A stretch of 64,000 bases of DNA, taken from contig NC_049991.1 of assembly GCF_000003815.2 (NCBI RefSeq), forward strand, positions 12,248,955 to 12,312,954, written 5' to 3'. This document shows positions 1-64,000 of the stretch, in pieces. The notes under the pieces were generated by a model. That model made no database searches. It was not told where the DNA came from and saw nothing but the letters and a program-made list of their open reading frames with translations. This DNA is from Branchiostoma floridae. Lineage: Eukaryota > Chordata > Leptocardii > Amphioxiformes > Branchiostomatidae. Both the position numbers and the translations under genes were made by a program. Position 1 is the first letter of the stretch, and each line of letters starts with the position of its first letter.

Positions 1-437
1 ATTCTTCAGTCCCAGAACCAACTGAAATCACAAAATGAAAACAGCTACATATCTATCTATCAATAATGAAATGTCAGAGCACTAGTTTCGTGAACATGTA
101 ATTTGAATTTGTGCCATGGTAACTCTAGCTGGTTTCCGATGACCTTCTTGATTTGTTGCACAGAACTTGTACTTGGTAACAGACATGCCTCCTCACAGTG
201 CTACATCTATGCATCTTTGGACGATAAAAGCTATATAATATCTTTGTTATGTATTGAATATACATCAACTGATGTTACGGATGCAGTATACCTTTTCAGC
301 ACCAAGGACAGTGACTTTCAGCACATACATGTACCATATTTTTTTAATTTCATGGTGTATAATAAAAGCTATTTTGGGTTATAATATCTTTGATATACAT
401 TTGTATATCAAACATACTAACTGAAGAAGTAGTTTAC
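1..437. other. intron 3 of the minus-strand SLC26A11-like gene (no exon seen)
   Basis: The splice donor of exon 3 is at 437-436 on the minus strand. No match to the next SLC26A11 exon (LIFGLKNVRR-type) is visible to the left. The stretch holds an RE1-like motif at 295-315. Confidence 0.6.
295..315 (+). promoter_or_regulatory. RE1/NRSF-like motif
   Basis: Starts TTCAGCACCAAGGACAGTGA. It matches the known REST element at 18 of 21 positions, and the mismatch at position 11 falls in the two-base centre where known RE1 sites vary. Located in an intron. Seven similar motifs lie elsewhere in the window. Binding is inferred from the motif only. Confidence 0.5.
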
Positions 438-2309
438 CTTGACTTGTGAAGTAGCTATGGTGATGGCAGCTGCAGAAGAGAAGCCTGCTAAGACTGGGAA
501 GGAGATGAAGTTCACCAAAAACCCTGGAAAAATTGAGTAACATTCAGGTTTATTTGCATACATGATACACACAACTTACCCAGCACCAAGAGGCCACGTC
601 TAGCGAAATAATAAACGTTTAACAAGGACAACAACAACAATAACATTCAGACTTTGGGCATTACTAGTACCATCCATCAAATTAAAATGTGTGGATTGAT
701 TATTGCAACAACATTATCACACAGATACAGTTATCATGTAGCATCAGATTACAGGGTTTCAGGACTCACCTAAGTGTAGAACTCCCATGAGGAATTGCAC
801 ACAGCCAGCTAACAGGCACAGGACTACTGCATACACAGGCTCCCCATTTACGTATTCCGCCACCATGAGAGTAGTGATGGCGGTTGGCCCCAGTGTCACG
901 TGTCTCGAGCCTCCAAAAACGCAGTAGACGAAGCAGCCCATGAAGGCAGAATACAGGCCATACTGTAGGAGATGACATAATTATTCAAACACTTCTAACA
1001 GTAATCAACCACGAGTGATGACATCACAAGAAAGTAGCCATTTGTGTAACGCTAGTTCACCTTTATCCGTCAGGTAACCTATATCCGTTGTTTTTGAAAC
1101 AGGGTATTTAAGGATATAAGTCTACGACCGTTGGTTTCCAAATGCAATTTTTTTTCAAATACTTCAATTTGTCAATTTGTCGACTCGATATCCCTAAAAA
1201 GCCTATCAAAACGGATTTAGGTTACTTCGCGGATAAAGGTGAACTAGCGTTACATACATTAAGATTTTTATGTATGCTTGACAAGAAATATGCAGCGTTA
1301 TACATTTTTCTTTTTCTTTAAACTTAAAGGCAGCCTTATTCACTCATATATCTTTACAGTATGATGTACATGCTGGTATTATCAATTCTACAGTTTGCAA
1401 AAATGGCCCTTACTGGATCACTTGTCCCAATTTGCTGTAAAAGAGCTGAAGGTACATATTTATGACATCGTCTAATTGCACTGGTGATGTTTACTGACCA
1501 AGAGCAAACATGTGCTTGTTAGGAATTAACCTCTGACTTCTTGGAGATAATGTTGACCTCGCCTGACCTTGTAATTTTGTGGTCCACTGCACAACAATGG
1601 CTCAGGTTGGGTCTTAGACCTGCACTCTGCAAGTGGCCAATTTTGAAATAGATTTTATTTGAAATTCAGGTTGTTTCAAGTGATATAGATCATTAAGATT
1701 TTTAATCATCATAAAAGAACATTTCATTTAAGAAAATGTTTGACCACATCCCATTTGAAAGTGATTTATAATCAAGCCCCATCTAAATTAGTAACAACCT
1801 CGGAATTAATACAGGTCATGATGCGAATTATACACCATATAACGTAAGTGTTGGTCTGTCTCTTGTACAAACTCTGTGTACTGGATTCATGAGTCTTACT
1901 TTAAATCTGTTGCCGACTTATCTTTGTTGTTTACCCTCTACCTCTTTAGTTGATTATCTACTACGCCACGAACGATAACAGGGATAGGACGTTTCGGGCT
2001 GCACGTACGCACACCAGATCTCACCTGTAATGGCAGCTCAGCCAAGGCTGCGTAAGCCAACCCCTGGGGGATCACTGTCAGTCCCACCGTGAAACCCGCC
2101 ACAAAATCACGGAACAACCACGCCAGTCGGTACGTCGGCAACCAAGTCAAGATGGGCAATCGTGTCTTTGCCGTTTTGACGGTACAGCAGCTTCGCAAAA
2201 ATCTGCTGCATCCTTGTTTGATGTCCTCTCTCCATCCTTGGTCCTCGCCATCCCTGTTTCCCAGTTCGTGGATGGCCACCTGCGTTCCGCTGTCCACCGT
2301 GTCGCACAT
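438..2309 (-). CDS. SLC26A11-like: SLC26A11-like anion transporter, partial (first three coding exons)
   Basis: Minus-strand gene whose later exons lie left of the window. Exon 1 is 2309-2025 (95 codons from ATG at 2309), exon 2 is 962-770 and exon 3 is 523-438. All have GT-AG borders and the same lengths and phases as exons 2 and 3 of the complete plus-strand gene that starts at 4047 (193 nt and 86 nt). Exon 1 carries the SLC26 start of transmembrane span 1 (GLTVIPQGLAYAALAELPLQ). Exon 2 carries YGLYSAFMGC and LGPTAI, exon 3 GFLVNFISFPVLAGFSSAAA. Family knowledge: SLC26A11 is a sodium-independent sulfate/chloride exchanger of plasma and lysosomal membranes with a UraA-type fold. Its N-terminus is about 22 residues longer than that of its neighbour. 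The two genes are transcribed divergently from a 1.7-kb spacer, so they look like an inverted duplication. The missing C-terminal part cannot be judged. Confidence 0.88.
575..648 (+). repeat. dispersed repeat tail with ACA-rich end, copy 1
   Basis: About 74 bp running from TTACCCAGCAC through CCACGTCTAGCGAAATAATA to an (ACA)n-rich end. A second copy is at 43212-43285 in the opposite orientation. The shared sequence ending in a simple repeat suggests the 3' end of a SINE or LINE. The family was not identified. Confidence 0.55.
1045..1254. mobile_element. 210-bp MITE in intron 1 of the minus-strand SLC26A11-like gene
   Basis: The termini are inverted repeats: TGTAACGCTAGTTCACCTTT at the left and its reverse complement at the right, continuing imperfectly inward through TATCCG and AGGTAACCTA. 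There is no coding capacity, so it is a non-autonomous DNA element. No clear target-site duplication beyond the TGTA/TACA ends could be assigned. Confidence 0.75.
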
Positions 2310-4046
2310 CGCCTACTGTCCTTGAGTATTATCTCAACGGGGAGCACAATTCAACAACACCTATCTCATCCCTTTGGCTCACCTGTCACGTACGTGAGCG
2401 GCAAAAAACATCTGCTGCTGCTCCTCGGATCCTCGTGAACAGATTTTTGCGCGAAAACAACGCGTTGTGATATGATACAGAACACTTCCGGACACGACAC
2501 TATACATCCAGCATTACATACAAACTGCTGTGTTTAACCTGGACACCTTGTTGGCACAGTCAACAGTGGGTGTCAACGATTGGGCAGTTGTTCCTACCTC
2601 TTGACTGAAGACCTAGGCATACGGCACGCGTTTTGCAAGCTCAGTGTGACTTGCAGTTTGCACAATGTCAGATAGCAAACAGATGTTGTGAATAGACCAA
2701 TCCAAGGTCGACTAACCTTGGATATGGATACAAAGATATTTTTTCCTTTAAAATATGACGCCAAATATCAAATCTTTATATCAATATTGTAGTGAGTAGT
2801 ACTAGCAGACTTCTACTAGCGGCACATCTGAAAAACAGGCAATTTTATGTTGAATTTAGGGGAATGGTTGAATTGAACCCCCCTTCGCTCAACCCCAGTG
2901 GAACCGTCCATTCCATGATGTCATACGGTTGCGTCATGGAATACCCCCAGTAGCTTCCTGAATTTGCTTCTCGGGATCAAGGTGCTTAATTGGGTTCATG
3001 GGGCAAAACAATCTGCATTGTGGGACATACATAGTGCTTAGGTTGCAGTGGGCATTGGAATGTGTAAAGTCTGATGATTTTGGAAGCAGAGAGATGTTGA
3101 ACGGCTGTCTTTCTTTCCCGTGTCGACTTTAATTGCGTGTCAACGTTATGTTTGTACGATTAGCTTTTATAAAGTACTACAATAAGTGTTGTTTTTATTA
3201 GTCTTAGCTGCATACCTTACTAAAGAACAGACTGAAATAGTTGAACAAAGACTTGAGGACATTAAAACTTTTCAGTTGTTGGTGTCGTCGCAAAAAAAGG
3301 TGATCGTTTGGAAACGCTTGAAAACAAGTAACTAAAACAACTGGCTTATTGATCAGTTTTCTTGTTTTGCAAACATGCAAAAAATAGTTTCTTGCAAGCA
3401 TCACATGCCTTGTCGAAAAAAATTCCACAATGGAATTGTGACCATCTGTGACAATCGCCAATGTCCTCTTAGACCTTTTAGGCAAGTTAAGTCAGCATTA
3501 TTATATCGGTTACCTACATAAATATTAGTTATAATATGGCTTTTTGGAGAAGTTAGGATACTCTCATGATAAGTGAGACTGACATAGAGGGATACACTTT
3601 TGACTAATCCTAAAGGTTTGACTGCCTTGTAGAGTTAAGCTCGGAACCTTAATGTGAATTGTTGAATCATCCAACGAGCTTCATTGTTTTAAATTAAAAA
3701 TCAATCTATCTTAAGTTGGAAGAATTTTGCCAGCCTTTGCGTCAAATATTGTGCAAGAATGGAGTTTTATCTAATGCGAGTAAAGCTAACCAAAGAAGTA
3801 AACCATTTAAGGTATGATAAAAGCCCGATAACCATTTGTGATAGGAACTGTAGTGTGATACCATAAGGTCAAAGGTTGTTGATGATTGCGGGCACGCAAG
3901 TGACACTGAGCAAAGAAGTCAACGTCCACACGGCGTTTTCCACAGCGTTAGAGCCATGTCCTGGTCGCTAAAAGACTGAAAACTCACACCAGCGATCCCA
4001 CTGAACCAGAGAGGTCCGAGAAGGTCTTCAAGTAACGTCGGAGTGA
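2310..4046. promoter_or_regulatory. divergent spacer between the two SLC26A11-like genes
   Basis: A 1.7-kb stretch between the ATG at 2309 (minus) and the ATG at 4047 (plus). It should contain both 5' UTRs and both promoters. No TATA box could be placed. A 33-bp imperfect palindrome lies at 2910-2942 (ATTCCATGATGTCA facing TGCGTCATGGAAT). A 93-codon open frame at 3204-3485 (minus) resembles no family I know and is not called. Confidence 0.5.
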
Positions 4047-7000
4047 ATGGCAGTGGTTCTGAAGAAGTGTAAAAGAAATGGCGTCAAATTGGTCCAGGAA
4101 ACGTGTTCTGTGCGTTTTCTCAAAAAGAGACTACCGATCGTGGCATGGCTGCCCAGGTACAACCTCGAGAAGTTCCAGGGAGATCTGATCGCAGGTTTGA
4201 CGGTTGGTTTGACCGTGATTCCCCAGGGTTTGGCTTATGCTGCAGTCGCCGAGTTACCTCTTCAGGTGAGCTATGATAAATTCGGACATGACCGGAAGTG
4301 ACTGAGTGGGCTGGGGTGGTGGGCAAAAACTCCATTTTAATTTTTTTGATAACAATTCGGAACCTGTTATAATATAAGCAGAACTGGACCTAGAAAATTT
4401 TAAGATGGTTGAAACTTCTATGATGGTAAAAGGGGGCGGGTCTAGGTCAAATTGGGGTCACCCATGTCAGCTGCGTATGCAAAATGATTGATCAGTTCAT
4501 CAAAGAAGAAAGCACAAACATCACAACAAATTATGGAGCTAGTATTACGACCACATTTAAGTAATTCAGTTCCCCTGGTAATACCCCCTCCTCTGTGTAA
4601 TGCCACAGGGTTTTTCAGGATTGAAAATTGAGATATGAATGATGTCTCTGGTGACATTATGTATGTCCACAAAGGAAATCGACCCTCAGGCACTCCTAGT
4701 AGACAAACCTGATACCTTATAAATTCAAGCAGATTGCAAATTGGCTTATTCTATCTCGGAATGTGAATGTATTTGGAGGGGTACCCCAAAAAAGGATACC
4801 GTAAATTTGCTGCATTTGCCTGCCCATTGCCAGAATAAGATTCCTGAAAAACATCACACATGAGTGTGAAACCACTTAAGGGGATGAAGGAAGCATTTGT
4901 AATCAAGAAACAACAATATAAGTGGCATTTACAGACAACTAGACAGGCAGCAACCATTAACTGAAAGCAAACCATTTCTTGGTGGAATAATGTGTGAGCA
5001 AAGCTGGTGAATTGCACTTAAGTTATATATACATGCCAAGTAATTGCAACATTATAATAGTTTTAATACAATATACAGATGACCATGCAGATGAAAATAA
5101 CAACAGTTTTATTACCAGTATTTATTAGTACATATGTATCACTGAGAGCATTTTTGAAACTTATCATAATGGTTGATATCTTATTAATCCCGTAGCTCGT
5201 AATTGTGAACTTTACTAGTAATAGTGTTTATGCTGAGTCTATGTTTTCCCACTTGACGTGTCTGTGTATTAAGAGAAATGGCATTTTGATTAGTGATAGA
5301 TCTACTAGAGTAGTTCCTATATGACTTGACAAGTCCCATTAGCAGACATACAGTCAGAGGGGAGTGAAGGCCTACAGTATATGTGTGTGCCATTTGCATT
5401 CCTCGTCACTTTTCATTGTCTACTATAGTAATTACCAGGGAAAGACTATTTCACACTTGAAGCCAGATTTGTTGGATTGCTTGTCAATGGAAGGCATTTT
5501 GTTTGGCATGGTCTAAAGTTTTCTCCGTATGGCACCTAATTGATAGCATAGCATTGATCATTATTTGATTGATTAATGTTGATTGATGAGAATCTTTGTT
5601 AATGCAAGGACGTTATATGTCCTTGGTTAATGTGCTCCCCTCTCTAAGGGACAAGACTGGTGTTTTGAATTATGCTCCTGTTTTGATGGGAGGACATACT
5701 ACATCAGGCGATGTGTGACATGGTGGACAGTGGGATGCAGTTGGCCATCCACAAACTGGGAAACATTCAGAGTATTGTATGGATAGTCTAAAAACATAGC
5801 CTTTCAAAACAGGCACAATCAATTATTGATATGTTATTCCTTGTTCTCACCCAACAGTATGGTCTGTATTCAGCCTTTATGGGCTGTTTCATCTACTGCC
5901 TGTTTGGCACATCGAAGGACGTCACACTGGGACCAACGGCTATCATATCGCTGATGACGGCTGAGTATGCGAAGGGGGAACCTACGCTCGCTATCGCTCT
6001 CTGCCTTTGCGCAGGACTTGTACAGTTTGCCATGGGTGTCTTACAGTTAGGTGAGTGCTCGAAATAATTTTTTGGTAACAGTTGAAACATCTACATCCAA
6101 AATCATATATCTTCTGTAGTAGCCACAAAAGCTCTTAGGCCATAAAGCATTACATGTACAACATATAATACATGTAATAGTATATACACATTTGATCCAA
6201 CATTTAATCATTTGACATTAAGCTCATATTTAAGAAGAGTGTCAAACTCAGGGAGGTAGTTCACTGCCTTTATTGTTGCTAGATGAATCACATTTAAAAC
6301 TGCTATAAATGTAGTAGGATTAATTGTAAGAATCCAACGAGAGGACAGTTTTCTTTTTGAATTATAAAAATGAGAGTATGTTGTATGATTACCATTTGCC
6401 TTGTCATGTTTTAACACAATGGCTCTTCATATTTTGCTCTGTAGGTTTTTTAGTGAATTTTATGGCGTTTCCGGTCATCTCAGGGTATATGTCTGCTGCA
6501 GCACTCATCATCGGATGTGGTCAGTTGAAGGTAAGGCATACATGTACAGAGTAATTGCAGTACTAGCCTATCATCTAGGAAATGTTCTTGCATGGTTTAC
6601 TTCCATGTTCTTTCCTGTAGAACTGAATCTGCAACCATCTGTACACAAACTTTGCTGACTTTTCTTCTGCATTAGACTCGAGCACTTTTTGAACTTGCAT
6701 GGCAAAAGTTTGATCCTTCTCTTTGCATATGCATTTGGTCATTGCCATACAAATTATATAGATCGTTTGAAAATTGTTACCTTTTTCCCCTGAGCAATGG
6801 TAGTATTAGAGTTGTACCTCCTTTGGATTGGTTTTGGATCACAGCATCCCTACAAGCTGGGCATATTTTTGGCCATTAATCTACCATATTGCATTTTGTA
6901 TGACGCCATGAGTATTTCCATATGCATGGTAGTGTTTTATATTTTGTTCTATGTTTAACATGGCTATTTTATTCCTATTTCTCCTTCTAAGTAACAATAC

Positions 7001-10000
7001 CGGGTAGAACTAGGTAGGTGTGTAGTGGCTTCTTTTGTGAGTGAAGACTGTGCTGTGAGTTGTAAGCTTCGGCGTGTAGTCTGGGGTTTTGTGACTTCTT
7101 TGTGTGAAAATTAGTACAGCGCAAGGGACAGACATGTGGATATCATGGATGGGGCTGTGTAAAGATTTGAAAAAGAAGATATGAAATGAAAAATCTTCAT
7201 ACAACCAACCATATACGAGGGCGGTTCAAAAAGTAATGCGACTGGTTTTATAACAGGCTCATTTTTTTCACCGAATGAGTTGCAATTTGGCACAAAGGTA
7301 CAAGAATATATCCTCTTGAGATTGACATATCTCAATTTGTTGTTAAGATTTTTATAAGTGACTGAGTTGAGTTCAAGATGACCACACCCTTGTTATCCCG
7401 TCGGAAGAAATTAGAGGGTCAATTAACGTGCAATTGATAATGTCTCTAAATCACTTATAGCTATTGTAAGGAAATAAAATTGCACATGTATCAAGTTGCA
7501 TTTCTCTATAAGCCACATGCCTATTTTCATCTTTTAAATACAATCACTTATCATTTTTTCGTTCCTGATGTGAAGTAAGGTGGTCAGGGTCGTAATTAGC
7601 GGTGGATTAGGGGTGGTCTGCTTAACGTTTCCATAACCGACTTTTTTATTAACTGAGAAAAATCAAACTTAATACACTTCTTGATCTTGAAACAGTTAAT
7701 AATTGTGCTAAGTTTCGCATCTTTTGGCTAATGGAAAAGCAGTCTACAAAGACCTTTATTCAACAAATCACGTATTTGACTATTAATCAAACTGCCTGTA
7801 ATATAGTAACTCGCTCCATTCTAGTGGCTGTAAAAGATGAACCATTGTGAGTTCAAACATGAAATTTGGCATATAATCTATAGAGACATTTGTTATTGTA
7901 CAGGTAAAATTTCGGCTCCCTACAATAATTCTAGAATGGTAAGATCTAGAGGAACTGATCTCCTGACAAGCTTTTAAGGGTGTGGTCATCTTAAAATCAT
8001 CTCAGTTGCTCATAAAAATTTGCACCACAAATTGAGATACATCAATCTGAACAGGATATAGTCTTGTACATTTGTGCCAAATTTCAACTCATTCGATGAA
8101 AAAATGAGCCTGTTATAAAACGAGTGGCATTACTTTTTGAACCGCCCTCGTATTCAATATATACTATTGGTAAGATTGGTGAAAATAACATAGATGTATT
8201 ACACCATGTATAGTAAGCAAATCAGTATATTGTATGCTGAAGCATACAGTGTATTGCAGTTGCAATGGCTTTGCTTTCAATGAAAGTTTAATTCAAATTG
8301 TATTTAGTCATCTTATTACAATGGACATGTGCATTATGTACTAATACTAACTGCTGGTATCTCTATTGTCTGAAAGCTGTTGTCTGAAGTAGTCTATTGT
8401 ATTAACCAAGTCACTAAATGATAATCCCGGTTCTTCTGTTAGTATGTTTTGCAGTTTTGAATAAAGTACTGTATTACTATCATGCTACAATGTGTAAAAT
8501 ATATGACAATGTGTGTTTCTTCCTGGCTGTTGTAGCTCATCTTTGGACTGAAAAATGTTCGGAGATCCTTCATCTGGAACATCTATGATACATTCAGGAA
8601 ACTTCCAGAAACAAAGTGAGTGGAGTAGGATTTTGCTTGTATATTATTCCTCATTCTGACTATATTATCATTGCTACTGTATAGCATGTAGAAATAGATA
8701 GTTCTTCTACAACAGTAGACATAGCTGTTGTGACAATGTATTTGAGGCAATTGTGAGAAGAAGCTGTCTTTGACAATGTTAATTTTGTTTTCCAGTCACT
8801 GGGACCTGACTCTGGGAATTATATCTTTTGTCATCCTGTTAATAATGAAGTGGTTAAAGGACAGAAACTGGGACAAAGACAGGGACCCCTTCACACCCCT
8901 CACCACAAGGCAGAGGGTTGGGAGGAAGGCTGTCTGGCTCATAGGAACTGGTGAGACCAGTGTCTGATGTTTTGTCATTGTATAGACACATAGAAGAAAT
9001 GGAATATACAGAAATGCTGCTACCTGAATAACGGTATGTTTCTGTGTACAAGGTACTGATTGACAGAAGTACTAAGGTCAGCTACCAGAAGTACCAAAAT
9101 CAACAAGGACTGTCTCCAACACCCACATGTACCTACACACCAAATATTCCACCGGACATGCACAAACACACACACAAGATCCATGCCACAGTGAAAACTG
9201 TACCTCTTTTTCTTATGGAGGTAAATATGCATGTACAGCACGTCCTTACTTTTGCTATAAAGTATAAACTTTAAAGGTCTACAAAAAATCTATAAATGGA
9301 GTCAAGTCTTCAATGGTTATTTGCCATATACCTGTGGTCGTTTATTGATACTAACATGTGTTTGTTTTCTATCTTTCTCCAGGAAGGAATGCTCTTATTG
9401 TAATTGTGACGACAATCCTTGCTGGTATTCTCTTCAGCAACAACATTAAACCCTTCACAATGACCAAAGATGTGCCACCTGGGTTCCCTAAAGTGGGGCC
9501 CCCTAGCTTCTCTTACCAGCATAACAACCAAACTGTAGAAGGGGAGGAGTTTCTAAGTGTAAGTGTGTGCAGTTATGTAAGCTGTCTTCTAGATGGAACA
9601 GAATTTATCAATGAGTATGTGATCAATTTACATGATATAACTCCAAGCATGCAAATGGGCGATTTTGCAGAAATAGAGCAAAAGTTAAAGACTGGCATTC
9701 CCCACAGTAAGGATGATGCCTATGGGCATTTTTGTACAGAAATAAAATGATGAAATAATAGCACAAGCCTATTACTTTTCTTCCATCGTAACTCATCACA
9801 GCTAATACATCCCTGGCCAGTGAGATGTTGTCATCTTTAGACATAAATATGTATATATATTTTCTTACAGAATTTAGGAGCCGGGATTGCAGTCTTACCT
9901 CTCATTGCAATACTCGAGACCATTGCGTATGGTAAAGCCTTTGGTAAGTCTTCTTTCATCACCCTTATTGTAGGACTAAGGTTGTGTCTTTTCAGAAATA

Positions 10001-13000
10001 TAATGCTTTATTTGAATTTGGCAGTTTTACCAAATATTGCAGTGATCAATATATCTCAGCAAAAATATGAACATTGATACTTTTTAGATAGTCATTGAAA
10101 TGCTTTTCTTACAGCATTACTGATAAGTAGCACAAAAGTTGATACTGATGATAAGATGCTCTTAATCTTGCTTCCTTTACAGCAAGTAGGAACAAATACA
10201 GAATAGATGCTACACAAGAACTCTTAGCACTTGGTAAGTACCCATGGCAAGTAACATATAATCTTACCTCGAATTATACAGTGCATAAAAAAGTCTGTAT
10301 TACTACCAGTATACTCCTATTGATGCTGAAGAAGAGTGATGGATGTCACTTGAAATGTCCGGAAGTAAACCTCCATTTTGTACCCAGTTATAGAGATTAA
10401 ATTGTATTTGAATACCAGCATAAGAATTTTCTCTTGTTGAGGCTAAACAGAAGGATTGCAGACCAATTAATACAGTAGGTGGGCCCTACAATTTTGTATC
10501 ATCTGGTGGAATCATGTACCTTTTGACCTTTTGAAACTTTTTTTGAGAATGTAGATCTCATTTGATATATACTAAAGGTACCTCTGTCCATTCCTCCCCA
10601 GGTATTGCCAACATAGTGAGTTCGTTCTTCGGGTCGTACCCCATGTCCTGTAGCTGCTCCAGAACAGCCATCAACTCCACCAGTGGGGTCAGGACTCCTT
10701 TAGGGGGGATCTTTGCAGGTCAGTCATTTTGGTAGTTTCTTTGTTGTAATATACCTGCAGTTTTTAAGATACTCATGACTCTATGGGCATTTTTAAATCA
10801 TTATTATGTACAACCAAGGACGTTATATGACATCCTTGTTACAACATGAAAAGCACTTACTGTCAGTCTTAAAATGTTTTAGACCAAGAATTCATGGCAC
10901 CAATAATTTGCATCTTCAATGAATTTCTGAATTGTTTCAACTGCAAAGCTTCAAATAACATGAAAAACTCCTCTCCCAGATCCCCTCCTACCGGGAAATT
11001 AAGTCTGCAAAAATGAATTGATTAATTTTATAGCACTTGGTGTCCTTGTGCTTAATGACATGGTTTTCTTTCTTATTATTTATATGTTTGTTTATTTGTT
11101 TCTTGTTGTTTGTGCACAGGGTTGCTGGTGATCCTAGCTCTAGCATTCATCATGCCATATTTCCGGTACATCCCCAGTGCAGTACTAGGAGCAGTCATCA
11201 TTGCCTCAGTTATCAACATGTTTGAGTATCAGGTCATCCCCAAACAGTGGAGGATACACAGTGAGTTTAGGCATAAGTTTATAGTAAAAATTATTGTAAA
11301 TTAGACTATCTACTCTAATTACATTTCAAAGGAGTCAGGCAGCTTCCCGGGTCCGGCAGCTTATTGCATCTGGCACCTTACCGGGTCCAGCAGGTTACCG
11401 GGTCCGGCAGCTTTTTGGCCCGGGCCCGGCAGCTTACCGGACCCGGCAGCTTACCGGGTCCTGCAGCTTACCGGGTCCGGCAGCTTACCAGGTCCGGCAG
11501 CTTACCGGACCTGGCAGCTTACCGGATCCGGCAGCTTACCGGACCCGGCACCTTACCGGATCGGACAGCTTACCGGGTCTGGCAGCTTACCGGGTCCGGC
11601 AGCTTACCGGGTCCGGCAGCTTACCGGGCCCGGCAGCTTACCGGGTCCGGCAGCTTACCGGGCCCGGCAGCTTACCGGGTCCGGCAGCTTACTAGACCCG
11701 GCATCTTACCGGATCCGGCAGCTTACCGGGTCAGGCAGCTTACCGGGCCCGGCAGCTTACTGGGCCCAGCACCTTACCGGGTCCTGCACCTTACCGGGTC
11801 AGGCAGCTTACCGGGTCCGGCACCTTACCGGGTCCTGCACCTTACCGGGTCAGGCAGCTTACCGGGTCCGGCAGCTTACCGGGCCCGGCAGCTTACTGGG
11901 CCCGGCACCTTACCGGGTCCTGCACCTTACCGGGTCCTGCACCTTACCGGGTCAGGCAGCTTACCGGATCCGGCAGCTTACCGGGTCAGGCAGCTTACCG
12001 GGTCCGGCAGCTTACCGGGCCCGGCAGCTTACCGGGCCCGGCACCTTACCGGGTCCTGCACCTTACCGGGTCAGGCAGCTTACCGGGTCAGGCAGCTTAC
12101 CGGGTCAGGCAGCTTACCGGACCCGGCAGCTTACCGTGGAGCCCTAAAGATTAGCTTGATATGTCTGGAAAATTTTTCATAAGCAAAGCTGACTAACTCT
12201 TTTTTTTTCTGCCACAGAACCAGACTTGTTAGTGTGGATGGTGTGCTTCTTATGTGTGTTGTTTCTAGGAATCCAGGTAAGCACTTCTAAATTTTCCATA
12301 TATCCATCACTCAAACAGATCAAGATATAACCAGATAGATGTGGTCTTGTAAGTAATACCTGGTTCATCTGAAGATGCTTCATTGTTTCATTTTGATACG
12401 CTTTGTGTGAGGTTTGTAACCTGATGTAACCTTCTACAGTTTGGCATCCTTGTTGGAGTGGGCCTGGGACTGGTTATTGAGCTGTATGGATTAGCCAAAC
12501 CTGGCACAAAGGTACCGCAATATTCTACATGGTTTGATGACTTATTTGTGGCTTTCAAAAACTGATTCCACACTAGCTGTTCATATAAAATGTATATCAT
12601 GTATGGATTACATAATTTGTAGTTTTTGGAAAATGACAGCTCAGAGACGGTATTAGATCGGTTTTGACTTTATCTGTCTTTCTCAAGAACCAAGTATGGA
12701 TTGCAGTTTGTCAACAAGATCAAGAACACAGAAGATTAATTGAACCCACCACACTTGATATTATGACTCAAGAGTAGTATGCCTGTGGGGGGGGGGGGAG
12801 TCAAAAGATACAAGGACAGGACACCTCCAGACAGTTGCATTCCTTCTCTAAATTTCTATGGTAAGGTACATAGAAAGATTCATGATGTATGATAAATATG
12901 AAGGAAGGGTAAATGCTTAACTTCACATGTAAATGTTACTCTTCCAGGTTGACACAATTGACTGCTGCCCCAAGATCGTGGTAGTCAAGTTTGACAAGGG

Positions 13001-15757
13001 GCTGTCTTTCCCTGCCTCAGACTTCATTGTCACCACCATTCACGATGCTGGATTGGATGGTGAGTGGCCTTGATCTTCTCATGTTAGGCAACAGCATGAT
13101 TACCAATAACATTCAATACTTTATTCAAGGTCTTGAATGTATGACATCAGATAGATACATGTGTTTTTTTAAAATATATGTTTACAGGCTATTTATGTTT
13201 GTTACTTGTTTGTTTATTGTTTTCTGTTTGTTGTTTTTCAGAGCCACCCTACAAACCTGTCATTCTAGACTTTGCCCATGTCTCCCATCTTGACTTCAGT
13301 GTTATCAGGGTAGGAGTTTATTTACACTTCATGAACATTTATGTCATTGTCTTGTATCTTGTTGTAACAAGTAGATTTTTAGAAGCAAAATCTAACTTCT
13401 AGCTAAAGGCTCTGATGTTCATAAAAGACAAAGGCTTTTGATATTTTTGAGTCAGTGAATGAAAATTGTTGATTTCTTGTAATCTTTCCTGTCAAACTAA
13501 TGAATGTCCTGGTTTTTAACTTTTCAGTCTCTTGCCCTCTCCGTTGAAGAGTATGCCACAAACAACACACCATTATATTTTGCCTGTGTCAATGTAAGTA
13601 AGGAACTCAACAGAGCTGCTGTCATAAAGTACTCATTATGCAAAATTATGCAGTTTATACTTATCTAGCTGTCTAAGATAAGATAGTAATCTTTACAAAT
13701 GTAGTGAGAGCTGTCATCTTGTATGTAAAGGAGTATGTATGTGGTAGAAGTACAGGAAATTATGTTTCTTTGTATTGGCACAATCATAGTACATGCAACC
13801 ATCTCTGATTAAAAACAGATTAGACATGTGTTCCGAATTACCATTTGTGTGTGTTGATGACAGCTTTGTGCATTAATTTTGTTATGTCTTCAATGGCTTA
13901 CCAGAATGTATTCTCACTAACTTGTATCATTTTCTGTTTTTGTTTCTAAAGAGGGATTTGGAAGCAAAGCTCAAAAAGGCCAGTATTAAGAACCTACAGT
14001 GTTTTCCTACAGTCCAACTGGCTACAGAGGCAATTCTTGGTAAGAATTAAATTATTTAGATACAATATGTGATTTCACCATTTTAAATCAATGATAAAGA
14101 ATCTTTAGATCTTACTGATTCATGTGGGAAATGTGCAATTTGAAATGGTTATATTTTTCCCCAAATGATCTTCAACTGTTTGTGATTTTTTGCAAATCGT
14201 GTGTCATGCCGTTATTTTTTCGTGATGATCGGAGATATTTTTCAATGAATTCCCCAATCAAATTGAATGTGATGCATTTTTCATGATTTTTCTCCCAAAT
14301 TGCACGTGATCTGCTGATAGCTAATGCAATGACTTTCAATGGCACAGATGAAGGCGTACATGGGTGTATAGGCATGGGTTTCAACGAGGGGCAAAACCGG
14401 GGAACCCGGAGAATAACCCTCGGTACAGGTAGGAGACAGACTATGCCAAACCCCCTCTGCACGTGGACATGGGAACTGAACCTTCTATTCATGTTTTGTT
14501 GCACCGTATACCTACTGGGCTCGCACTTTTGCTCAGTACCATTTCATCATGGGTGGAGGAAGGTGATTTCTTTGGATCATCTCAACATAACTTGCCTGGC
14601 CCGATAGTCTGTGTTGTGTTATTGTCTTGTATTTTGTTGGGTTATTGTCTTGTATTTTGTTGGTATGTTGGTCTACATGGTACGGTATAAGGAAGGGATG
14701 CCCAAATCTGTCCTTTAAACATCTTTGAAAAAGAAAAATTGTCTGCAAGATGGCTCAAAAGACGTTAACATTACGTCATTAAGGTTTGCTTGAACAGACA
14801 CCAGGCTTGCTGTTCTTCAATGAACTGTTGTTACAAAAGATAACTCAATAATTGTAGACAATTTAGAAGTCTTGAATACTAGCAATATTCATGCTCAAGA
14901 GATGTCTAATTTCTAACAAGGCTCTTGCTCTGCTCTTAGAAAAAAGGGCTGATATGATCAAATCATGCATGTCAATCAGCATATACTGATTAACAATTTA
15001 ACAGCCGAGAATTTTCAGAGAAATAATTTCATATGTAACCGTGTACCATATTTCTATGCAGACATGTTGAGATCTGCCTTAGTGTGTTCAGTCCCTATTC
15101 CATCCTCCCATTCCAGCATGTGCTTCCAGTGCTAATAAGTGTCCGTGTCAGTATTCACTAACTGTGTTAGTGTGGATGTTTAACTGTACATCACTGCATG
15201 TGCCAGATGTCACTAATACATGTACATTGTGCTGTATGCATACTTGCCACAAATTCTAAGTTAATCTGCCCCACTTGAAAAAAAGATAAGAATTGCTTCA
15301 CTTCTTTATTGTATATCTAACTGGTTGATTTCAGTAATGTGTCTAATCTCAGTAATATCTCTAATCTCATGTTCTGCAATTACTTAAAATTTATTCTTAT
15401 TTGATCCCATCCCTGTGATTCTCCCCCAATGTAGTTCAATGTCTCCTTGCCATGGGCCTATTTATGCCTCAGAAGTCAAGCTCATGACACCGATTCTGAA
15501 CCCAAAGTGTTTTTGACAAGTTCCCATAGTATTGATATGTAACACCAGAATGGCAAGGGAGGCACACATTGCCTTATTCCATCTGTAACATCTCCGTGCC
15601 ATCCACAGGTGCAACAAGAGAAGACGGAGATGTGCACCAGCCCATACTGATGACAGAGGTGTCCTTGGACCATCTGGACGTCTCCAGCGACACAGGAGAA
15701 GTTCTGCAGAACCACACATCTCACTCAGACAGAGACAATCATGAGACAACAGTCTAG
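4047..15757 (+). CDS. SLC26A11: SLC26A11-like sodium-independent sulfate anion transporter (complete, 17 exons, 634 aa)
   Basis: Exons: 4047-4265, 5858-6050, 6445-6530, 8536-8615, 8796-8950, 9383-9558, 9871-9943, 10183-10233, 10602-10718, 11120-11260, 12218-12276, 12440-12511, 12948-13059, 13242-13309, 13528-13593, 13952-14039 and 15609-15757. All have GT-AG introns, the phases agree, and they total 1,905 nt including the TAG stop. Seen: the SLC26 signature (TVGLTVIPQGLAYA) in exon 1, the YGLYSAFMGC and LGPTAI segments, an LGAGIAVLPLIAILE helix, the SGVRTPLGGIFAG segment and a PSAVLGAVIIASV span. The STAS domain starts around VDTIDCCPKIVVVKFDKG and includes YKPVILDFAHVSHLDFS. The tail is short and acidic, rich in Asp, His and Ser. 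Human SLC26A11 is 606 aa, so the length fits. Family role: sulfate/chloride exchange in plasma or lysosomal membrane. The start is the first ATG in frame with the SLC26 core, but an upstream start is not excluded. The ninth exon shows SCSCSRTAINSTSGV where vertebrates have a GSFGRTAVNAQSGV-type stretch. Confidence 0.93.
5605..5626. repeat. short palindromic repeat, copy 1
   Basis: CAAGGACGTTATATGTCCTTGG, written here in two parts as CAAGGACGTTATATG plus TCCTTGG. It shares its 15-bp left part with 10814-10839. Both are palindromic, like the ends of a MITE or its footprint. Confidence 0.4.
5658..5785 (+). pseudogene. relic or alternative first exon matching the sister gene's exon 1
   Basis: Inside intron 1 of the plus-strand gene, 5710-5769 reads ATG TGT GAC ATG GTG GAC AGT and continues as MCDMVDSGMQLAIHKLGN. 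The minus-strand gene begins MCDTVDSGTQVAIHELGN. The similarity also covers about 50 bp of 5' leader (TTTTGAATTATGCTCC against GTTGAATTGTGCTCC). It stops abruptly after GGAAAC, and the frame ends at TAG/TAA within about 25 codons. A weak donor (ATT|GTATGG) would splice in phase 0 to exon 2 at 5858. That would give a protein lacking the first transmembrane segment, so a dead relic is more likely. Confidence 0.6.
7216..8150. mobile_element. mariner-like non-autonomous element (MITE, 935 bp) in SLC26A11 intron 3
   Basis: Terminal inverted repeats start CGAGGGCGGTTCAAAAAGTA at the left and are mirrored exactly at the right end. The copy is flanked by TA on both sides (7214-7215 and 8151-8152), the Tc1/mariner target-site rule. 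The arms remain alignable for about 180 bp, down to GATGACCACACCCTT at the left and AAGGGTGTGGTCATC at the right. The middle shows no transposase frame, so the copy is non-autonomous. Confidence 0.85.
10321..10420 (+). repeat. hammerhead-like retroelement remnant, copy A
   Basis: Contains CTGAAGA at 10326-10332, a GTGA/TCAC stem and then GAAATG. The order CUGANGA, stem, GAAA is the core of a hammerhead ribozyme. Lies in SLC26A11 intron 8. Related arrangements occur at 26936-27056 and 48575-48705. Such motifs are known in Penelope-like retroelements. Activity is not implied. Confidence 0.4.
10814..10839. repeat. short palindromic repeat, copy 2
   Basis: CCAAGGACGTTATATGACAT followed by CCTTG. 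Shares CAAGGACGTTATATG with 5605-5619. Lies in SLC26A11 intron 9. Confidence 0.4.
11336..12136. repeat. 17-bp GC-rich minisatellite, about 47 copies, in SLC26A11 intron 10
   Basis: Tandem variants of CAGCTTACCGGGTCCGG. The variable positions alternate between GGGTCCGG, GGACCCGG, GGATCCGG, GGGCCCGG and GGGTCAGG, with a CACCTTACC subtype. Seventeen is not a multiple of three and the unit has no stop, so a spurious open frame of about 270 codons runs through the array. On the minus strand each unit reads CCGGTAAGCTG, which contains a consensus 5' splice site. Confidence 0.95.
12787..12798. repeat. G12 homopolymer
   Basis: Twelve consecutive G in SLC26A11 intron 12. Likely polymorphic and prone to sequencing error. 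Confidence 0.7.
14624..14668. repeat. two-copy short tandem repeat
   Basis: The sequence GTTATTGTCTTGTATTTTGT is present twice in direct succession within intron 16 of SLC26A11. Confidence 0.7.
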
Positions 15758-17096
15758 TCAACAGCCTGGAAATGACTATCACCGCATCCTCTCCTGCCAA
15801 AGCTGCCACTTGTACTACCTGTTATGCAAAAACAGGCAGAGGCCCTGGCTTTCCAGCCTACAACCTGTCCTTCTGGCAGTGTTAGTGCTAGCCAACTGTC
15901 AGCCAATCAGATTCTCTGCCCTAGCCCTGCTGTTGTTCCCAGGAAAGTTGCCAGCCAATCATGTTGCTTATTATTGTGAAGAGGCATTGTGATTGGATGG
16001 TAACTTACCCAGAAATGGCAGCTGGAAATGCATGTTACCAGAAGGGCTGATTACAAACTGTTAGACCAGGGCTACTGCTTACAGAATACAAATGTACATG
16101 TACACAAGTGGTGGCTCTGGCAGGAGAGAATACATCACTCATGATGTGCTGTATGACAAAGCAATCTATTTGCATTCTTCTACATGAAGCATGAGAATAA
16201 GTATGACCATAGCAATATGATGATATTGTTTTGATGAATGCTAAGTCTGTGAAAGCAAAAAAGTCATAAAATATAGCAATATTTTTGAAGAGGGTAAATT
16301 TACCTAATCACACCGCAAAAATTAGCACATTTGAATATGAACTCTCTATCTCAACCAATATAATATACTTCATTGCCAATGAAAGTGCAGGGACACATTG
16401 TTTAACACAGACTGAGAAAGTTACAGGTAGCTGTAGGACTGATCTCAGAAAATATTAGCCATATTTTTTGTAATTTTAAAAATGGAGTGTCAGTAACAAA
16501 TCAGAATTGACCATTCTTTGGTAGGGTAAATGGGACATGTGCAACAAATCAAAGGGAGGTTCCTGACTGTCTCGCATGCACTATTGACTGTCAGGAACGT
16601 TTATTACTCACAATACTCTATAACTTTGACTTAATGATGATAGTGCCTTAGCTACTGCTGCTACCAATGGTGTGATTCCGTGGCCAGCAATCTACTTAAG
16701 ACATTGTTTTCACTTTTCATTGGGACTGATATTGGAGTCTTGAAGGCAATTTGATGATGTTTGACTGCATGGAGGGTGACACAAAGATTTGTGTGAAAAG
16801 GACACAACCTTCATAACATGTATTGAAACTTGAAGTGTGGGACTTATTTTTCTATTTTGGAAAGTATTTTCTAGACTACATGAGATGTGGATATCCCATA
16901 TGTGGATTCTATATGAATGACTTTTAGACATAAAAAAGCTGCCTTGATACGTTTGCACAATTGTGTAAGTTTTTTTCAAGAGATCAAATTTATGTGGCCA
17001 AAGTATAGAAATCGACTGTAATCCAGTACAGAAAAAATATAGTTGTGTTCAGGTAACTGGTGTATAGAGGTCCACAATAAGTGGTTATAGTAGGAA

Positions 17097-17232
17097 GTAG
17101 AGTATGTGGGAAAGGACAACCTCAACCCAACTGCATACACTTATGCCACATCTTCAGAAAAGACGTCTTTTTTGAAGATGTGGCGTGTGTGTGGTTGGTT
17201 GGTTTGAGGATGTCCTTTCCCACGTACTCTAC
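17097..17232. repeat. 136-bp near-perfect inverted repeat in the SLC26A11 3' UTR
   Basis: The left arm begins GTAGAGTATGTGGGAAAGGA. The right arm ends as its reverse complement (TCCTTTCCCACGTACTCTAC). The arms are about 68-72 nt with roughly a dozen mismatches, and the centre is the palindrome AGACGTCT with no loop to speak of. It could be a fold-back MITE or, if transcribed with the mRNA, a long double-stranded hairpin. Confidence 0.8.
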
Positions 17233-17793
17233 TGGTTACAGTAGGAATTGTTTGAAAAAAGAGGTGATCAAAATGGTATCAAAATTGTGTATGTTGCAGA
17301 ATTGAGAATAAGCCTTAGGGTTTTGCAGTGCAGTGATGTGCCTTGTAAAATGAGCAAATATACTGGAGACAGAATATACTTTGCTACTTAATATAAATTA
17401 TAGTATTTTGCCAATTGTTTTATCAAGGTATCTATATGAGTACTATTCATTATGAAAATACATGTGTATGATGCTCTCAAATGTATCAGTGTATGATAAA
17501 TACTAATGCTTAATAGGGAAACCTATTCATTACATAGGTCCTATGGACTTCTTGTAACAGCAAGGTGAATATTTCAACGTTCTAGTTGTTGACTGATTGA
17601 TTTAATAGCTCATTAATGGGAATTACCATGACTGAAGCCGCACAGTGTATACTTGTCACCTGCTATTAATTATCTTTATTATTCAGTTGTAACACTAATT
17701 GCAACAAAGTTAATGAAAACATTGTTGCATTATTTATATAATGATCACAATAGTCTGAAATCCAACCTTTACACTGAATGTTTGTGGGTGCAC

Positions 17794-17799
17794 AATAAA
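17794..17799 (+). terminator. polyadenylation signal for SLC26A11
   Basis: AATAAA about 2 kb after the stop codon, followed within 40 bp by GT-rich sequence (GGTGACTGATTTG). Confidence 0.45.
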
Positions 17800-18321
17800 G
17801 GTGACTGATTTGAAAAGAACTGTCTCAAAGTCTCAAAGTTAATGCCAAGGTTTGGATGAAACCTGAAAAGCTGTGTTATCAGTTGTAATTATCTTTTACG
17901 TTACTTGAATAGAATGTAGGTATCTTGATACTGGCTCTGATACTACCTGTACCCACCTCTTTAAGCTGACCTAGTGGACATAACCATTGCTTTATCTCTC
18001 TCCAAAATTTGAGTAGTAACTTGGAATAGTCCTCTTTGCATTGGGGTATTTTTGGGAAGGTTCATTGTTGCGTGCAGAGTCAAATAAGAAAAATTCAATT
18101 TTTCTTCGATATGGTGTTCAGATTGTCCATTTATGTGTAGCAGTAACTTTTGGTTGGTCCATTTCTGCAAAATGGTGATTTCGGAACAGTCCATTTTTGC
18201 AAGGGGAGGGTGGGGTAGTGTTGTCTTATTTGCTTACAAAGTGGGTACAAATACAGTTTCATAATGTAGTACTTCAAAATTGTATTTTCTAAAATTGTAT
18301 TTTCTGTGTATAACAGTTGTT

Positions 18322-18342
18322 AGTCCTGTCCTTGGTGCTGAA
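18322..18342 (-). promoter_or_regulatory. RE1/NRSF-like motif
   Basis: On the minus strand it reads TTCAGCACCAAGGACAGGAC. Paired with a second motif 39 bp away in the same orientation. Confidence 0.45.
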
Positions 18343-18360
18343 TGAGTGATTGAGTGATGT

Positions 18361-18381
18361 TTCCCTGTCCTTGGTACTGAA
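18361..18381 (-). promoter_or_regulatory. RE1/NRSF-like motif (weaker)
   Basis: On the minus strand it reads TTCAGTACCAAGGACAGGGA. It has one extra mismatch, C to T, in the left half. The copies at 18322 and 18361 may be a local duplication. Confidence 0.35.
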
Positions 18382-19190
18382 TGAGTTACTCTGTGGAGAC
18401 GTATGTTCCACAGTTTTAAAATGATAACCATTTTTCACTCTGTGGTGGAACTCAGCTGTTGATGTTTTGCCTGCCCATGACGCAATTTGTCACCCACATT
18501 AGTCATTACAGTCATTTACTGTATATTCCATCCAGCTGCTGTCGAGTGCCTGTCAAACTAATGTGCTTCTCCAAATGGTGGTTATACCGGATGTATAGAT
18601 ACAGATAAGATATTCACACAATGTCAGGTAGATTGTGTTTATTGTTTTCTTTACGTAATTACGCTTCTTAATGATTATTTCCAACTAACTAATCACCATA
18701 GCGTGCTAAAATCTACACAAGTTGCATGCTAGATTCAATCGCACCATTTATTCTTACACCAAAACATACACAACACAAACATGAACTTTCTATTATTTGC
18801 TATGAAAATACTAACAATTGTAAGTGAGTAGGTTTGTGTAGAGTATCTATCACTATCCTATCATAAATCACCATCAAAAATACAATTCAAGCTTTTACTG
18901 TGAAGCGGTCTGAGTTAACTAAGAGGATTCTTTGATCAAACTAAGACGTGGACGTAAGACAATTCTTAAGCATATAATTTTCTTTAGAACTACATGTGTA
19001 CGCTTCAATCTAAAATTTCTACTTGGCATTTTTACGGACTGCATATCTTCTTGGTCATACAGTGATCTAACTACCCGTTGAGGTAAGATAGGATTCTACC
19101 TACCCACAACGCTGTTTTCTTGGCTTTACTTTCTATGGCTACCTTTTTTTCTCAAAGATTGCTCGACAGCATCTATTTGACCAAAGCTAG

Positions 19191-19290
19191 NNNNNNNNNN
19201 NNNNNNNNNNNNNNNNNNNNNNNNNNNNNNNNNNNNNNNNNNNNNNNNNNNNNNNNNNNNNNNNNNNNNNNNNNNNNNNNNNNNNNNNNN
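19191..19290. other. assembly gap (100 N)
   Basis: Exactly 100 N, a placeholder length. It lies just downstream of the sialyltransferase stop codon. The contig to its right begins with about 54 bases that repeat at 23937-23990. Confidence 0.99.
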
Positions 19291-19346
19291 TACCGATGTA
19301 CTGTGTTATCATCGGGCGAATTTTCTGTAGTCACTTTTCCCCTGGT

Positions 19347-22300
19347 CTACCGACCACTCTGATCTCTGTATCGGGGGTTATTTCGCATTGCATAGACGTA
19401 GGAAGGGAGAGGCTTGCAACGTTCTCGCAATCTAACGACCCCCTTGTCATGTAGCGACTTCAGTGCTTTATACTCGTTGTACATCTTGTGTGGCCCTTGT
19501 TCAAAGTTGTAGCGGCTCCTCCTCTCGTAATAGTGGTAAGGCAGGCGGTTGCCCTCTCTGTCGTGGTTGGAGGGGTAGAAACCGTAGAGCGCCACCTGGC
19601 GGCATACAGAGGCTGCGATGGTGTACATGCATAGGCCAGTCGTGAGGCGAGGCACTTCCAGCTTGCGAGTGTTCCAGAACCTAAGAGATGTTTAAAAGTC
19701 AATTTACATTGTTAGCTGACTTTAGCGAACATTTGCAAAATTGTCTGGACATTAGCAACATAGAGGGCGTGCCTTTGGCAATGCAATATAAGACCTATGC
19801 CCTTTCGGCCATTCTCATACGCGGAGAGCCCAGCGTCGTTTTGCGACGACGTTGGACTCTCTGCGTAGGATAGGAGAATGGCTGAATGCTTTGGCAGGAA
19901 ATACTTTACTAACTTAAAGGTATCCTTTTGCTGTTAAACCTTTGATCGTATGTAACAATGATAGGATACGTATATACTAAACTTTCCTTTCCTTTTGTGA
20001 AACCGATCATCATACATTCATGTCCCCGTGTAGCGGAAAGTGTCACTTTACAATATGAAAGCAGTAACGGTTTTACTTGTGTGAGATGTACATATCGTAA
20101 AGTGACTCACTTGAAGATTGCCCTGGTGACCTCCTTTGTCGGATACAATGGCTGCAATGGCAGTCCGTTTAACCTCTCTCCCATGAGAATGGAATTTAAC
20201 AAGTTCACTTCCCGCTCTCCCATTTTCGACACGAAGGCGGGGATCCACAGAAAACCGTCCCCTATCTCCTCCAGTCGGTTGATGAATCTTTTCCTGCTGT
20301 TTTCCGAGTTGACCCGGTTGTAGTACGTCTTGAGAACGCTAGGGTTCATGGTAGTGAAGTTCGTACGGGTCCCCACGTCCACGTGGTATCGCGAGATCGG
20401 CGCGAGATTACAGCGAAAGACGAAGTCAGCGGTGTCGATCTCGTCTCCGCATCTGCTATCCCTGAGATGAAACGAGGGACATTATCTTTTTTATCATCAT
20501 TTGTAGGGTATTAAACGGGCGTGACATTGACGTTTGAAAATTGAAAACAACTGGCGTTATCATTTGTCACACAAACTTTTTTCCGGACACATACACCAAA
20601 ACTGAAACTGTCGTGGAAGCTGCTCAATTCACCAGCTGCTTGTCTTGCTCAATGGGAGACCTACGCTAGTTCATCAGTGATTTACCACACATAACCGACA
20701 ATCAACCAACCAGACAATGGAACTACACTGTAGTATATGACCTCTGATATAGCACCTACCTGAGTATACCCCCATTGCCCACTACTGCGCATGTGTTGTA
20801 GAACTTCCCATCGAACGGTGACGTTTCGGGCAGCAGCACGTACATTGGTCCAGCCAATGTGACGTAGTGTTGAGGTTCGACGTCATACACGATCTTCTTC
20901 CCCACCTTGGCCGAGCTCTTGGTGAGGGAGATGTCCCGTTTGATGTGACACTCCTCTTCCAGCTCGTCCCTGTGTGTTCATATCATACAGTCTTAAAGAC
21001 CTGTCCTATTGTGTATGTGGTGTCATAAGGCATCGCTGGGCCCTATAACCACCAAATACACCACCGAATGAGCAAAGCAAAGCCAAAGGAGGTGATTTAT
21101 GAGGTGGTTATAGGAACTGACAGTGCCTAGCTTCAACACCGTATATAACGAAGGAAAATAGGCCATAAAGTTGTTATCATACAGCCATCTTGATATATCA
21201 AATTGAAACATGCATTTGTTCTATGAAAACAAAATACTTCGGTATCGCGACAAGAAAATTATCAGATTAAAATCATAACATCAGCATTATATCTACGCAG
21301 GAGAGCCGGTAAAGATACAAGCACACCTGAAGGATGATGCGGCCTCCTCGTCNNNNNNNNNNNNNNNNNNNNNNNNNNNNNNNNNNNNNNNNNNNNNNNN
21401 NNNNNNNNNNNNNNNNNNNNNNNNNNNNNNNNNNNNNNNNNNNNNNNNNNNNNNNNNNNNNNNNNNNNNNNNNNNNNNNNNNNNNNNNNNNNNNNNNNNN
21501 NNNNNNNNNNNNNNNNNNNNNNNNNNNNNNNNNNNNNNNNNNNNNNNNNNNNNNNNNNNNNNNNNNNNNNNNNNNNNNNNNNNNNNNNNNNNNNNNNNNN
21601 NNNNNNNNNNNNNNNNNNNNNNNNNNNNNNNNNNNNNNNNNNNNNNNNNNNNNNNNNNNNNNNNNNNNNNNNNNNNNNNNNNNNNNNNNNNNNNNNNNNN
21701 NNNNNNNNNNNNNNNNNNNNNNNNNNNNNNNNNNNNNNNNNNNNNNNNNNNNNNNNNNNNNNNNNNNNNNNNNNNNNNNNNNNNNNNNNNNNNNNNNNNN
21801 NNNNNNNNNNNNNNNNNNNNNNNNNNNNNNNNNNNNNNNNNNNNNNNNNNNNNNNNNNNNNNNNNNNNNNNNNNNNNNNNNNNNNNNNNNNNNNNNNNNN
21901 NNNNNNNNNNNNNNNNNNNNNNNNNNNNNNNNNNNNNNNNNNNNNNNNNNNNNNNNNNNNNNNNNNNNNNNNNNNNNNNNNNNNNNNNNNNNNNNNNNNN
22001 NNNNNNNNNNNNNNNNNNNNNNNNNNNNNNNNNNNNNNNNNNNNNNNNNNNNNNNNNNNNNNNNNNNNNNNNNNNNNNNNNNNNNNNNNNNNNNNNNNNN
22101 NNNNNNNNNNNNNNNNNNNNNNNNNNNNNNNNNNNNNNNNNNNNNNNNNNNNNNNNNNNNNNNNNNNNNNNNNNNNNNNNNNNNNNNNNNNNNNNNNNNN
22201 NNNNNNNNNNNNNNNNNNNNNNNNNNNNNNNNNNNNNNNNNNNNNNNNNNNNNNNNNNNNNNNNNNTAACAGTTGCGACATCGTACCATCTTATATAACA

Positions 22301-25300
22301 CTCTGGGTGCCCAATGACCCATATTTTTCTCTAGTCACTTGCTAAACTTTGGTAGAGTGTGCTGTGCACCGTGACTCGTGCTTTGTACATTAGTACAATG
22401 CTGTAATATTCACGCTTGTTTTCGATTACTTTGAAGGTTTGCGACACCTGGTCGACTTGTGTGATTCTGGGAAAGAATCAGTATTGCGACTACGTCCGCA
22501 AAGGAAGCTGGGAAAAGTAAATGTTTTGAGACTTCAAGTGTCGCCTTTCACCCGGCAATGTACCATGCTATGGGACAATGTAGAACAGCTTTCTGAGCTC
22601 CAAGCTTCCCTGAAAATGGTAGGTTCCTACTACAGTTCTTGCTAACTGTATAACATCTCAACAGTAGCAGTTCCTTGAACATTTTTGCGAGTCAAGAATG
22701 TATGCTGTATATTTTCAAAACCTGACTGGCAAATTAGCAAGTTCAAGATTTTCAAAGGCAGTCTTTTAAGACTAGTGAGCTAGTTGCATAGAGCTACGTG
22801 ACTTACTTGTGTTTGTGGTTCAGACATTCTTTCACGAAGAAGATTCCTTAGAAACTTGTAAACCGCGGTAACGTTACCTGAACACTTCTACTTCCACACA
22901 TGCATGCATATGCATCAGAGTGTTTATACACTTTTGTTAGTAGGTGTCCTTTGTTCAAACGATGCATGGATATTACGGCTTTATAATCTTCAATTGTGTG
23001 CAGCTATTTGCTCGCATTGCACACAAATCTATTTGTCAATTAGTTTGAAACTATTTTAGGAGTTTGAAGTTTTAACAGCAGCAGATGTGACGCATTATGG
23101 AAGGTTCCAAAGTCAACTGCCCCCTATCGATGAGAACAGGAAGCGCAGCACCTGAGTAATAATACCGGTATCAGTGTGTCTCTCCTTGTATGGGTATCTA
23201 AAAACCGGTAAGACTCTTCAACTGGAAGTGCGATGACCTTGTGTATGGTAACAATTTTTGTTTTCCTGTCTGTCTGATCTTGAGATTATATTCATAGTTA
23301 TCCCTGTCAGTCGTGTTTTAAGTAAAGAACATCACGCCAACAGTGAACACTACCCATGTATCCATTCCCGTGAGAGAGAGGTAACTACTTAATCTGTTTG
23401 GACATTGCTGGAAGGACCTACTTACGATGTCTTATTTACATCAGTTGTACACCATTTTGAGCCTCTACGTGATCCAATCCTTGACACGCGGCTAGGCATA
23501 CAATATATACTATTGTACAAGAAGCAGCACATTCTAAACCTATGTCTAGAAGAGTTGTGGAAGACACTGCAAAGAGGGTGTAACTAGTTGCGAAATTGGT
23601 GGAAGGATATTTTGTGTGATGTCACTTTCTATATACTCAAAGCTTCGTTGGCTATGACTATGACGAACAACATCACGGGTAAAGGATAGGTACAAAAGGT
23701 CTTGGAGTTGGATAAAACATTATGCTATGGTAGATGTTCGGCTGGAAAGAGTAGAATACAGGGCTCACATGAGTGTCTAACCACTGCACATGCGGAATGT
23801 TCACTGGCTTCGTATTGAAATGATACATTTCACTGGTAGCGTAAATGCTGCTCGGAGACAACTTTTATAATCAAGGGAAAACTAGACAACAATTTGATTG
23901 ATAATGTGTGGCCCAGGGCTTAACATTACGTGAACATACCGGATGTACTGTGTTATCATCGGGCGAATTTTTCTGTAGTCACTTTCCCCTNNNNNNNNNN
24001 NNNNNNNNNNNNNNNNNNNNNNNNNNNNNNNNNNNNNNNNNNNNNNNNNNNNNNNNNNNNNNNNNNNNNNNNNNNNNNNNNNNNNNNNNNGTACGTCCAG
24101 TTCCCGGTGTTGAGGAGGGCCTTTGTGCCGTACATGGTGTTCCTGACCACAGAGAAGCACATGCTGCATGAGCACACACGTACACACAACCATCAGCATG
24201 CACAATCATCTGCAGAAGGAACTCAAGGCAAGTACATTTACGTGCAATTTTCTATATTATATTTTATAAATAGAGAATCTCTAAGCTGACCAGGACACAT
24301 GTACAACCGTTCAGCCGCTTGGAGTGTGCTGTTTTAAACTTGAGATATCAATATAACACTAACATTTTCTGCTTCATCTTAGTAATGTCACTGATTTCTA
24401 TACATCCTAAATCTTGGGAATGAAACAACTACCATAATAAATCTGAAACCTTCATAAACGCACCACAGCAATGATCTTGCAAAAACAAACTAAATGAAAT
24501 ACAAAGACATCATTGAAAATAACCAGCGCTGATTCAGTGCGCTTCTACCGAGTACAAGTAAAAACACAGAACTGTTTTACAGAGCTAAGGGACACTTTCT
24601 CGAGCATTTTGATCAGTCTATCATAAGGCAAAACTGTGCCATAAATATGCCACAGTCGTTAACTCGCGGTGACTGAGTGTGTGCAGCTCCAAGGGAAACG
24701 AATGCCTGTTTCGTTAACCAATTAGGTCTCCTGTGGCGATACTAGCTAAAGACGGGGCAAATCATTACGTGCCTCCTTCATCATGTTTTCTCACAACCAT
24801 TGGCAGCCTGAGTCAGAGTAAGGAATCTGGCTACCAACTGCGACTTGTCAACACTCTTCAGTCTTCAGCAAACAGCGACGCGGTGTAAACAGTTGTGTCT
24901 TGCAACCCATAATATATACTTATCACAATATCCAATGTGGTGATCAACTCACCTACAATTGTTTTATTCGTTTAGAAATTCTTCTGACTTAAAAGCATAG
25001 TTCTCTTCAAATTGGCATCGCAAAAAGCAACGTGAAAAAAAGTAGTCAGAAGAAGCCCTGTCCGTTACTACATCTTTTATTTCCGATTCCACATCTACTG
25101 TAAGTACTGCACGTACATCTGCGTCACGCTCTGAAGACTTTCTCATCAATCTGTTTAATATTAAGTTCCATTATGTAGCAATGATTAAGACTGATCGACT
25201 GTAGTTAAATTAGATAATCCAACATCAATTTTACCATGCATATAAACAGGCCGGGGCAATCAAGCATGTAATCCTGTGCACTATTTCATGGGGTAGGGTG

Positions 25301-28300
25301 GATGTGCTGGGATTATAGTCGAATGAAAATCTTAATAAGGGACGAATGATAGTAGCATTTCGGCGCCAATTGTTTTTCCTTTTTGATCAAACCAGGAGGG
25401 CGTTTGGGAATACACATTCAATAAGATTAAAGTGTAGTAAATGGAGTAGGTATGGGTTTTTCAATGTACCATGGTTATCCCATTCTCAATGATGCTATGA
25501 TATGATCTGTGTTGTATAATCTTTTGCCTTCGGATGCTTAGTGGACCTCCTCACAGAAAGAGCTTCTGGGGAAGACTGAACTAGGGAAGTTTTCAGACTA
25601 TCTGTGATACTACAGGACACCGCGTTGGCCTCTTTTACCGTGTTCTCTCAAAACATAAGAAAAGCAATCAAGTCTGAGCCTCAAAAACGCAGGGTTATAA
25701 ACGAAAGTACGGAATGTGGGGGTGGTTAGCGACACGGGCCGCACCGGCGGCATGTTCGGGACGAGATAAGGGCGGTTATCATCCGGGCTCTTCCGCTTGT
25801 TGGCCAGTATCTTAACGAGACGCCGTAATGGATTACGTGCCTGACCAAGGGCACGATAGACCGGGGGAGGTCTCGGTAGAAAGAGAGGGAAAATGCGTGG
25901 TTTACAGTATAAGACTGGCGTTGTAAATCAGATCTATGACGAGCAGTTGGGCTCGTGTGAGTGTGAGTTTAAACGTTAACTTTGAACTGTGTTACTTGCA
26001 TAGGCTATAGCTGCTTTGATAGAGTAGAGACATGCTACGGAAATGATGGGGCGGTCGGTATACGCAGTTAGGGCATTAGGGATTTAATATCAGTACTAAA
26101 ATATCCAACTATTTTTACGGTCTTTAAGACCCCACAATTGTTTTTTAATGCGTGGAATGATGTTGATATTTTGACAGGTCCTCTACCATGCTTATCCAAT
26201 ATTTGTAATTCACTACTTAGGAACAATTTGGGACACGTACGCAAGATGCCCAGGGGGCCCGGTAGGGAGGTAGTGCCCGCAGAGTCCGGCCTGACTACCG
26301 GTACCCTATAGTTTATAGGTACCTGATCATGAGAGGCCCGCGGGGGTCTATAGGATCCTTGGGGGAAAATCGCATATTCTAAATAATGACTACTTGCAAT
26401 TGTTTTTTGTCAAAACGTTGTTTTGCCACACTATGGGGGTTGAACCCCTCAGAATTGCATTTAGCTCCATCATCTCTTGCTTAGTGGTTTACAACACACA
26501 CAGCAGACAAACAGACGCATCCCGCATATTTATCGGCGAACTTGATAGCCTACCATCTGCTCCTCATATGCGTATCGGAATTGGGCCGCCGCTATGCAGG
26601 GATGCACAAAGGCGCCGTTCCACTTTACGGGCACATCTATGATTCACGTAATGCCCTGTCCAGTCGTAACGCCGTGGTCTTAGCATTTGTATCGGCCGGT
26701 ATTCCAAACGTGGGAACCAATCATACGTAGATATGATTTTCTGCGCATTAGCGTGTGCCTCCCTCCGCAATGCCGGAACCGCTCCTGGGTCAATCGGACC
26801 GGCTGAACCAGAAAATGGTCATGTATTAATCAGTGCCTATCGATTTTACCCTAATCAGCGCTTAGTTCGCTTTGTAGGCGGCCGATAGCACAAATCAGGG
26901 CTCGAAACACTTGTTTTCTGATAGTAGAACGTAGTCAGAAACTTTACGCCAAAACGCAGTTACTCAAGCAACTGGATATAATTTTGGAAACGGCCAGACG
27001 TTTTAGACAGCATCCATGATGCACAGTCTTTCGTCAGTGGCACTGAGGAAAGCTGGCTGTTGAGCAGGTTTTATACCCTACCTATGAATTGATATGAAAT
27101 GAGATGAAGACAATTTCGAAAGGTCCAATAGAAAATAAACGTTACCTGTAATTTGGAAAAGAAATCTTCACGCAAGTTGATAATTGTTTTGCCCTGCTGT
27201 TAACGCTCAAAGTTGTCACGTCATCAAACTGTTTTCCTATTTAATTTCGTCAATGATAAACTGCACCTCTTCCTTCCAAGCTGCTGCAGCTTCTCGACTC
27301 TGCAAGTTAGCTAAATCAGAGACGTTTAAGTTTAACCTTCTTGGTTAAATTGCAATGTTTTGCAACTACATTATGAACCCACATCGTGAGTAGCTGAAAC
27401 CATGTTAGCTGGTGCATATATCCAGCACATTTCGCCATTCAAACTTCTCTCAGGTTCACAATGTGTTTTTCAGGCACATGTATGGACGTACATGTATATG
27501 ATCGTAGTATGCCCTTGTCGGTCTTGCCCCGTGCTATTGTGCTTGATATCAAGCCGGCTTCTATTTCTCCGTACCCGCCACGGGAGCGGCCATAATCTGG
27601 CCAGGATGACATGTAGAACATGATGTCAATGAGTAACGTAACACAACAGACTAGTACTATGTCTGAATAACATAACATAACATAACAGGCTGGTGTTACA
27701 GTATGAAGTCTGTTGTCTGTGTGAGTCCTTGGTGGTCCGGGGACCCGGGTTTTCATTCAGAGGCCATAATCTGGCCAGCATGACATGTGTAACATGATGT
27801 CAATGAGTAACGTAACATAACAGACTAGTGCTGTACAGTATGAAGCCTGTTGTCTGTCCCGAGTCCTTGGTGGCGCTCCCCCGATGTCACAATGAGCACT
27901 GATTCATCTTTCCTGTCCGGGGAATGGGGTTTTCATTCAGAGGACATGCACCCCATAATCCATCAACATCGCACTACTTCATACGTGTAATTACGCTGTA
28001 ATGGCGGTGCTTTTTGTTACCGAGTCCCGGAGTGGGAGGCCAACGTCGTAATGATACACTGCCACTTTTTGTATGATAATTACGGCTTCTTTCACCGAGA
28101 CAGGCATCCAGAATTTATCGGAAAATTGGATACAAGTCTTATTCCAATAATAGACCTTCCAAACGTACAGAGACGACGGTATAATAAAACGAATCAAAAA
28201 CAGAATCCTCCCGTCTAGATCAGTGCCCAGATGTATAGCGTACGTATTCTCTATCAGGAACTTGTCATCGCAAATTCTTCCATTCATCATTTCTGAATGA

Positions 28301-31300
28301 CGCGCACGTGTATTGTCAGTATGAGCACGTGGTCCTATCGATTGCTATCAATGAAAGGGGCACATTAGAAAACAAAGGAGAAATGACATGCCCTACTCTA
28401 CGTTTACGTTGTTATGTCATAGGATGAGTCCTTGCCGAATTATTAATTAAGGGCCTTTATGTTTCGTGAAGCTGCCAGGAATCTCGTAAAAGTGCGGAAT
28501 TAATACTGTAAAGAACATCTGTGGAGTGTATGCTACCAGGATCATTAAAGATTAATGTTTAGCTTGCCAGGCACCTGACAGACTAGTCTACAGATGGCTT
28601 TTCTATTGTACTGTGTCGGGATAAAAGCTATAGGATGGAGGCAACGTTTCAATGTCACCTTTATCTCAGAGTGTTGGTTGGAAACACAGGGGAATGATAA
28701 AAGGGTAATGCACCCCCTGTGTCATATGAGTTACTTCCAACCTTTCTCCACGTCCAATCGTTGAAAATTGAAAATATATTAACGTAACAAATATAGCCCT
28801 ACTGATTTTCAAAAGGCATGCACGGGGAGCAGTGTTTTACGACTTTGGCACTTGCCATTTTTTGTCATATTATTAGTTTATTCCTGTGTCTTATTCCTGG
28901 CGATATTCTGTAGGTAATTATTTCATAACCTGTAAACAAACCTTTCAAGTTGAATCTTTCATAACTCATTGTTAAATGTCAAATATCTTGAAGTAAAAGC
29001 TGTAGTTTCGTTTCTATGAGCAGTTTAAGTCCTGGACCTGAGTAACACTAGCACCGCCCGTACATTTCTACAGATGTCGAGTCGATATTAATTCTATTGT
29101 GTAGCCCTCCTGGCGTGACACACACAACGTTAGGAATACTGATTCTGACGTAACCACATTTATCACGCTTTTATTCTCCTCGTCAGGGGAATAATGCCGT
29201 CCAGTAATGAAACATGATAGAATAAGGCAAGTCTCGAGTTGGCTATTTTTATCTTGTTCCAATTCCTCTCGTGGCTGCACAATTTGCAGAGATTTTCAGC
29301 TGTGTTTTGCCGATAACGTGATTTGATATCGGGACGCTAATTGGTCTTACTCGTGTGCGATCTAAGTTTTACATGAAATATACATGATGAATACCATCTT
29401 TAATGTTTTATTACGTCGGGAGACAATTCCATTGACGTGAATTGTTTTTATCTTGATTGCATCCGGGACATCCGGTTTCATTTATTTGTCAATCACCGTT
29501 ATGGTATTGTACGTAAGTATTAAATATTGATATACAAATCTCACAAATGTTCCTGGGATTAACGCATTCTTTTTGTGTTACATAAAGTTTATAACTTCTC
29601 TTGTAGATTGTTTCAAATCGCCGTGTCTTCGTGTTCCGAACTTAACTACTCATCAAATGCAGCTTGGAGAGCTTCTTTCTACTGACTAACTGACTAGCTC
29701 TAACATTCTTCCTACTGACTAACCCAGTAACTAATGCACATTTGGTGCAAAATGGCTACCTTAGCATGAAGAAGGTTGATTACAGAATACCACGAAAATC
29801 ATACATTTAGAAATCATTGATCAGAAATCAGAAATCAACTTTGCGTTGCCTAACGATGAACTCCAAACATGATAGCTTTGTCAGATGTGGCACAAGATGG
29901 TTTTAAAATGAAGTACATCCCGTACAATGTACCGTACCAACAGGATAGGGTACAACAGTACGAAGTATGAATGGAAAGTAAAGCCTTATCTGGTAGTCAT
30001 TACAGCAGCAGTGTAGTGGGATACGGAATACGAGTACATGAAATAGACAGCATATCGGGACATATCACGATAAGCGACTAAAATGAAATATTTAAGGGTG
30101 ACCCTTTAAAGTTTTTACGATGAAGATGGTCTACACTGAAGCTCATCTGACTCAATGCCTACAGTCATCAAAGGAGTTTGCCTTGTAACTCTGTGGTTAC
30201 AAACTAGTCTTTACCAGAACTACGCTGGCTATTGGGAGAATTTTCGCTCGGAGTGTTTGGTCACCATATTTCTTCGGAGGATGAAATGTAAACCGTCCCA
30301 CGAACTGACTTTGTTGACCAATCTTTCACCCCACCAAGTAGCCTGGTGGGAGCTACTTGCAAACCACAGAAATGAGAAGGCAATCGTTTGATAAAGGTTT
30401 CTCCTATAATTGAAGACCAGTGTCAAAAACAGTATGGATCCCAATGTCAGTCACTCTTTTAACCAGCAGCGTTCTTCAATGGTGTGGAGTGAGCCCAGTG
30501 TTCAATTTGGCCAAGGAGGTCCCTTTTTCAACCTCCTTGATTTGGCAAGCAGATTGTTTGGCAATCGGCAAATCTGTTCATTAAGCAGGGGATGTAAAAA
30601 CATGTTACGGGGTTTATTTTAGATCCGTCCCTACGGTGGTCGCAGCGGGAGTTCTGATACACAAGACCGATACATAGTTTGTTAGGATCGTCGCGTTCCA
30701 ACATTTGCTCTCCGCATGTCAAGACCAAACTGTCAACAGAGCGAGCACAGCAGCAGCTCTGGCGAACGGCCAGAGCAAGAACTTCTCTGGGCACAGGGCG
30801 AGCATCGGCTGTCAACAATGACAACACTGTCGTCCGCCCATGTAGTGCAGTTACGAATGTACAGTAGTACATTGATCATCAGTTTAAATTGTTGGGCGAG
30901 TTCTAGTTGGTGTTGAACTTGTGCTGAGTGTGTTTGCTGCTGGATACAAGCTTTTATCGTTTGCTTAACTGTGTAGGCGTGCTGTGTAGATTAGGATGGC
31001 AATGCAATAGATACAGAATCCGAATTCTATACCGCTTCTACACATGTGCCATGCAAAGATTTGTCGGTGACAATCGCGCCTGTAACAACAAGTAACTACT
31101 GTGCAGTACTGATGCCAAGTTTACAGTCAATCCTGTCGTTATCGGATCTTCTGAACTGCTCCAGAAGTGCATTTCTGGAGTGCTGGCGACACGTTGCCTG
31201 GATACCACCCATCGGACAGTAGTGTCACGTACTGGGATATCGGGCCGGCCCTGCACGATTTGGAATGAGGAGTTTAGGCCCAAATTGCCTGATCGTTAAA

Positions 31301-31775
31301 CTCCGGAATTGGTTGGCGTAGGGCGCAGGAAGGAGTCGCCATTTGACGGAGAGGTTGAGAATACGAAACTGCCCCCGGTGTTTCCGGGACCGGAGTGTGT
31401 GTGTTGAGATTTTGGGGGGAGCATGGCGCGGGGGCGGGAACAGGCGCTGCCATGAATGCTAAATAAGACCGCAAGGTCAAGACAGAGGACACCGCACTGA
31501 CAGTTCACACACATCGATTATGAGTGGTGGACAACCACCCCTCCCCTCCCCTTCCCATGGAAGTAAGAACAAAGAAGCTGGTACCTGATGTGATAGTCCA
31601 CATACTCCTTATACTGTGTGTATCCTTGTCCCAGAGTGATGGCCACGGTTGTCATGGTGACGAAGATGAGCAGTCGTCTGCATGTGTCGTTTCGGTTCTG
31701 CTTGGTCAGGATGATGTTGTCGAGGCGAATTTTGGTCATGGGTGCCGGGCCATGTCGTCTGGACCTTTTAGTCAT
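19347..31775 (-). CDS. ST8SIA-like: alpha-2,8-sialyltransferase, ST8SIA2/3/4 clade (gapped, six exon pieces)
   Basis: Exons in gene order: 31775-31585 (63 codons plus 2 nt), 24163-24091 (cut by a gap), ?-21327 (cut by a gap at 21353), 20969-20760, 20461-20111 and 19680-19347 (stop TAG). All visible junctions are phase 2 and agree. The first exon gives a basic cytosolic tail and a type II signal anchor (LLIFVTMTTVAITL), as expected for a Golgi glycosyltransferase. Sialylmotif L spans the 20760 and 20461 borders (CAVVGNGGIL, CGDEIDTADFVFRCNLAP, then DVGTRTNFTTMNPS). Motif S is TTGLCMYTIAASVCRQVALY, motif III is HYYE and motif VS is HKMYNE (HxxxxE). Cysteines lie in L and S for the family disulfide. 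DVGTRTNF, NPSVLKTYYN and LPYHYY resemble ST8SIA3, and the stem resembles ST8SIA2/4. Role: transfer of sialic acid in alpha-2,8 linkage onto glycoproteins or glycolipids. The tail runs about 20 residues past the usual end. The assignment of exon 1 is less sure than the catalytic exons. Confidence 0.88.
21353..22266. other. assembly gap (914 N)
   Basis: Run of N whose left border cuts a sialyltransferase stem exon (minus strand, DEEAASSF just before the donor at 21326). Open frames made of N here are artefacts. Confidence 0.99.
22267..23990. other. isolated contig with no coding exon seen, probably misplaced
   Basis: A 1.7-kb contig between two gaps. It contains nothing matching the sialyltransferase. 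Its last 54 bases repeat the first bases of the contig at 19291, differing only by three single-base length changes, two of them in homopolymers. Confidence 0.7.
23991..24090. other. assembly gap (100 N)
   Basis: Placeholder gap of exactly 100 N. Its right border cuts a minus-strand exon right after NWTY. Confidence 0.99.
25765..25780. promoter_or_regulatory. inverted GATA pair (candidate enhancer site)
   Basis: GATAAGGGCGGTTATC is a pair of facing GATA sites six bases apart. The homeodomain-type palindrome TAATGGATTA follows about 50 bp downstream. The 12-mer GGCGGTTATCAT recurs at 53747 upstream of the LRR-Ig gene. Function is inferred. Confidence 0.3.
26936..27056 (-). repeat. hammerhead-like retroelement remnant, copy B
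   Basis: On the minus strand: CACTGACGA, a stem with arms AGACTGTGCATC and GATGCTGTCT, then TAAAACGTC, then a region ending GTTGCTTGAGTAACTG and TTTTGGCGTA. It is collinear with copy C at 48575-48705 but has a different stem II. The core GAAA has become TAAA, so this copy should be inactive. Confidence 0.6.
27588..27943. repeat. imperfect tandem duplication (unit about 175-182 bp)
   Basis: Copy 1 is about 27588-27761 and copy 2 about 27762-27943. Both run from GGCCATAATCTGGCCA through ATGTCAATGAGTAACGTAAC and GTCCTTGGTGG to GGGTTTTCATTCAGAGG. Copy 1 has an extra ATAACATAACATAAC stretch; copy 2 has an extra 38-bp stretch ending near TTCATCTTTCC. Confidence 0.9.
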
Positions 31776-32628
31776 GGTGAGATGCGAGAACAAAACGATA
31801 CCGCTTCCATCCCTCCTCGTAAATAATCACCGGCGCCTGCTAGCGCCTGCCCTCGGCCCAACTCGCGCTGTCCTCCGCAGGGGTGCGGAGGGGAAGGTGG
31901 TGCTGCATGTGCGCGTCATCCCCCTAGCATGATCGCATCCCACTGCCAAACATTAAACAGAACTGGCCTGCCGAGGAATGGATTTTATAAGGCGATTCTC
32001 TATTGGGATATGCATTACACCGACCGCTGATACCCTGAATCCCTCACAGCTTGGGAGTGGAGCAGGGGGATGCGTTCTCATAAATATTCATGAGCTGGAA
32101 ACGACATCCCGGATATGGGAGTTCCAATCGGATGGTCCGCGCGCGCACAAGCGGGAAATTGCATTCAAGATTTTCTGAAATTTAGTAATGATATTGCGTC
32201 AATCCCTCCTGCGCTGACGCCGGCGTGTCCGCGTGTCCGCGTGTCTCACAACGGCAAGGTCACCGCTAGGACGGCGGTATCGACCCGCGGAGAGAACTTC
32301 CCGGGAGGACACCAGGGGGAACAAGTGTAAGGGTGACGAGAAGGGGTGGATTTCGGGCAAAAGTTTGGATGTCCAATGTGTTGGGATGGTGTGTACATAC
32401 ATGAGCAAACTACACACACATTACAGCTGAGCGAAAAGCTCTTCCTTCTTCTGGGATTTAAACCAAAATTGCAGTAACGACTTAACGGAAAGTGAAAGTT
32501 TCTTGTATATTGGTTGTTGCCAGGAATTGAATAATTGAGAGTCCGGAACACGACGCCGAAGCTGTTCTTAAGGAGTCATTAAAAACAGGAAATGAAAAAT
32601 GGAGGAATAATGTGTTTCGCGCGCGCGT

Positions 32629-32639
32629 GTTTGTATGTA

Positions 32640-32677
<38 letters not shown>

Positions 32678-32786
32678 TGTTTGTGTGTGTTTGTGTCTGT
32701 GTATGTGTATGTGACTGTGTTTGTTTGTGTGTGTGTGTGTCATGGTGTATGTACGTGCGTGTGTTTGTGTGTGTGTGTGTGTGCTT
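32629..32786. repeat. TG-rich microsatellite
   Basis: About 150 bp of (TG)n with TTTG and TATG interruptions, about 0.9 kb upstream of the sialyltransferase start. Open frames through it (Cys-Val or Thr-His repeats) are artefacts. Confidence 0.95.
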
Positions 32787-35623
32787 GTTTATGTTTTTTA
32801 ATATTTGTAATAGCATAACAATAAGTCAATTTATGGATTGTGATGATATTTGGTACGTTTGCCAATGTCCTGTCTGCTTATACATGCTCATTGCTTGAGT
32901 TGAACGGTGGTCTTGTTCTGTTCTTGATTGCTAGTTTAGCTAACCAACTTGCTCGTTGTGGCCAGGTCATTCATTCACCCTCAGCAATAAGTAATGACCT
33001 GTTTTAGCTAAACCTTGCGTGCGATGGTAAATAATAATTGCTTATTGATTATAGTTCCATCAATCTCCAAATACATCGAAGTGCCGAATTTTTTTGTTTA
33101 TTCAGGCATTACGAGTAAGGCAATCTTTATACAGATAATGAAAAGTTGACATAGTAAAGTTATTAAACTTAAAACTAAATCCAGGCATTTGATGAAGACG
33201 CAGCTTTGTCGTTGTTGGTGTTGGATGGAAGTTTGTGGTTGGCAAGGTGAAGGTACCAGACATCTTATCAGTACAAATGGCCATCCTCTCCCATTTCCCT
33301 GTTTTCCTACTTGATTATGTAACACCGCGGGCCGGTTTTGCTCCAAACGGCAATAGCAATTCAATTACCGGGCCCGAACCGTGCTTATCTGTCCGCTAAT
33401 CACCGTGCCTGCTCGGCAGTGACGCATGGCTGTGTCTATATGTACAAGTAGAGGCACCCGCTGCTGGGTCCGACCGATGGCTATCTAGTCGAGGAAGAAT
33501 ACTCTTTATCCACATTCAATTACATCTGCGGCGATGGAGTTAGACGTTTACGTGCGCGCATTACTTCGAGCCCACAGGCTGGAGTGCGAAGATCTCACCG
33601 TGCGAACATATGCATTCAAGCCCGCATGGGTTGTGAATTGACATCATTTCAAGTCAGGCAAATTCAAAATTTTACTTTTGTAGAAGTACTTGGGGAGAGG
33701 GGGGTTAGATAACCAGGCTGGACAACAGTCGGTTAAGGAAAAAAACCTTATTCTTTGCAAATCATATGTGCACTGGTGTGTCCGCTTCGAATTCCTAAGC
33801 GAAACTACAAAGAAAACCGAAAAGGATGGAGAAACCGGTTGCCAGACCTTCCAATTCTGTGGTGCCGCACCAATAGTCATGATCAATTAGGCACAGACCA
33901 AGGGATAGATGATGATGAGATGATTTCTTCATAACATTTTACGTCTTTGTATTCTTTTACTTCATTCATTTTGACATGAAACTATACAACACCCTTTTCT
34001 TGTAAAACGGACGAAGTCAACATACGTACTTTTAGGACAGAGAATATTATAGATAGGATACTTTTAAAGTGCACTGAAAATAAGAAATGAATATAACTTC
34101 GCGTTCAGTTGCAGAAGTCATATTTCACACAACTAGTATTTACTAACATTTGCTGTTCAAAATATCACTGACGCGCGACTTTTGAAATGCCATCCAAAAT
34201 TCAAGAAACCATCGAACACAGCACCTTAGCCAGATGGTGCCACAGTGGCATCGTCCTGAAATTGAACTTGGAGGACGGCATTCAGGCCGGGGAAATGTCG
34301 GCTCATCCTCAGAACTGGTTCCAATTTGCCGCTAGGGCCGTTTTACGGCGGCAGCAGCACAGACGGTGTTCCTGAGTGTTGGAGCGGCTGCTAATTTGTT
34401 GTGCCGCCGGGCGCGTAATTGTGAAGCACGAAGGCATGACGTTCGTTCTGGAGGACACATTTGTGCACATGTGTACGGGAGACGCCGCCCCGAGGGGATG
34501 TTTGACTCTCACGCTGCTGAATACGTAATCACCAAGCAGATGTTGAGGAAAAGTGGAGTGTTTTCTCGCTTGCCATGGAATGGTTGCGTGTCGGAATTAA
34601 CAGGCAGAGAACGTAATGGTTTTCTGACCAACATTTGCTTGGATATTACAGACGAGACACGTTACAAGTGAAATATCTTCAAATCGACATTTGACAGCAC
34701 AGAATGCTAAATCATAGCTAATCAACGCTAAAGCCTATAGTGACCGGCCGACAGCCAGCGAAAGATGATGTAAACATAGGCTAATAAACGCTGGAAAAAC
34801 TTAGATCGCACTGTACTGGTGCGTGGACAACAAAATTGTGCAACTTTGCAGCACAAACTCCAATTATGGCACGCCGACTTTTCAGTGACACACATACATG
34901 GACAATCACTGCCACAACTGTCTTGTTTGTTTGTTTTCCCCAACATACTTGCAACAGAAAGTCTGTTATTTGGGGTTTCTTTGGAGGGAAAAATTAACAA
35001 AAAATCTTCATTTGTTTTCACATTACGTTGTTCTCACATCATCCATGTCCAAGCGGTAATATGGTTGATCTATGCAATGTTCTGTATAATTAAGCAGGCC
35101 GCCCGATGATGGTGTTCTATAGTACTCTTGAAGGTCTGAATATTCCGACTTTGTTTCAAGTGTGCCATTGATATTGTTGATTGACAAATCATCGAGTAAC
35201 ATGTCCATAAAATTGATGATTCCTATTCCATTTTACTTACTAAGAAAAATGGCATTTTGATCGAAGGTTATCATTATCAAATGCGTCACCAATCTTGATG
35301 GTTTCTAAGAAAATGTTGAAAAGAATTGTACGCAACCCCAATCGCGCCCCTTACTAGGTCTCCAGCAAACCGCGGCGCATTGACAGAAGTGTAAGCCTGT
35401 GCTATTGACTGGAGGAAGACATACTGCTCACATTGGATAAAAATCAATTCCGAGTCCACGCGTGCATATAAATCAGCCGGGATTTGTTGGCAAGAATTCC
35501 GACACGCACGGGGTAGACTATATAACCTTCAGTTTATGTCAGGCGTGTCAAAGGTCAGCCATACGTCACCCGACGTGAGGAATTATGGGCCACATGTGGT
35601 CAGTCTGCTAACTTTTCATGTTT

Positions 35624-35644
35624 CTCGCTGTCCGGGGTGCTGAA
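35624..35644 (-). promoter_or_regulatory. RE1/NRSF-like motif, close to the vertebrate consensus
   Basis: On the minus strand it reads TTCAGCACCCCGGACAGCGA. It matches the classical RE1 at 18 of 21 positions, with the right half GGACAGCG intact. Lies 3.8 kb upstream of the sialyltransferase start codon. Confidence 0.55.
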
Positions 35645-36714
35645 GGGAAATCCAATACATCAAATACATGAAAAACTCTGGATATGTAGCAAACTATATT
35701 CATGTTCCCCTTCCTCATTTTCCGCTGCCGTTGAAAGTGTGTAACTTGCTTCAAAACAAGTCATATTTGCAGGGGAACTGTAGAACAAATATGATTTATT
35801 CACAATTGTTCTTCATATTGAATATTCTAACTTCATGAACAGTACTAGTGATTTTGTTGGCAACTTGTTTTCTTTGTTATAAAGCATATCCCTTTTCTTA
35901 ATCTTTAAGAGTGTATGGTAACAGTGTTAAACCTGTAAACGGAACAGTGATAATGCACAGTTGGTGCTCGCACCCACGTGCTCACAAAAGGTAGTAAAGA
36001 CTTTTACGGACATTTCCGCTCGATGCCACTTTGTGAGCCGCTCGGCGTATTATCGAGTTAAGTCGAGAGGAAAATTGAAGTTTGATAATGACCCTAACCT
36101 CTGTTTTTCGGGACGAGAGGAAATTGATTCTGGACTGCACATCGTTCTTTTCCAATAACGTTAACCTGTGTGAATGGTCGGCTTCTCATAACGTATACTA
36201 GTGATGGGGTCCCACAGGGTGTTATTCTCGGCCCACCATTCTACTAATTCTATCCTGTTCTTCCCGGAATCACTGTTGACTTCTGTTCCTGTGTCGTCTG
36301 AAGTAGAAACATTTGTAGAAAAAAATGGAAGCAAGTCATGCTGTCATGAAATCCAGTTGCGAGCGCATCTTGCCAAAGGTAATCAATGGCACAGATACAG
36401 GCACATCAATGTAATATTTGAATCTTCCTTAATCGTGTCAAGTACAGTTCATTGGAATACATTGTCTGTGAGAAGTGCAACCATCATATGTCAAAGCATT
36501 TAGACTCGTGTGTTCTATTATATAATATGTACGTCGGGTGATATGAGTTATTGTTGGGGAGAATTACATTAGTGCTTACACCAACACTTCTACTGTTGAG
36601 CCCGTGTGGTCTCTCTGGGGATGATGCATGGACAGACGTCCGCTATCGGCTGGGCTATCGAATACTCGTCTCGACGTGGCAATCGGCAATGTTCGTAGAA
36701 TACGAAGTACATGT

Positions 36715-36760
36715 GTTGTATACAATAACAGTTTTGATTGTATACAATAACAGTTTTGAT
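36715..36760. repeat. two-copy short tandem repeat
   Basis: The sequence TATACAATAACAGTTTTGAT is present twice in direct succession. Confidence 0.85.
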
Positions 36761-39700
36761 ACAGGAGTTGGTAACAGTCACTTCACTCATTTGTGGGATT
36801 TTAAGAGAATTTCCAGCAAAGGCCAATCAATACACATTCAACATTTTTTGTTCAATTGTTTGCACCTCAGAGCTTGGAGAGATTTACCCCGCCAAGTCCA
36901 AGGTCACCGGGGACACAGCTTCTTGATTTTCTGTAAATTTGAATGTTCATGTGATTCTATATACATTAACAACACCAACCCGTGGTCATCACATGACAAA
37001 AGTTCTCTCGCCGAGTATGACTATGAACACATTTGCTGAGAAACGCAGTCAAAGATAAATTGATAACGCGGTCTCGTGTTCAATGTCATTTTTTCTTTAT
37101 AGAGTTGCCTTGAAATTTATTCCCTTGTTCAAAATATTATGCCATGTAGCTGTAAGTATCACTAATTAAAAATGCATCGATGATTTCCTGTTATAAATTC
37201 TTCGACATCTTTATCGATCTTTGCTTAAAGTTTATGAAGTTTTCAATACATCGGGACATATCTTTTAACTTTGTGATCAGGTCGTAACCAATATTGTACA
37301 CTAACGTGTCCGTGTTAGCACTAAACGACTTTTAACATTACAAGTCTCAGGAGAATTCTCACGTTGCCGAACCCCCCGAGACTGCCTCTGATGTGCACAT
37401 CCTCTAAATGCTTATCGCGTGTTTGGTACTAATGGAAGGTTGAGGGAAGGGCGCCGGAGCCTGTGTGCAGGAGAGGGGATTACAGAACGATTTGTCGCCA
37501 CACATTCGGTCTGATCTTCGGCGTGATTCAGTAGACCGGGTAATATCTCACACGCGCAGGCCTAAATGGTCTACAAACGTGCTTCCGGAACCTCACACGT
37601 TATGTTACTGGCTTTAGGTAATTCACTCTGTACAACAGTCAAAGGTCATTATTACACCACACTGATACGTAACGGTTAGTATGAGAATGGATACTCCTTA
37701 TTAGTAGCGAATAGTCACACTCGTGTTTGTCTTTGGTTTGCCCACGTGCTTCATTGACTTTCATATGACTTTGGGAGGGGACAGGGTGGTGATTAGCCGC
37801 TTAGCTTGATGGTAAACTGAAAATTTCTCTTGGGGCATAGATAGTACAATTCAGCAAAAAAGGGTTAACTATTAGCTAGGAGAGTCATTGTCATTATATG
37901 TGTCGGTCTGCGCGGGAAGTTCACATTCCGCCTTCTGCTCCAGTCCAAAATAACCCTATGGTGGCCGAACTCGACTGACCCTAGCAAAAAGTCACACATA
38001 AGCTAGCGTAGTTGGTCTGGTGTAGACTAAAAGCTGTGCCATTTAGTGCTGTCTAAACCACGTGACGGAATCGGAGAAGGCGTCCACCAGACCGTACAGA
38101 CAGATTTACAGACGCGTGTTCAATTTAAATATGTAGGAAGCAACCTGTCAAACCCGAACGACGCTCATATAATGATAATAATTAAAGTAAAGGGTATAGA
38201 TAATAAAATGTACGTCCCATGTTGGTGATAACAAGCCGTTTCCCATTTGTGTAATTGATTTGATACACCTTGAACTTCGTAATATTAAAAGTCAACAAAG
38301 TGAAAATTATCAGATTAGTCCAGTTTACATAAATGGGTTTAATGGCATACACAAGTATACATCAAAAATGCGATTTTGTGATAGGTGAGAGCTTTATCGT
38401 CATAATATGTAAGATAAGTACGTTTTCTGTCCATCATGGTGTTTGGTAAATGTAAGTGCGATGTCAGCCATATAGGCCCTTCCTGTGGGAAGCTGTTAAA
38501 AGATTACTTATTGATTTATATCCACTGAAAGGGTGTGTGAAATATTAATGATCGAACTGCAGGTGGCACGCGGTCATCCAAGGGCACGAGTGGGGTCACG
38601 TCAAAGTCATTTGTCTGTCTTGTGTAACTCTAACTTTCAAAATATATTGTGTTTTTTAACGTGTAAGTCCAGACAAGCTGATAAACTTAAGATCTGAAGT
38701 CTTCCAAACATATTGATAATCAGTTGTTTGATGAAAGGTGGAAAAATGCAAATGTTTACCGATTAGTAAACATGAAGTAGATCGAAGAGGTCGTTTCAAG
38801 CCATAACCTACTAAAAAGTAACGCCGTGGAATGCTAAGATTTTGTTAAGACTTTGTGAGCGACATGAATCGTCAATGTAAAGGTAAAGCTCGATAGGACT
38901 GACCAAGAGCGCCACATGGCGACTCGGACGACGTAATACATCGAACGATTATTGCCACTATTATTGAAAAAGTCCAACGACGTGCCCGCCCACATTGTCA
39001 TTCATAACTGCTTCGATAAGTTGTCCTTCCGTTACAGTCGTTCACTTGGATCGAGATCTGCGGTAAAGCTATCAATACCACTGTAATCATTTTCACTTTG
39101 TTACGTCTGACTATAATACGTTGATTGCAATAAGCGTCACACCCTTTTATTGTGATATACACAGTTCTGTTTTATCGTCCCAAACCTGCAATAAAACATG
39201 TATGCCTTGATTCCTGTGAAGTGAAATAGTTACTAATGGTCTGAATCTACACCAGCTGTTACAGATATTAATAAAAATCAGATGTTGATACCTACTCTGA
39301 TCACGAAGAAAGAGCAATGAGTCGGAAGCGGAGTCCCTCTCCCAGTTCAAAGCTGAGCTGTGACGGGCTCTGCTGCATTGAGCTATCCCCTGTCATTTTT
39401 ACATATGTAAATAGGTGTACATAACAACAATAACCACCTGTCACGTCTTTTTTGCACACGTCTACGTCTTTCCCCGTTCTTATCCTTTGTTTGCATTAGT
39501 CTTAACACTGGTCATCGCGCAGCTGGTAATAAGCTAAGCAGTACCAAAGATGTTGATGAGTCATACGTCCATGACGTCCATGTGAATGTTTTCCTCGATA
39601 ACAAGATGGTTTTTACCAAAGGATTTGATTAAGAATATTGTGACGTTCAGGGTTATCTCCACACTCAAAATACTTTTCAGTTACGCCATCTAGGTAGTTG

Positions 39701-40302
39701 TTTTGGAGCTGCAAGTTGCAATTACTCACAATGACCTTGCATACGACGACGCTTCTATTGCACAACATTGCACCGCTCAAGAAACCTGTATAACTTTCAT
39801 CGTTAGTTCAAATATCTAATCAAAGATCAGAAGAACTTTACTTTTATTCTGCGGAGCCATACAACAATGGCCAGTCACTAAACTGTTAATTGACAATTTG
39901 GAAAGTGGAAAATCTAAGAATCAATGGGGTCTAGTAGTTGCGACTTTGTTCTCTAAACAGCATTTTTGAAGAACACTTCTTATCCACAAAAGGAGTTGAG
40001 TTCATTCTGTCTGTATCTACATCCGTTCACACACACCGTATTACATGCATGCAGCCTCCTGATATTTTCTAACACACCGATAGGTGTCGCTTTTTCCTTG
40101 CTGCTGTGTGCCATGATTGGAAAGTGCTTGGCACCCTGCAGCCTCGCACTAGCGCTAGACCGAGTAAGTATGTTGAAATGATTTTGAGACCGTATCATCA
40201 TCCTCCACAAACCTCTTTCTATAAAAGTCACCACAAATCTCGCAAAATATCAAGCGCTTGGCTGTTTTCAAATGAATATTTAGTCTTCTCAATAACCGAC
40301 TA

Positions 40303-40323
40303 TTCAGCACCAATGACAGACAC
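40303..40323 (+). promoter_or_regulatory. RE1/NRSF-like motif (one core mismatch)
   Basis: TTCAGCACCAATGACAGACA. Differs from the core shared by the other copies by one base (GGACAG to TGACAG). Confidence 0.35.
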
Positions 40324-41819
40324 AGTTTGAGATAAATTTATATCTGTATTGCAAGTTGCTGAAGCACATTTCTGTTCCTGACGATTAACTGTCAATCACG
40401 TACCTTCACTTCGGCCCCGCTCCTGTACCTGTTCGCAGAAATGTTACAAAATGATTTAAAATAAGACATCAAGTTCGCAGCCCGTTTCGTGCTAACTTCG
40501 GCTACCCGGTCCCGGTCTGTGACTATTTTTGGTGAAAGATCCACCAAACACTTAAAAGGACAGTACTGCAGCTACTCACGATAAATCAATAACAGCAGCC
40601 ATCTTTTCCACCAAAACTTTCCAAAATTGGCTCCATTTTAGGCTATGTTATACGGTACTATCAAATCAAAGCTCACCGCATAATATCTTAAAAGGTTGTA
40701 ACGCCATAATGAAGATTGTTGTGCCTCACGTCCACGCATCTTTCCTTCACGCTGTATCAAGCTCGTGGAGTCGTTCTCGCAACGTTTTACTGTACTGTGT
40801 ACTTATTACCATCAAATCACTATATTATGATGTGTGGTTTATTTATGGTTTGAATCCCATTTTCCAGTGCCGACTGTGTTCGTTATCAGCTCGACAAGAC
40901 GACAATAAAAGTGAAAGAAAATCATTTGTCTCTTTTTCCGTGGCGCCATCTGATCCTCAAAGATCTATCAATGGGCCATAAAATGTCACCGACAAGCAGT
41001 TGCTGGGACCATTTATCAAGAAACACCGTTTCAACCGGTATCAAAAAAAAATCCTAGTGAATGTTTACTTTGTGAGACTGACCATAGGTTAAGAAGATTT
41101 GTATCACGTATGACGCTAAATACTCTGTGTAAGCGTGTTCTGTTCTGGTTTTACTTTGGTTTGGCACTTCGCAAGCTAAGAAAATGTAATACCAGTAAGC
41201 AATGTTCTAGACAATTCACATTTGAACATAACATAACAGCAAAGAAAATTCAACTTGGCATTTTAGCAGCACTTGAGCGAAAAAATAGATCATTCACTTT
41301 TTAGGGCTCTTCACATGGCGCCAGTTGAAATGATACCTAATCTACAAACCGTGCCAGTCGCGGACGGGTAGTAATCAATAGTCGTGCCGCTGGTTAGTTT
41401 TATGGGAACAACAAAAGAGATAAAGTCTAGCATTAAATGATGGTAGGTCTATTCTTTTGCTTACATTATTTCATTTTCTCTTGTAGAGTGAGAATTTGAA
41501 AGAACTGGAGCGACAGAAAGACTATAGTTACAAAACTTTTACACCTGCAGCAAATGTGAACTTGCCTGGTTAAATAGATAAACTGAAACTGAAATGTGTG
41601 AAAAAACGTTCTTATACCAAACCGCAACGATTAACCACAATGTGCCAGGCTGTAGACTGCTTCAACCAGAGGCGCCAGCATGTCTCCACGTGCGGGCCGG
41701 GCTTATGAAGCAGACGGGAGATCTCCGTTACAGATCCAGGCTGGCTAGACGCCTGGCAGACGAGAGGGTCGTAAAACAAGTTCAGAAACACCCATCGGGA
41801 GTTCACCTAGAGTTCAACT

Positions 41820-41831
41820 GGGGGGGGGGGG
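41820..41831. repeat. G12 homopolymer
   Basis: Run of G in intergenic DNA. Length probably unreliable. Confidence 0.7.
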
Positions 41832-43211
41832 AGGCGTGTGTTTATGTCTGAGGCTTACCTTACAGGAAAGGTGAATCGTTGGGCGCCAACTGTGAGACTG
41901 AGAGTATTTGAACCTTAGTTGGAGCACAGCAAATTAAAACACATTGGCCATTTCAGTTTGCCCCAAGTACTTCCAAATGTACCCTTATTTTCAATAAGAT
42001 GTATCCACGATAAACGTTGGATATACCGGTACCGTGTGGCACAATATCCTTGTAAGAGATGGGAGCTTTAGACACTGAAGTCAGGCGACGCTTACTTTTC
42101 TTAGATCTTTTTTGCCTTCGCCTCAACAGGTATATATGCCGAAGTATATTATTCCCGAAGTATATCATTCCCGTTTGTTCTGCATTACATTGTAAAGAGT
42201 ATACCTACTCCTACATAATAAATCAGAACAAACAGGTCTTTCAGTAGCTTTATAGCTCTGCTTATGTTAAAGGCAGTTCCTGACCCCATTCTACATGTGA
42301 AATGCACCTACTACCTGCTGTGAAACACACAGTTTGATTGATATTGATAGCTTTTGTCTGGCGCCAAAACCACATGTTCTTTATTAGAAAATCCGGTCCA
42401 TAAAAAAACGCTACTTACCCATTTTCATGATAAGCCTTGTTTATGGCTTCTAGCTCAAGGCAATGGCCACACGATACCATTTGTCGCAATCCGTGGGTTA
42501 TGGAGAATATCATTTGTCAATGTAAACTAATAGCCATTTTCATTTGTATGTTTGTTTTCATTTTGTACTGTGTCAAGCGTAGTAGCACTAATGCATGTTT
42601 CAAACCAAACGACGTCCAATGGGCTCGTGTGGAATTAAAAAGAACAGCACAGACGATGATGAAACCAAACTAACTTTAGTTAAGAACCAGAGATAGAAAA
42701 GAAAATCAACAAAAATGTTGACAATCCTGGCGAGAAAAGACGTAAAGGCATTACTATCGCTTCTTTAAAAAGCGTGAATGTAACATACATTGTTAACAAT
42801 AGTTGCTAGTTTTGTCTGCCAGTGCTGTTTTGTGCCTTATCCTGTGCGCAAGCATGTACTCAGCAGGTTAAAAACGTAACGCTTTGTATTCCCTTCCCTA
42901 TGCACAACTACAGTCATTATATGCAATATTCCCCAACTCTGTTTAGTGCCCTAGTCATTATACATACAGATGTAATATGACGTTTTCATAATGCATGGCT
43001 TCAATATGCCCTATCTCCACAGCAATGAACTGGAATATGTTGAAAGCGTTATTAAGGAAGCGACACGGAACAGCGGTCACAACATCCCTGTAAAATTGTG
43101 GACCGCAGCAGGCGCTTCCATTTATTCTGAATCTGTCGTTACATATAAATTACCTAGGTCAGACTCCGACACTACAATGGCGTGATTCTGGTCGGAAATG
43201 CATTGAAATAT

Positions 43212-43285
43212 TTGTTGTTGTTGTTATTATTGTCGTTGTTTAACGTCTATTATTTCGCTAGACGTGGTCTCTAAGTGCTGGGTAA
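43212..43285 (-). repeat. dispersed repeat tail, copy 2
   Basis: Reverse-complement match of 575-648: on the minus strand TTACCCAGCAC, then CCACGTCTAGCGAAATAATA, then an (ACA)n-rich end. Opposite orientation to copy 1. Confidence 0.55.
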
Positions 43286-44838
43286 CACATGGTACAGTAT
43301 GGCTTCCATGGTCTGTCTAGGTACTAGTATTTCTGCAACTTAGAAAAAAAGTAAGACGACTTCAATAAAACATACTGTACAGATTAAAGATAAAAATACA
43401 GACGCATGGTGGTTCATCGTCTTGATGAATATATTGATAGATAAATTCTTCGTCTTGTTTCAGAATACGCTGTTATTTCCATGAACTAAGTGATCAAACA
43501 TTTTTACAATACGTAGGGTCGTAGCTCTTCTAAGACCACATTTTTTACTTTACAGGTAGAGTGATTTTACCATTCAGTTAGCATTAATAGCAGCACTTCC
43601 ACACACCAATGCCGTGTTCCCGTCGCGCTAGTTTGCCCACAATATAGCGGTTCATTACCATTGATTGCTGATGACCTTTGACATCCCCGTTCCGCTCCAG
43701 CGATTTTTGCCTACATATCCGTCCACTTATTGCTCGGAATAACGTCTCCTATGGACATGTTAATTGAGGGTGTTCTAGGAATAGGAAAAACTGATTGTAA
43801 GTTATTTGCAGGGGTTGTTACGGGTGAGTGCACTTTATTATCTGCGTATTCTTTTACAGATATTGCAACAATACTGGCCAATAAAGGGACCAAGCCAACG
43901 CATTCTGTTCATATATGGATTCATGACTTTTTGATTGAAAACGAAAGATAACACATGAATCTAGATATGTGTGGATTTCGCTGGTGTAACTCAAGGATAA
44001 AAAAACATGACATCATTTCAGACTGATGCTCCTTGTGATACGTGTTTCGAATACATTTCAGTGGTATTCTTAAGACTTATAATGCGACAATTTTCACGTT
44101 CGGATTAGCTTTTCCATTGAGTGTCAAAAAACAACAACAATGAAACCCGCGCATGATTTAACCACTAATATATCTTTTAAGGTTACAACTGACTAAGAAG
44201 TTAGTCGGAAAAGTTGCGATTCACCATTCCTGTATATTGCAGATAACAGATTCACTATATCATCCTCATTATCGCACCTTCCCCGCAATGTACATTAGTA
44301 TGCCTTGCCGTGTACCGTTCTTTTGAAGAGCCTGGGTTGCCTAATTACCGCCCGCTTGTGAGTGCGTGCGTGGATTCTCTCCCTTCGTGCTCAGAATGTC
44401 ACTTTGATATTAGTGCATTACTGATGCTCTTCTTTGATGCGCGAGACTGACATGCTCTCATGTGCGAGAAATATGTGGATCACAGTGGATGTACGCGTGA
44501 TGTCAATTGTACGTTTGAATTCAATTCTTGGAGAGGAGAAATCATCATTGAAGTCTTCTACCCTAGTGATACGCCAAAAATTCTTTTCAAAACGCTCTTA
44601 AAAAACAAAACATTCGTTGAACGACATGATTTTGTTTACCTGTAGCACATGTATAGTAATAATTGGATGTAGAATGCATGTATGATATTGTTATCGTTAA
44701 CACTACATATGTTAAAGGTGTTGTTTGCGTCATAGATAAGGCTAAGAAGATGTGAATAAAGTTGGGTATGAACATGTTTTAACCTTTGGGACTGCAACAC
44801 CTGTGCTTACATGTATATACCACTAGTATCTAAGCTGA

Positions 44839-44859
44839 TTCAGCACCAAGGTCAGGGAT
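44839..44859 (+). promoter_or_regulatory. RE1/NRSF-like motif (one core mismatch)
   Basis: TTCAGCACCAAGGTCAGGGA. The right half has one change (GGACAG to GGTCAG). Confidence 0.35.
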
Positions 44860-47800
44860 GGTGACACTCGGTACAAACCAATATTTTCAAATGTAGATGT
44901 TATATCTTTTTACACTATTCAGTGCTGGATAAGATAGTGCTACTGTCTAGCACACGGCACACTTGTATAGCTATAGTGTTAGCGATGTACAGTACCAGAA
45001 ACGTGTGGCACTTGCAATTTGTACACTAATTCACAAGACAAGATGGTAATGAACATACTCAAATTAAGTACTCGAAACACTGTATGCCGCGTCAAGCAAA
45101 ATACAAAGATTGACGTTTCCTCTTTTGATAAAAGTGAACATGTTTTCGCGTGACGCACATAAAAGACCTTGGCAGAATCAACCACATAGTAACCATGGTA
45201 ACGTAACCGTCAGACCGAATCCCTCATGATACAAAGCAGGTGTCGCAGAGAGGCACCATGGGAAATCAGTGTACCCGTCATTAATGAGGTAAATGATGCC
45301 GAACGCGTGATAACGACGTTTGTTATACAGACTCTCAGCACATCATTGTGGTACAGGCAAAGTATATTTGGTGGCACGTTAACAGTACGTCAAGGAGAAA
45401 GAAAATATTGAAGCAGTGTTGCTGAAAATATATTACTTGCTGCATCATAAAGCAGATAAAATTTTATGAAAAGAAATAAATATCATTTTACACCAAAGAT
45501 TTGGCAACTTATCAAAAACATGATACAAGTTGATTTTGCATTGTTCATTGTACATAGAGCAAAGCAAAGCCGATCAAAAATCACACTTTACTAGTGAGAA
45601 CACAGAAACCTCACAGATGTAGGTCTCCTGTGCTTACGTATGCTACCCAACACGGGGTTTCCGGTGTGCTCGTTTGATTGACAGGTGAAAGGGACGATTT
45701 CGATCGCTTGATCTATGGGATAAACGCACACCGTCCTCATAATAAAGGTGGAATAATCAATATTTCATGGCTTTATTTCGGGCAAAATTTGGGAAAAATA
45801 GACCAAAAAAAGAGCAAGAAGCTTTTGTTACTTCATACAATGGTTAAAAAAGCACAGAAAAATAAAATGTGCAACTGTCCCACATATCTGTATTTTGCTC
45901 CGTGAACAGAAGACTTATCTTTCAACTAACAGTGTGAGAGTATTGCTGTTTATGATAGTTTCAGTGGGGCCATAAATTTCATTTATAATAAAATAATATA
46001 ATCTCACAATAGCTGGTGCGGTTGGAGGGTGATGAAGATTTAATTTGAGGACGTAAATTATGAGTTTGACATCTACATGGGCCTGGCTGGCCTAGAAGTT
46101 TTCTTATCAATAACAGAATAGCACAGCTTTTACTGAATAAAATTCCGCTTGTGGTTTCGTATTGCTGAATTATTTTATACACGGGCCTCTCACTTCTGCC
46201 ATAGCGCTCCTCAAAAGGATTTAGGAAATGTAGTATATTACATATATTTGTGCATATTTTAAATTTGATTCAAGTAAGTTAGTTGTCCACACGTATCTTT
46301 TACAAGACATCATATTTGTGTGTATTTTACGGACATAGCATGACTTTCGTGCCACGTCACTGTCGTAAACATGAGCGCAGAACATCCGTGTACGTGACAT
46401 GTGGAGATGGAAGTGCAGCCATTCATTTTACTGGTATGGTGTGAGGTCAACGTCAGCATCTTTCGCTCGCACCATATTCGTCATCTGGGGTTCTTGGGAG
46501 AATCTCTTGCTTAAAGCGTCCTTATCTTTGTTTTTACTGTCCAACAACTACAAGAGAATACTTGAGTCGTCTCATGCGACTACCTACATTGGATGGAGAT
46601 GAAGCCCATGCTCCATACGCTCGGGTCACGGAGCGGGTTCTGTTTCCAGTCATCCCTGCCGCTGACTGATCTGACATGAGGGACAGGGGTTATTGTTGTG
46701 ACTACATGTCGCTCTGGTATTAGAGAAAGGTTTCTGAATCAGCCATGGGGAATTCCGCCCAGTACACGCTTCCGTGCAAACGTGCTGACGGCCGAGAGAT
46801 GGCATATAAAGTCTAAGTGCAAACCGACATATGATACCAATGGAACTGTCAGTTTAAAAGGCGACTTACTGGTTTTACCAGTATTGCGTTGCCTACTTCA
46901 CGCAAACGCAATAAGTATAGAGATTATTCATAAATCTGTGTGCAACAGCGATATTTTGAAACACGAGAGTCTTTGCAGCTCACAACAGAAGTTTTAGATG
47001 TTTTGAAAGTCACATCAAAAGTCACGAAGGATTTGTATCGAGATTACAATTAGTTTGGTGTAGTTGTTGATCTAGATGGATGAGGGAGGCGCGGTGGTTT
47101 ATTACTGTACCACTGTAGCACGTGACGTGAGGTGTGATGGATGGATGGGGGATGCTTCTTTCCATTCCCTCAAATCGTTCTAGTCGATTTTATTCCACCC
47201 TTTTCTCTTGGTTTTAGAGGTAGAAATGTCCGTCACGAATCGTCTTATCACTGTAGATCCGCCACTGTTCCAATATGGTGGTATTTCTATGTGTCATGGT
47301 GAGAAGGGGCAAATTTTGCTCGAACATTGCGATGAACATGCACACTTCTACCAATGTCTTTATGTTAAACCCAACAGTGTTAACATTATGTGAGAGTTAA
47401 GAAAATATTTCAATGATCATATTCTAATAAGATTATAAACAATGTATAGAAATAAACAATGCGAAACCACGAGGTCTCAAACACTATCATAATGCAGCGT
47501 TAGCTTGACTCTCTTGTTTACATCTTACGTCTTCAACATTGGTACCAACGCTACAATCATTTGATCACATTACTCGTGTGTGTCACCCAGTCACACCTTC
47601 CACAACAACGCACCTTATACTGATCTGACTGTCAGTTCCCGGCCAATTACTGTTTGTGGGCGAAGACGGATGGCAGAGGACATTTAATCCACTTTATCCT
47701 GTCCGAAATCCACTTTATTGTTCCGGGTATTACGGTGGGAAAGAGATGAAATCGTATATCAATCAGGGCTTCCACAGTTTCCACCTAATCTGGTATCCGT

Positions 47801-48574
47801 TCAATTAGGGTTTCTTTCCAGTTGTGTTTTTCCTGACACATGAAAACTGTACCAGAAACTGTCGTTATGAATTTAACGTTGGAGGATTTTATAGGGGCAA
47901 ATGCTTTACGCCCACGAAAATCGCTACCACTACATTGCCTTGGACTTGATAAACATGTTGACTATATTTGGCATTCTAGTAGAAAAACCAAGGCGTCAGT
48001 GCCAGCGTATTTCTGCTGACAACTTAATTCTTCTTGTGTTGTTTTAGGAAGACAATATTAAAACAATAATACAGGCCGTACGTCGAGATGAAGGTTTCTA
48101 ACAAGGGCGCTAACATAAAACATACTAAGAAAAACATGTTCGCCTCAGGGTAGGATTGAGAATGTCAGATTCTTGGCGGTCAATTTACCTTTTCTCCAAA
48201 GTGGATTTTGGTTTACAGCATTGTGCAGTATATCATAGTCTATTACTGGTATCTAAAAAGAAAAGCTTCCTATATTCTTGTGTATACGTACTACACTAGA
48301 TAGATGTATATGCAAGAAAACTAAGACCACTACGCTAAAAAGATAGAAATTACAGAAGGTTCGTTACTAGCACATTGCTTTAAAAGCGATTTCTCATGCG
48401 TCCTTGATTTCTTTATTAATATTATCAATAACGCAAGAAAGTAATCAAATCCATCATATTGTGTCGTGCAAGCTATACCCGATGAAAGAATGAATCTCTT
48501 TTGAGTGAAATCACGATAGAATCACCGTCAGCGAATGTCGATACACAGGGTGTGGAAGCATATCTGCTTTACAT

Positions 48575-48705
48575 AAACCAAAGCCACTGACGAAGGATAG
48601 TGGATTCTATCCGAAACGTCTGACCGTTTCAAAACCATATCCAGTTGCTTGAGTAACTATTTTTGGCGTATCTTATTACCTGGATGTCTAACCTACATCG
48701 ACAAA
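48575..48705 (+). repeat. hammerhead-like retroelement remnant, copy C
   Basis: CACTGACGA at 48588, then a GGATAG/CTATCC stem, then GAAACGTCTGACCGTTTC, then CCAGTTGCTTGAGTAACT and TTTTGGCGTA. The order CUGACGA, stem II, GAAA is an intact hammerhead core. A clean stem I around the expected cleavage site is not evident. Collinear with copy B. Resembles the terminal repeats of Penelope-like elements. Confidence 0.6.
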
Positions 48706-49132
48706 GCCAAAGATTTCAAGTGAGATATTGTCGTATCGATATTACTACAGAGTTGATAAAACACCCTGTCAGTTTTGATATGAAATTGACGACTGATAAA
48801 CATCAAGTCCGATGGATTAACCCTCGCCAACAGCCTATGCGAAATGGTGCAGACAAAAAGCCTTGGGCAAAGATGGCATCTACTGAAGTGACAAGTCCCG
48901 GTTTGGGTGTGGTGGAATTCTGCATTCATTTCGATGTGAGTAAGCGAGCGGGGTTTCTTGCCAAAATTTGGACATTTATCACGCCGCGTTTAGTAGATGG
49001 ATAATCTCAACCAATAGCACACAGGCATGTATGGAATGTCTCTAGCTTCTTAGAAGGACTGGAAGACAAGACCTAAAAGAACCATTAGAGAGTAGCTGTT
49101 GTTGGTGTTTTTGTTACTTGAAACCAGGGAAA

Positions 49133-49153
49133 TTCAGCACCAAGGACAGAGAC
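49133..49153 (+). promoter_or_regulatory. RE1/NRSF-like motif
   Basis: TTCAGCACCAAGGACAGAGA. About 0.45 kb beyond the likely 3' end of the LRR-Ig gene. Confidence 0.5.
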
Positions 49154-49575
49154 CGAAAGCAACGTCAACGCTCCTAACAAAATCTAACCTCCTTGCTCCT
49201 AATAAACAAATGCAGTGGTGTTCTTCCACTTGCTTGTTTCTTTTCTATAGTCCTATGTTTGTTTGTAGTATGAAATATCTGTGTAGCAAAGCCTCCTAGG
49301 TTGTAGCTTGGAGTTTCTCAGCCACTCTCCCCTTTCGTCAAAGCCCTACCATCAGCTTCAATTGACAGGTGTTCCGGGTAGGCCGCCATTTAAAGCGCTT
49401 CTAGTATTAGCTATATTGCCTTTGGGCTGGATGATATGAAAGACTTAATAGAGTTTTTCGTGTAACAAGGTATTCAGTTTGGGCTAATATGATACGGGTT
49501 TGTTTGAAATTAGTTTAGCCAAGAGAGACAAACAAAGAGCGATCCGTGTTTTCAACAATGATTTCACCATGTGAC

Positions 49576-50433
49576 TTTATTACAATGAAGCATCCATAGC
49601 TGCCACGTTAACACAATACTCACAATTCTAATGAAATATCACAATTTTCTGACAGGATAATTTGTCATAATTCAATGTACAGACATGACCTCACGATCTG
49701 GGATTTAGGGGTCTATATTCACACAGGACGATTTCATCGCCAAGGGATCCACGGACTTGACATCACTTACATGGAATGTATTGTCGTTGAGAGATATCAA
49801 GTTCCCAAAGGAAAAGTCATGAACTGTTGACACAAAGGCCTAACGTTAATCATAAAAAATTGCCGGGTATCACAATTGATATTGACAAAAGTTATATACA
49901 TTATAGTTAACGTTAGATCTCGATTCAATTCTTGCAAGTTATGTAGCGTTGGAAACACCCTTTGACATCTGACTTATAAAATCTGTTTCATAAATTTTAA
50001 GTTTTAAGTTACAATTCAAACACTGGAAGGGTGCATAATTACAATGGTATTGGTACAAATATTTCAGTAATTATTTACAAGTCGGAATTTTTTCACTGAC
50101 TAAATTGTTGATCACTTTAACGCCAAAGTTTTTGTTCATTTCCACATAGTGCATTTGTCATACTTTTGTTACAATACATTTTTACATACAAAATATACAC
50201 AGCCATTGCCTATTTTTAAAGTGGAAAGAGTGTCGAGTGACTTTACCTTTTCAAGCTGAAACAGTGCTCCTATGCTGCCTGCTATCTCTTAATTAGAGTC
50301 AATTGTACCAATTTTTCTCTGTTCCATCAATCCAGGGTAGGTCTGAAAGTCAGAATGTAAGGAAATAGTTTTAGGTTCTGTCAGCTGCGAGGACATACTT
50401 TGTATCACCATTTATGGTGTTAACGTTATATTC
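49576..50433 (-). other. 3' UTR of the LRR-Ig gene (inferred)
   Basis: AT-rich stretch from the stop codon at 50434 to the first minus-strand AATAAA (TTTATT on the plus strand at 49576-49581). The end point is inferred from that signal only. Confidence 0.35.
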
Positions 50434-52665
50434 TCAAAAGTTTGTACTCTTTGAATGCTTCAGCCGACAGTACTGATACTGTGTGAAAGAAGCCATCGTC
50501 TTGGCGCGAGGAATTCTTCGAGATTTTGAGGCGCGCATTCCAAGGTTTCCTTCCTCGTCTGAGAGATCTTCGTCGTTTCTTACGATGGGTGCAGCTGTAG
50601 CACCCAACAGCTCGGGTTCTATGTCCTCGTAGATGTGCTCCGACATGCGGTTGGTGTCCTCTCGTTGTAGATGTTTTCTCATTGTTGCTTTGGGATCGCT
50701 GTCGTCGGGCGAGCTCATCATTGAGGACCGAAGAGCCGCGTTACGATGCCCGCCTAGAGTGGGATCGTCAACATACGAATTCCTGTTCTCGTAAACATTG
50801 TCCACCAAAGTGACACAGTCTGATCTCGGTCTCACGTTTACGTTTGGTCTGCTACCACTGACGTCGGGCTGTGCTTCTCCGAGCCGCCGCCGACAAATGC
50901 TCAAGAAACCGCAAAGACTGCCGCCATTTTCTTCTTCCTCTTCATCCGTTTCTGTTTTTATGACAACCTTCGGTTTTCGACACTGGATGATAGCGTAGTG
51001 AATGCTGGCCACAGATAGTGTTATGATTGCCATCCCGCACAGAAAAGTACCAACTATGATCGGTCCTAACATCTCTTCCATGTACGTCTTGCCAGGTAGA
51101 GTTGAAAACGTGGTACACACCTTGCTTGAAACACAAAGCCTGTACATTGTTCCAGGCCGCAGGTGCTGTAGATGGTGGTCGGACCCTCCCCCGACTTCCA
51201 CCGCCAGGAGCTTGGAGATGGTTCGGTTCGAGTTTTCATCGAGAATTGTCACGTTCGCACAAAACGGAGGCCGTGCACAATCTAGAGTGCACCCAAATCG
51301 AACTGTTGCTTCGTCCGTTGACACTTTGACAATAGACAGTTCTAAGTCGGTAGTCATTTGTAAGTTCGACCCTTGAGATGTAAATTCTGAGCAAATGTCA
51401 GGAACTTTAGTAGTTGTTTGTGGTTTTGGTACTGTTGGTTGCGGTACAATTCTTCCAGAAGGTCGGGTGGGGATAACACCACCACCTTGCGTTGGAACAG
51501 TTGTGGCCGATGACAAGGTAGGAGCCAAGGGTTTCCCGCCGGGGCTAACAGCTCCCTTCTCTGTGGGACCTTTAGGCGGAGTCCCGGCGGGTGTTGGCGC
51601 GGGTTTGCTCGACGTCGTAGCCACCTCGGGGGTCGGAGTCGTCTTCACAACAACCGGTACAGGATCTCGCGTGAGGGTCAAGATCAGCTTGGAGCTGACG
51701 GATCCTGCGGGATTTGTAGCGACACAGATGTACGTTCCTCTGTCTCTGTACTGCACCGACCGCAGCACTATCATCCTGTCCGTACCCTCATCCTTGGGTC
51801 TCACCGTCCCTGCAGGAGTTATCCACTTGACGGTCGGGAGCGGGTCCCCATCTATAGCGCAGTGGAGATATACTCTGCTCTCTACGGGGATTACACCTTT
51901 GGGGATGGCCCAGGCCCGTGCCGTGGGAGCTTTACATGGTAGCTCCTCGGCTTGATCGACTCTCTCTCCGTGTAGCTCAGCAGGTGTGGCGCAGGTGATG
52001 TCCTTACGCTGCTGAACGTCGACGTTCGTTGTTTTCAGCCAGTCGGCTAACCATTGTACCCCACAGTTACAGTGCCATGGGTTGGCGTGGAGAAGCAAAT
52101 GTGAGAGAGAGTTCATACGGTCGAAGGCACCCGAGGGTAGAGCTGTTATTTCGTTATGGTGTATCCTCAGAGAGCGCAGCTTGGTCATACGATTAAAAGC
52201 TTCAATCGGAATGTACGTTAACTTGTTGTTGTTAAGTTTGAATAGCTGTAGTCCAGGTAGATATTGCAATGACTCCCACGGAAATTCTTTTAGCTCGTTG
52301 TTTCCCAAGTCCAGATTTCTCAGCGCTCCTAGTCGCATGAAGGCCATGTCCGATATGGTCTGTATATTGTTGTAGCTAAGCCATATGGAGTGTACCATGG
52401 AGTACCTGGCCAAAGAGTCGTCAGTTATAACAGTCAGGTCGTTAGCGGCCAGGTTGAGGGAAGTCGTGGTCCGCGGGATCTCTGTGGGAACCGTCTGTAG
52501 GTTTTGGTACGTGCACTCCACCGAGCAGAGCAGAGTGACGTTGTTGCAGCGGCACTTGCAGACCGTCGGGCAGGTGGGGAGCGCCCCTGCCGCCGAGCTG
52601 ACGACTATCCACGCCACGGGGAGAATCAAGAGCAGCGTCCACGGCGTAACGGTAAATTTGGACAT
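50434..52665 (-). CDS. LRR-Ig-FN3-like type I membrane protein (743 aa, intronless CDS)
   Basis: Single open frame. Residues 1-28 are a signal peptide. Residues 32-60 are a cysteine-rich LRRNT (CPTVCKCRC). Five to six leucine-rich repeats follow at about 66-195 (for example LRNLDLGNNELKEFPWESLQ). An LRRCT at 196-244 contains NPWHCNCGVQWLADWLK. An Ig domain lies at about 250-332 with C269, W281 and C314 (DRGTYICVA). A Pro/Thr-rich stalk covers about 335-420, likely O-glycosylated, and a short FN3-like domain about 425-525. One transmembrane helix lies at about 533-560, followed by a 180-residue tail. The tail has an acidic run (DEEEEEN) and tyrosine motifs (VYENR at 624, IYEDI at 678) that could bind SH2 or adaptor proteins. 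The architecture is that of LRIT/LRFN/AMIGO/LRRC24-type adhesion molecules that pattern neurons. I cannot pick one vertebrate orthologue. An intronless extracellular part is common in this class. The start is the only ATG placed just before the hydrophobic leader. Confidence 0.92.
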   Translation of the reverse strand: MSKFTVTPWTLLLILPVAWIVVSSAAGALPTCPTVCKCRCNNVTLLCSVECTYQNLQTVPTEIPRTTTSLNLAANDLTVITDDSLARYSMVHSIWLSYNNIQTISDMAFMRLGALRNLDLGNNELKEFPWESLQYLPGLQLFKLNNNKLTYIPIEAFNRMTKLRSLRIHHNEITALPSGAFDRMNSLSHLLLHANPWHCNCGVQWLADWLKTTNVDVQQRKDITCATPAELHGERVDQAEELPCKAPTARAWAIPKGVIPVESRVYLHCAIDGDPLPTVKWITPAGTVRPKDEGTDRMIVLRSVQYRDRGTYICVATNPAGSVSSKLILTLTRDPVPVVVKTTPTPEVATTSSKPAPTPAGTPPKGPTEKGAVSPGGKPLAPTLSSATTVPTQGGGVIPTRPSGRIVPQPTVPKPQTTTKVPDICSEFTSQGSNLQMTTDLELSIVKVSTDEATVRFGCTLDCARPPFCANVTILDENSNRTISKLLAVEVGGGSDHHLQHLRPGTMYRLCVSSKVCTTFSTLPGKTYMEEMLGPIIVGTFLCGMAIITLSVASIHYAIIQCRKPKVVIKTETDEEEEENGGSLCGFLSICRRRLGEAQPDVSGSRPNVNVRPRSDCVTLVDNVYENRNSYVDDPTLGGHRNAALRSSMMSSPDDSDPKATMRKHLQREDTNRMSEHIYEDIEPELLGATAAPIVRNDEDLSDEEGNLGMRASKSRRIPRAKTMASFTQYQYCRLKHSKSTNF

Positions 52666-53745
52666 CTTTGTCGCCTTCTGAACACTTCTCGCGTCCCGAA
52701 CAGAGTTAACTCAGCCTAAGCTTGGTCCGACAACAGTTCGCGTTTTTCTTTCTCCATGCTTGCTCTGTGGCAAGGAAGCGCGTTAGAAAATAAGCTGATT
52801 ACCATCACATAGTAGTCCCAGTTTCCATCGTTCCCACCTGCAATTTCCCCTCAGAAGCCAGCACCCGTGTGCAGCATGTATACATGAGCGAGCAAGTCAG
52901 CTTTCCGTGGCTGCTCATCCAAACGCCGGATCGACCCGCACTCCTGTCAATCTCGCTGGAGTCCAGCCTTCTGATTGGTCGCTTTTTTCAGGACTTTTCT
53001 TGTGATTCGATTGCTGCGCTCCCTCGCCGGGGGAAATCACACCATCGGCCGTAAATAGGGCCTGATTGCCGCGCGTAAATAGGCACTTATTGCAGTGAAA
53101 ACTTGTCAGGCTCGCCAAATGTACTTAATTTGCAGTCCACAAATAGGACATTAGGCGCATTTGCCTGACAATAAACAGATATCCCGCTTATATTTTACAC
53201 GGTGATGATAGAAACGCCACAATCCTGACATGGCAGTATCTCCTCCAGCATCGCGGGACCAGGATTAAAAGTAAAAATGATTGACAGCTCGAGCACGCGT
53301 TGTACATCTTAATCATACCCAGCCCGAGCACCCCCATCCCTCTGTGGGGTTATGGGAGCAGCGAATATGATCAATATTTTATTGCCCCGCTTTCGCTCTA
53401 CATAATCCATAACCCTGCCGAGCTCTGTGCTGATGAAAAATCACGCGAAATTACTTCCACTTCGAGATGTCTAAATTGAATACTCAGGGACAGGTCACCT
53501 TGTGTGCTATTCTGAACAGATCTGAGATAGAGCTTTGTCACATACGGTCTTCGTTTCATGGAGATTCTTCTATGTGAATACCGGTCGATCTATCCTTACA
53601 TGGCACACATTTGAGTTGTTGGGTGTGATGAGGCCTTCGAGATAATCATATGGTCCTGGGACCACAGAAAGTCGTAAAACGTAATCAAACCCGTCTCTCC
53701 CCCGCCGTGCGTTGAGGGATATGCCGGGACAGGATTTATGATATA

Positions 53746-53800
53746 CGGCGGTTATCATTACTATTAATTGTAGTGATAATGAGGTCTAACCGCCGCCGTA
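53746..53800. promoter_or_regulatory. inverted repeat with facing GATA and homeodomain cores
   Basis: CGGCGGTTATCATTACT and, after ATTAATTGT, AGTGATAATGAGGTCTAACC followed by GCCG. The outer arms CGGCGGTTA and TAACCGCCG and the inner arms TTATCA and TGATAA mirror each other. About 1.1 kb upstream of the LRR-Ig start codon. Regulatory role inferred. Confidence 0.3.
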
Positions 53801-54256
53801 AATCTGTCAAAGGTGCAACATGGCGGGAAAACGGGCAGACTGGGTAGAACGGACGGGCAGGGCGCCATTTTACTATAGCGTGTAAAAATGTCAGGATTTC
53901 GTGAAGGGTGTCTTATGAATTAGCCACGCATTAACAGAGGCAAGCTGTCTTCTTTACACGTAAAATTTGATTATGGATTGGTATATGTATCAATTCAAAT
54001 CTTCATGATATTCTGATTTTACACATGTAAAAAGCTACATAAAAATACATGTACATGTATATGGAAATACGCAGGAGATTTGCTGTGACAAAATTAGGGA
54101 CTCCTAGTATATCTTTTTATACCTGTCAATCACGACAGAGCCATGGAAAACTTAATCTTCTTGTTATGGCTTCGAGACAAAATTAAAACATAGCTATAAT
54201 TACTTCCGCTTTGGTGTGGTGTTGTGACTAAGCGTGTGACGACGTGTGATTTTGGT

Positions 54257-54277
54257 TTCAGCACCAAGGACATGGAT
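54257..54277 (+). promoter_or_regulatory. RE1/NRSF-like motif
   Basis: TTCAGCACCAAGGACATGGA. About 1.6 kb upstream of the LRR-Ig start codon. One change in the right half (GGACAG to GGACAT). Confidence 0.45.
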
Positions 54278-57030
54278 AATTCTGAAAATGCGCCTAGCGC
54301 AAAGGGCGCCATTTTTATCTGTCTGTAAGGTCCAGTGTTCGTCAACGCTTTGACCAATCGTGTCAGTGAACGTTATATGTTTGTCATTTAAGTTGCCCAA
54401 CATCCAAGCCCTTGTGCTATTTGGTTAATCAGAAGTGTCTTTGAGACTCTTTGGCAAACTCATTCAGAATTACATTTTATCTTCAAATCTAGCAGGCGTT
54501 GAGTTAGTGACAGACATGTGCGTGCTGAACGCTGTTTACGTTACGAATCCGAGTGCTTCCCACTTCAATTGAGAAAGCATTAGCGCTAAGTGGGGTGACC
54601 TTCGTGAGTTTTGCAACATTAAAATCAATTAGACACACGGATGTCTCTTAGCATTTGGGACAGTCTTCTAATGAATAGACATATGTCAAATTCAATAAGA
54701 AATGCATTTTCTTCTAAAGGGCAAATGAAACGGCATTTTCCAATGGCTATCAATAGTAGCTGTGAAAAAAGCAAGTGGCGTACTTTGCCTGGGTCAAACA
54801 TGGCAAATTCGGTTTACAGTGCGCCCAGTTTTGAGTGGTGTGCTTGGAACTCGGTCTTCAAGAGTCCACTTGTATTGTACACTTACTAGTATTTTGATTT
54901 TCTACCGTTCAGAGCGTCATGATCGCCCCATATGATTAATCTGTCTTACTAGCTAAGTTAAAGACACTGTTAACATGCATGACCATCATTATTCTAACAC
55001 GAGCCGAGGCATCATTTAGCCGAGGGCTAACCAAAGCCTCCTGGCCGCTGCCATGGCAACTGACCTGGTCCCCATTAGAGGGAATATTTCGGTGGGCGGA
55101 GGTTGACATTTACCACGCACAGCTTGTCCAAACTTGTTTTCCACCGTACTGAAGAAGCCGGAAGGATGCAGATATATTGATCACGGGATGAATCGTGCTG
55201 TATGAAAGGATTGGGAGATAATAGTCACAGGGGAATATCGCTTTGGGTTGACGCACTACATCCAGGGAAGGGTTCAGATCAGATAACACACATGATGTAT
55301 TACAGCTCTTTTATTCCAGCAATATGACGGATGTAATTTTTCAACTTTAATGATTTGTATGTAAGATGAGTGTATCTTAAAAGAATAACAACAATCGCGA
55401 GAATATTGTGCGCTGGTAACATATTTAGTGATGTGGACGTGAAAGGGTAGAAAATCAGAGGAAGTGACTGCGTGTCCCAACGGAGGGAAGGCTAGTTGAG
55501 AGAGTCAGAGTTGATGCTGACGGTCCCTCCTGTAGGACTCACTAATGGACGCGTACCGCCTATTTCTGATACCAAGCGGTCCCCTGGGCTGGGGATGTGG
55601 GACGAATACGCGATCTACACAGAAAGTTGGTGAACTGCTAACTCGGTTAAAAAAAAGCACTGTGGAGCTCAGAGATACAAAGACAGATGGTGATGTCACT
55701 GATATTACGAAAAAAGGCAAAGGATACGTTGTAATCCTCGTGCTGTCTCTTTCTTTCTTTAGTCTTCAAGTTATTATTATGAAAGCTATATTCGCCGTGG
55801 AATGTACATGAAACTTTACAAGTTGTACATTTTAACGATCCTTTTAGCATTAGACTCTATTTAGCTTTTGTGGGTCACAATGACATATGCATAAACTGGG
55901 CTCTATTCTAGAAATATATGGAAGGCAACTTCGACATTGTTTACGAACTGAATATTTACGGCGTTTGTTAAAAGCGACATCTAGCGTAGGATGGTTGGTT
56001 TACACAGCGTGAGGCCTGATGGCGATAGTGATTCATGTATATTTGAAGTCATCTTTACATTTCAATATAACGTAACAAAACGTTATAACTTGTCGGGGTT
56101 TGAGATGAGCAGTGGCTCGACATAAAACATGGCGTGAGGAGTATAGGAGAAACATCCCTTCAAAATCTCCGTAGAGAGAACTTGTAATGTCAACTTAACT
56201 ACTGCACGTCATTTGTCAATTTTAGGTCCCTGAAGGACTAGCTATTGTCATTCAAGACAGTCATTTAAGTGCTCTTATTAGATTTTGAAGTGGTATCTAA
56301 TAACTTGCTCGAGTTATTCCGCAGTTTCTAAACACCGTTTCCATGTCCAAATTCACCGTAACGATATAAGTCCGGTTCGATATGCTCACCGTCGTTGGAA
56401 GAAAATCAATCCCTGATGGTCTAGTCTGTATTCCGGACCCCCAGCACGATCTCAATAATATCAGCTGATGAGCTGGTCTGTGTAGGCCCTGGAGACAGTC
56501 TGGCATCCAGGCTACTGATGATGACCTGGCCTTTGAGTGAGTTTTTGTTGAAAGGCTGTTGTAAGCGCCAACTCTCCAGTTTGAGTTTACCGCCATTAGT
56601 TTAGAAGGTTAGCTTTCCTGCCAAAGTCAGTCCCACCACCCTGGGGAGTAAGCCAGTGGCGGGAATGCAGACCTGAGACAGGGTCAGTCAGTTGAGAAAG
56701 GCAACCGTCTGGAATTGGTGGAGGAGCCCTACTTGATCCTACTTTGCCCCTGTTGGTGTTATTTGGGGGGTTCATTGAGCTGTGGATGTATCGGTGCTTT
56801 CCTTTCCAACCTTTTTGGTCTTACCGTGCGTGTATTGCTCGTGTCACAGACATGATTAGTCTGAATCCGATTATTGAAAGACATAGAAGGATAGATTGTC
56901 TGCTTCTGCTCGAGACTTGATAACTTGTCTGCAGTTGAGATCTAACGTTATTCCAGTAGGCGTCGCTTTTTCATGACTGACTGACTAGGGAGATTACCCA
57001 CAGTGCATTGTATATCCGGTTACCCAAAGA

Positions 57031-57040
57031 CCGCCATTTT
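57031..57040 (+). promoter_or_regulatory. YY1-type core promoter motif of ALYREF
   Basis: CCGCCATTTT lies about 90 bp upstream of the ALYREF ATG, in TATA-less, CG-containing DNA. This motif is typical just downstream of transcription starts of housekeeping genes, so the start site is probably within a few tens of bases. Confidence 0.5.
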
Positions 57041-57125
57041 CTCCGCGTCGGTGTGCTGCACGCAGTAGCTGGTCTTCTCTTCCACTTTTGCTGTCTGTTC
57101 CAGTACAGAATACACACTTTTCACA

Positions 57126-60100
57126 ATGACGGACAAGATGGACATGTCTCTTGACGATATCATCAAGCTCAACAAGCCCGGGCGCGGCGGGAGAGGCCGG
57201 GGAGGCGGCCGGGGACGGGGAGGTGGCCGGGGACGCGGCGCAAGTCGAGGCCGTGGCGGCGGCGGTGGAGGTGGCTTCAGTGCCGGTGGTGGCGGCGGCG
57301 GTGGTCCCATGAGGAGGGGAAGACGGGGCAACCCTAGGTCAGCTCCGTACTCGAGGGTTAGTATGTTTTCCCGTCCTTCGTAGCCCAAAAATCCTCCTCC
57401 TGTATTGTCAACATGTATCACAAACCGGATATCGTCATCAGTGGGCTACGCCATGTTAGCGTCATCTCCCTCACTGACAAAGAAAACCAGGACGGACGTT
57501 TAAACGAGTATTTTCGGTGTCCAGGAACCACAATATCCACAAGTTTAATATAAACCAGCTACATTACGTATAGTACTAGGTCTGTCCTGCACCAGGTGGG
57601 TTATTTTCTCTGGAGTTATGAAGTTATAAGGGAAACAAAATTTGCCCCCCTCCCACGGTGTGAAACAGGACACATGCAAAATAGACAGGCACGAGGACGC
57701 CACCCGGACATGGGACTCAAAACATGACGTAAAGGAACAGGTGATGATGAAGTGTCACAACATGTGTCAAGAACAACACCTTCAAGTCAAAACGTGTCAC
57801 ACGATAATGGGCCAGAGGTATACTTTGTCTGTGCTTTGTCCTAACTTTTGTTTTCAGCACTTCAGTAACGTTATGTCACATAATGTGTGACTTGTGTAAT
57901 CTTATCCTCATAATATTTCATGTTTGACGTAACCTCAACAGATGCAGGTGCATCTTGTATATTGTTCCCAATTGAAAAAGATTATTAAAAAATCGCTAAG
58001 TCCCACATTACTCCACATGAAATAGCTTTGCAGTTAATTGACTTGAACTAATTTCCATAAGAAATGCACAGATGCTTTTCCTGTCCCTGGCTGAACAAAA
58101 GTACATTAGAAAGATAAAAGAGTGTCATAACACATTAAAAAGACAAAGGTTTTCCTAAGGAATTGCTAGACAAGAGGAACCTGGAAGTTGTGTAGAATTG
58201 TCTTACACTTATCAGCTTCGTCTTGATTCCAGGAACATTACAAGTAATTGCGTCCATCTGAAATTGGACACTAAAATGACACAACAGCAGATGATCTCCA
58301 ATAAGAATATATCGATAGTAGCTACAGAATATTGCAACCCTTCCACAAAAGAAAATTAACTATCAAGTTTACCAGGTCAAACCAACGAAGTTCAGCTATA
58401 AATGAAACAGGCTATTTTTTTACACAGCTCGTATTAGGTTAACCACACCGACAGACAGTCATCTTTGACATGGAAGGACCACCAGACTAAGTATTTATGA
58501 TATCTTAAACTATTGCGATGCTCAGTCAGCTGTTTAAGATTTAACGTGTGCATGCAGACCTTTCACGAATTTTGAATAAGCTGAAAACTGAAACTGAATA
58601 TTTTGACTTTAGATCTCTTTTTGTACCTTTGCAGCCCCAGTCCATGCCAGATGTGTGGCAACACGACATGTTTGACGGTGGTGTCGGAGGAGGGGGTGCA
58701 CGGAGGGCGCCACAGCTAGGGGGAGGGGGGACCGGCATCTCCACAGGAGGGAAGCTCCTCATATCTAACCTGGACTTTGGGGTCTCAGACGCAGACATCA
58801 AGGTGGGTCATAGTGCTTTCCTGGAGACACTGCAATGGGTTGCAACTTGCTCTATTAATCCTACATTCGACATTGTTTTATGAAACTCTAGGGAAGAAAG
58901 GAATGGGTTGACTCTGAAGTACACTTTGTTCAAATTCCAACACCCCTCCTAGAACTCCCCTTACCGTTCATGAACAATGTGAAACAAAGTTTGATTGCCT
59001 AATTGTTATTCATGAGATACAGTTGCACTTGTAGTAGAGAAGTTATAAGCTACTGTAGTTAGTGGTTGCTCACACAGGGTTCCTTGTGAATGTCACAAAA
59101 AGAACCTCAATACTTCAGTTTACAAGTTCTTCAGATGACTTGTGTTTGTACACAAATAAAAGATTTGTTTAATTGATTCTTGCTTAATCCAATGTCTGAT
59201 CCAATGTTAGTAAATGCAACATTTTGCTCTTTGGGATAGCTTTTACAAAGTGTTTATTTTCTTCCTGCAGGAGCTGTTTGCAGAGTTTGGGAACCTGAAG
59301 AAGGCAGCGGTACACTACGATAGGTCAGGTCGCAGCCTGGGGACGGCGGATGTCGTGTTTGAGAAGAGAGCAGACGCCATGAGAGCCATGAAGCAGTACA
59401 ACGGTGTTCCACTAGATGGTATGTTAAGAAAAAGTAGCTCAAATTATTGTATTTGTGTCCACTCTGTAAAAATAATCAATGACAGACTAAGTTGATGCAT
59501 TTTCATACCAAGAATGTTGTGGAGAGTTTTTGGAAAAGAATGAAGATAAATTTGTATGCGTATGTTTCATTGGAAATTCATTGAATTTTTTCGGAATTTA
59601 GAAAGGTTTAAAACTGAGCCTCTTATGTCCACATCAAATGTAAAAGTCCATTCATATCTTACAAAATATCCTGAAGAGTCGTGAAATGTTAATTAATTGT
59701 TACAGATGACATGTATATATCAATAATACAGGTAATATGAAGCCCTGCATTACCCTAACTACCCATGTTGTATCTCTGTAGGACGGTCAATGAACATCCA
59801 GTTGGTGACTTCAAACCTGGCCGCAGCAGGCGGTGGTGGAGGCGGCGGCGGTGGTGTCGGTGGCGCCAGACAGGGGTAAGACTTGTGTTGTTGTTAATCA
59901 GCTATTTCTGAAAAAGTACAGGTGAACTTCAGTATTATTAGACACATACATGTCTGCAAAAAGGAAGCTATGGATAGGTACATTCTCATGTCATGTGTAA
60001 GCAAAGGAAAAGTTGAACTAGTTCTTTCACCCACAATTATCTGTGGAACCCATTACTACCATCGCCCTAAGCACAAATAAAAAGAAACCCTGCCATCCGT

Positions 60101-61263
60101 TTACAATTGTATGTGATGAACTCACCAGACTTCTTTTCGACATACCAGCAATATTCTGTCTGTTTAGGTCTTAATAAATCTAGGATAGAATCATTCTTTG
60201 AAAAGATAACTGTTAATAGAGTGGTTTGGAAAGAAACCTGGTACGAATGCTGAAAAGCTGTTGGTGTTGGTCTTGCACATGTCCAAGCCTTGCTATTCCT
60301 TACATGGATATCTCACAAGTGTGAGGACATGTGCCCAGACCTAGAGAAAAGCACAGAGGATCACACATGGCAGGCTACAGGTGTGGGGCACTCCAAGCTA
60401 GTGTTCCATGTATAGCACTGCCTACATACAGATCATGGCCTCAAGCTTTGTTTATTACCATATTGTTGTAATGAACTTAAAGATATGATATGCTTTTGTC
60501 CTTCCTCTCTTGTATTATCGTTAATCATTAGCCCATACTAGTGTCAAGCACAATAAAAATGTTTGTATTACAAAGTTAATGTATTTTCACTTAATGCTGA
60601 TATGTAACCAATTAACAGGAACCAACTGACAGGAACCAATTGACAGGAACCAATTGGCCATCTATATCAAGTACTTAACATGCTTGAAACTTAGCCAACT
60701 GTTTAGGCTATTGATTTTTGGTAACAGATTCCCACTGTTGCCAAAGTAAAGCCTAACAATTGAAACATTTGTGTGTCCTTCAGTGGAGGCAGCTACGGAG
60801 GAGGCAGAGGGCGTGGCGGAAGGGGCCGAGGTGGGTTCGGGGGCAGGGGACGCGGTAGGGGTGGTGGTCGTGGAGGCAAGAGCAGAGAAAACATCTCAGC
60901 AGAACAGCTGGACGCTGAGCTAGATGCATACAATGCCGGGGTAAGTTGGAGTACAATTTGTTTCTCCCATGAAAGACATAAGTAGATGGTGCATTTCTTT
61001 ACAACAGTTTGGCTGTAGTGCAACAATGTATAGTTTCGTACATCGCTGGTTTGAAATAATGTTTTTTACAACATCGAACAGAATTAATGATATAAGTGAG
61101 TACTTTGATGTGAAGAGATGAGAAGATTAAGGGTTAATCTTGTTTGTTTAACTTGTGCTTTTATAAGAACTACTAGTACCTTGTTATTGAAGTTTTTGTG
61201 AACACCGCAAACAGGAAAGACCAATAATCTAACCACTGTTTTCTCTTGCAGATGAACAGCTAG
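57126..61263 (+). CDS. ALYREF: ALYREF/THOC4, mRNA export adaptor of the TREX complex (six exons, 269 aa)
   Basis: Exons: 57126-57356, 58635-58802, 59271-59418, 59782-59875, 60784-60940 and 61252-61263. All have GT-AG introns with consistent phases, total 810 nt including TAG. Seen: the N-terminal DDX39B/UAP56-binding motif ([12 protein letters not shown]), then an RGG/Gly-rich arginine box, then [16 protein letters not shown]. One RRM follows: RNP2 is [10 protein letters not shown]; the RNP1 region is [10 protein letters not shown], preceded by [10 protein letters not shown] and followed by [20 protein letters not shown]. Then come a second RGG box and the C-terminal UAP56-binding motif [18 protein letters not shown]. 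The last exon contributes only Met-Asn-Ser, matching the very short end of vertebrate ALYREF. Known role: nuclear adaptor that binds spliced mRNA, DDX39B and NXF1 to drive export. Slightly longer than human ALYREF because of glycine runs. Confidence 0.97.
60613..60658. repeat. short tandem repeat in ALYREF intron 5
   Basis: Three near copies of ACAGGAACCAATTG, spaced 14-15 bp. Confidence 0.8.
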
Positions 61264-62065
61264 ATGACTTCCAGGTGGATGAACCAAGGGGGAGGGGGGG
61301 GGGCACTTCCATAAATCCTTACTTCAGACCACAGTCCCAGATTAGTTGGTGTTCTACATGTACAGTGACGACTACAAGAAAGGATACAACAGGAATATAG
61401 AGATATAGATGCACCTTGTAGTAGTGGTCAATATTTTGTAATTCCTTCGTATATAGTCAGGGCTCATGTGTTTCCATTTTTATGTAAGAGGAAATAGTGA
61501 AATAGCATGGCATGGGTTTAAAGAACTCCCATATCCACTCTCAGAGGCTCCACTCCAGTATGTTTTAGTCCCCACCAGTCATTCTAAACGACATGTATGG
61601 AGCTTGTTGACCGTCATTAGCATTTCCAGAATCTCGAGAGAAGAATTGATCATCATCAGCATCTTCATTTGTACTTTATCCCTCTCATATTGTTTGTAGT
61701 CTATTGTACCTCATTGTGTAAGCACTATATTCCGTAAAAGTCGTATTTTTAAGTTGGAAGGAAAATAGAAAAGGAAGATAGAATTAAATATTCCCGGCAA
61801 CGAGTTGATTAACGGCGTTTTGAATCTGTATCTTTTGGTTTTAATTCTATACTATACTATAATTTTAGCGATATTCCGACACCTGTTTTTTTTCTTAACC
61901 TCCTGATGTTAGTCTTTGTAAACGTACATGTACTTTGTTGTGTTTAAATAGAGGGGAAACTTTGTTACAGAACGAAATACACAAAGCAATCTGTGTCTCT
62001 CTTTATTTGATGAAGTGTGCCTGTATTTCTTTTTTTCTTGTTAATAAATTACAGTTTTAACAGGT
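61264..62065 (+). other. ALYREF 3' UTR (inferred)
   Basis: Starts with a G-rich tract (61290-61301) and ends near AATAAA at 62043-62048. A second AATAAA lies at about 62143, so two 3' ends are possible. Confidence 0.5.
62043..62048 (+). terminator. polyadenylation signal for ALYREF
   Basis: AATAAA about 780 bp after the stop codon, in an AT-rich context. Confidence 0.5.
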
Positions 62066-62940
62066 GAACCAAGTTTGTAGAAATGCTCTCTTGTAATGCT
62101 ATTCATTACACCAAAAATACCTGTAACATTGTCAGACCACAGAAATAAAAACATAGGGTCTTCTCAACTGCTTTGAAAAGTTATCAGAAGGAAACTTTGT
62201 GGTATCATAAGGCTTAAGCTCTGTCTGAATCTTTGCAGAGAATTTGGTAACAACATTTCACTCAAGCACTGGACCAATGCTGACCTACGTGTTCTGCATA
62301 GAACAAGAAGCATCAATGTTGATGATATCCCATAAAACAGTAATAAAATGTAAGAAGGGACCAGGAAGTGTGAAAATACAAAAATATTCCAACATGATTG
62401 AATGTTGGTACGATTATGACAAGGGATAGCAAACAACGAGCTGGAAACATTTAAATTAGCTGCATATAATGTTATATATTCCGACTGGTCTGTCCTCGAA
62501 AAGTTGGCTTCACCAAGTGTGGCACACAAGTAACGTTAATAGCCAACAGCTTAATTGTAAACTTAAAATCTAAGGAAAAGCATTAATGTGCAAATGACGA
62601 TGTTGATTAAGTGGGGACAAAAATTTACGACCTCGAAATATTTCAAGAAAGAAGTTGTGTATTAGTGCTGCCTTTGTAAGTGAAGAACCCAAATTGGCCT
62701 TTTGGCTTGCTGCTTTTTATTGAGGTCATTAGTGATTAGGTATGACCTGTGTAATTGTTGGACAGAACATCGTGTAGCCGCTTCTGTAAAAAAAGTTACA
62801 GAATGGATAAATTTGACCTCCAAAACTCATTGATAACTCTAATCATGAAGCACTGTCCAAACGCTCCCATACCTGGGACTACTTTTTCTCCGCGCATTCC
62901 TCCTTGTTGTGCTTGGGCGGAAACGCGGATGGCGATCAGA
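62066..62940. other. intergenic, nothing recognised
   Basis: AT-rich sequence after ALYREF. The open frames at 62164-62529 (minus) and 62755-63036 (plus) lack any recognisable domain. Confidence 0.5.
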
Positions 62941-63032
62941 CATACAACCGCACATCCGGCCGCCATTTACCTGACATCAGGAGATCGAGGGGTGGAGTTC
63001 CCTGTTGTTTCTATCACAAGCTCTACATTCCA
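62941..63032 (+). promoter_or_regulatory. candidate promoter and first non-coding exon of a gene to the right
   Basis: CACATCCGGCCGCCATTTAC combines an ETS-type site (ACATCCGG) and a YY1-type site (CCGCCATTT) in CG-rich DNA. About 70 bp downstream a strong donor CCA|GTAAGT (GT at 63033) could end a 5' exon. Any coding part would lie beyond the window. Confidence 0.3.
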
Positions 63033-64000
63033 GTAAGTTTGTCACCTTTTATCTCATCCACGCATACATTGAAATACTTCTTACGTAGTTTGAAAGCCTA
63101 CAAGTGTAGAAGATCGCGTAGGTGTTCGTGATTTTTTCGGGGCGAAGTTTTGTGTGGCCGTGCGACGGTAGCCCACTTCCTTCCTTGGGGAGGGCAGCTG
63201 CAGGCATGCATGACACTATAGAATGGGAGGGCCAAGTCTGGAAAATTCCAATTTTCTGATCAACAGTTAGGTTAGTTGTAAAAACCCTTGCAATATCTGT
63301 CGTGAAACGTTTCATTTCGCCTTCGATGTATGCCGCCTAAGATTTAAGCTACTGCAAAATTATCTCGTAAATTTATGAAAATTTGCAGGTGTAACGTAAT
63401 CTAGCACTCGAAACGTCTAGAAAAATGAAGGCAGTGCAACCAAAATCCTTCAGTTGAAGTGAATAGAAAGTTAAGGGACATATTAAAGGACGATGTTTTT
63501 ATGTTGGCATCAGGACTTTTAAGCATAACACTGCCTTATTTGCATTGCAGTTGTTCCCATTTTCAAGGGTGATGGGCAAACACCACTTGTAAATTTGATT
63601 GCCTTGCATGATGTCACACAAGCGCTGTAGAAGGAGGAAGTTGCGATGATAAATTATACAAATCGTGAGCTGTTGATAATTTGATGTGTGCATTATTTAA
63701 TGCTATCCTTTTCATCTTTTATTCTAAATGGGATCTCTGAAATGTCTTAAAAGACGTTCAACTGGCTTTTCTAGTTACATGTACTGGCTTATTTGTTCCA
63801 CCAGGTCTGAAGAAAACGTGTACTGGTATTTCCAATTTTTCAAACCATGTACAGATAACGTTAACACTAACTGTTAATAATATTACAGCCTTGTCACAAA
63901 CTTTTAGATTAGGGGGCTAATATTAGAAAGTAGCAGGCAATGCGCGTAGCGGCTTGCGGCGAGCCACGAAGTGGCGAGCGGGGGGTAGGTACGGGAGGGG
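63033..64000. other. unassigned right end of the window
   Basis: No exon recognised. The last 60 bases are GC-rich with a small hairpin, GCCAC-GAA-GTGGC at 63964-63976, probably the edge of a repeat. Confidence 0.4.

Follow-up and report, generated by a model that had tools for sequence, protein, structure and literature searches.

Results

In the present study, eight copies of a 17-bp box were located in a 64-kb window of the Branchiostoma floridae genome (the whole stretch of DNA that was analysed, 64,000 nucleotides), and the box is identical to the vertebrate RE1/NRSE core at 15 of 15 fixed positions. We consider it an even chance that these eight sites represent a class of 17-bp recognition boxes which is spread over the whole genome and read by a putative zinc-finger protein of REST/NRSF specificity. 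The box has the form TTCAGCACC-NN-GGACAG. All eight sites that the first-pass annotation of this DNA had described as RE1-like were recovered: across the 15 fixed positions four of them are exact and four have a single mismatch; the next-best matches in the window numbered none with two mismatches and one with three. The boxes, together with the two genes which that annotation had connected with them, are as follows:

295..311, plus strand, RE1-core box, exact (TTCAGCACCAAGGACAG)
18326..18342, minus strand, RE1-core box, exact; half of a 39-bp tandem pair (family D12)
18365..18381, minus strand, RE1-core box, one mismatch, C6T; tandem partner of 18326
19350..20977, minus strand, GT29 sialyltransferase in three exons (20759-20977, 20110-20481, 19350-19691)
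35628..35644, minus strand, RE1-core box, exact at the fixed positions; linker CC, then CGAG
40303..40319, plus strand, RE1-core box, one mismatch, G12T
44839..44855, plus strand, RE1-core box, one mismatch, A14T
49133..49149, plus strand, RE1-core box, exact; about 1.3 kb past the 3' end of the LRR-Ig reading frame
50434..52707, minus strand, LRR-Ig protein in a single open frame (LRR_8 1.8e-22, I-set 1e-10)
54257..54273, plus strand, RE1-core box, one mismatch, G17T; about 1.5 kb upstream of the LRR-Ig reading frame

The positions 18322, 18361 and 35624 given earlier do not mark different sites: they are where the corresponding minus-strand boxes end on the low side when each is drawn as a 21-bp element. 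About 1 kb separates the pair at 18326/18365 from the last recognised sialyltransferase exon, beyond which it lies. Exons of the sulfate-permease family (SLC26-type) and an RRM protein were also recognised in the window, no RNA genes were found in it at Rfam thresholds, and a viral collection gave three single matches. The box as a coding repeat was ruled out, since none of the boxes falls inside recognised exons (30 frames scanned).

The earlier statement that the motifs are beyond chance was upheld, as none of 100 dinucleotide shuffles reached eight sites (mean 0.01), and a recount agreed that the 17-mer TTCAGCACCAAGGACAG occurs exactly three times in the window. Over 42,565 complex positions, from which a 17-bp minisatellite and a TG microsatellite had been excluded, the boxes were by far the most repeated 17-mers, with seven neighbours at a Hamming distance of at most 2 against two for the best unrelated word. 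Outside the eight sites the left half TTCAGCACC had no occurrence in the window and the right half GGACAG had 37, against 24 in simulated sequence; hence the left half is not enriched and the right half is mildly in excess. An extra partial left half, TTCAGCAC, begins at 317, after the box at 295..311.

The bases after position 17 in the eight sites are TGAC, GACT, GGAA, CGAG, ACAC, GGAT, AGAC and GGAT. The window holds the 17-bp RE1/NRSE core of the proposed REST element, but the GC-rich end that had been claimed with it is absent. Positions 19 and 20 appeared conserved among the eight sites (G in 6 of 8 and A in 7 of 8, respectively), but the same bases came to 14/33 and 11/33 in a wider set of isolated sites. 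The flanks had been called unrelated; this is correct in that the sites do not align with each other, except that 18326 and 18365 form a tandem pair.

Abundance and limits of the box

In the whole genome (513 Mb), 7,427 exact boxes were counted against 1 for a reversed control, and 16,728 against 22 when one mismatch was allowed. The first-pass annotation had said that thousands of copies spread evenly irrespective of genes would speak against its reading, and the thousands were found. The box is sharply limited to 17 bp with a near-fixed linker of 2 bp. Linkers of 3 to 20 bases gave 212 matches in total in the genome (control 3), and an ordinary box was found inside 21 of the first 30 altered-linker matches listed. 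The linker sequence is variable, with AA, AG, AC, AT, TT, TG, CA, GA, GC and GT among the matches listed, and prefers A at its two positions (27/33 and 22/33 of the isolated sites). Of the 7,427 boxes, 18 have the vertebrate tail YGCC after the core, which is no enrichment over a chance expectation of about 30 as estimated from the base composition of the window; the full vertebrate 21-mer, not being enriched, was rejected as the element.

Isolated boxes

Along the initial 8.7 Mb of C1, 35 of 44 exact loci are single. No flank column was outstanding in 33 isolated sites, the strongest printed reaching 0.34 bits against about 2 bits in the core, which had itself been used to find these sites. 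Flank identity over 56 sites was 0.27 in register and 0.26 off register. No second box (at most 3 mismatches) was present within 140 bp at 45 of the 56, and these copies do not behave as head-to-tail units; the remaining 11 had 20 extra boxes, all in the same orientation and none opposite, which is how recent local tandem duplications would look. Sequence shared by all copies beyond the box, as in a dispersed repeat or transposable element, was not found. Since the isolated copies have no common flanks, they are not fragments of one long repeat, in agreement with the earlier view.

Boxes in minisatellites

Head-to-tail units with one box each make up the array loci L004, L012, L013, L014, L035, L051 and L062, and 61 of the first 100 boxes listed on C1 fall in seven clusters of at least three. 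The prefix GGATRGTG precedes 1,013 of the 7,427 boxes; because this prefix is common to them, at least 1,013 boxes belong to one minisatellite family. Spacers of L012, L013, L051 and L033 are alignable, with 26 as the commonest length. The spacers of arrays L004, L014 and L062, of the pairs L056, L058 and L059 and of the window pair at 18 kb have no detectable relation to this main family. Variation was 0.027 at box positions against 0.060 in the spacer of the contiguous 43-bp array L012, and 0.030 against 0.133 in array L013, the units having been located by the box with a slight bias towards box conservation. A short dispersed repeat carrying the motif had been put forward earlier as the alternative. 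This was partly right, since many boxes are minisatellite cores.

Tolerated base changes

At position 15, among the matches listed (first 100 of 928), 40 of 79 merged loci had G, 25 had A and 14 had T (p = 0.0005 for G versus T), and therefore the RE1-tolerated C-to-G change exceeds the C-to-T transition. At position 14, among the matches listed (first 100 of 519), they were G 47, C 21 and T 20 of 88 loci, with a transition bias and no excess of the RE1-allowed C. The vertebrate degeneracy was thus seen at position 15 and not at position 14 in the matches listed. The degenerate 17-bp NRSE consensus, NTYAGMRCCNNRGMSAG in the available text of PMC4430910, fits only four of the eight window sites, the exact ones; C6T, G12T, A14T and G17T are all outside its tolerance. 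The consensus string TTCAGCACCACGGACAGCGCC recurs in the available parts of published papers.

Search for the reader protein

The Pfam model zf-C2H2_REST gave 21 matches in the genome, all above the 27-bit cut-off with a maximum of 32.7 bits, while the human REST region scores 91.8 against it. The human REST finger region as query gave 597 zinc-finger matches, the best at 45% identity and generic on inspection (136 of 3,577 candidates scored). No REST orthologue was identified in the genome by the Pfam model or, among those scored candidates, by the finger-region query. One candidate, L078, was rejected, as it proved on inspection to be a generic poly-finger frame.

Discussion

From its thousands of copies, both alone and within short tandem repeats, the box looks like a putative protein-binding site with far wider use than in vertebrates. 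We suggest that isolated boxes may be the primary state, and that a local tandem duplication around a box, of the kind present at 18326/18365, could grow into a box-retaining minisatellite. Binding by a REST-type protein would hold the box constant as the flanks and spacers drift. Such binding may recruit REST-type corepressor chromatin machinery, which would act on many loci and repeat arrays, beyond neuronal genes. A stronger form of this proposal makes the box an architectural element: a REST-type protein would mark thousands of sites and arrays, binding or breakage at a bound box would seed tandem duplication, and the neuronal RE1 of vertebrates would be what is left, in reduced and specialised form, of an older system that controlled chromatin or repeats throughout the genome. 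We regard this stronger form as unlikely.

A serious rival, which we hold to be possible if somewhat improbable, is that the box is the functionless core of a dispersed minisatellite superfamily and is RE1-like by descent, the isolated boxes being decayed or recently copied single units that replication slippage, gene conversion or template switching had spread. The shared GGATRGTG prefix, the alignable spacers with a commonest length of 26, the seven clusters on C1 that account for most of the copies listed there, the linker of nearly always 2, the missing vertebrate tail and, among the matches listed, the decay of position 14 by transitions are all as expected of such a core. However, most loci at the start of C1 are single, and isolated exact boxes have no flank similarity, whereas a neutral unit is expected to lose both at one rate. 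The arrays and pairs with unrelated spacers also argue against it, and a random core is not expected to match RE1 at 15 of 15 positions.

The first-pass annotation had favoured RE1 silencers specific to the sialyltransferase and LRR-Ig genes, through which amphioxus REST would silence both outside the nervous system. We found silencing of these adjoining neural-type genes by the sites to be unsupported, and consider it quite unlikely. The core does match RE1, the box at 54257 and the pair at 18326/18365 are close to the two genes, and exact loci in the window number 4 where the start of C1 predicts 0.32 (P = 3.5e-4, for a window picked post hoc). But with 7,427 exact and 16,728 near-exact boxes genome-wide, closeness to any gene is weak evidence, and the SLC26-type exons and the RRM protein share the same window. 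Moreover, the window has eight sites within 54 kb, only half of which fit the vertebrate consensus, against a single motif within 100 kb at 80 to 90% of vertebrate targets in the available text of PMC4430910. It is highly improbable, in our opinion, that the box serves a different protein, for example an amphioxus poly-zinc-finger protein, with the RE1 match due to coincidence or convergence. The hundreds of zinc-finger matches in the genome and a tail, linker tolerance and position 14 unlike those of vertebrate REST agree with such a reader, but for any one box the chance of identity at 15 of 15 RE1 positions is about 1 in 4^15.

RE1, the element by which REST/NRSF keeps neural genes off in vertebrates, has so far been treated as a control element of sparse occurrence. 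Xenopus has 742 matches to a looser consensus and human 1,301 motifs (PMC4430910, available text), and 1,333 canonical human RE1 are given in the part of PMC2687797 consulted; exact cores in amphioxus are several times more numerous than the loose ones in these vertebrate genomes, and many lie in minisatellites. The amphioxus box resembles vertebrate RE1/NRSE in the 15 fixed core positions, the variable 2-bp linker and the G tolerated at position 15. It differs in its 7,427 exact copies, the lack of an enriched GC-rich tail, the near absence of altered linker lengths and the copies within minisatellites. The YGCC tail of the 21-bp form is described as lesser-conserved (PMC4430910, available text), and REST in vertebrates accepts further gaps and arrangements, the regular 2-bp form accounting for 350 of 457 full-length motif sites (PMC11025195, available text).

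Multiplication of RE1-type sites by repetitive DNA is shared with transposon-borne RE1: in the available texts, human RE1 motifs were spread by L2 and endogenous retroviruses (PMC2687797), and RE1-type sites occur in LINE2 and mariner, the mariner one being an NRSE of non-canonical form whose gap is longer (PMC4777549). In amphioxus, by contrast, the carriers are short-unit minisatellites, and the isolated boxes examined have no carrier. The amphioxus 'mirage' minisatellites, which duplicate intron-exon boundaries, are likewise short tandem duplications in this genome, but a shared RE1 core is not mentioned for them in the accessible text of PMC3087553. The arthropod counterpart is the binding element of Charlatan, an insect REST-like protein reported as an invertebrate reader of its own degenerate NRSE-like element, for which the available part of PMC4777549 does not describe a genome-wide expansion. 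In the portions available of the open-licence literature, including PMC3902484, PMC3145563, PMC3485006 and PMC10605157, no RE1 expansion or RE1 minisatellite core in amphioxus was found.

An abundance like this in amphioxus would show a recognition code that predates the vertebrates and served on a different scale, and it opens two points to testing: the identity of the protein that reads the box, and whether bound sites favour the birth of minisatellites. The CENP-B box is also a 17-bp protein box retained in satellite units of otherwise different sequence. The amphioxus box is like it in being common to repeat units whose remainder differs, and unlike it in its own sequence and in having, by extrapolation from C1, thousands of isolated copies.

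Results

A mismatch scan over the 15 fixed positions of the RE1/NRSE-like box (9-bp left half, 2-bp linker, GGACAG) located eight boxes in the window. Four are exact and the rest have a single mismatch; no site had two mismatches, and one had three.

Boxes found in the window by the mismatch scan
295, plus strand, box
18326, minus strand, box, tandem partner of 18365 (39 bp)
18365, minus strand, box, tandem partner of 18326 (39 bp)
35628, minus strand, box
40303, plus strand, box
44839, plus strand, box
49133, plus strand, box
54257, plus strand, box

The eight RE1-like motifs reported by the first-pass annotation were confirmed. Dinucleotide shuffles of the window gave a mean of 0.01 boxes and none of 100 attained eight. 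Its statement that the flanks are unrelated also held, with the 39-bp tandem pair as the single exception. In a motif-blind scan of 42,565 complex 17-mer positions, whose ranking excluded minisatellite and TG-repeat words, the box family had seven neighbours within two changes and the best unrelated word had two. The two-base gap was present in all eight boxes, and no exact left half was found elsewhere in the window.

The vertebrate RE1/NRSE core is TTCAGCACC, two free bases and GGACAG; the 21-bp string TTCAGCACCACGGACAGCGCC occurs in excerpts of seven published papers, and the cited text of PMC4430910 gives the 17-bp consensus NTYAGMRCCNNRGMSAG and describes the final four bases of the 21-bp form as less conserved. 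The proposed identity with the REST element was only partly borne out: four of the eight boxes are compatible with that consensus, and the other four carry C6T, G12T, A14T and G17T, none of which it permits as quoted there. The claimed GC-rich end was not recovered. Genome-wide, YGCC followed 18 of the 7,427 exact cores, no excess over the approximately 30 estimated from base composition. Among these 18 is L052 (G000:C1:832739-832759, contig 1 of the same genome), a complete vertebrate-consensus RE1, TTCAGCACCACGGACAGTGCC, and a candidate true neuronal RE1.

The window lies at 12.25-12.31 Mb on contig 13 of an assembly of 513,431,437 bases, in which the exact box occurs 7,427 times (3,462 + 3,965; reversed control, 1), one per 69 kb on average. 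With up to one mismatch there were 16,728 (control, 22), or a mean of 620 one-mismatch variants per position, from (16,728 - 7,427)/15. A local cluster of exact boxes is likely here, because the window has four exact loci where the density at the start of contig 1 predicts 0.32 (P = 3.5e-4, calculated after the fact). The window contains SLC26-type sulfate-permease-family exons, a GT29 sialyltransferase, a single-frame LRR-Ig protein and an RRM protein. No box fell inside a recognised exon in the 30 frames scanned in the window, and box 54257 lies some 1.5 kb upstream of the LRR-Ig frame.

Other features were observed in the window. A minisatellite with 17-bp units (11300-12182) is open or nearly open in all three forward frames, since its unit length is not divisible by 3; the stop-to-stop ORFs span 280 and 287 codons in two frames and 131 plus 152 in the third. 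Inverted repeat arms of about 180 bp (~7213-7391 and ~7976-8153), which have 17-mers in common at mirrored positions, possibly represent a small DNA transposon. Near-identical copies at ~19295-19338 and ~23942-23986 (30 bp exact, then one indel), each adjoining N runs, resemble a duplication introduced during assembly, within or close to the sialyltransferase gene.

The first 100 exact places listed lie within the initial 8.7 Mb of contig 1 and group into 44 loci, of which 35 are singletons and nine have at least two boxes; among these listed matches the seven largest loci contained 61 of the 100. Arrays had one box in each unit.

Box arrays and variation per column (units were located via the box, which biases the box/spacer comparison somewhat)
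L012, 46 boxes with up to three mismatches, period 43 or 45 bp; box 0.027, spacer 0.060
L013, period mostly 43 bp; box 0.030, spacer 0.133
L004, period about 40 bp; box 0.024, spacer 0.044
L014, period mostly 51 or 56 bp; box 0.027, spacer 0.082 (five 51-bp units)
L062, period about 62 bp

Spacers of L012, L013, L051 and L033 could be aligned among themselves, as could the longer, TG-rich spacer of L015 to that of L012; most others had no clear relation (z >3 in 8 of 136 spacer pairs). One family comprises 1,013 boxes preceded by GGATRGTG. At G000:C4:13690328-13690380, RE1-type boxes stand nearly head to tail, repeating every 18 bp.

At isolated boxes no flank conservation was found in sets of 33 and 56 sites, both excluding array loci by design and the former also any locus where a second box was present; the YGCC tail was the reason for choosing 18 of the 56, and core conservation is built in because all sites were selected for an exact or near-exact box. 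Eleven of the 56 had extra boxes (up to three mismatches) within 140 bp, at widely varied distances, 20 in the same orientation and none opposite, which gives the picture of local tandem duplication beginning at single boxes. On contig 1, a pair of boxes some 2 kb from each other (L034) has roughly 50 bp of similar flank in common, so duplication of longer local stretches may copy the box too.

Discussion

The box class is a real and surprising sequence class. In the four arrays compared, the box varied less than its spacer, and exact isolated boxes amid unalignable flanks point the same way. We infer from these sequence patterns, within one species' genome, that selection keeps the box. The reading we consider most likely, with about even credence, is that the boxes are bound by a REST-type zinc-finger protein, serve genome-wide and have been caught up in minisatellite formation. 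The main rival is a functionless minisatellite core, which we regard as possible but less likely. That the boxes silence neighbouring genes, as the first-pass annotation proposed, has the position of box 54257 on its side and an exact box every 69 kb genome-wide to contend with, and seems quite unlikely.

Tests of vertebrate-like specificity had a mixed outcome. The variable linker bases count in its favour. At position 15, among the matches listed (100 of 928 variants), 79 loci had 40 G, 25 A and 14 T, so that the RE1-tolerated G leads, though C-to-T transitions were expected on top. Position 14 counts against it: among the matches listed (100 of 519 variants), 88 loci had 47 G, 21 C and 20 T, with the transition on top and no excess of the RE1-permitted C. 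The YGCC tail count given above and the linker lengths also count against it: linkers of 3-20 bases totalled 212 genome-wide (control, 3), and 21 of 30 among the matches listed had an ordinary box inside; in human ChIP, the regular 2-bp form made up 350 of 457 full-length motif sites, according to the cited part of PMC11025195.

For the reader protein, we searched with the Pfam family zf-C2H2_REST (PF24540), its name checked with the human REST region (91.8 bits). All 21 genome matches exceeded the 27-bit cut-off and none 32.7 bits; eight fetched loci had about 21 to 43% identity to the REST region, like generic fingers. The REST finger region itself gave 597 zinc-finger matches, the best of which (153 bits, 45% identity) was rejected as a REST orthologue, its fingers being of general poly-finger type on inspection. 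An orthologue may have been missed because 136 of 3,577 candidates were scored. Poly-zinc-finger matches crowd on contigs C158, C10, C16, C200 and C323, pointing to a large C2H2 expansion.

Excerpts of PMC4777549 name Charlatan as NRSF's counterpart in arthropods and report that Charlatan, like human and fugu NRSF, binds a non-canonical NRSE in mariner DNA; non-vertebrate readers are therefore plausible. Vertebrate RE1 is counted, in the cited portions of the sources, at 742 matches to a looser NRSE consensus in Xenopus tropicalis (PMC4430910) and 1,333 canonical human motifs (PMC2687797), whereas the present genome holds 7,427 exact boxes.
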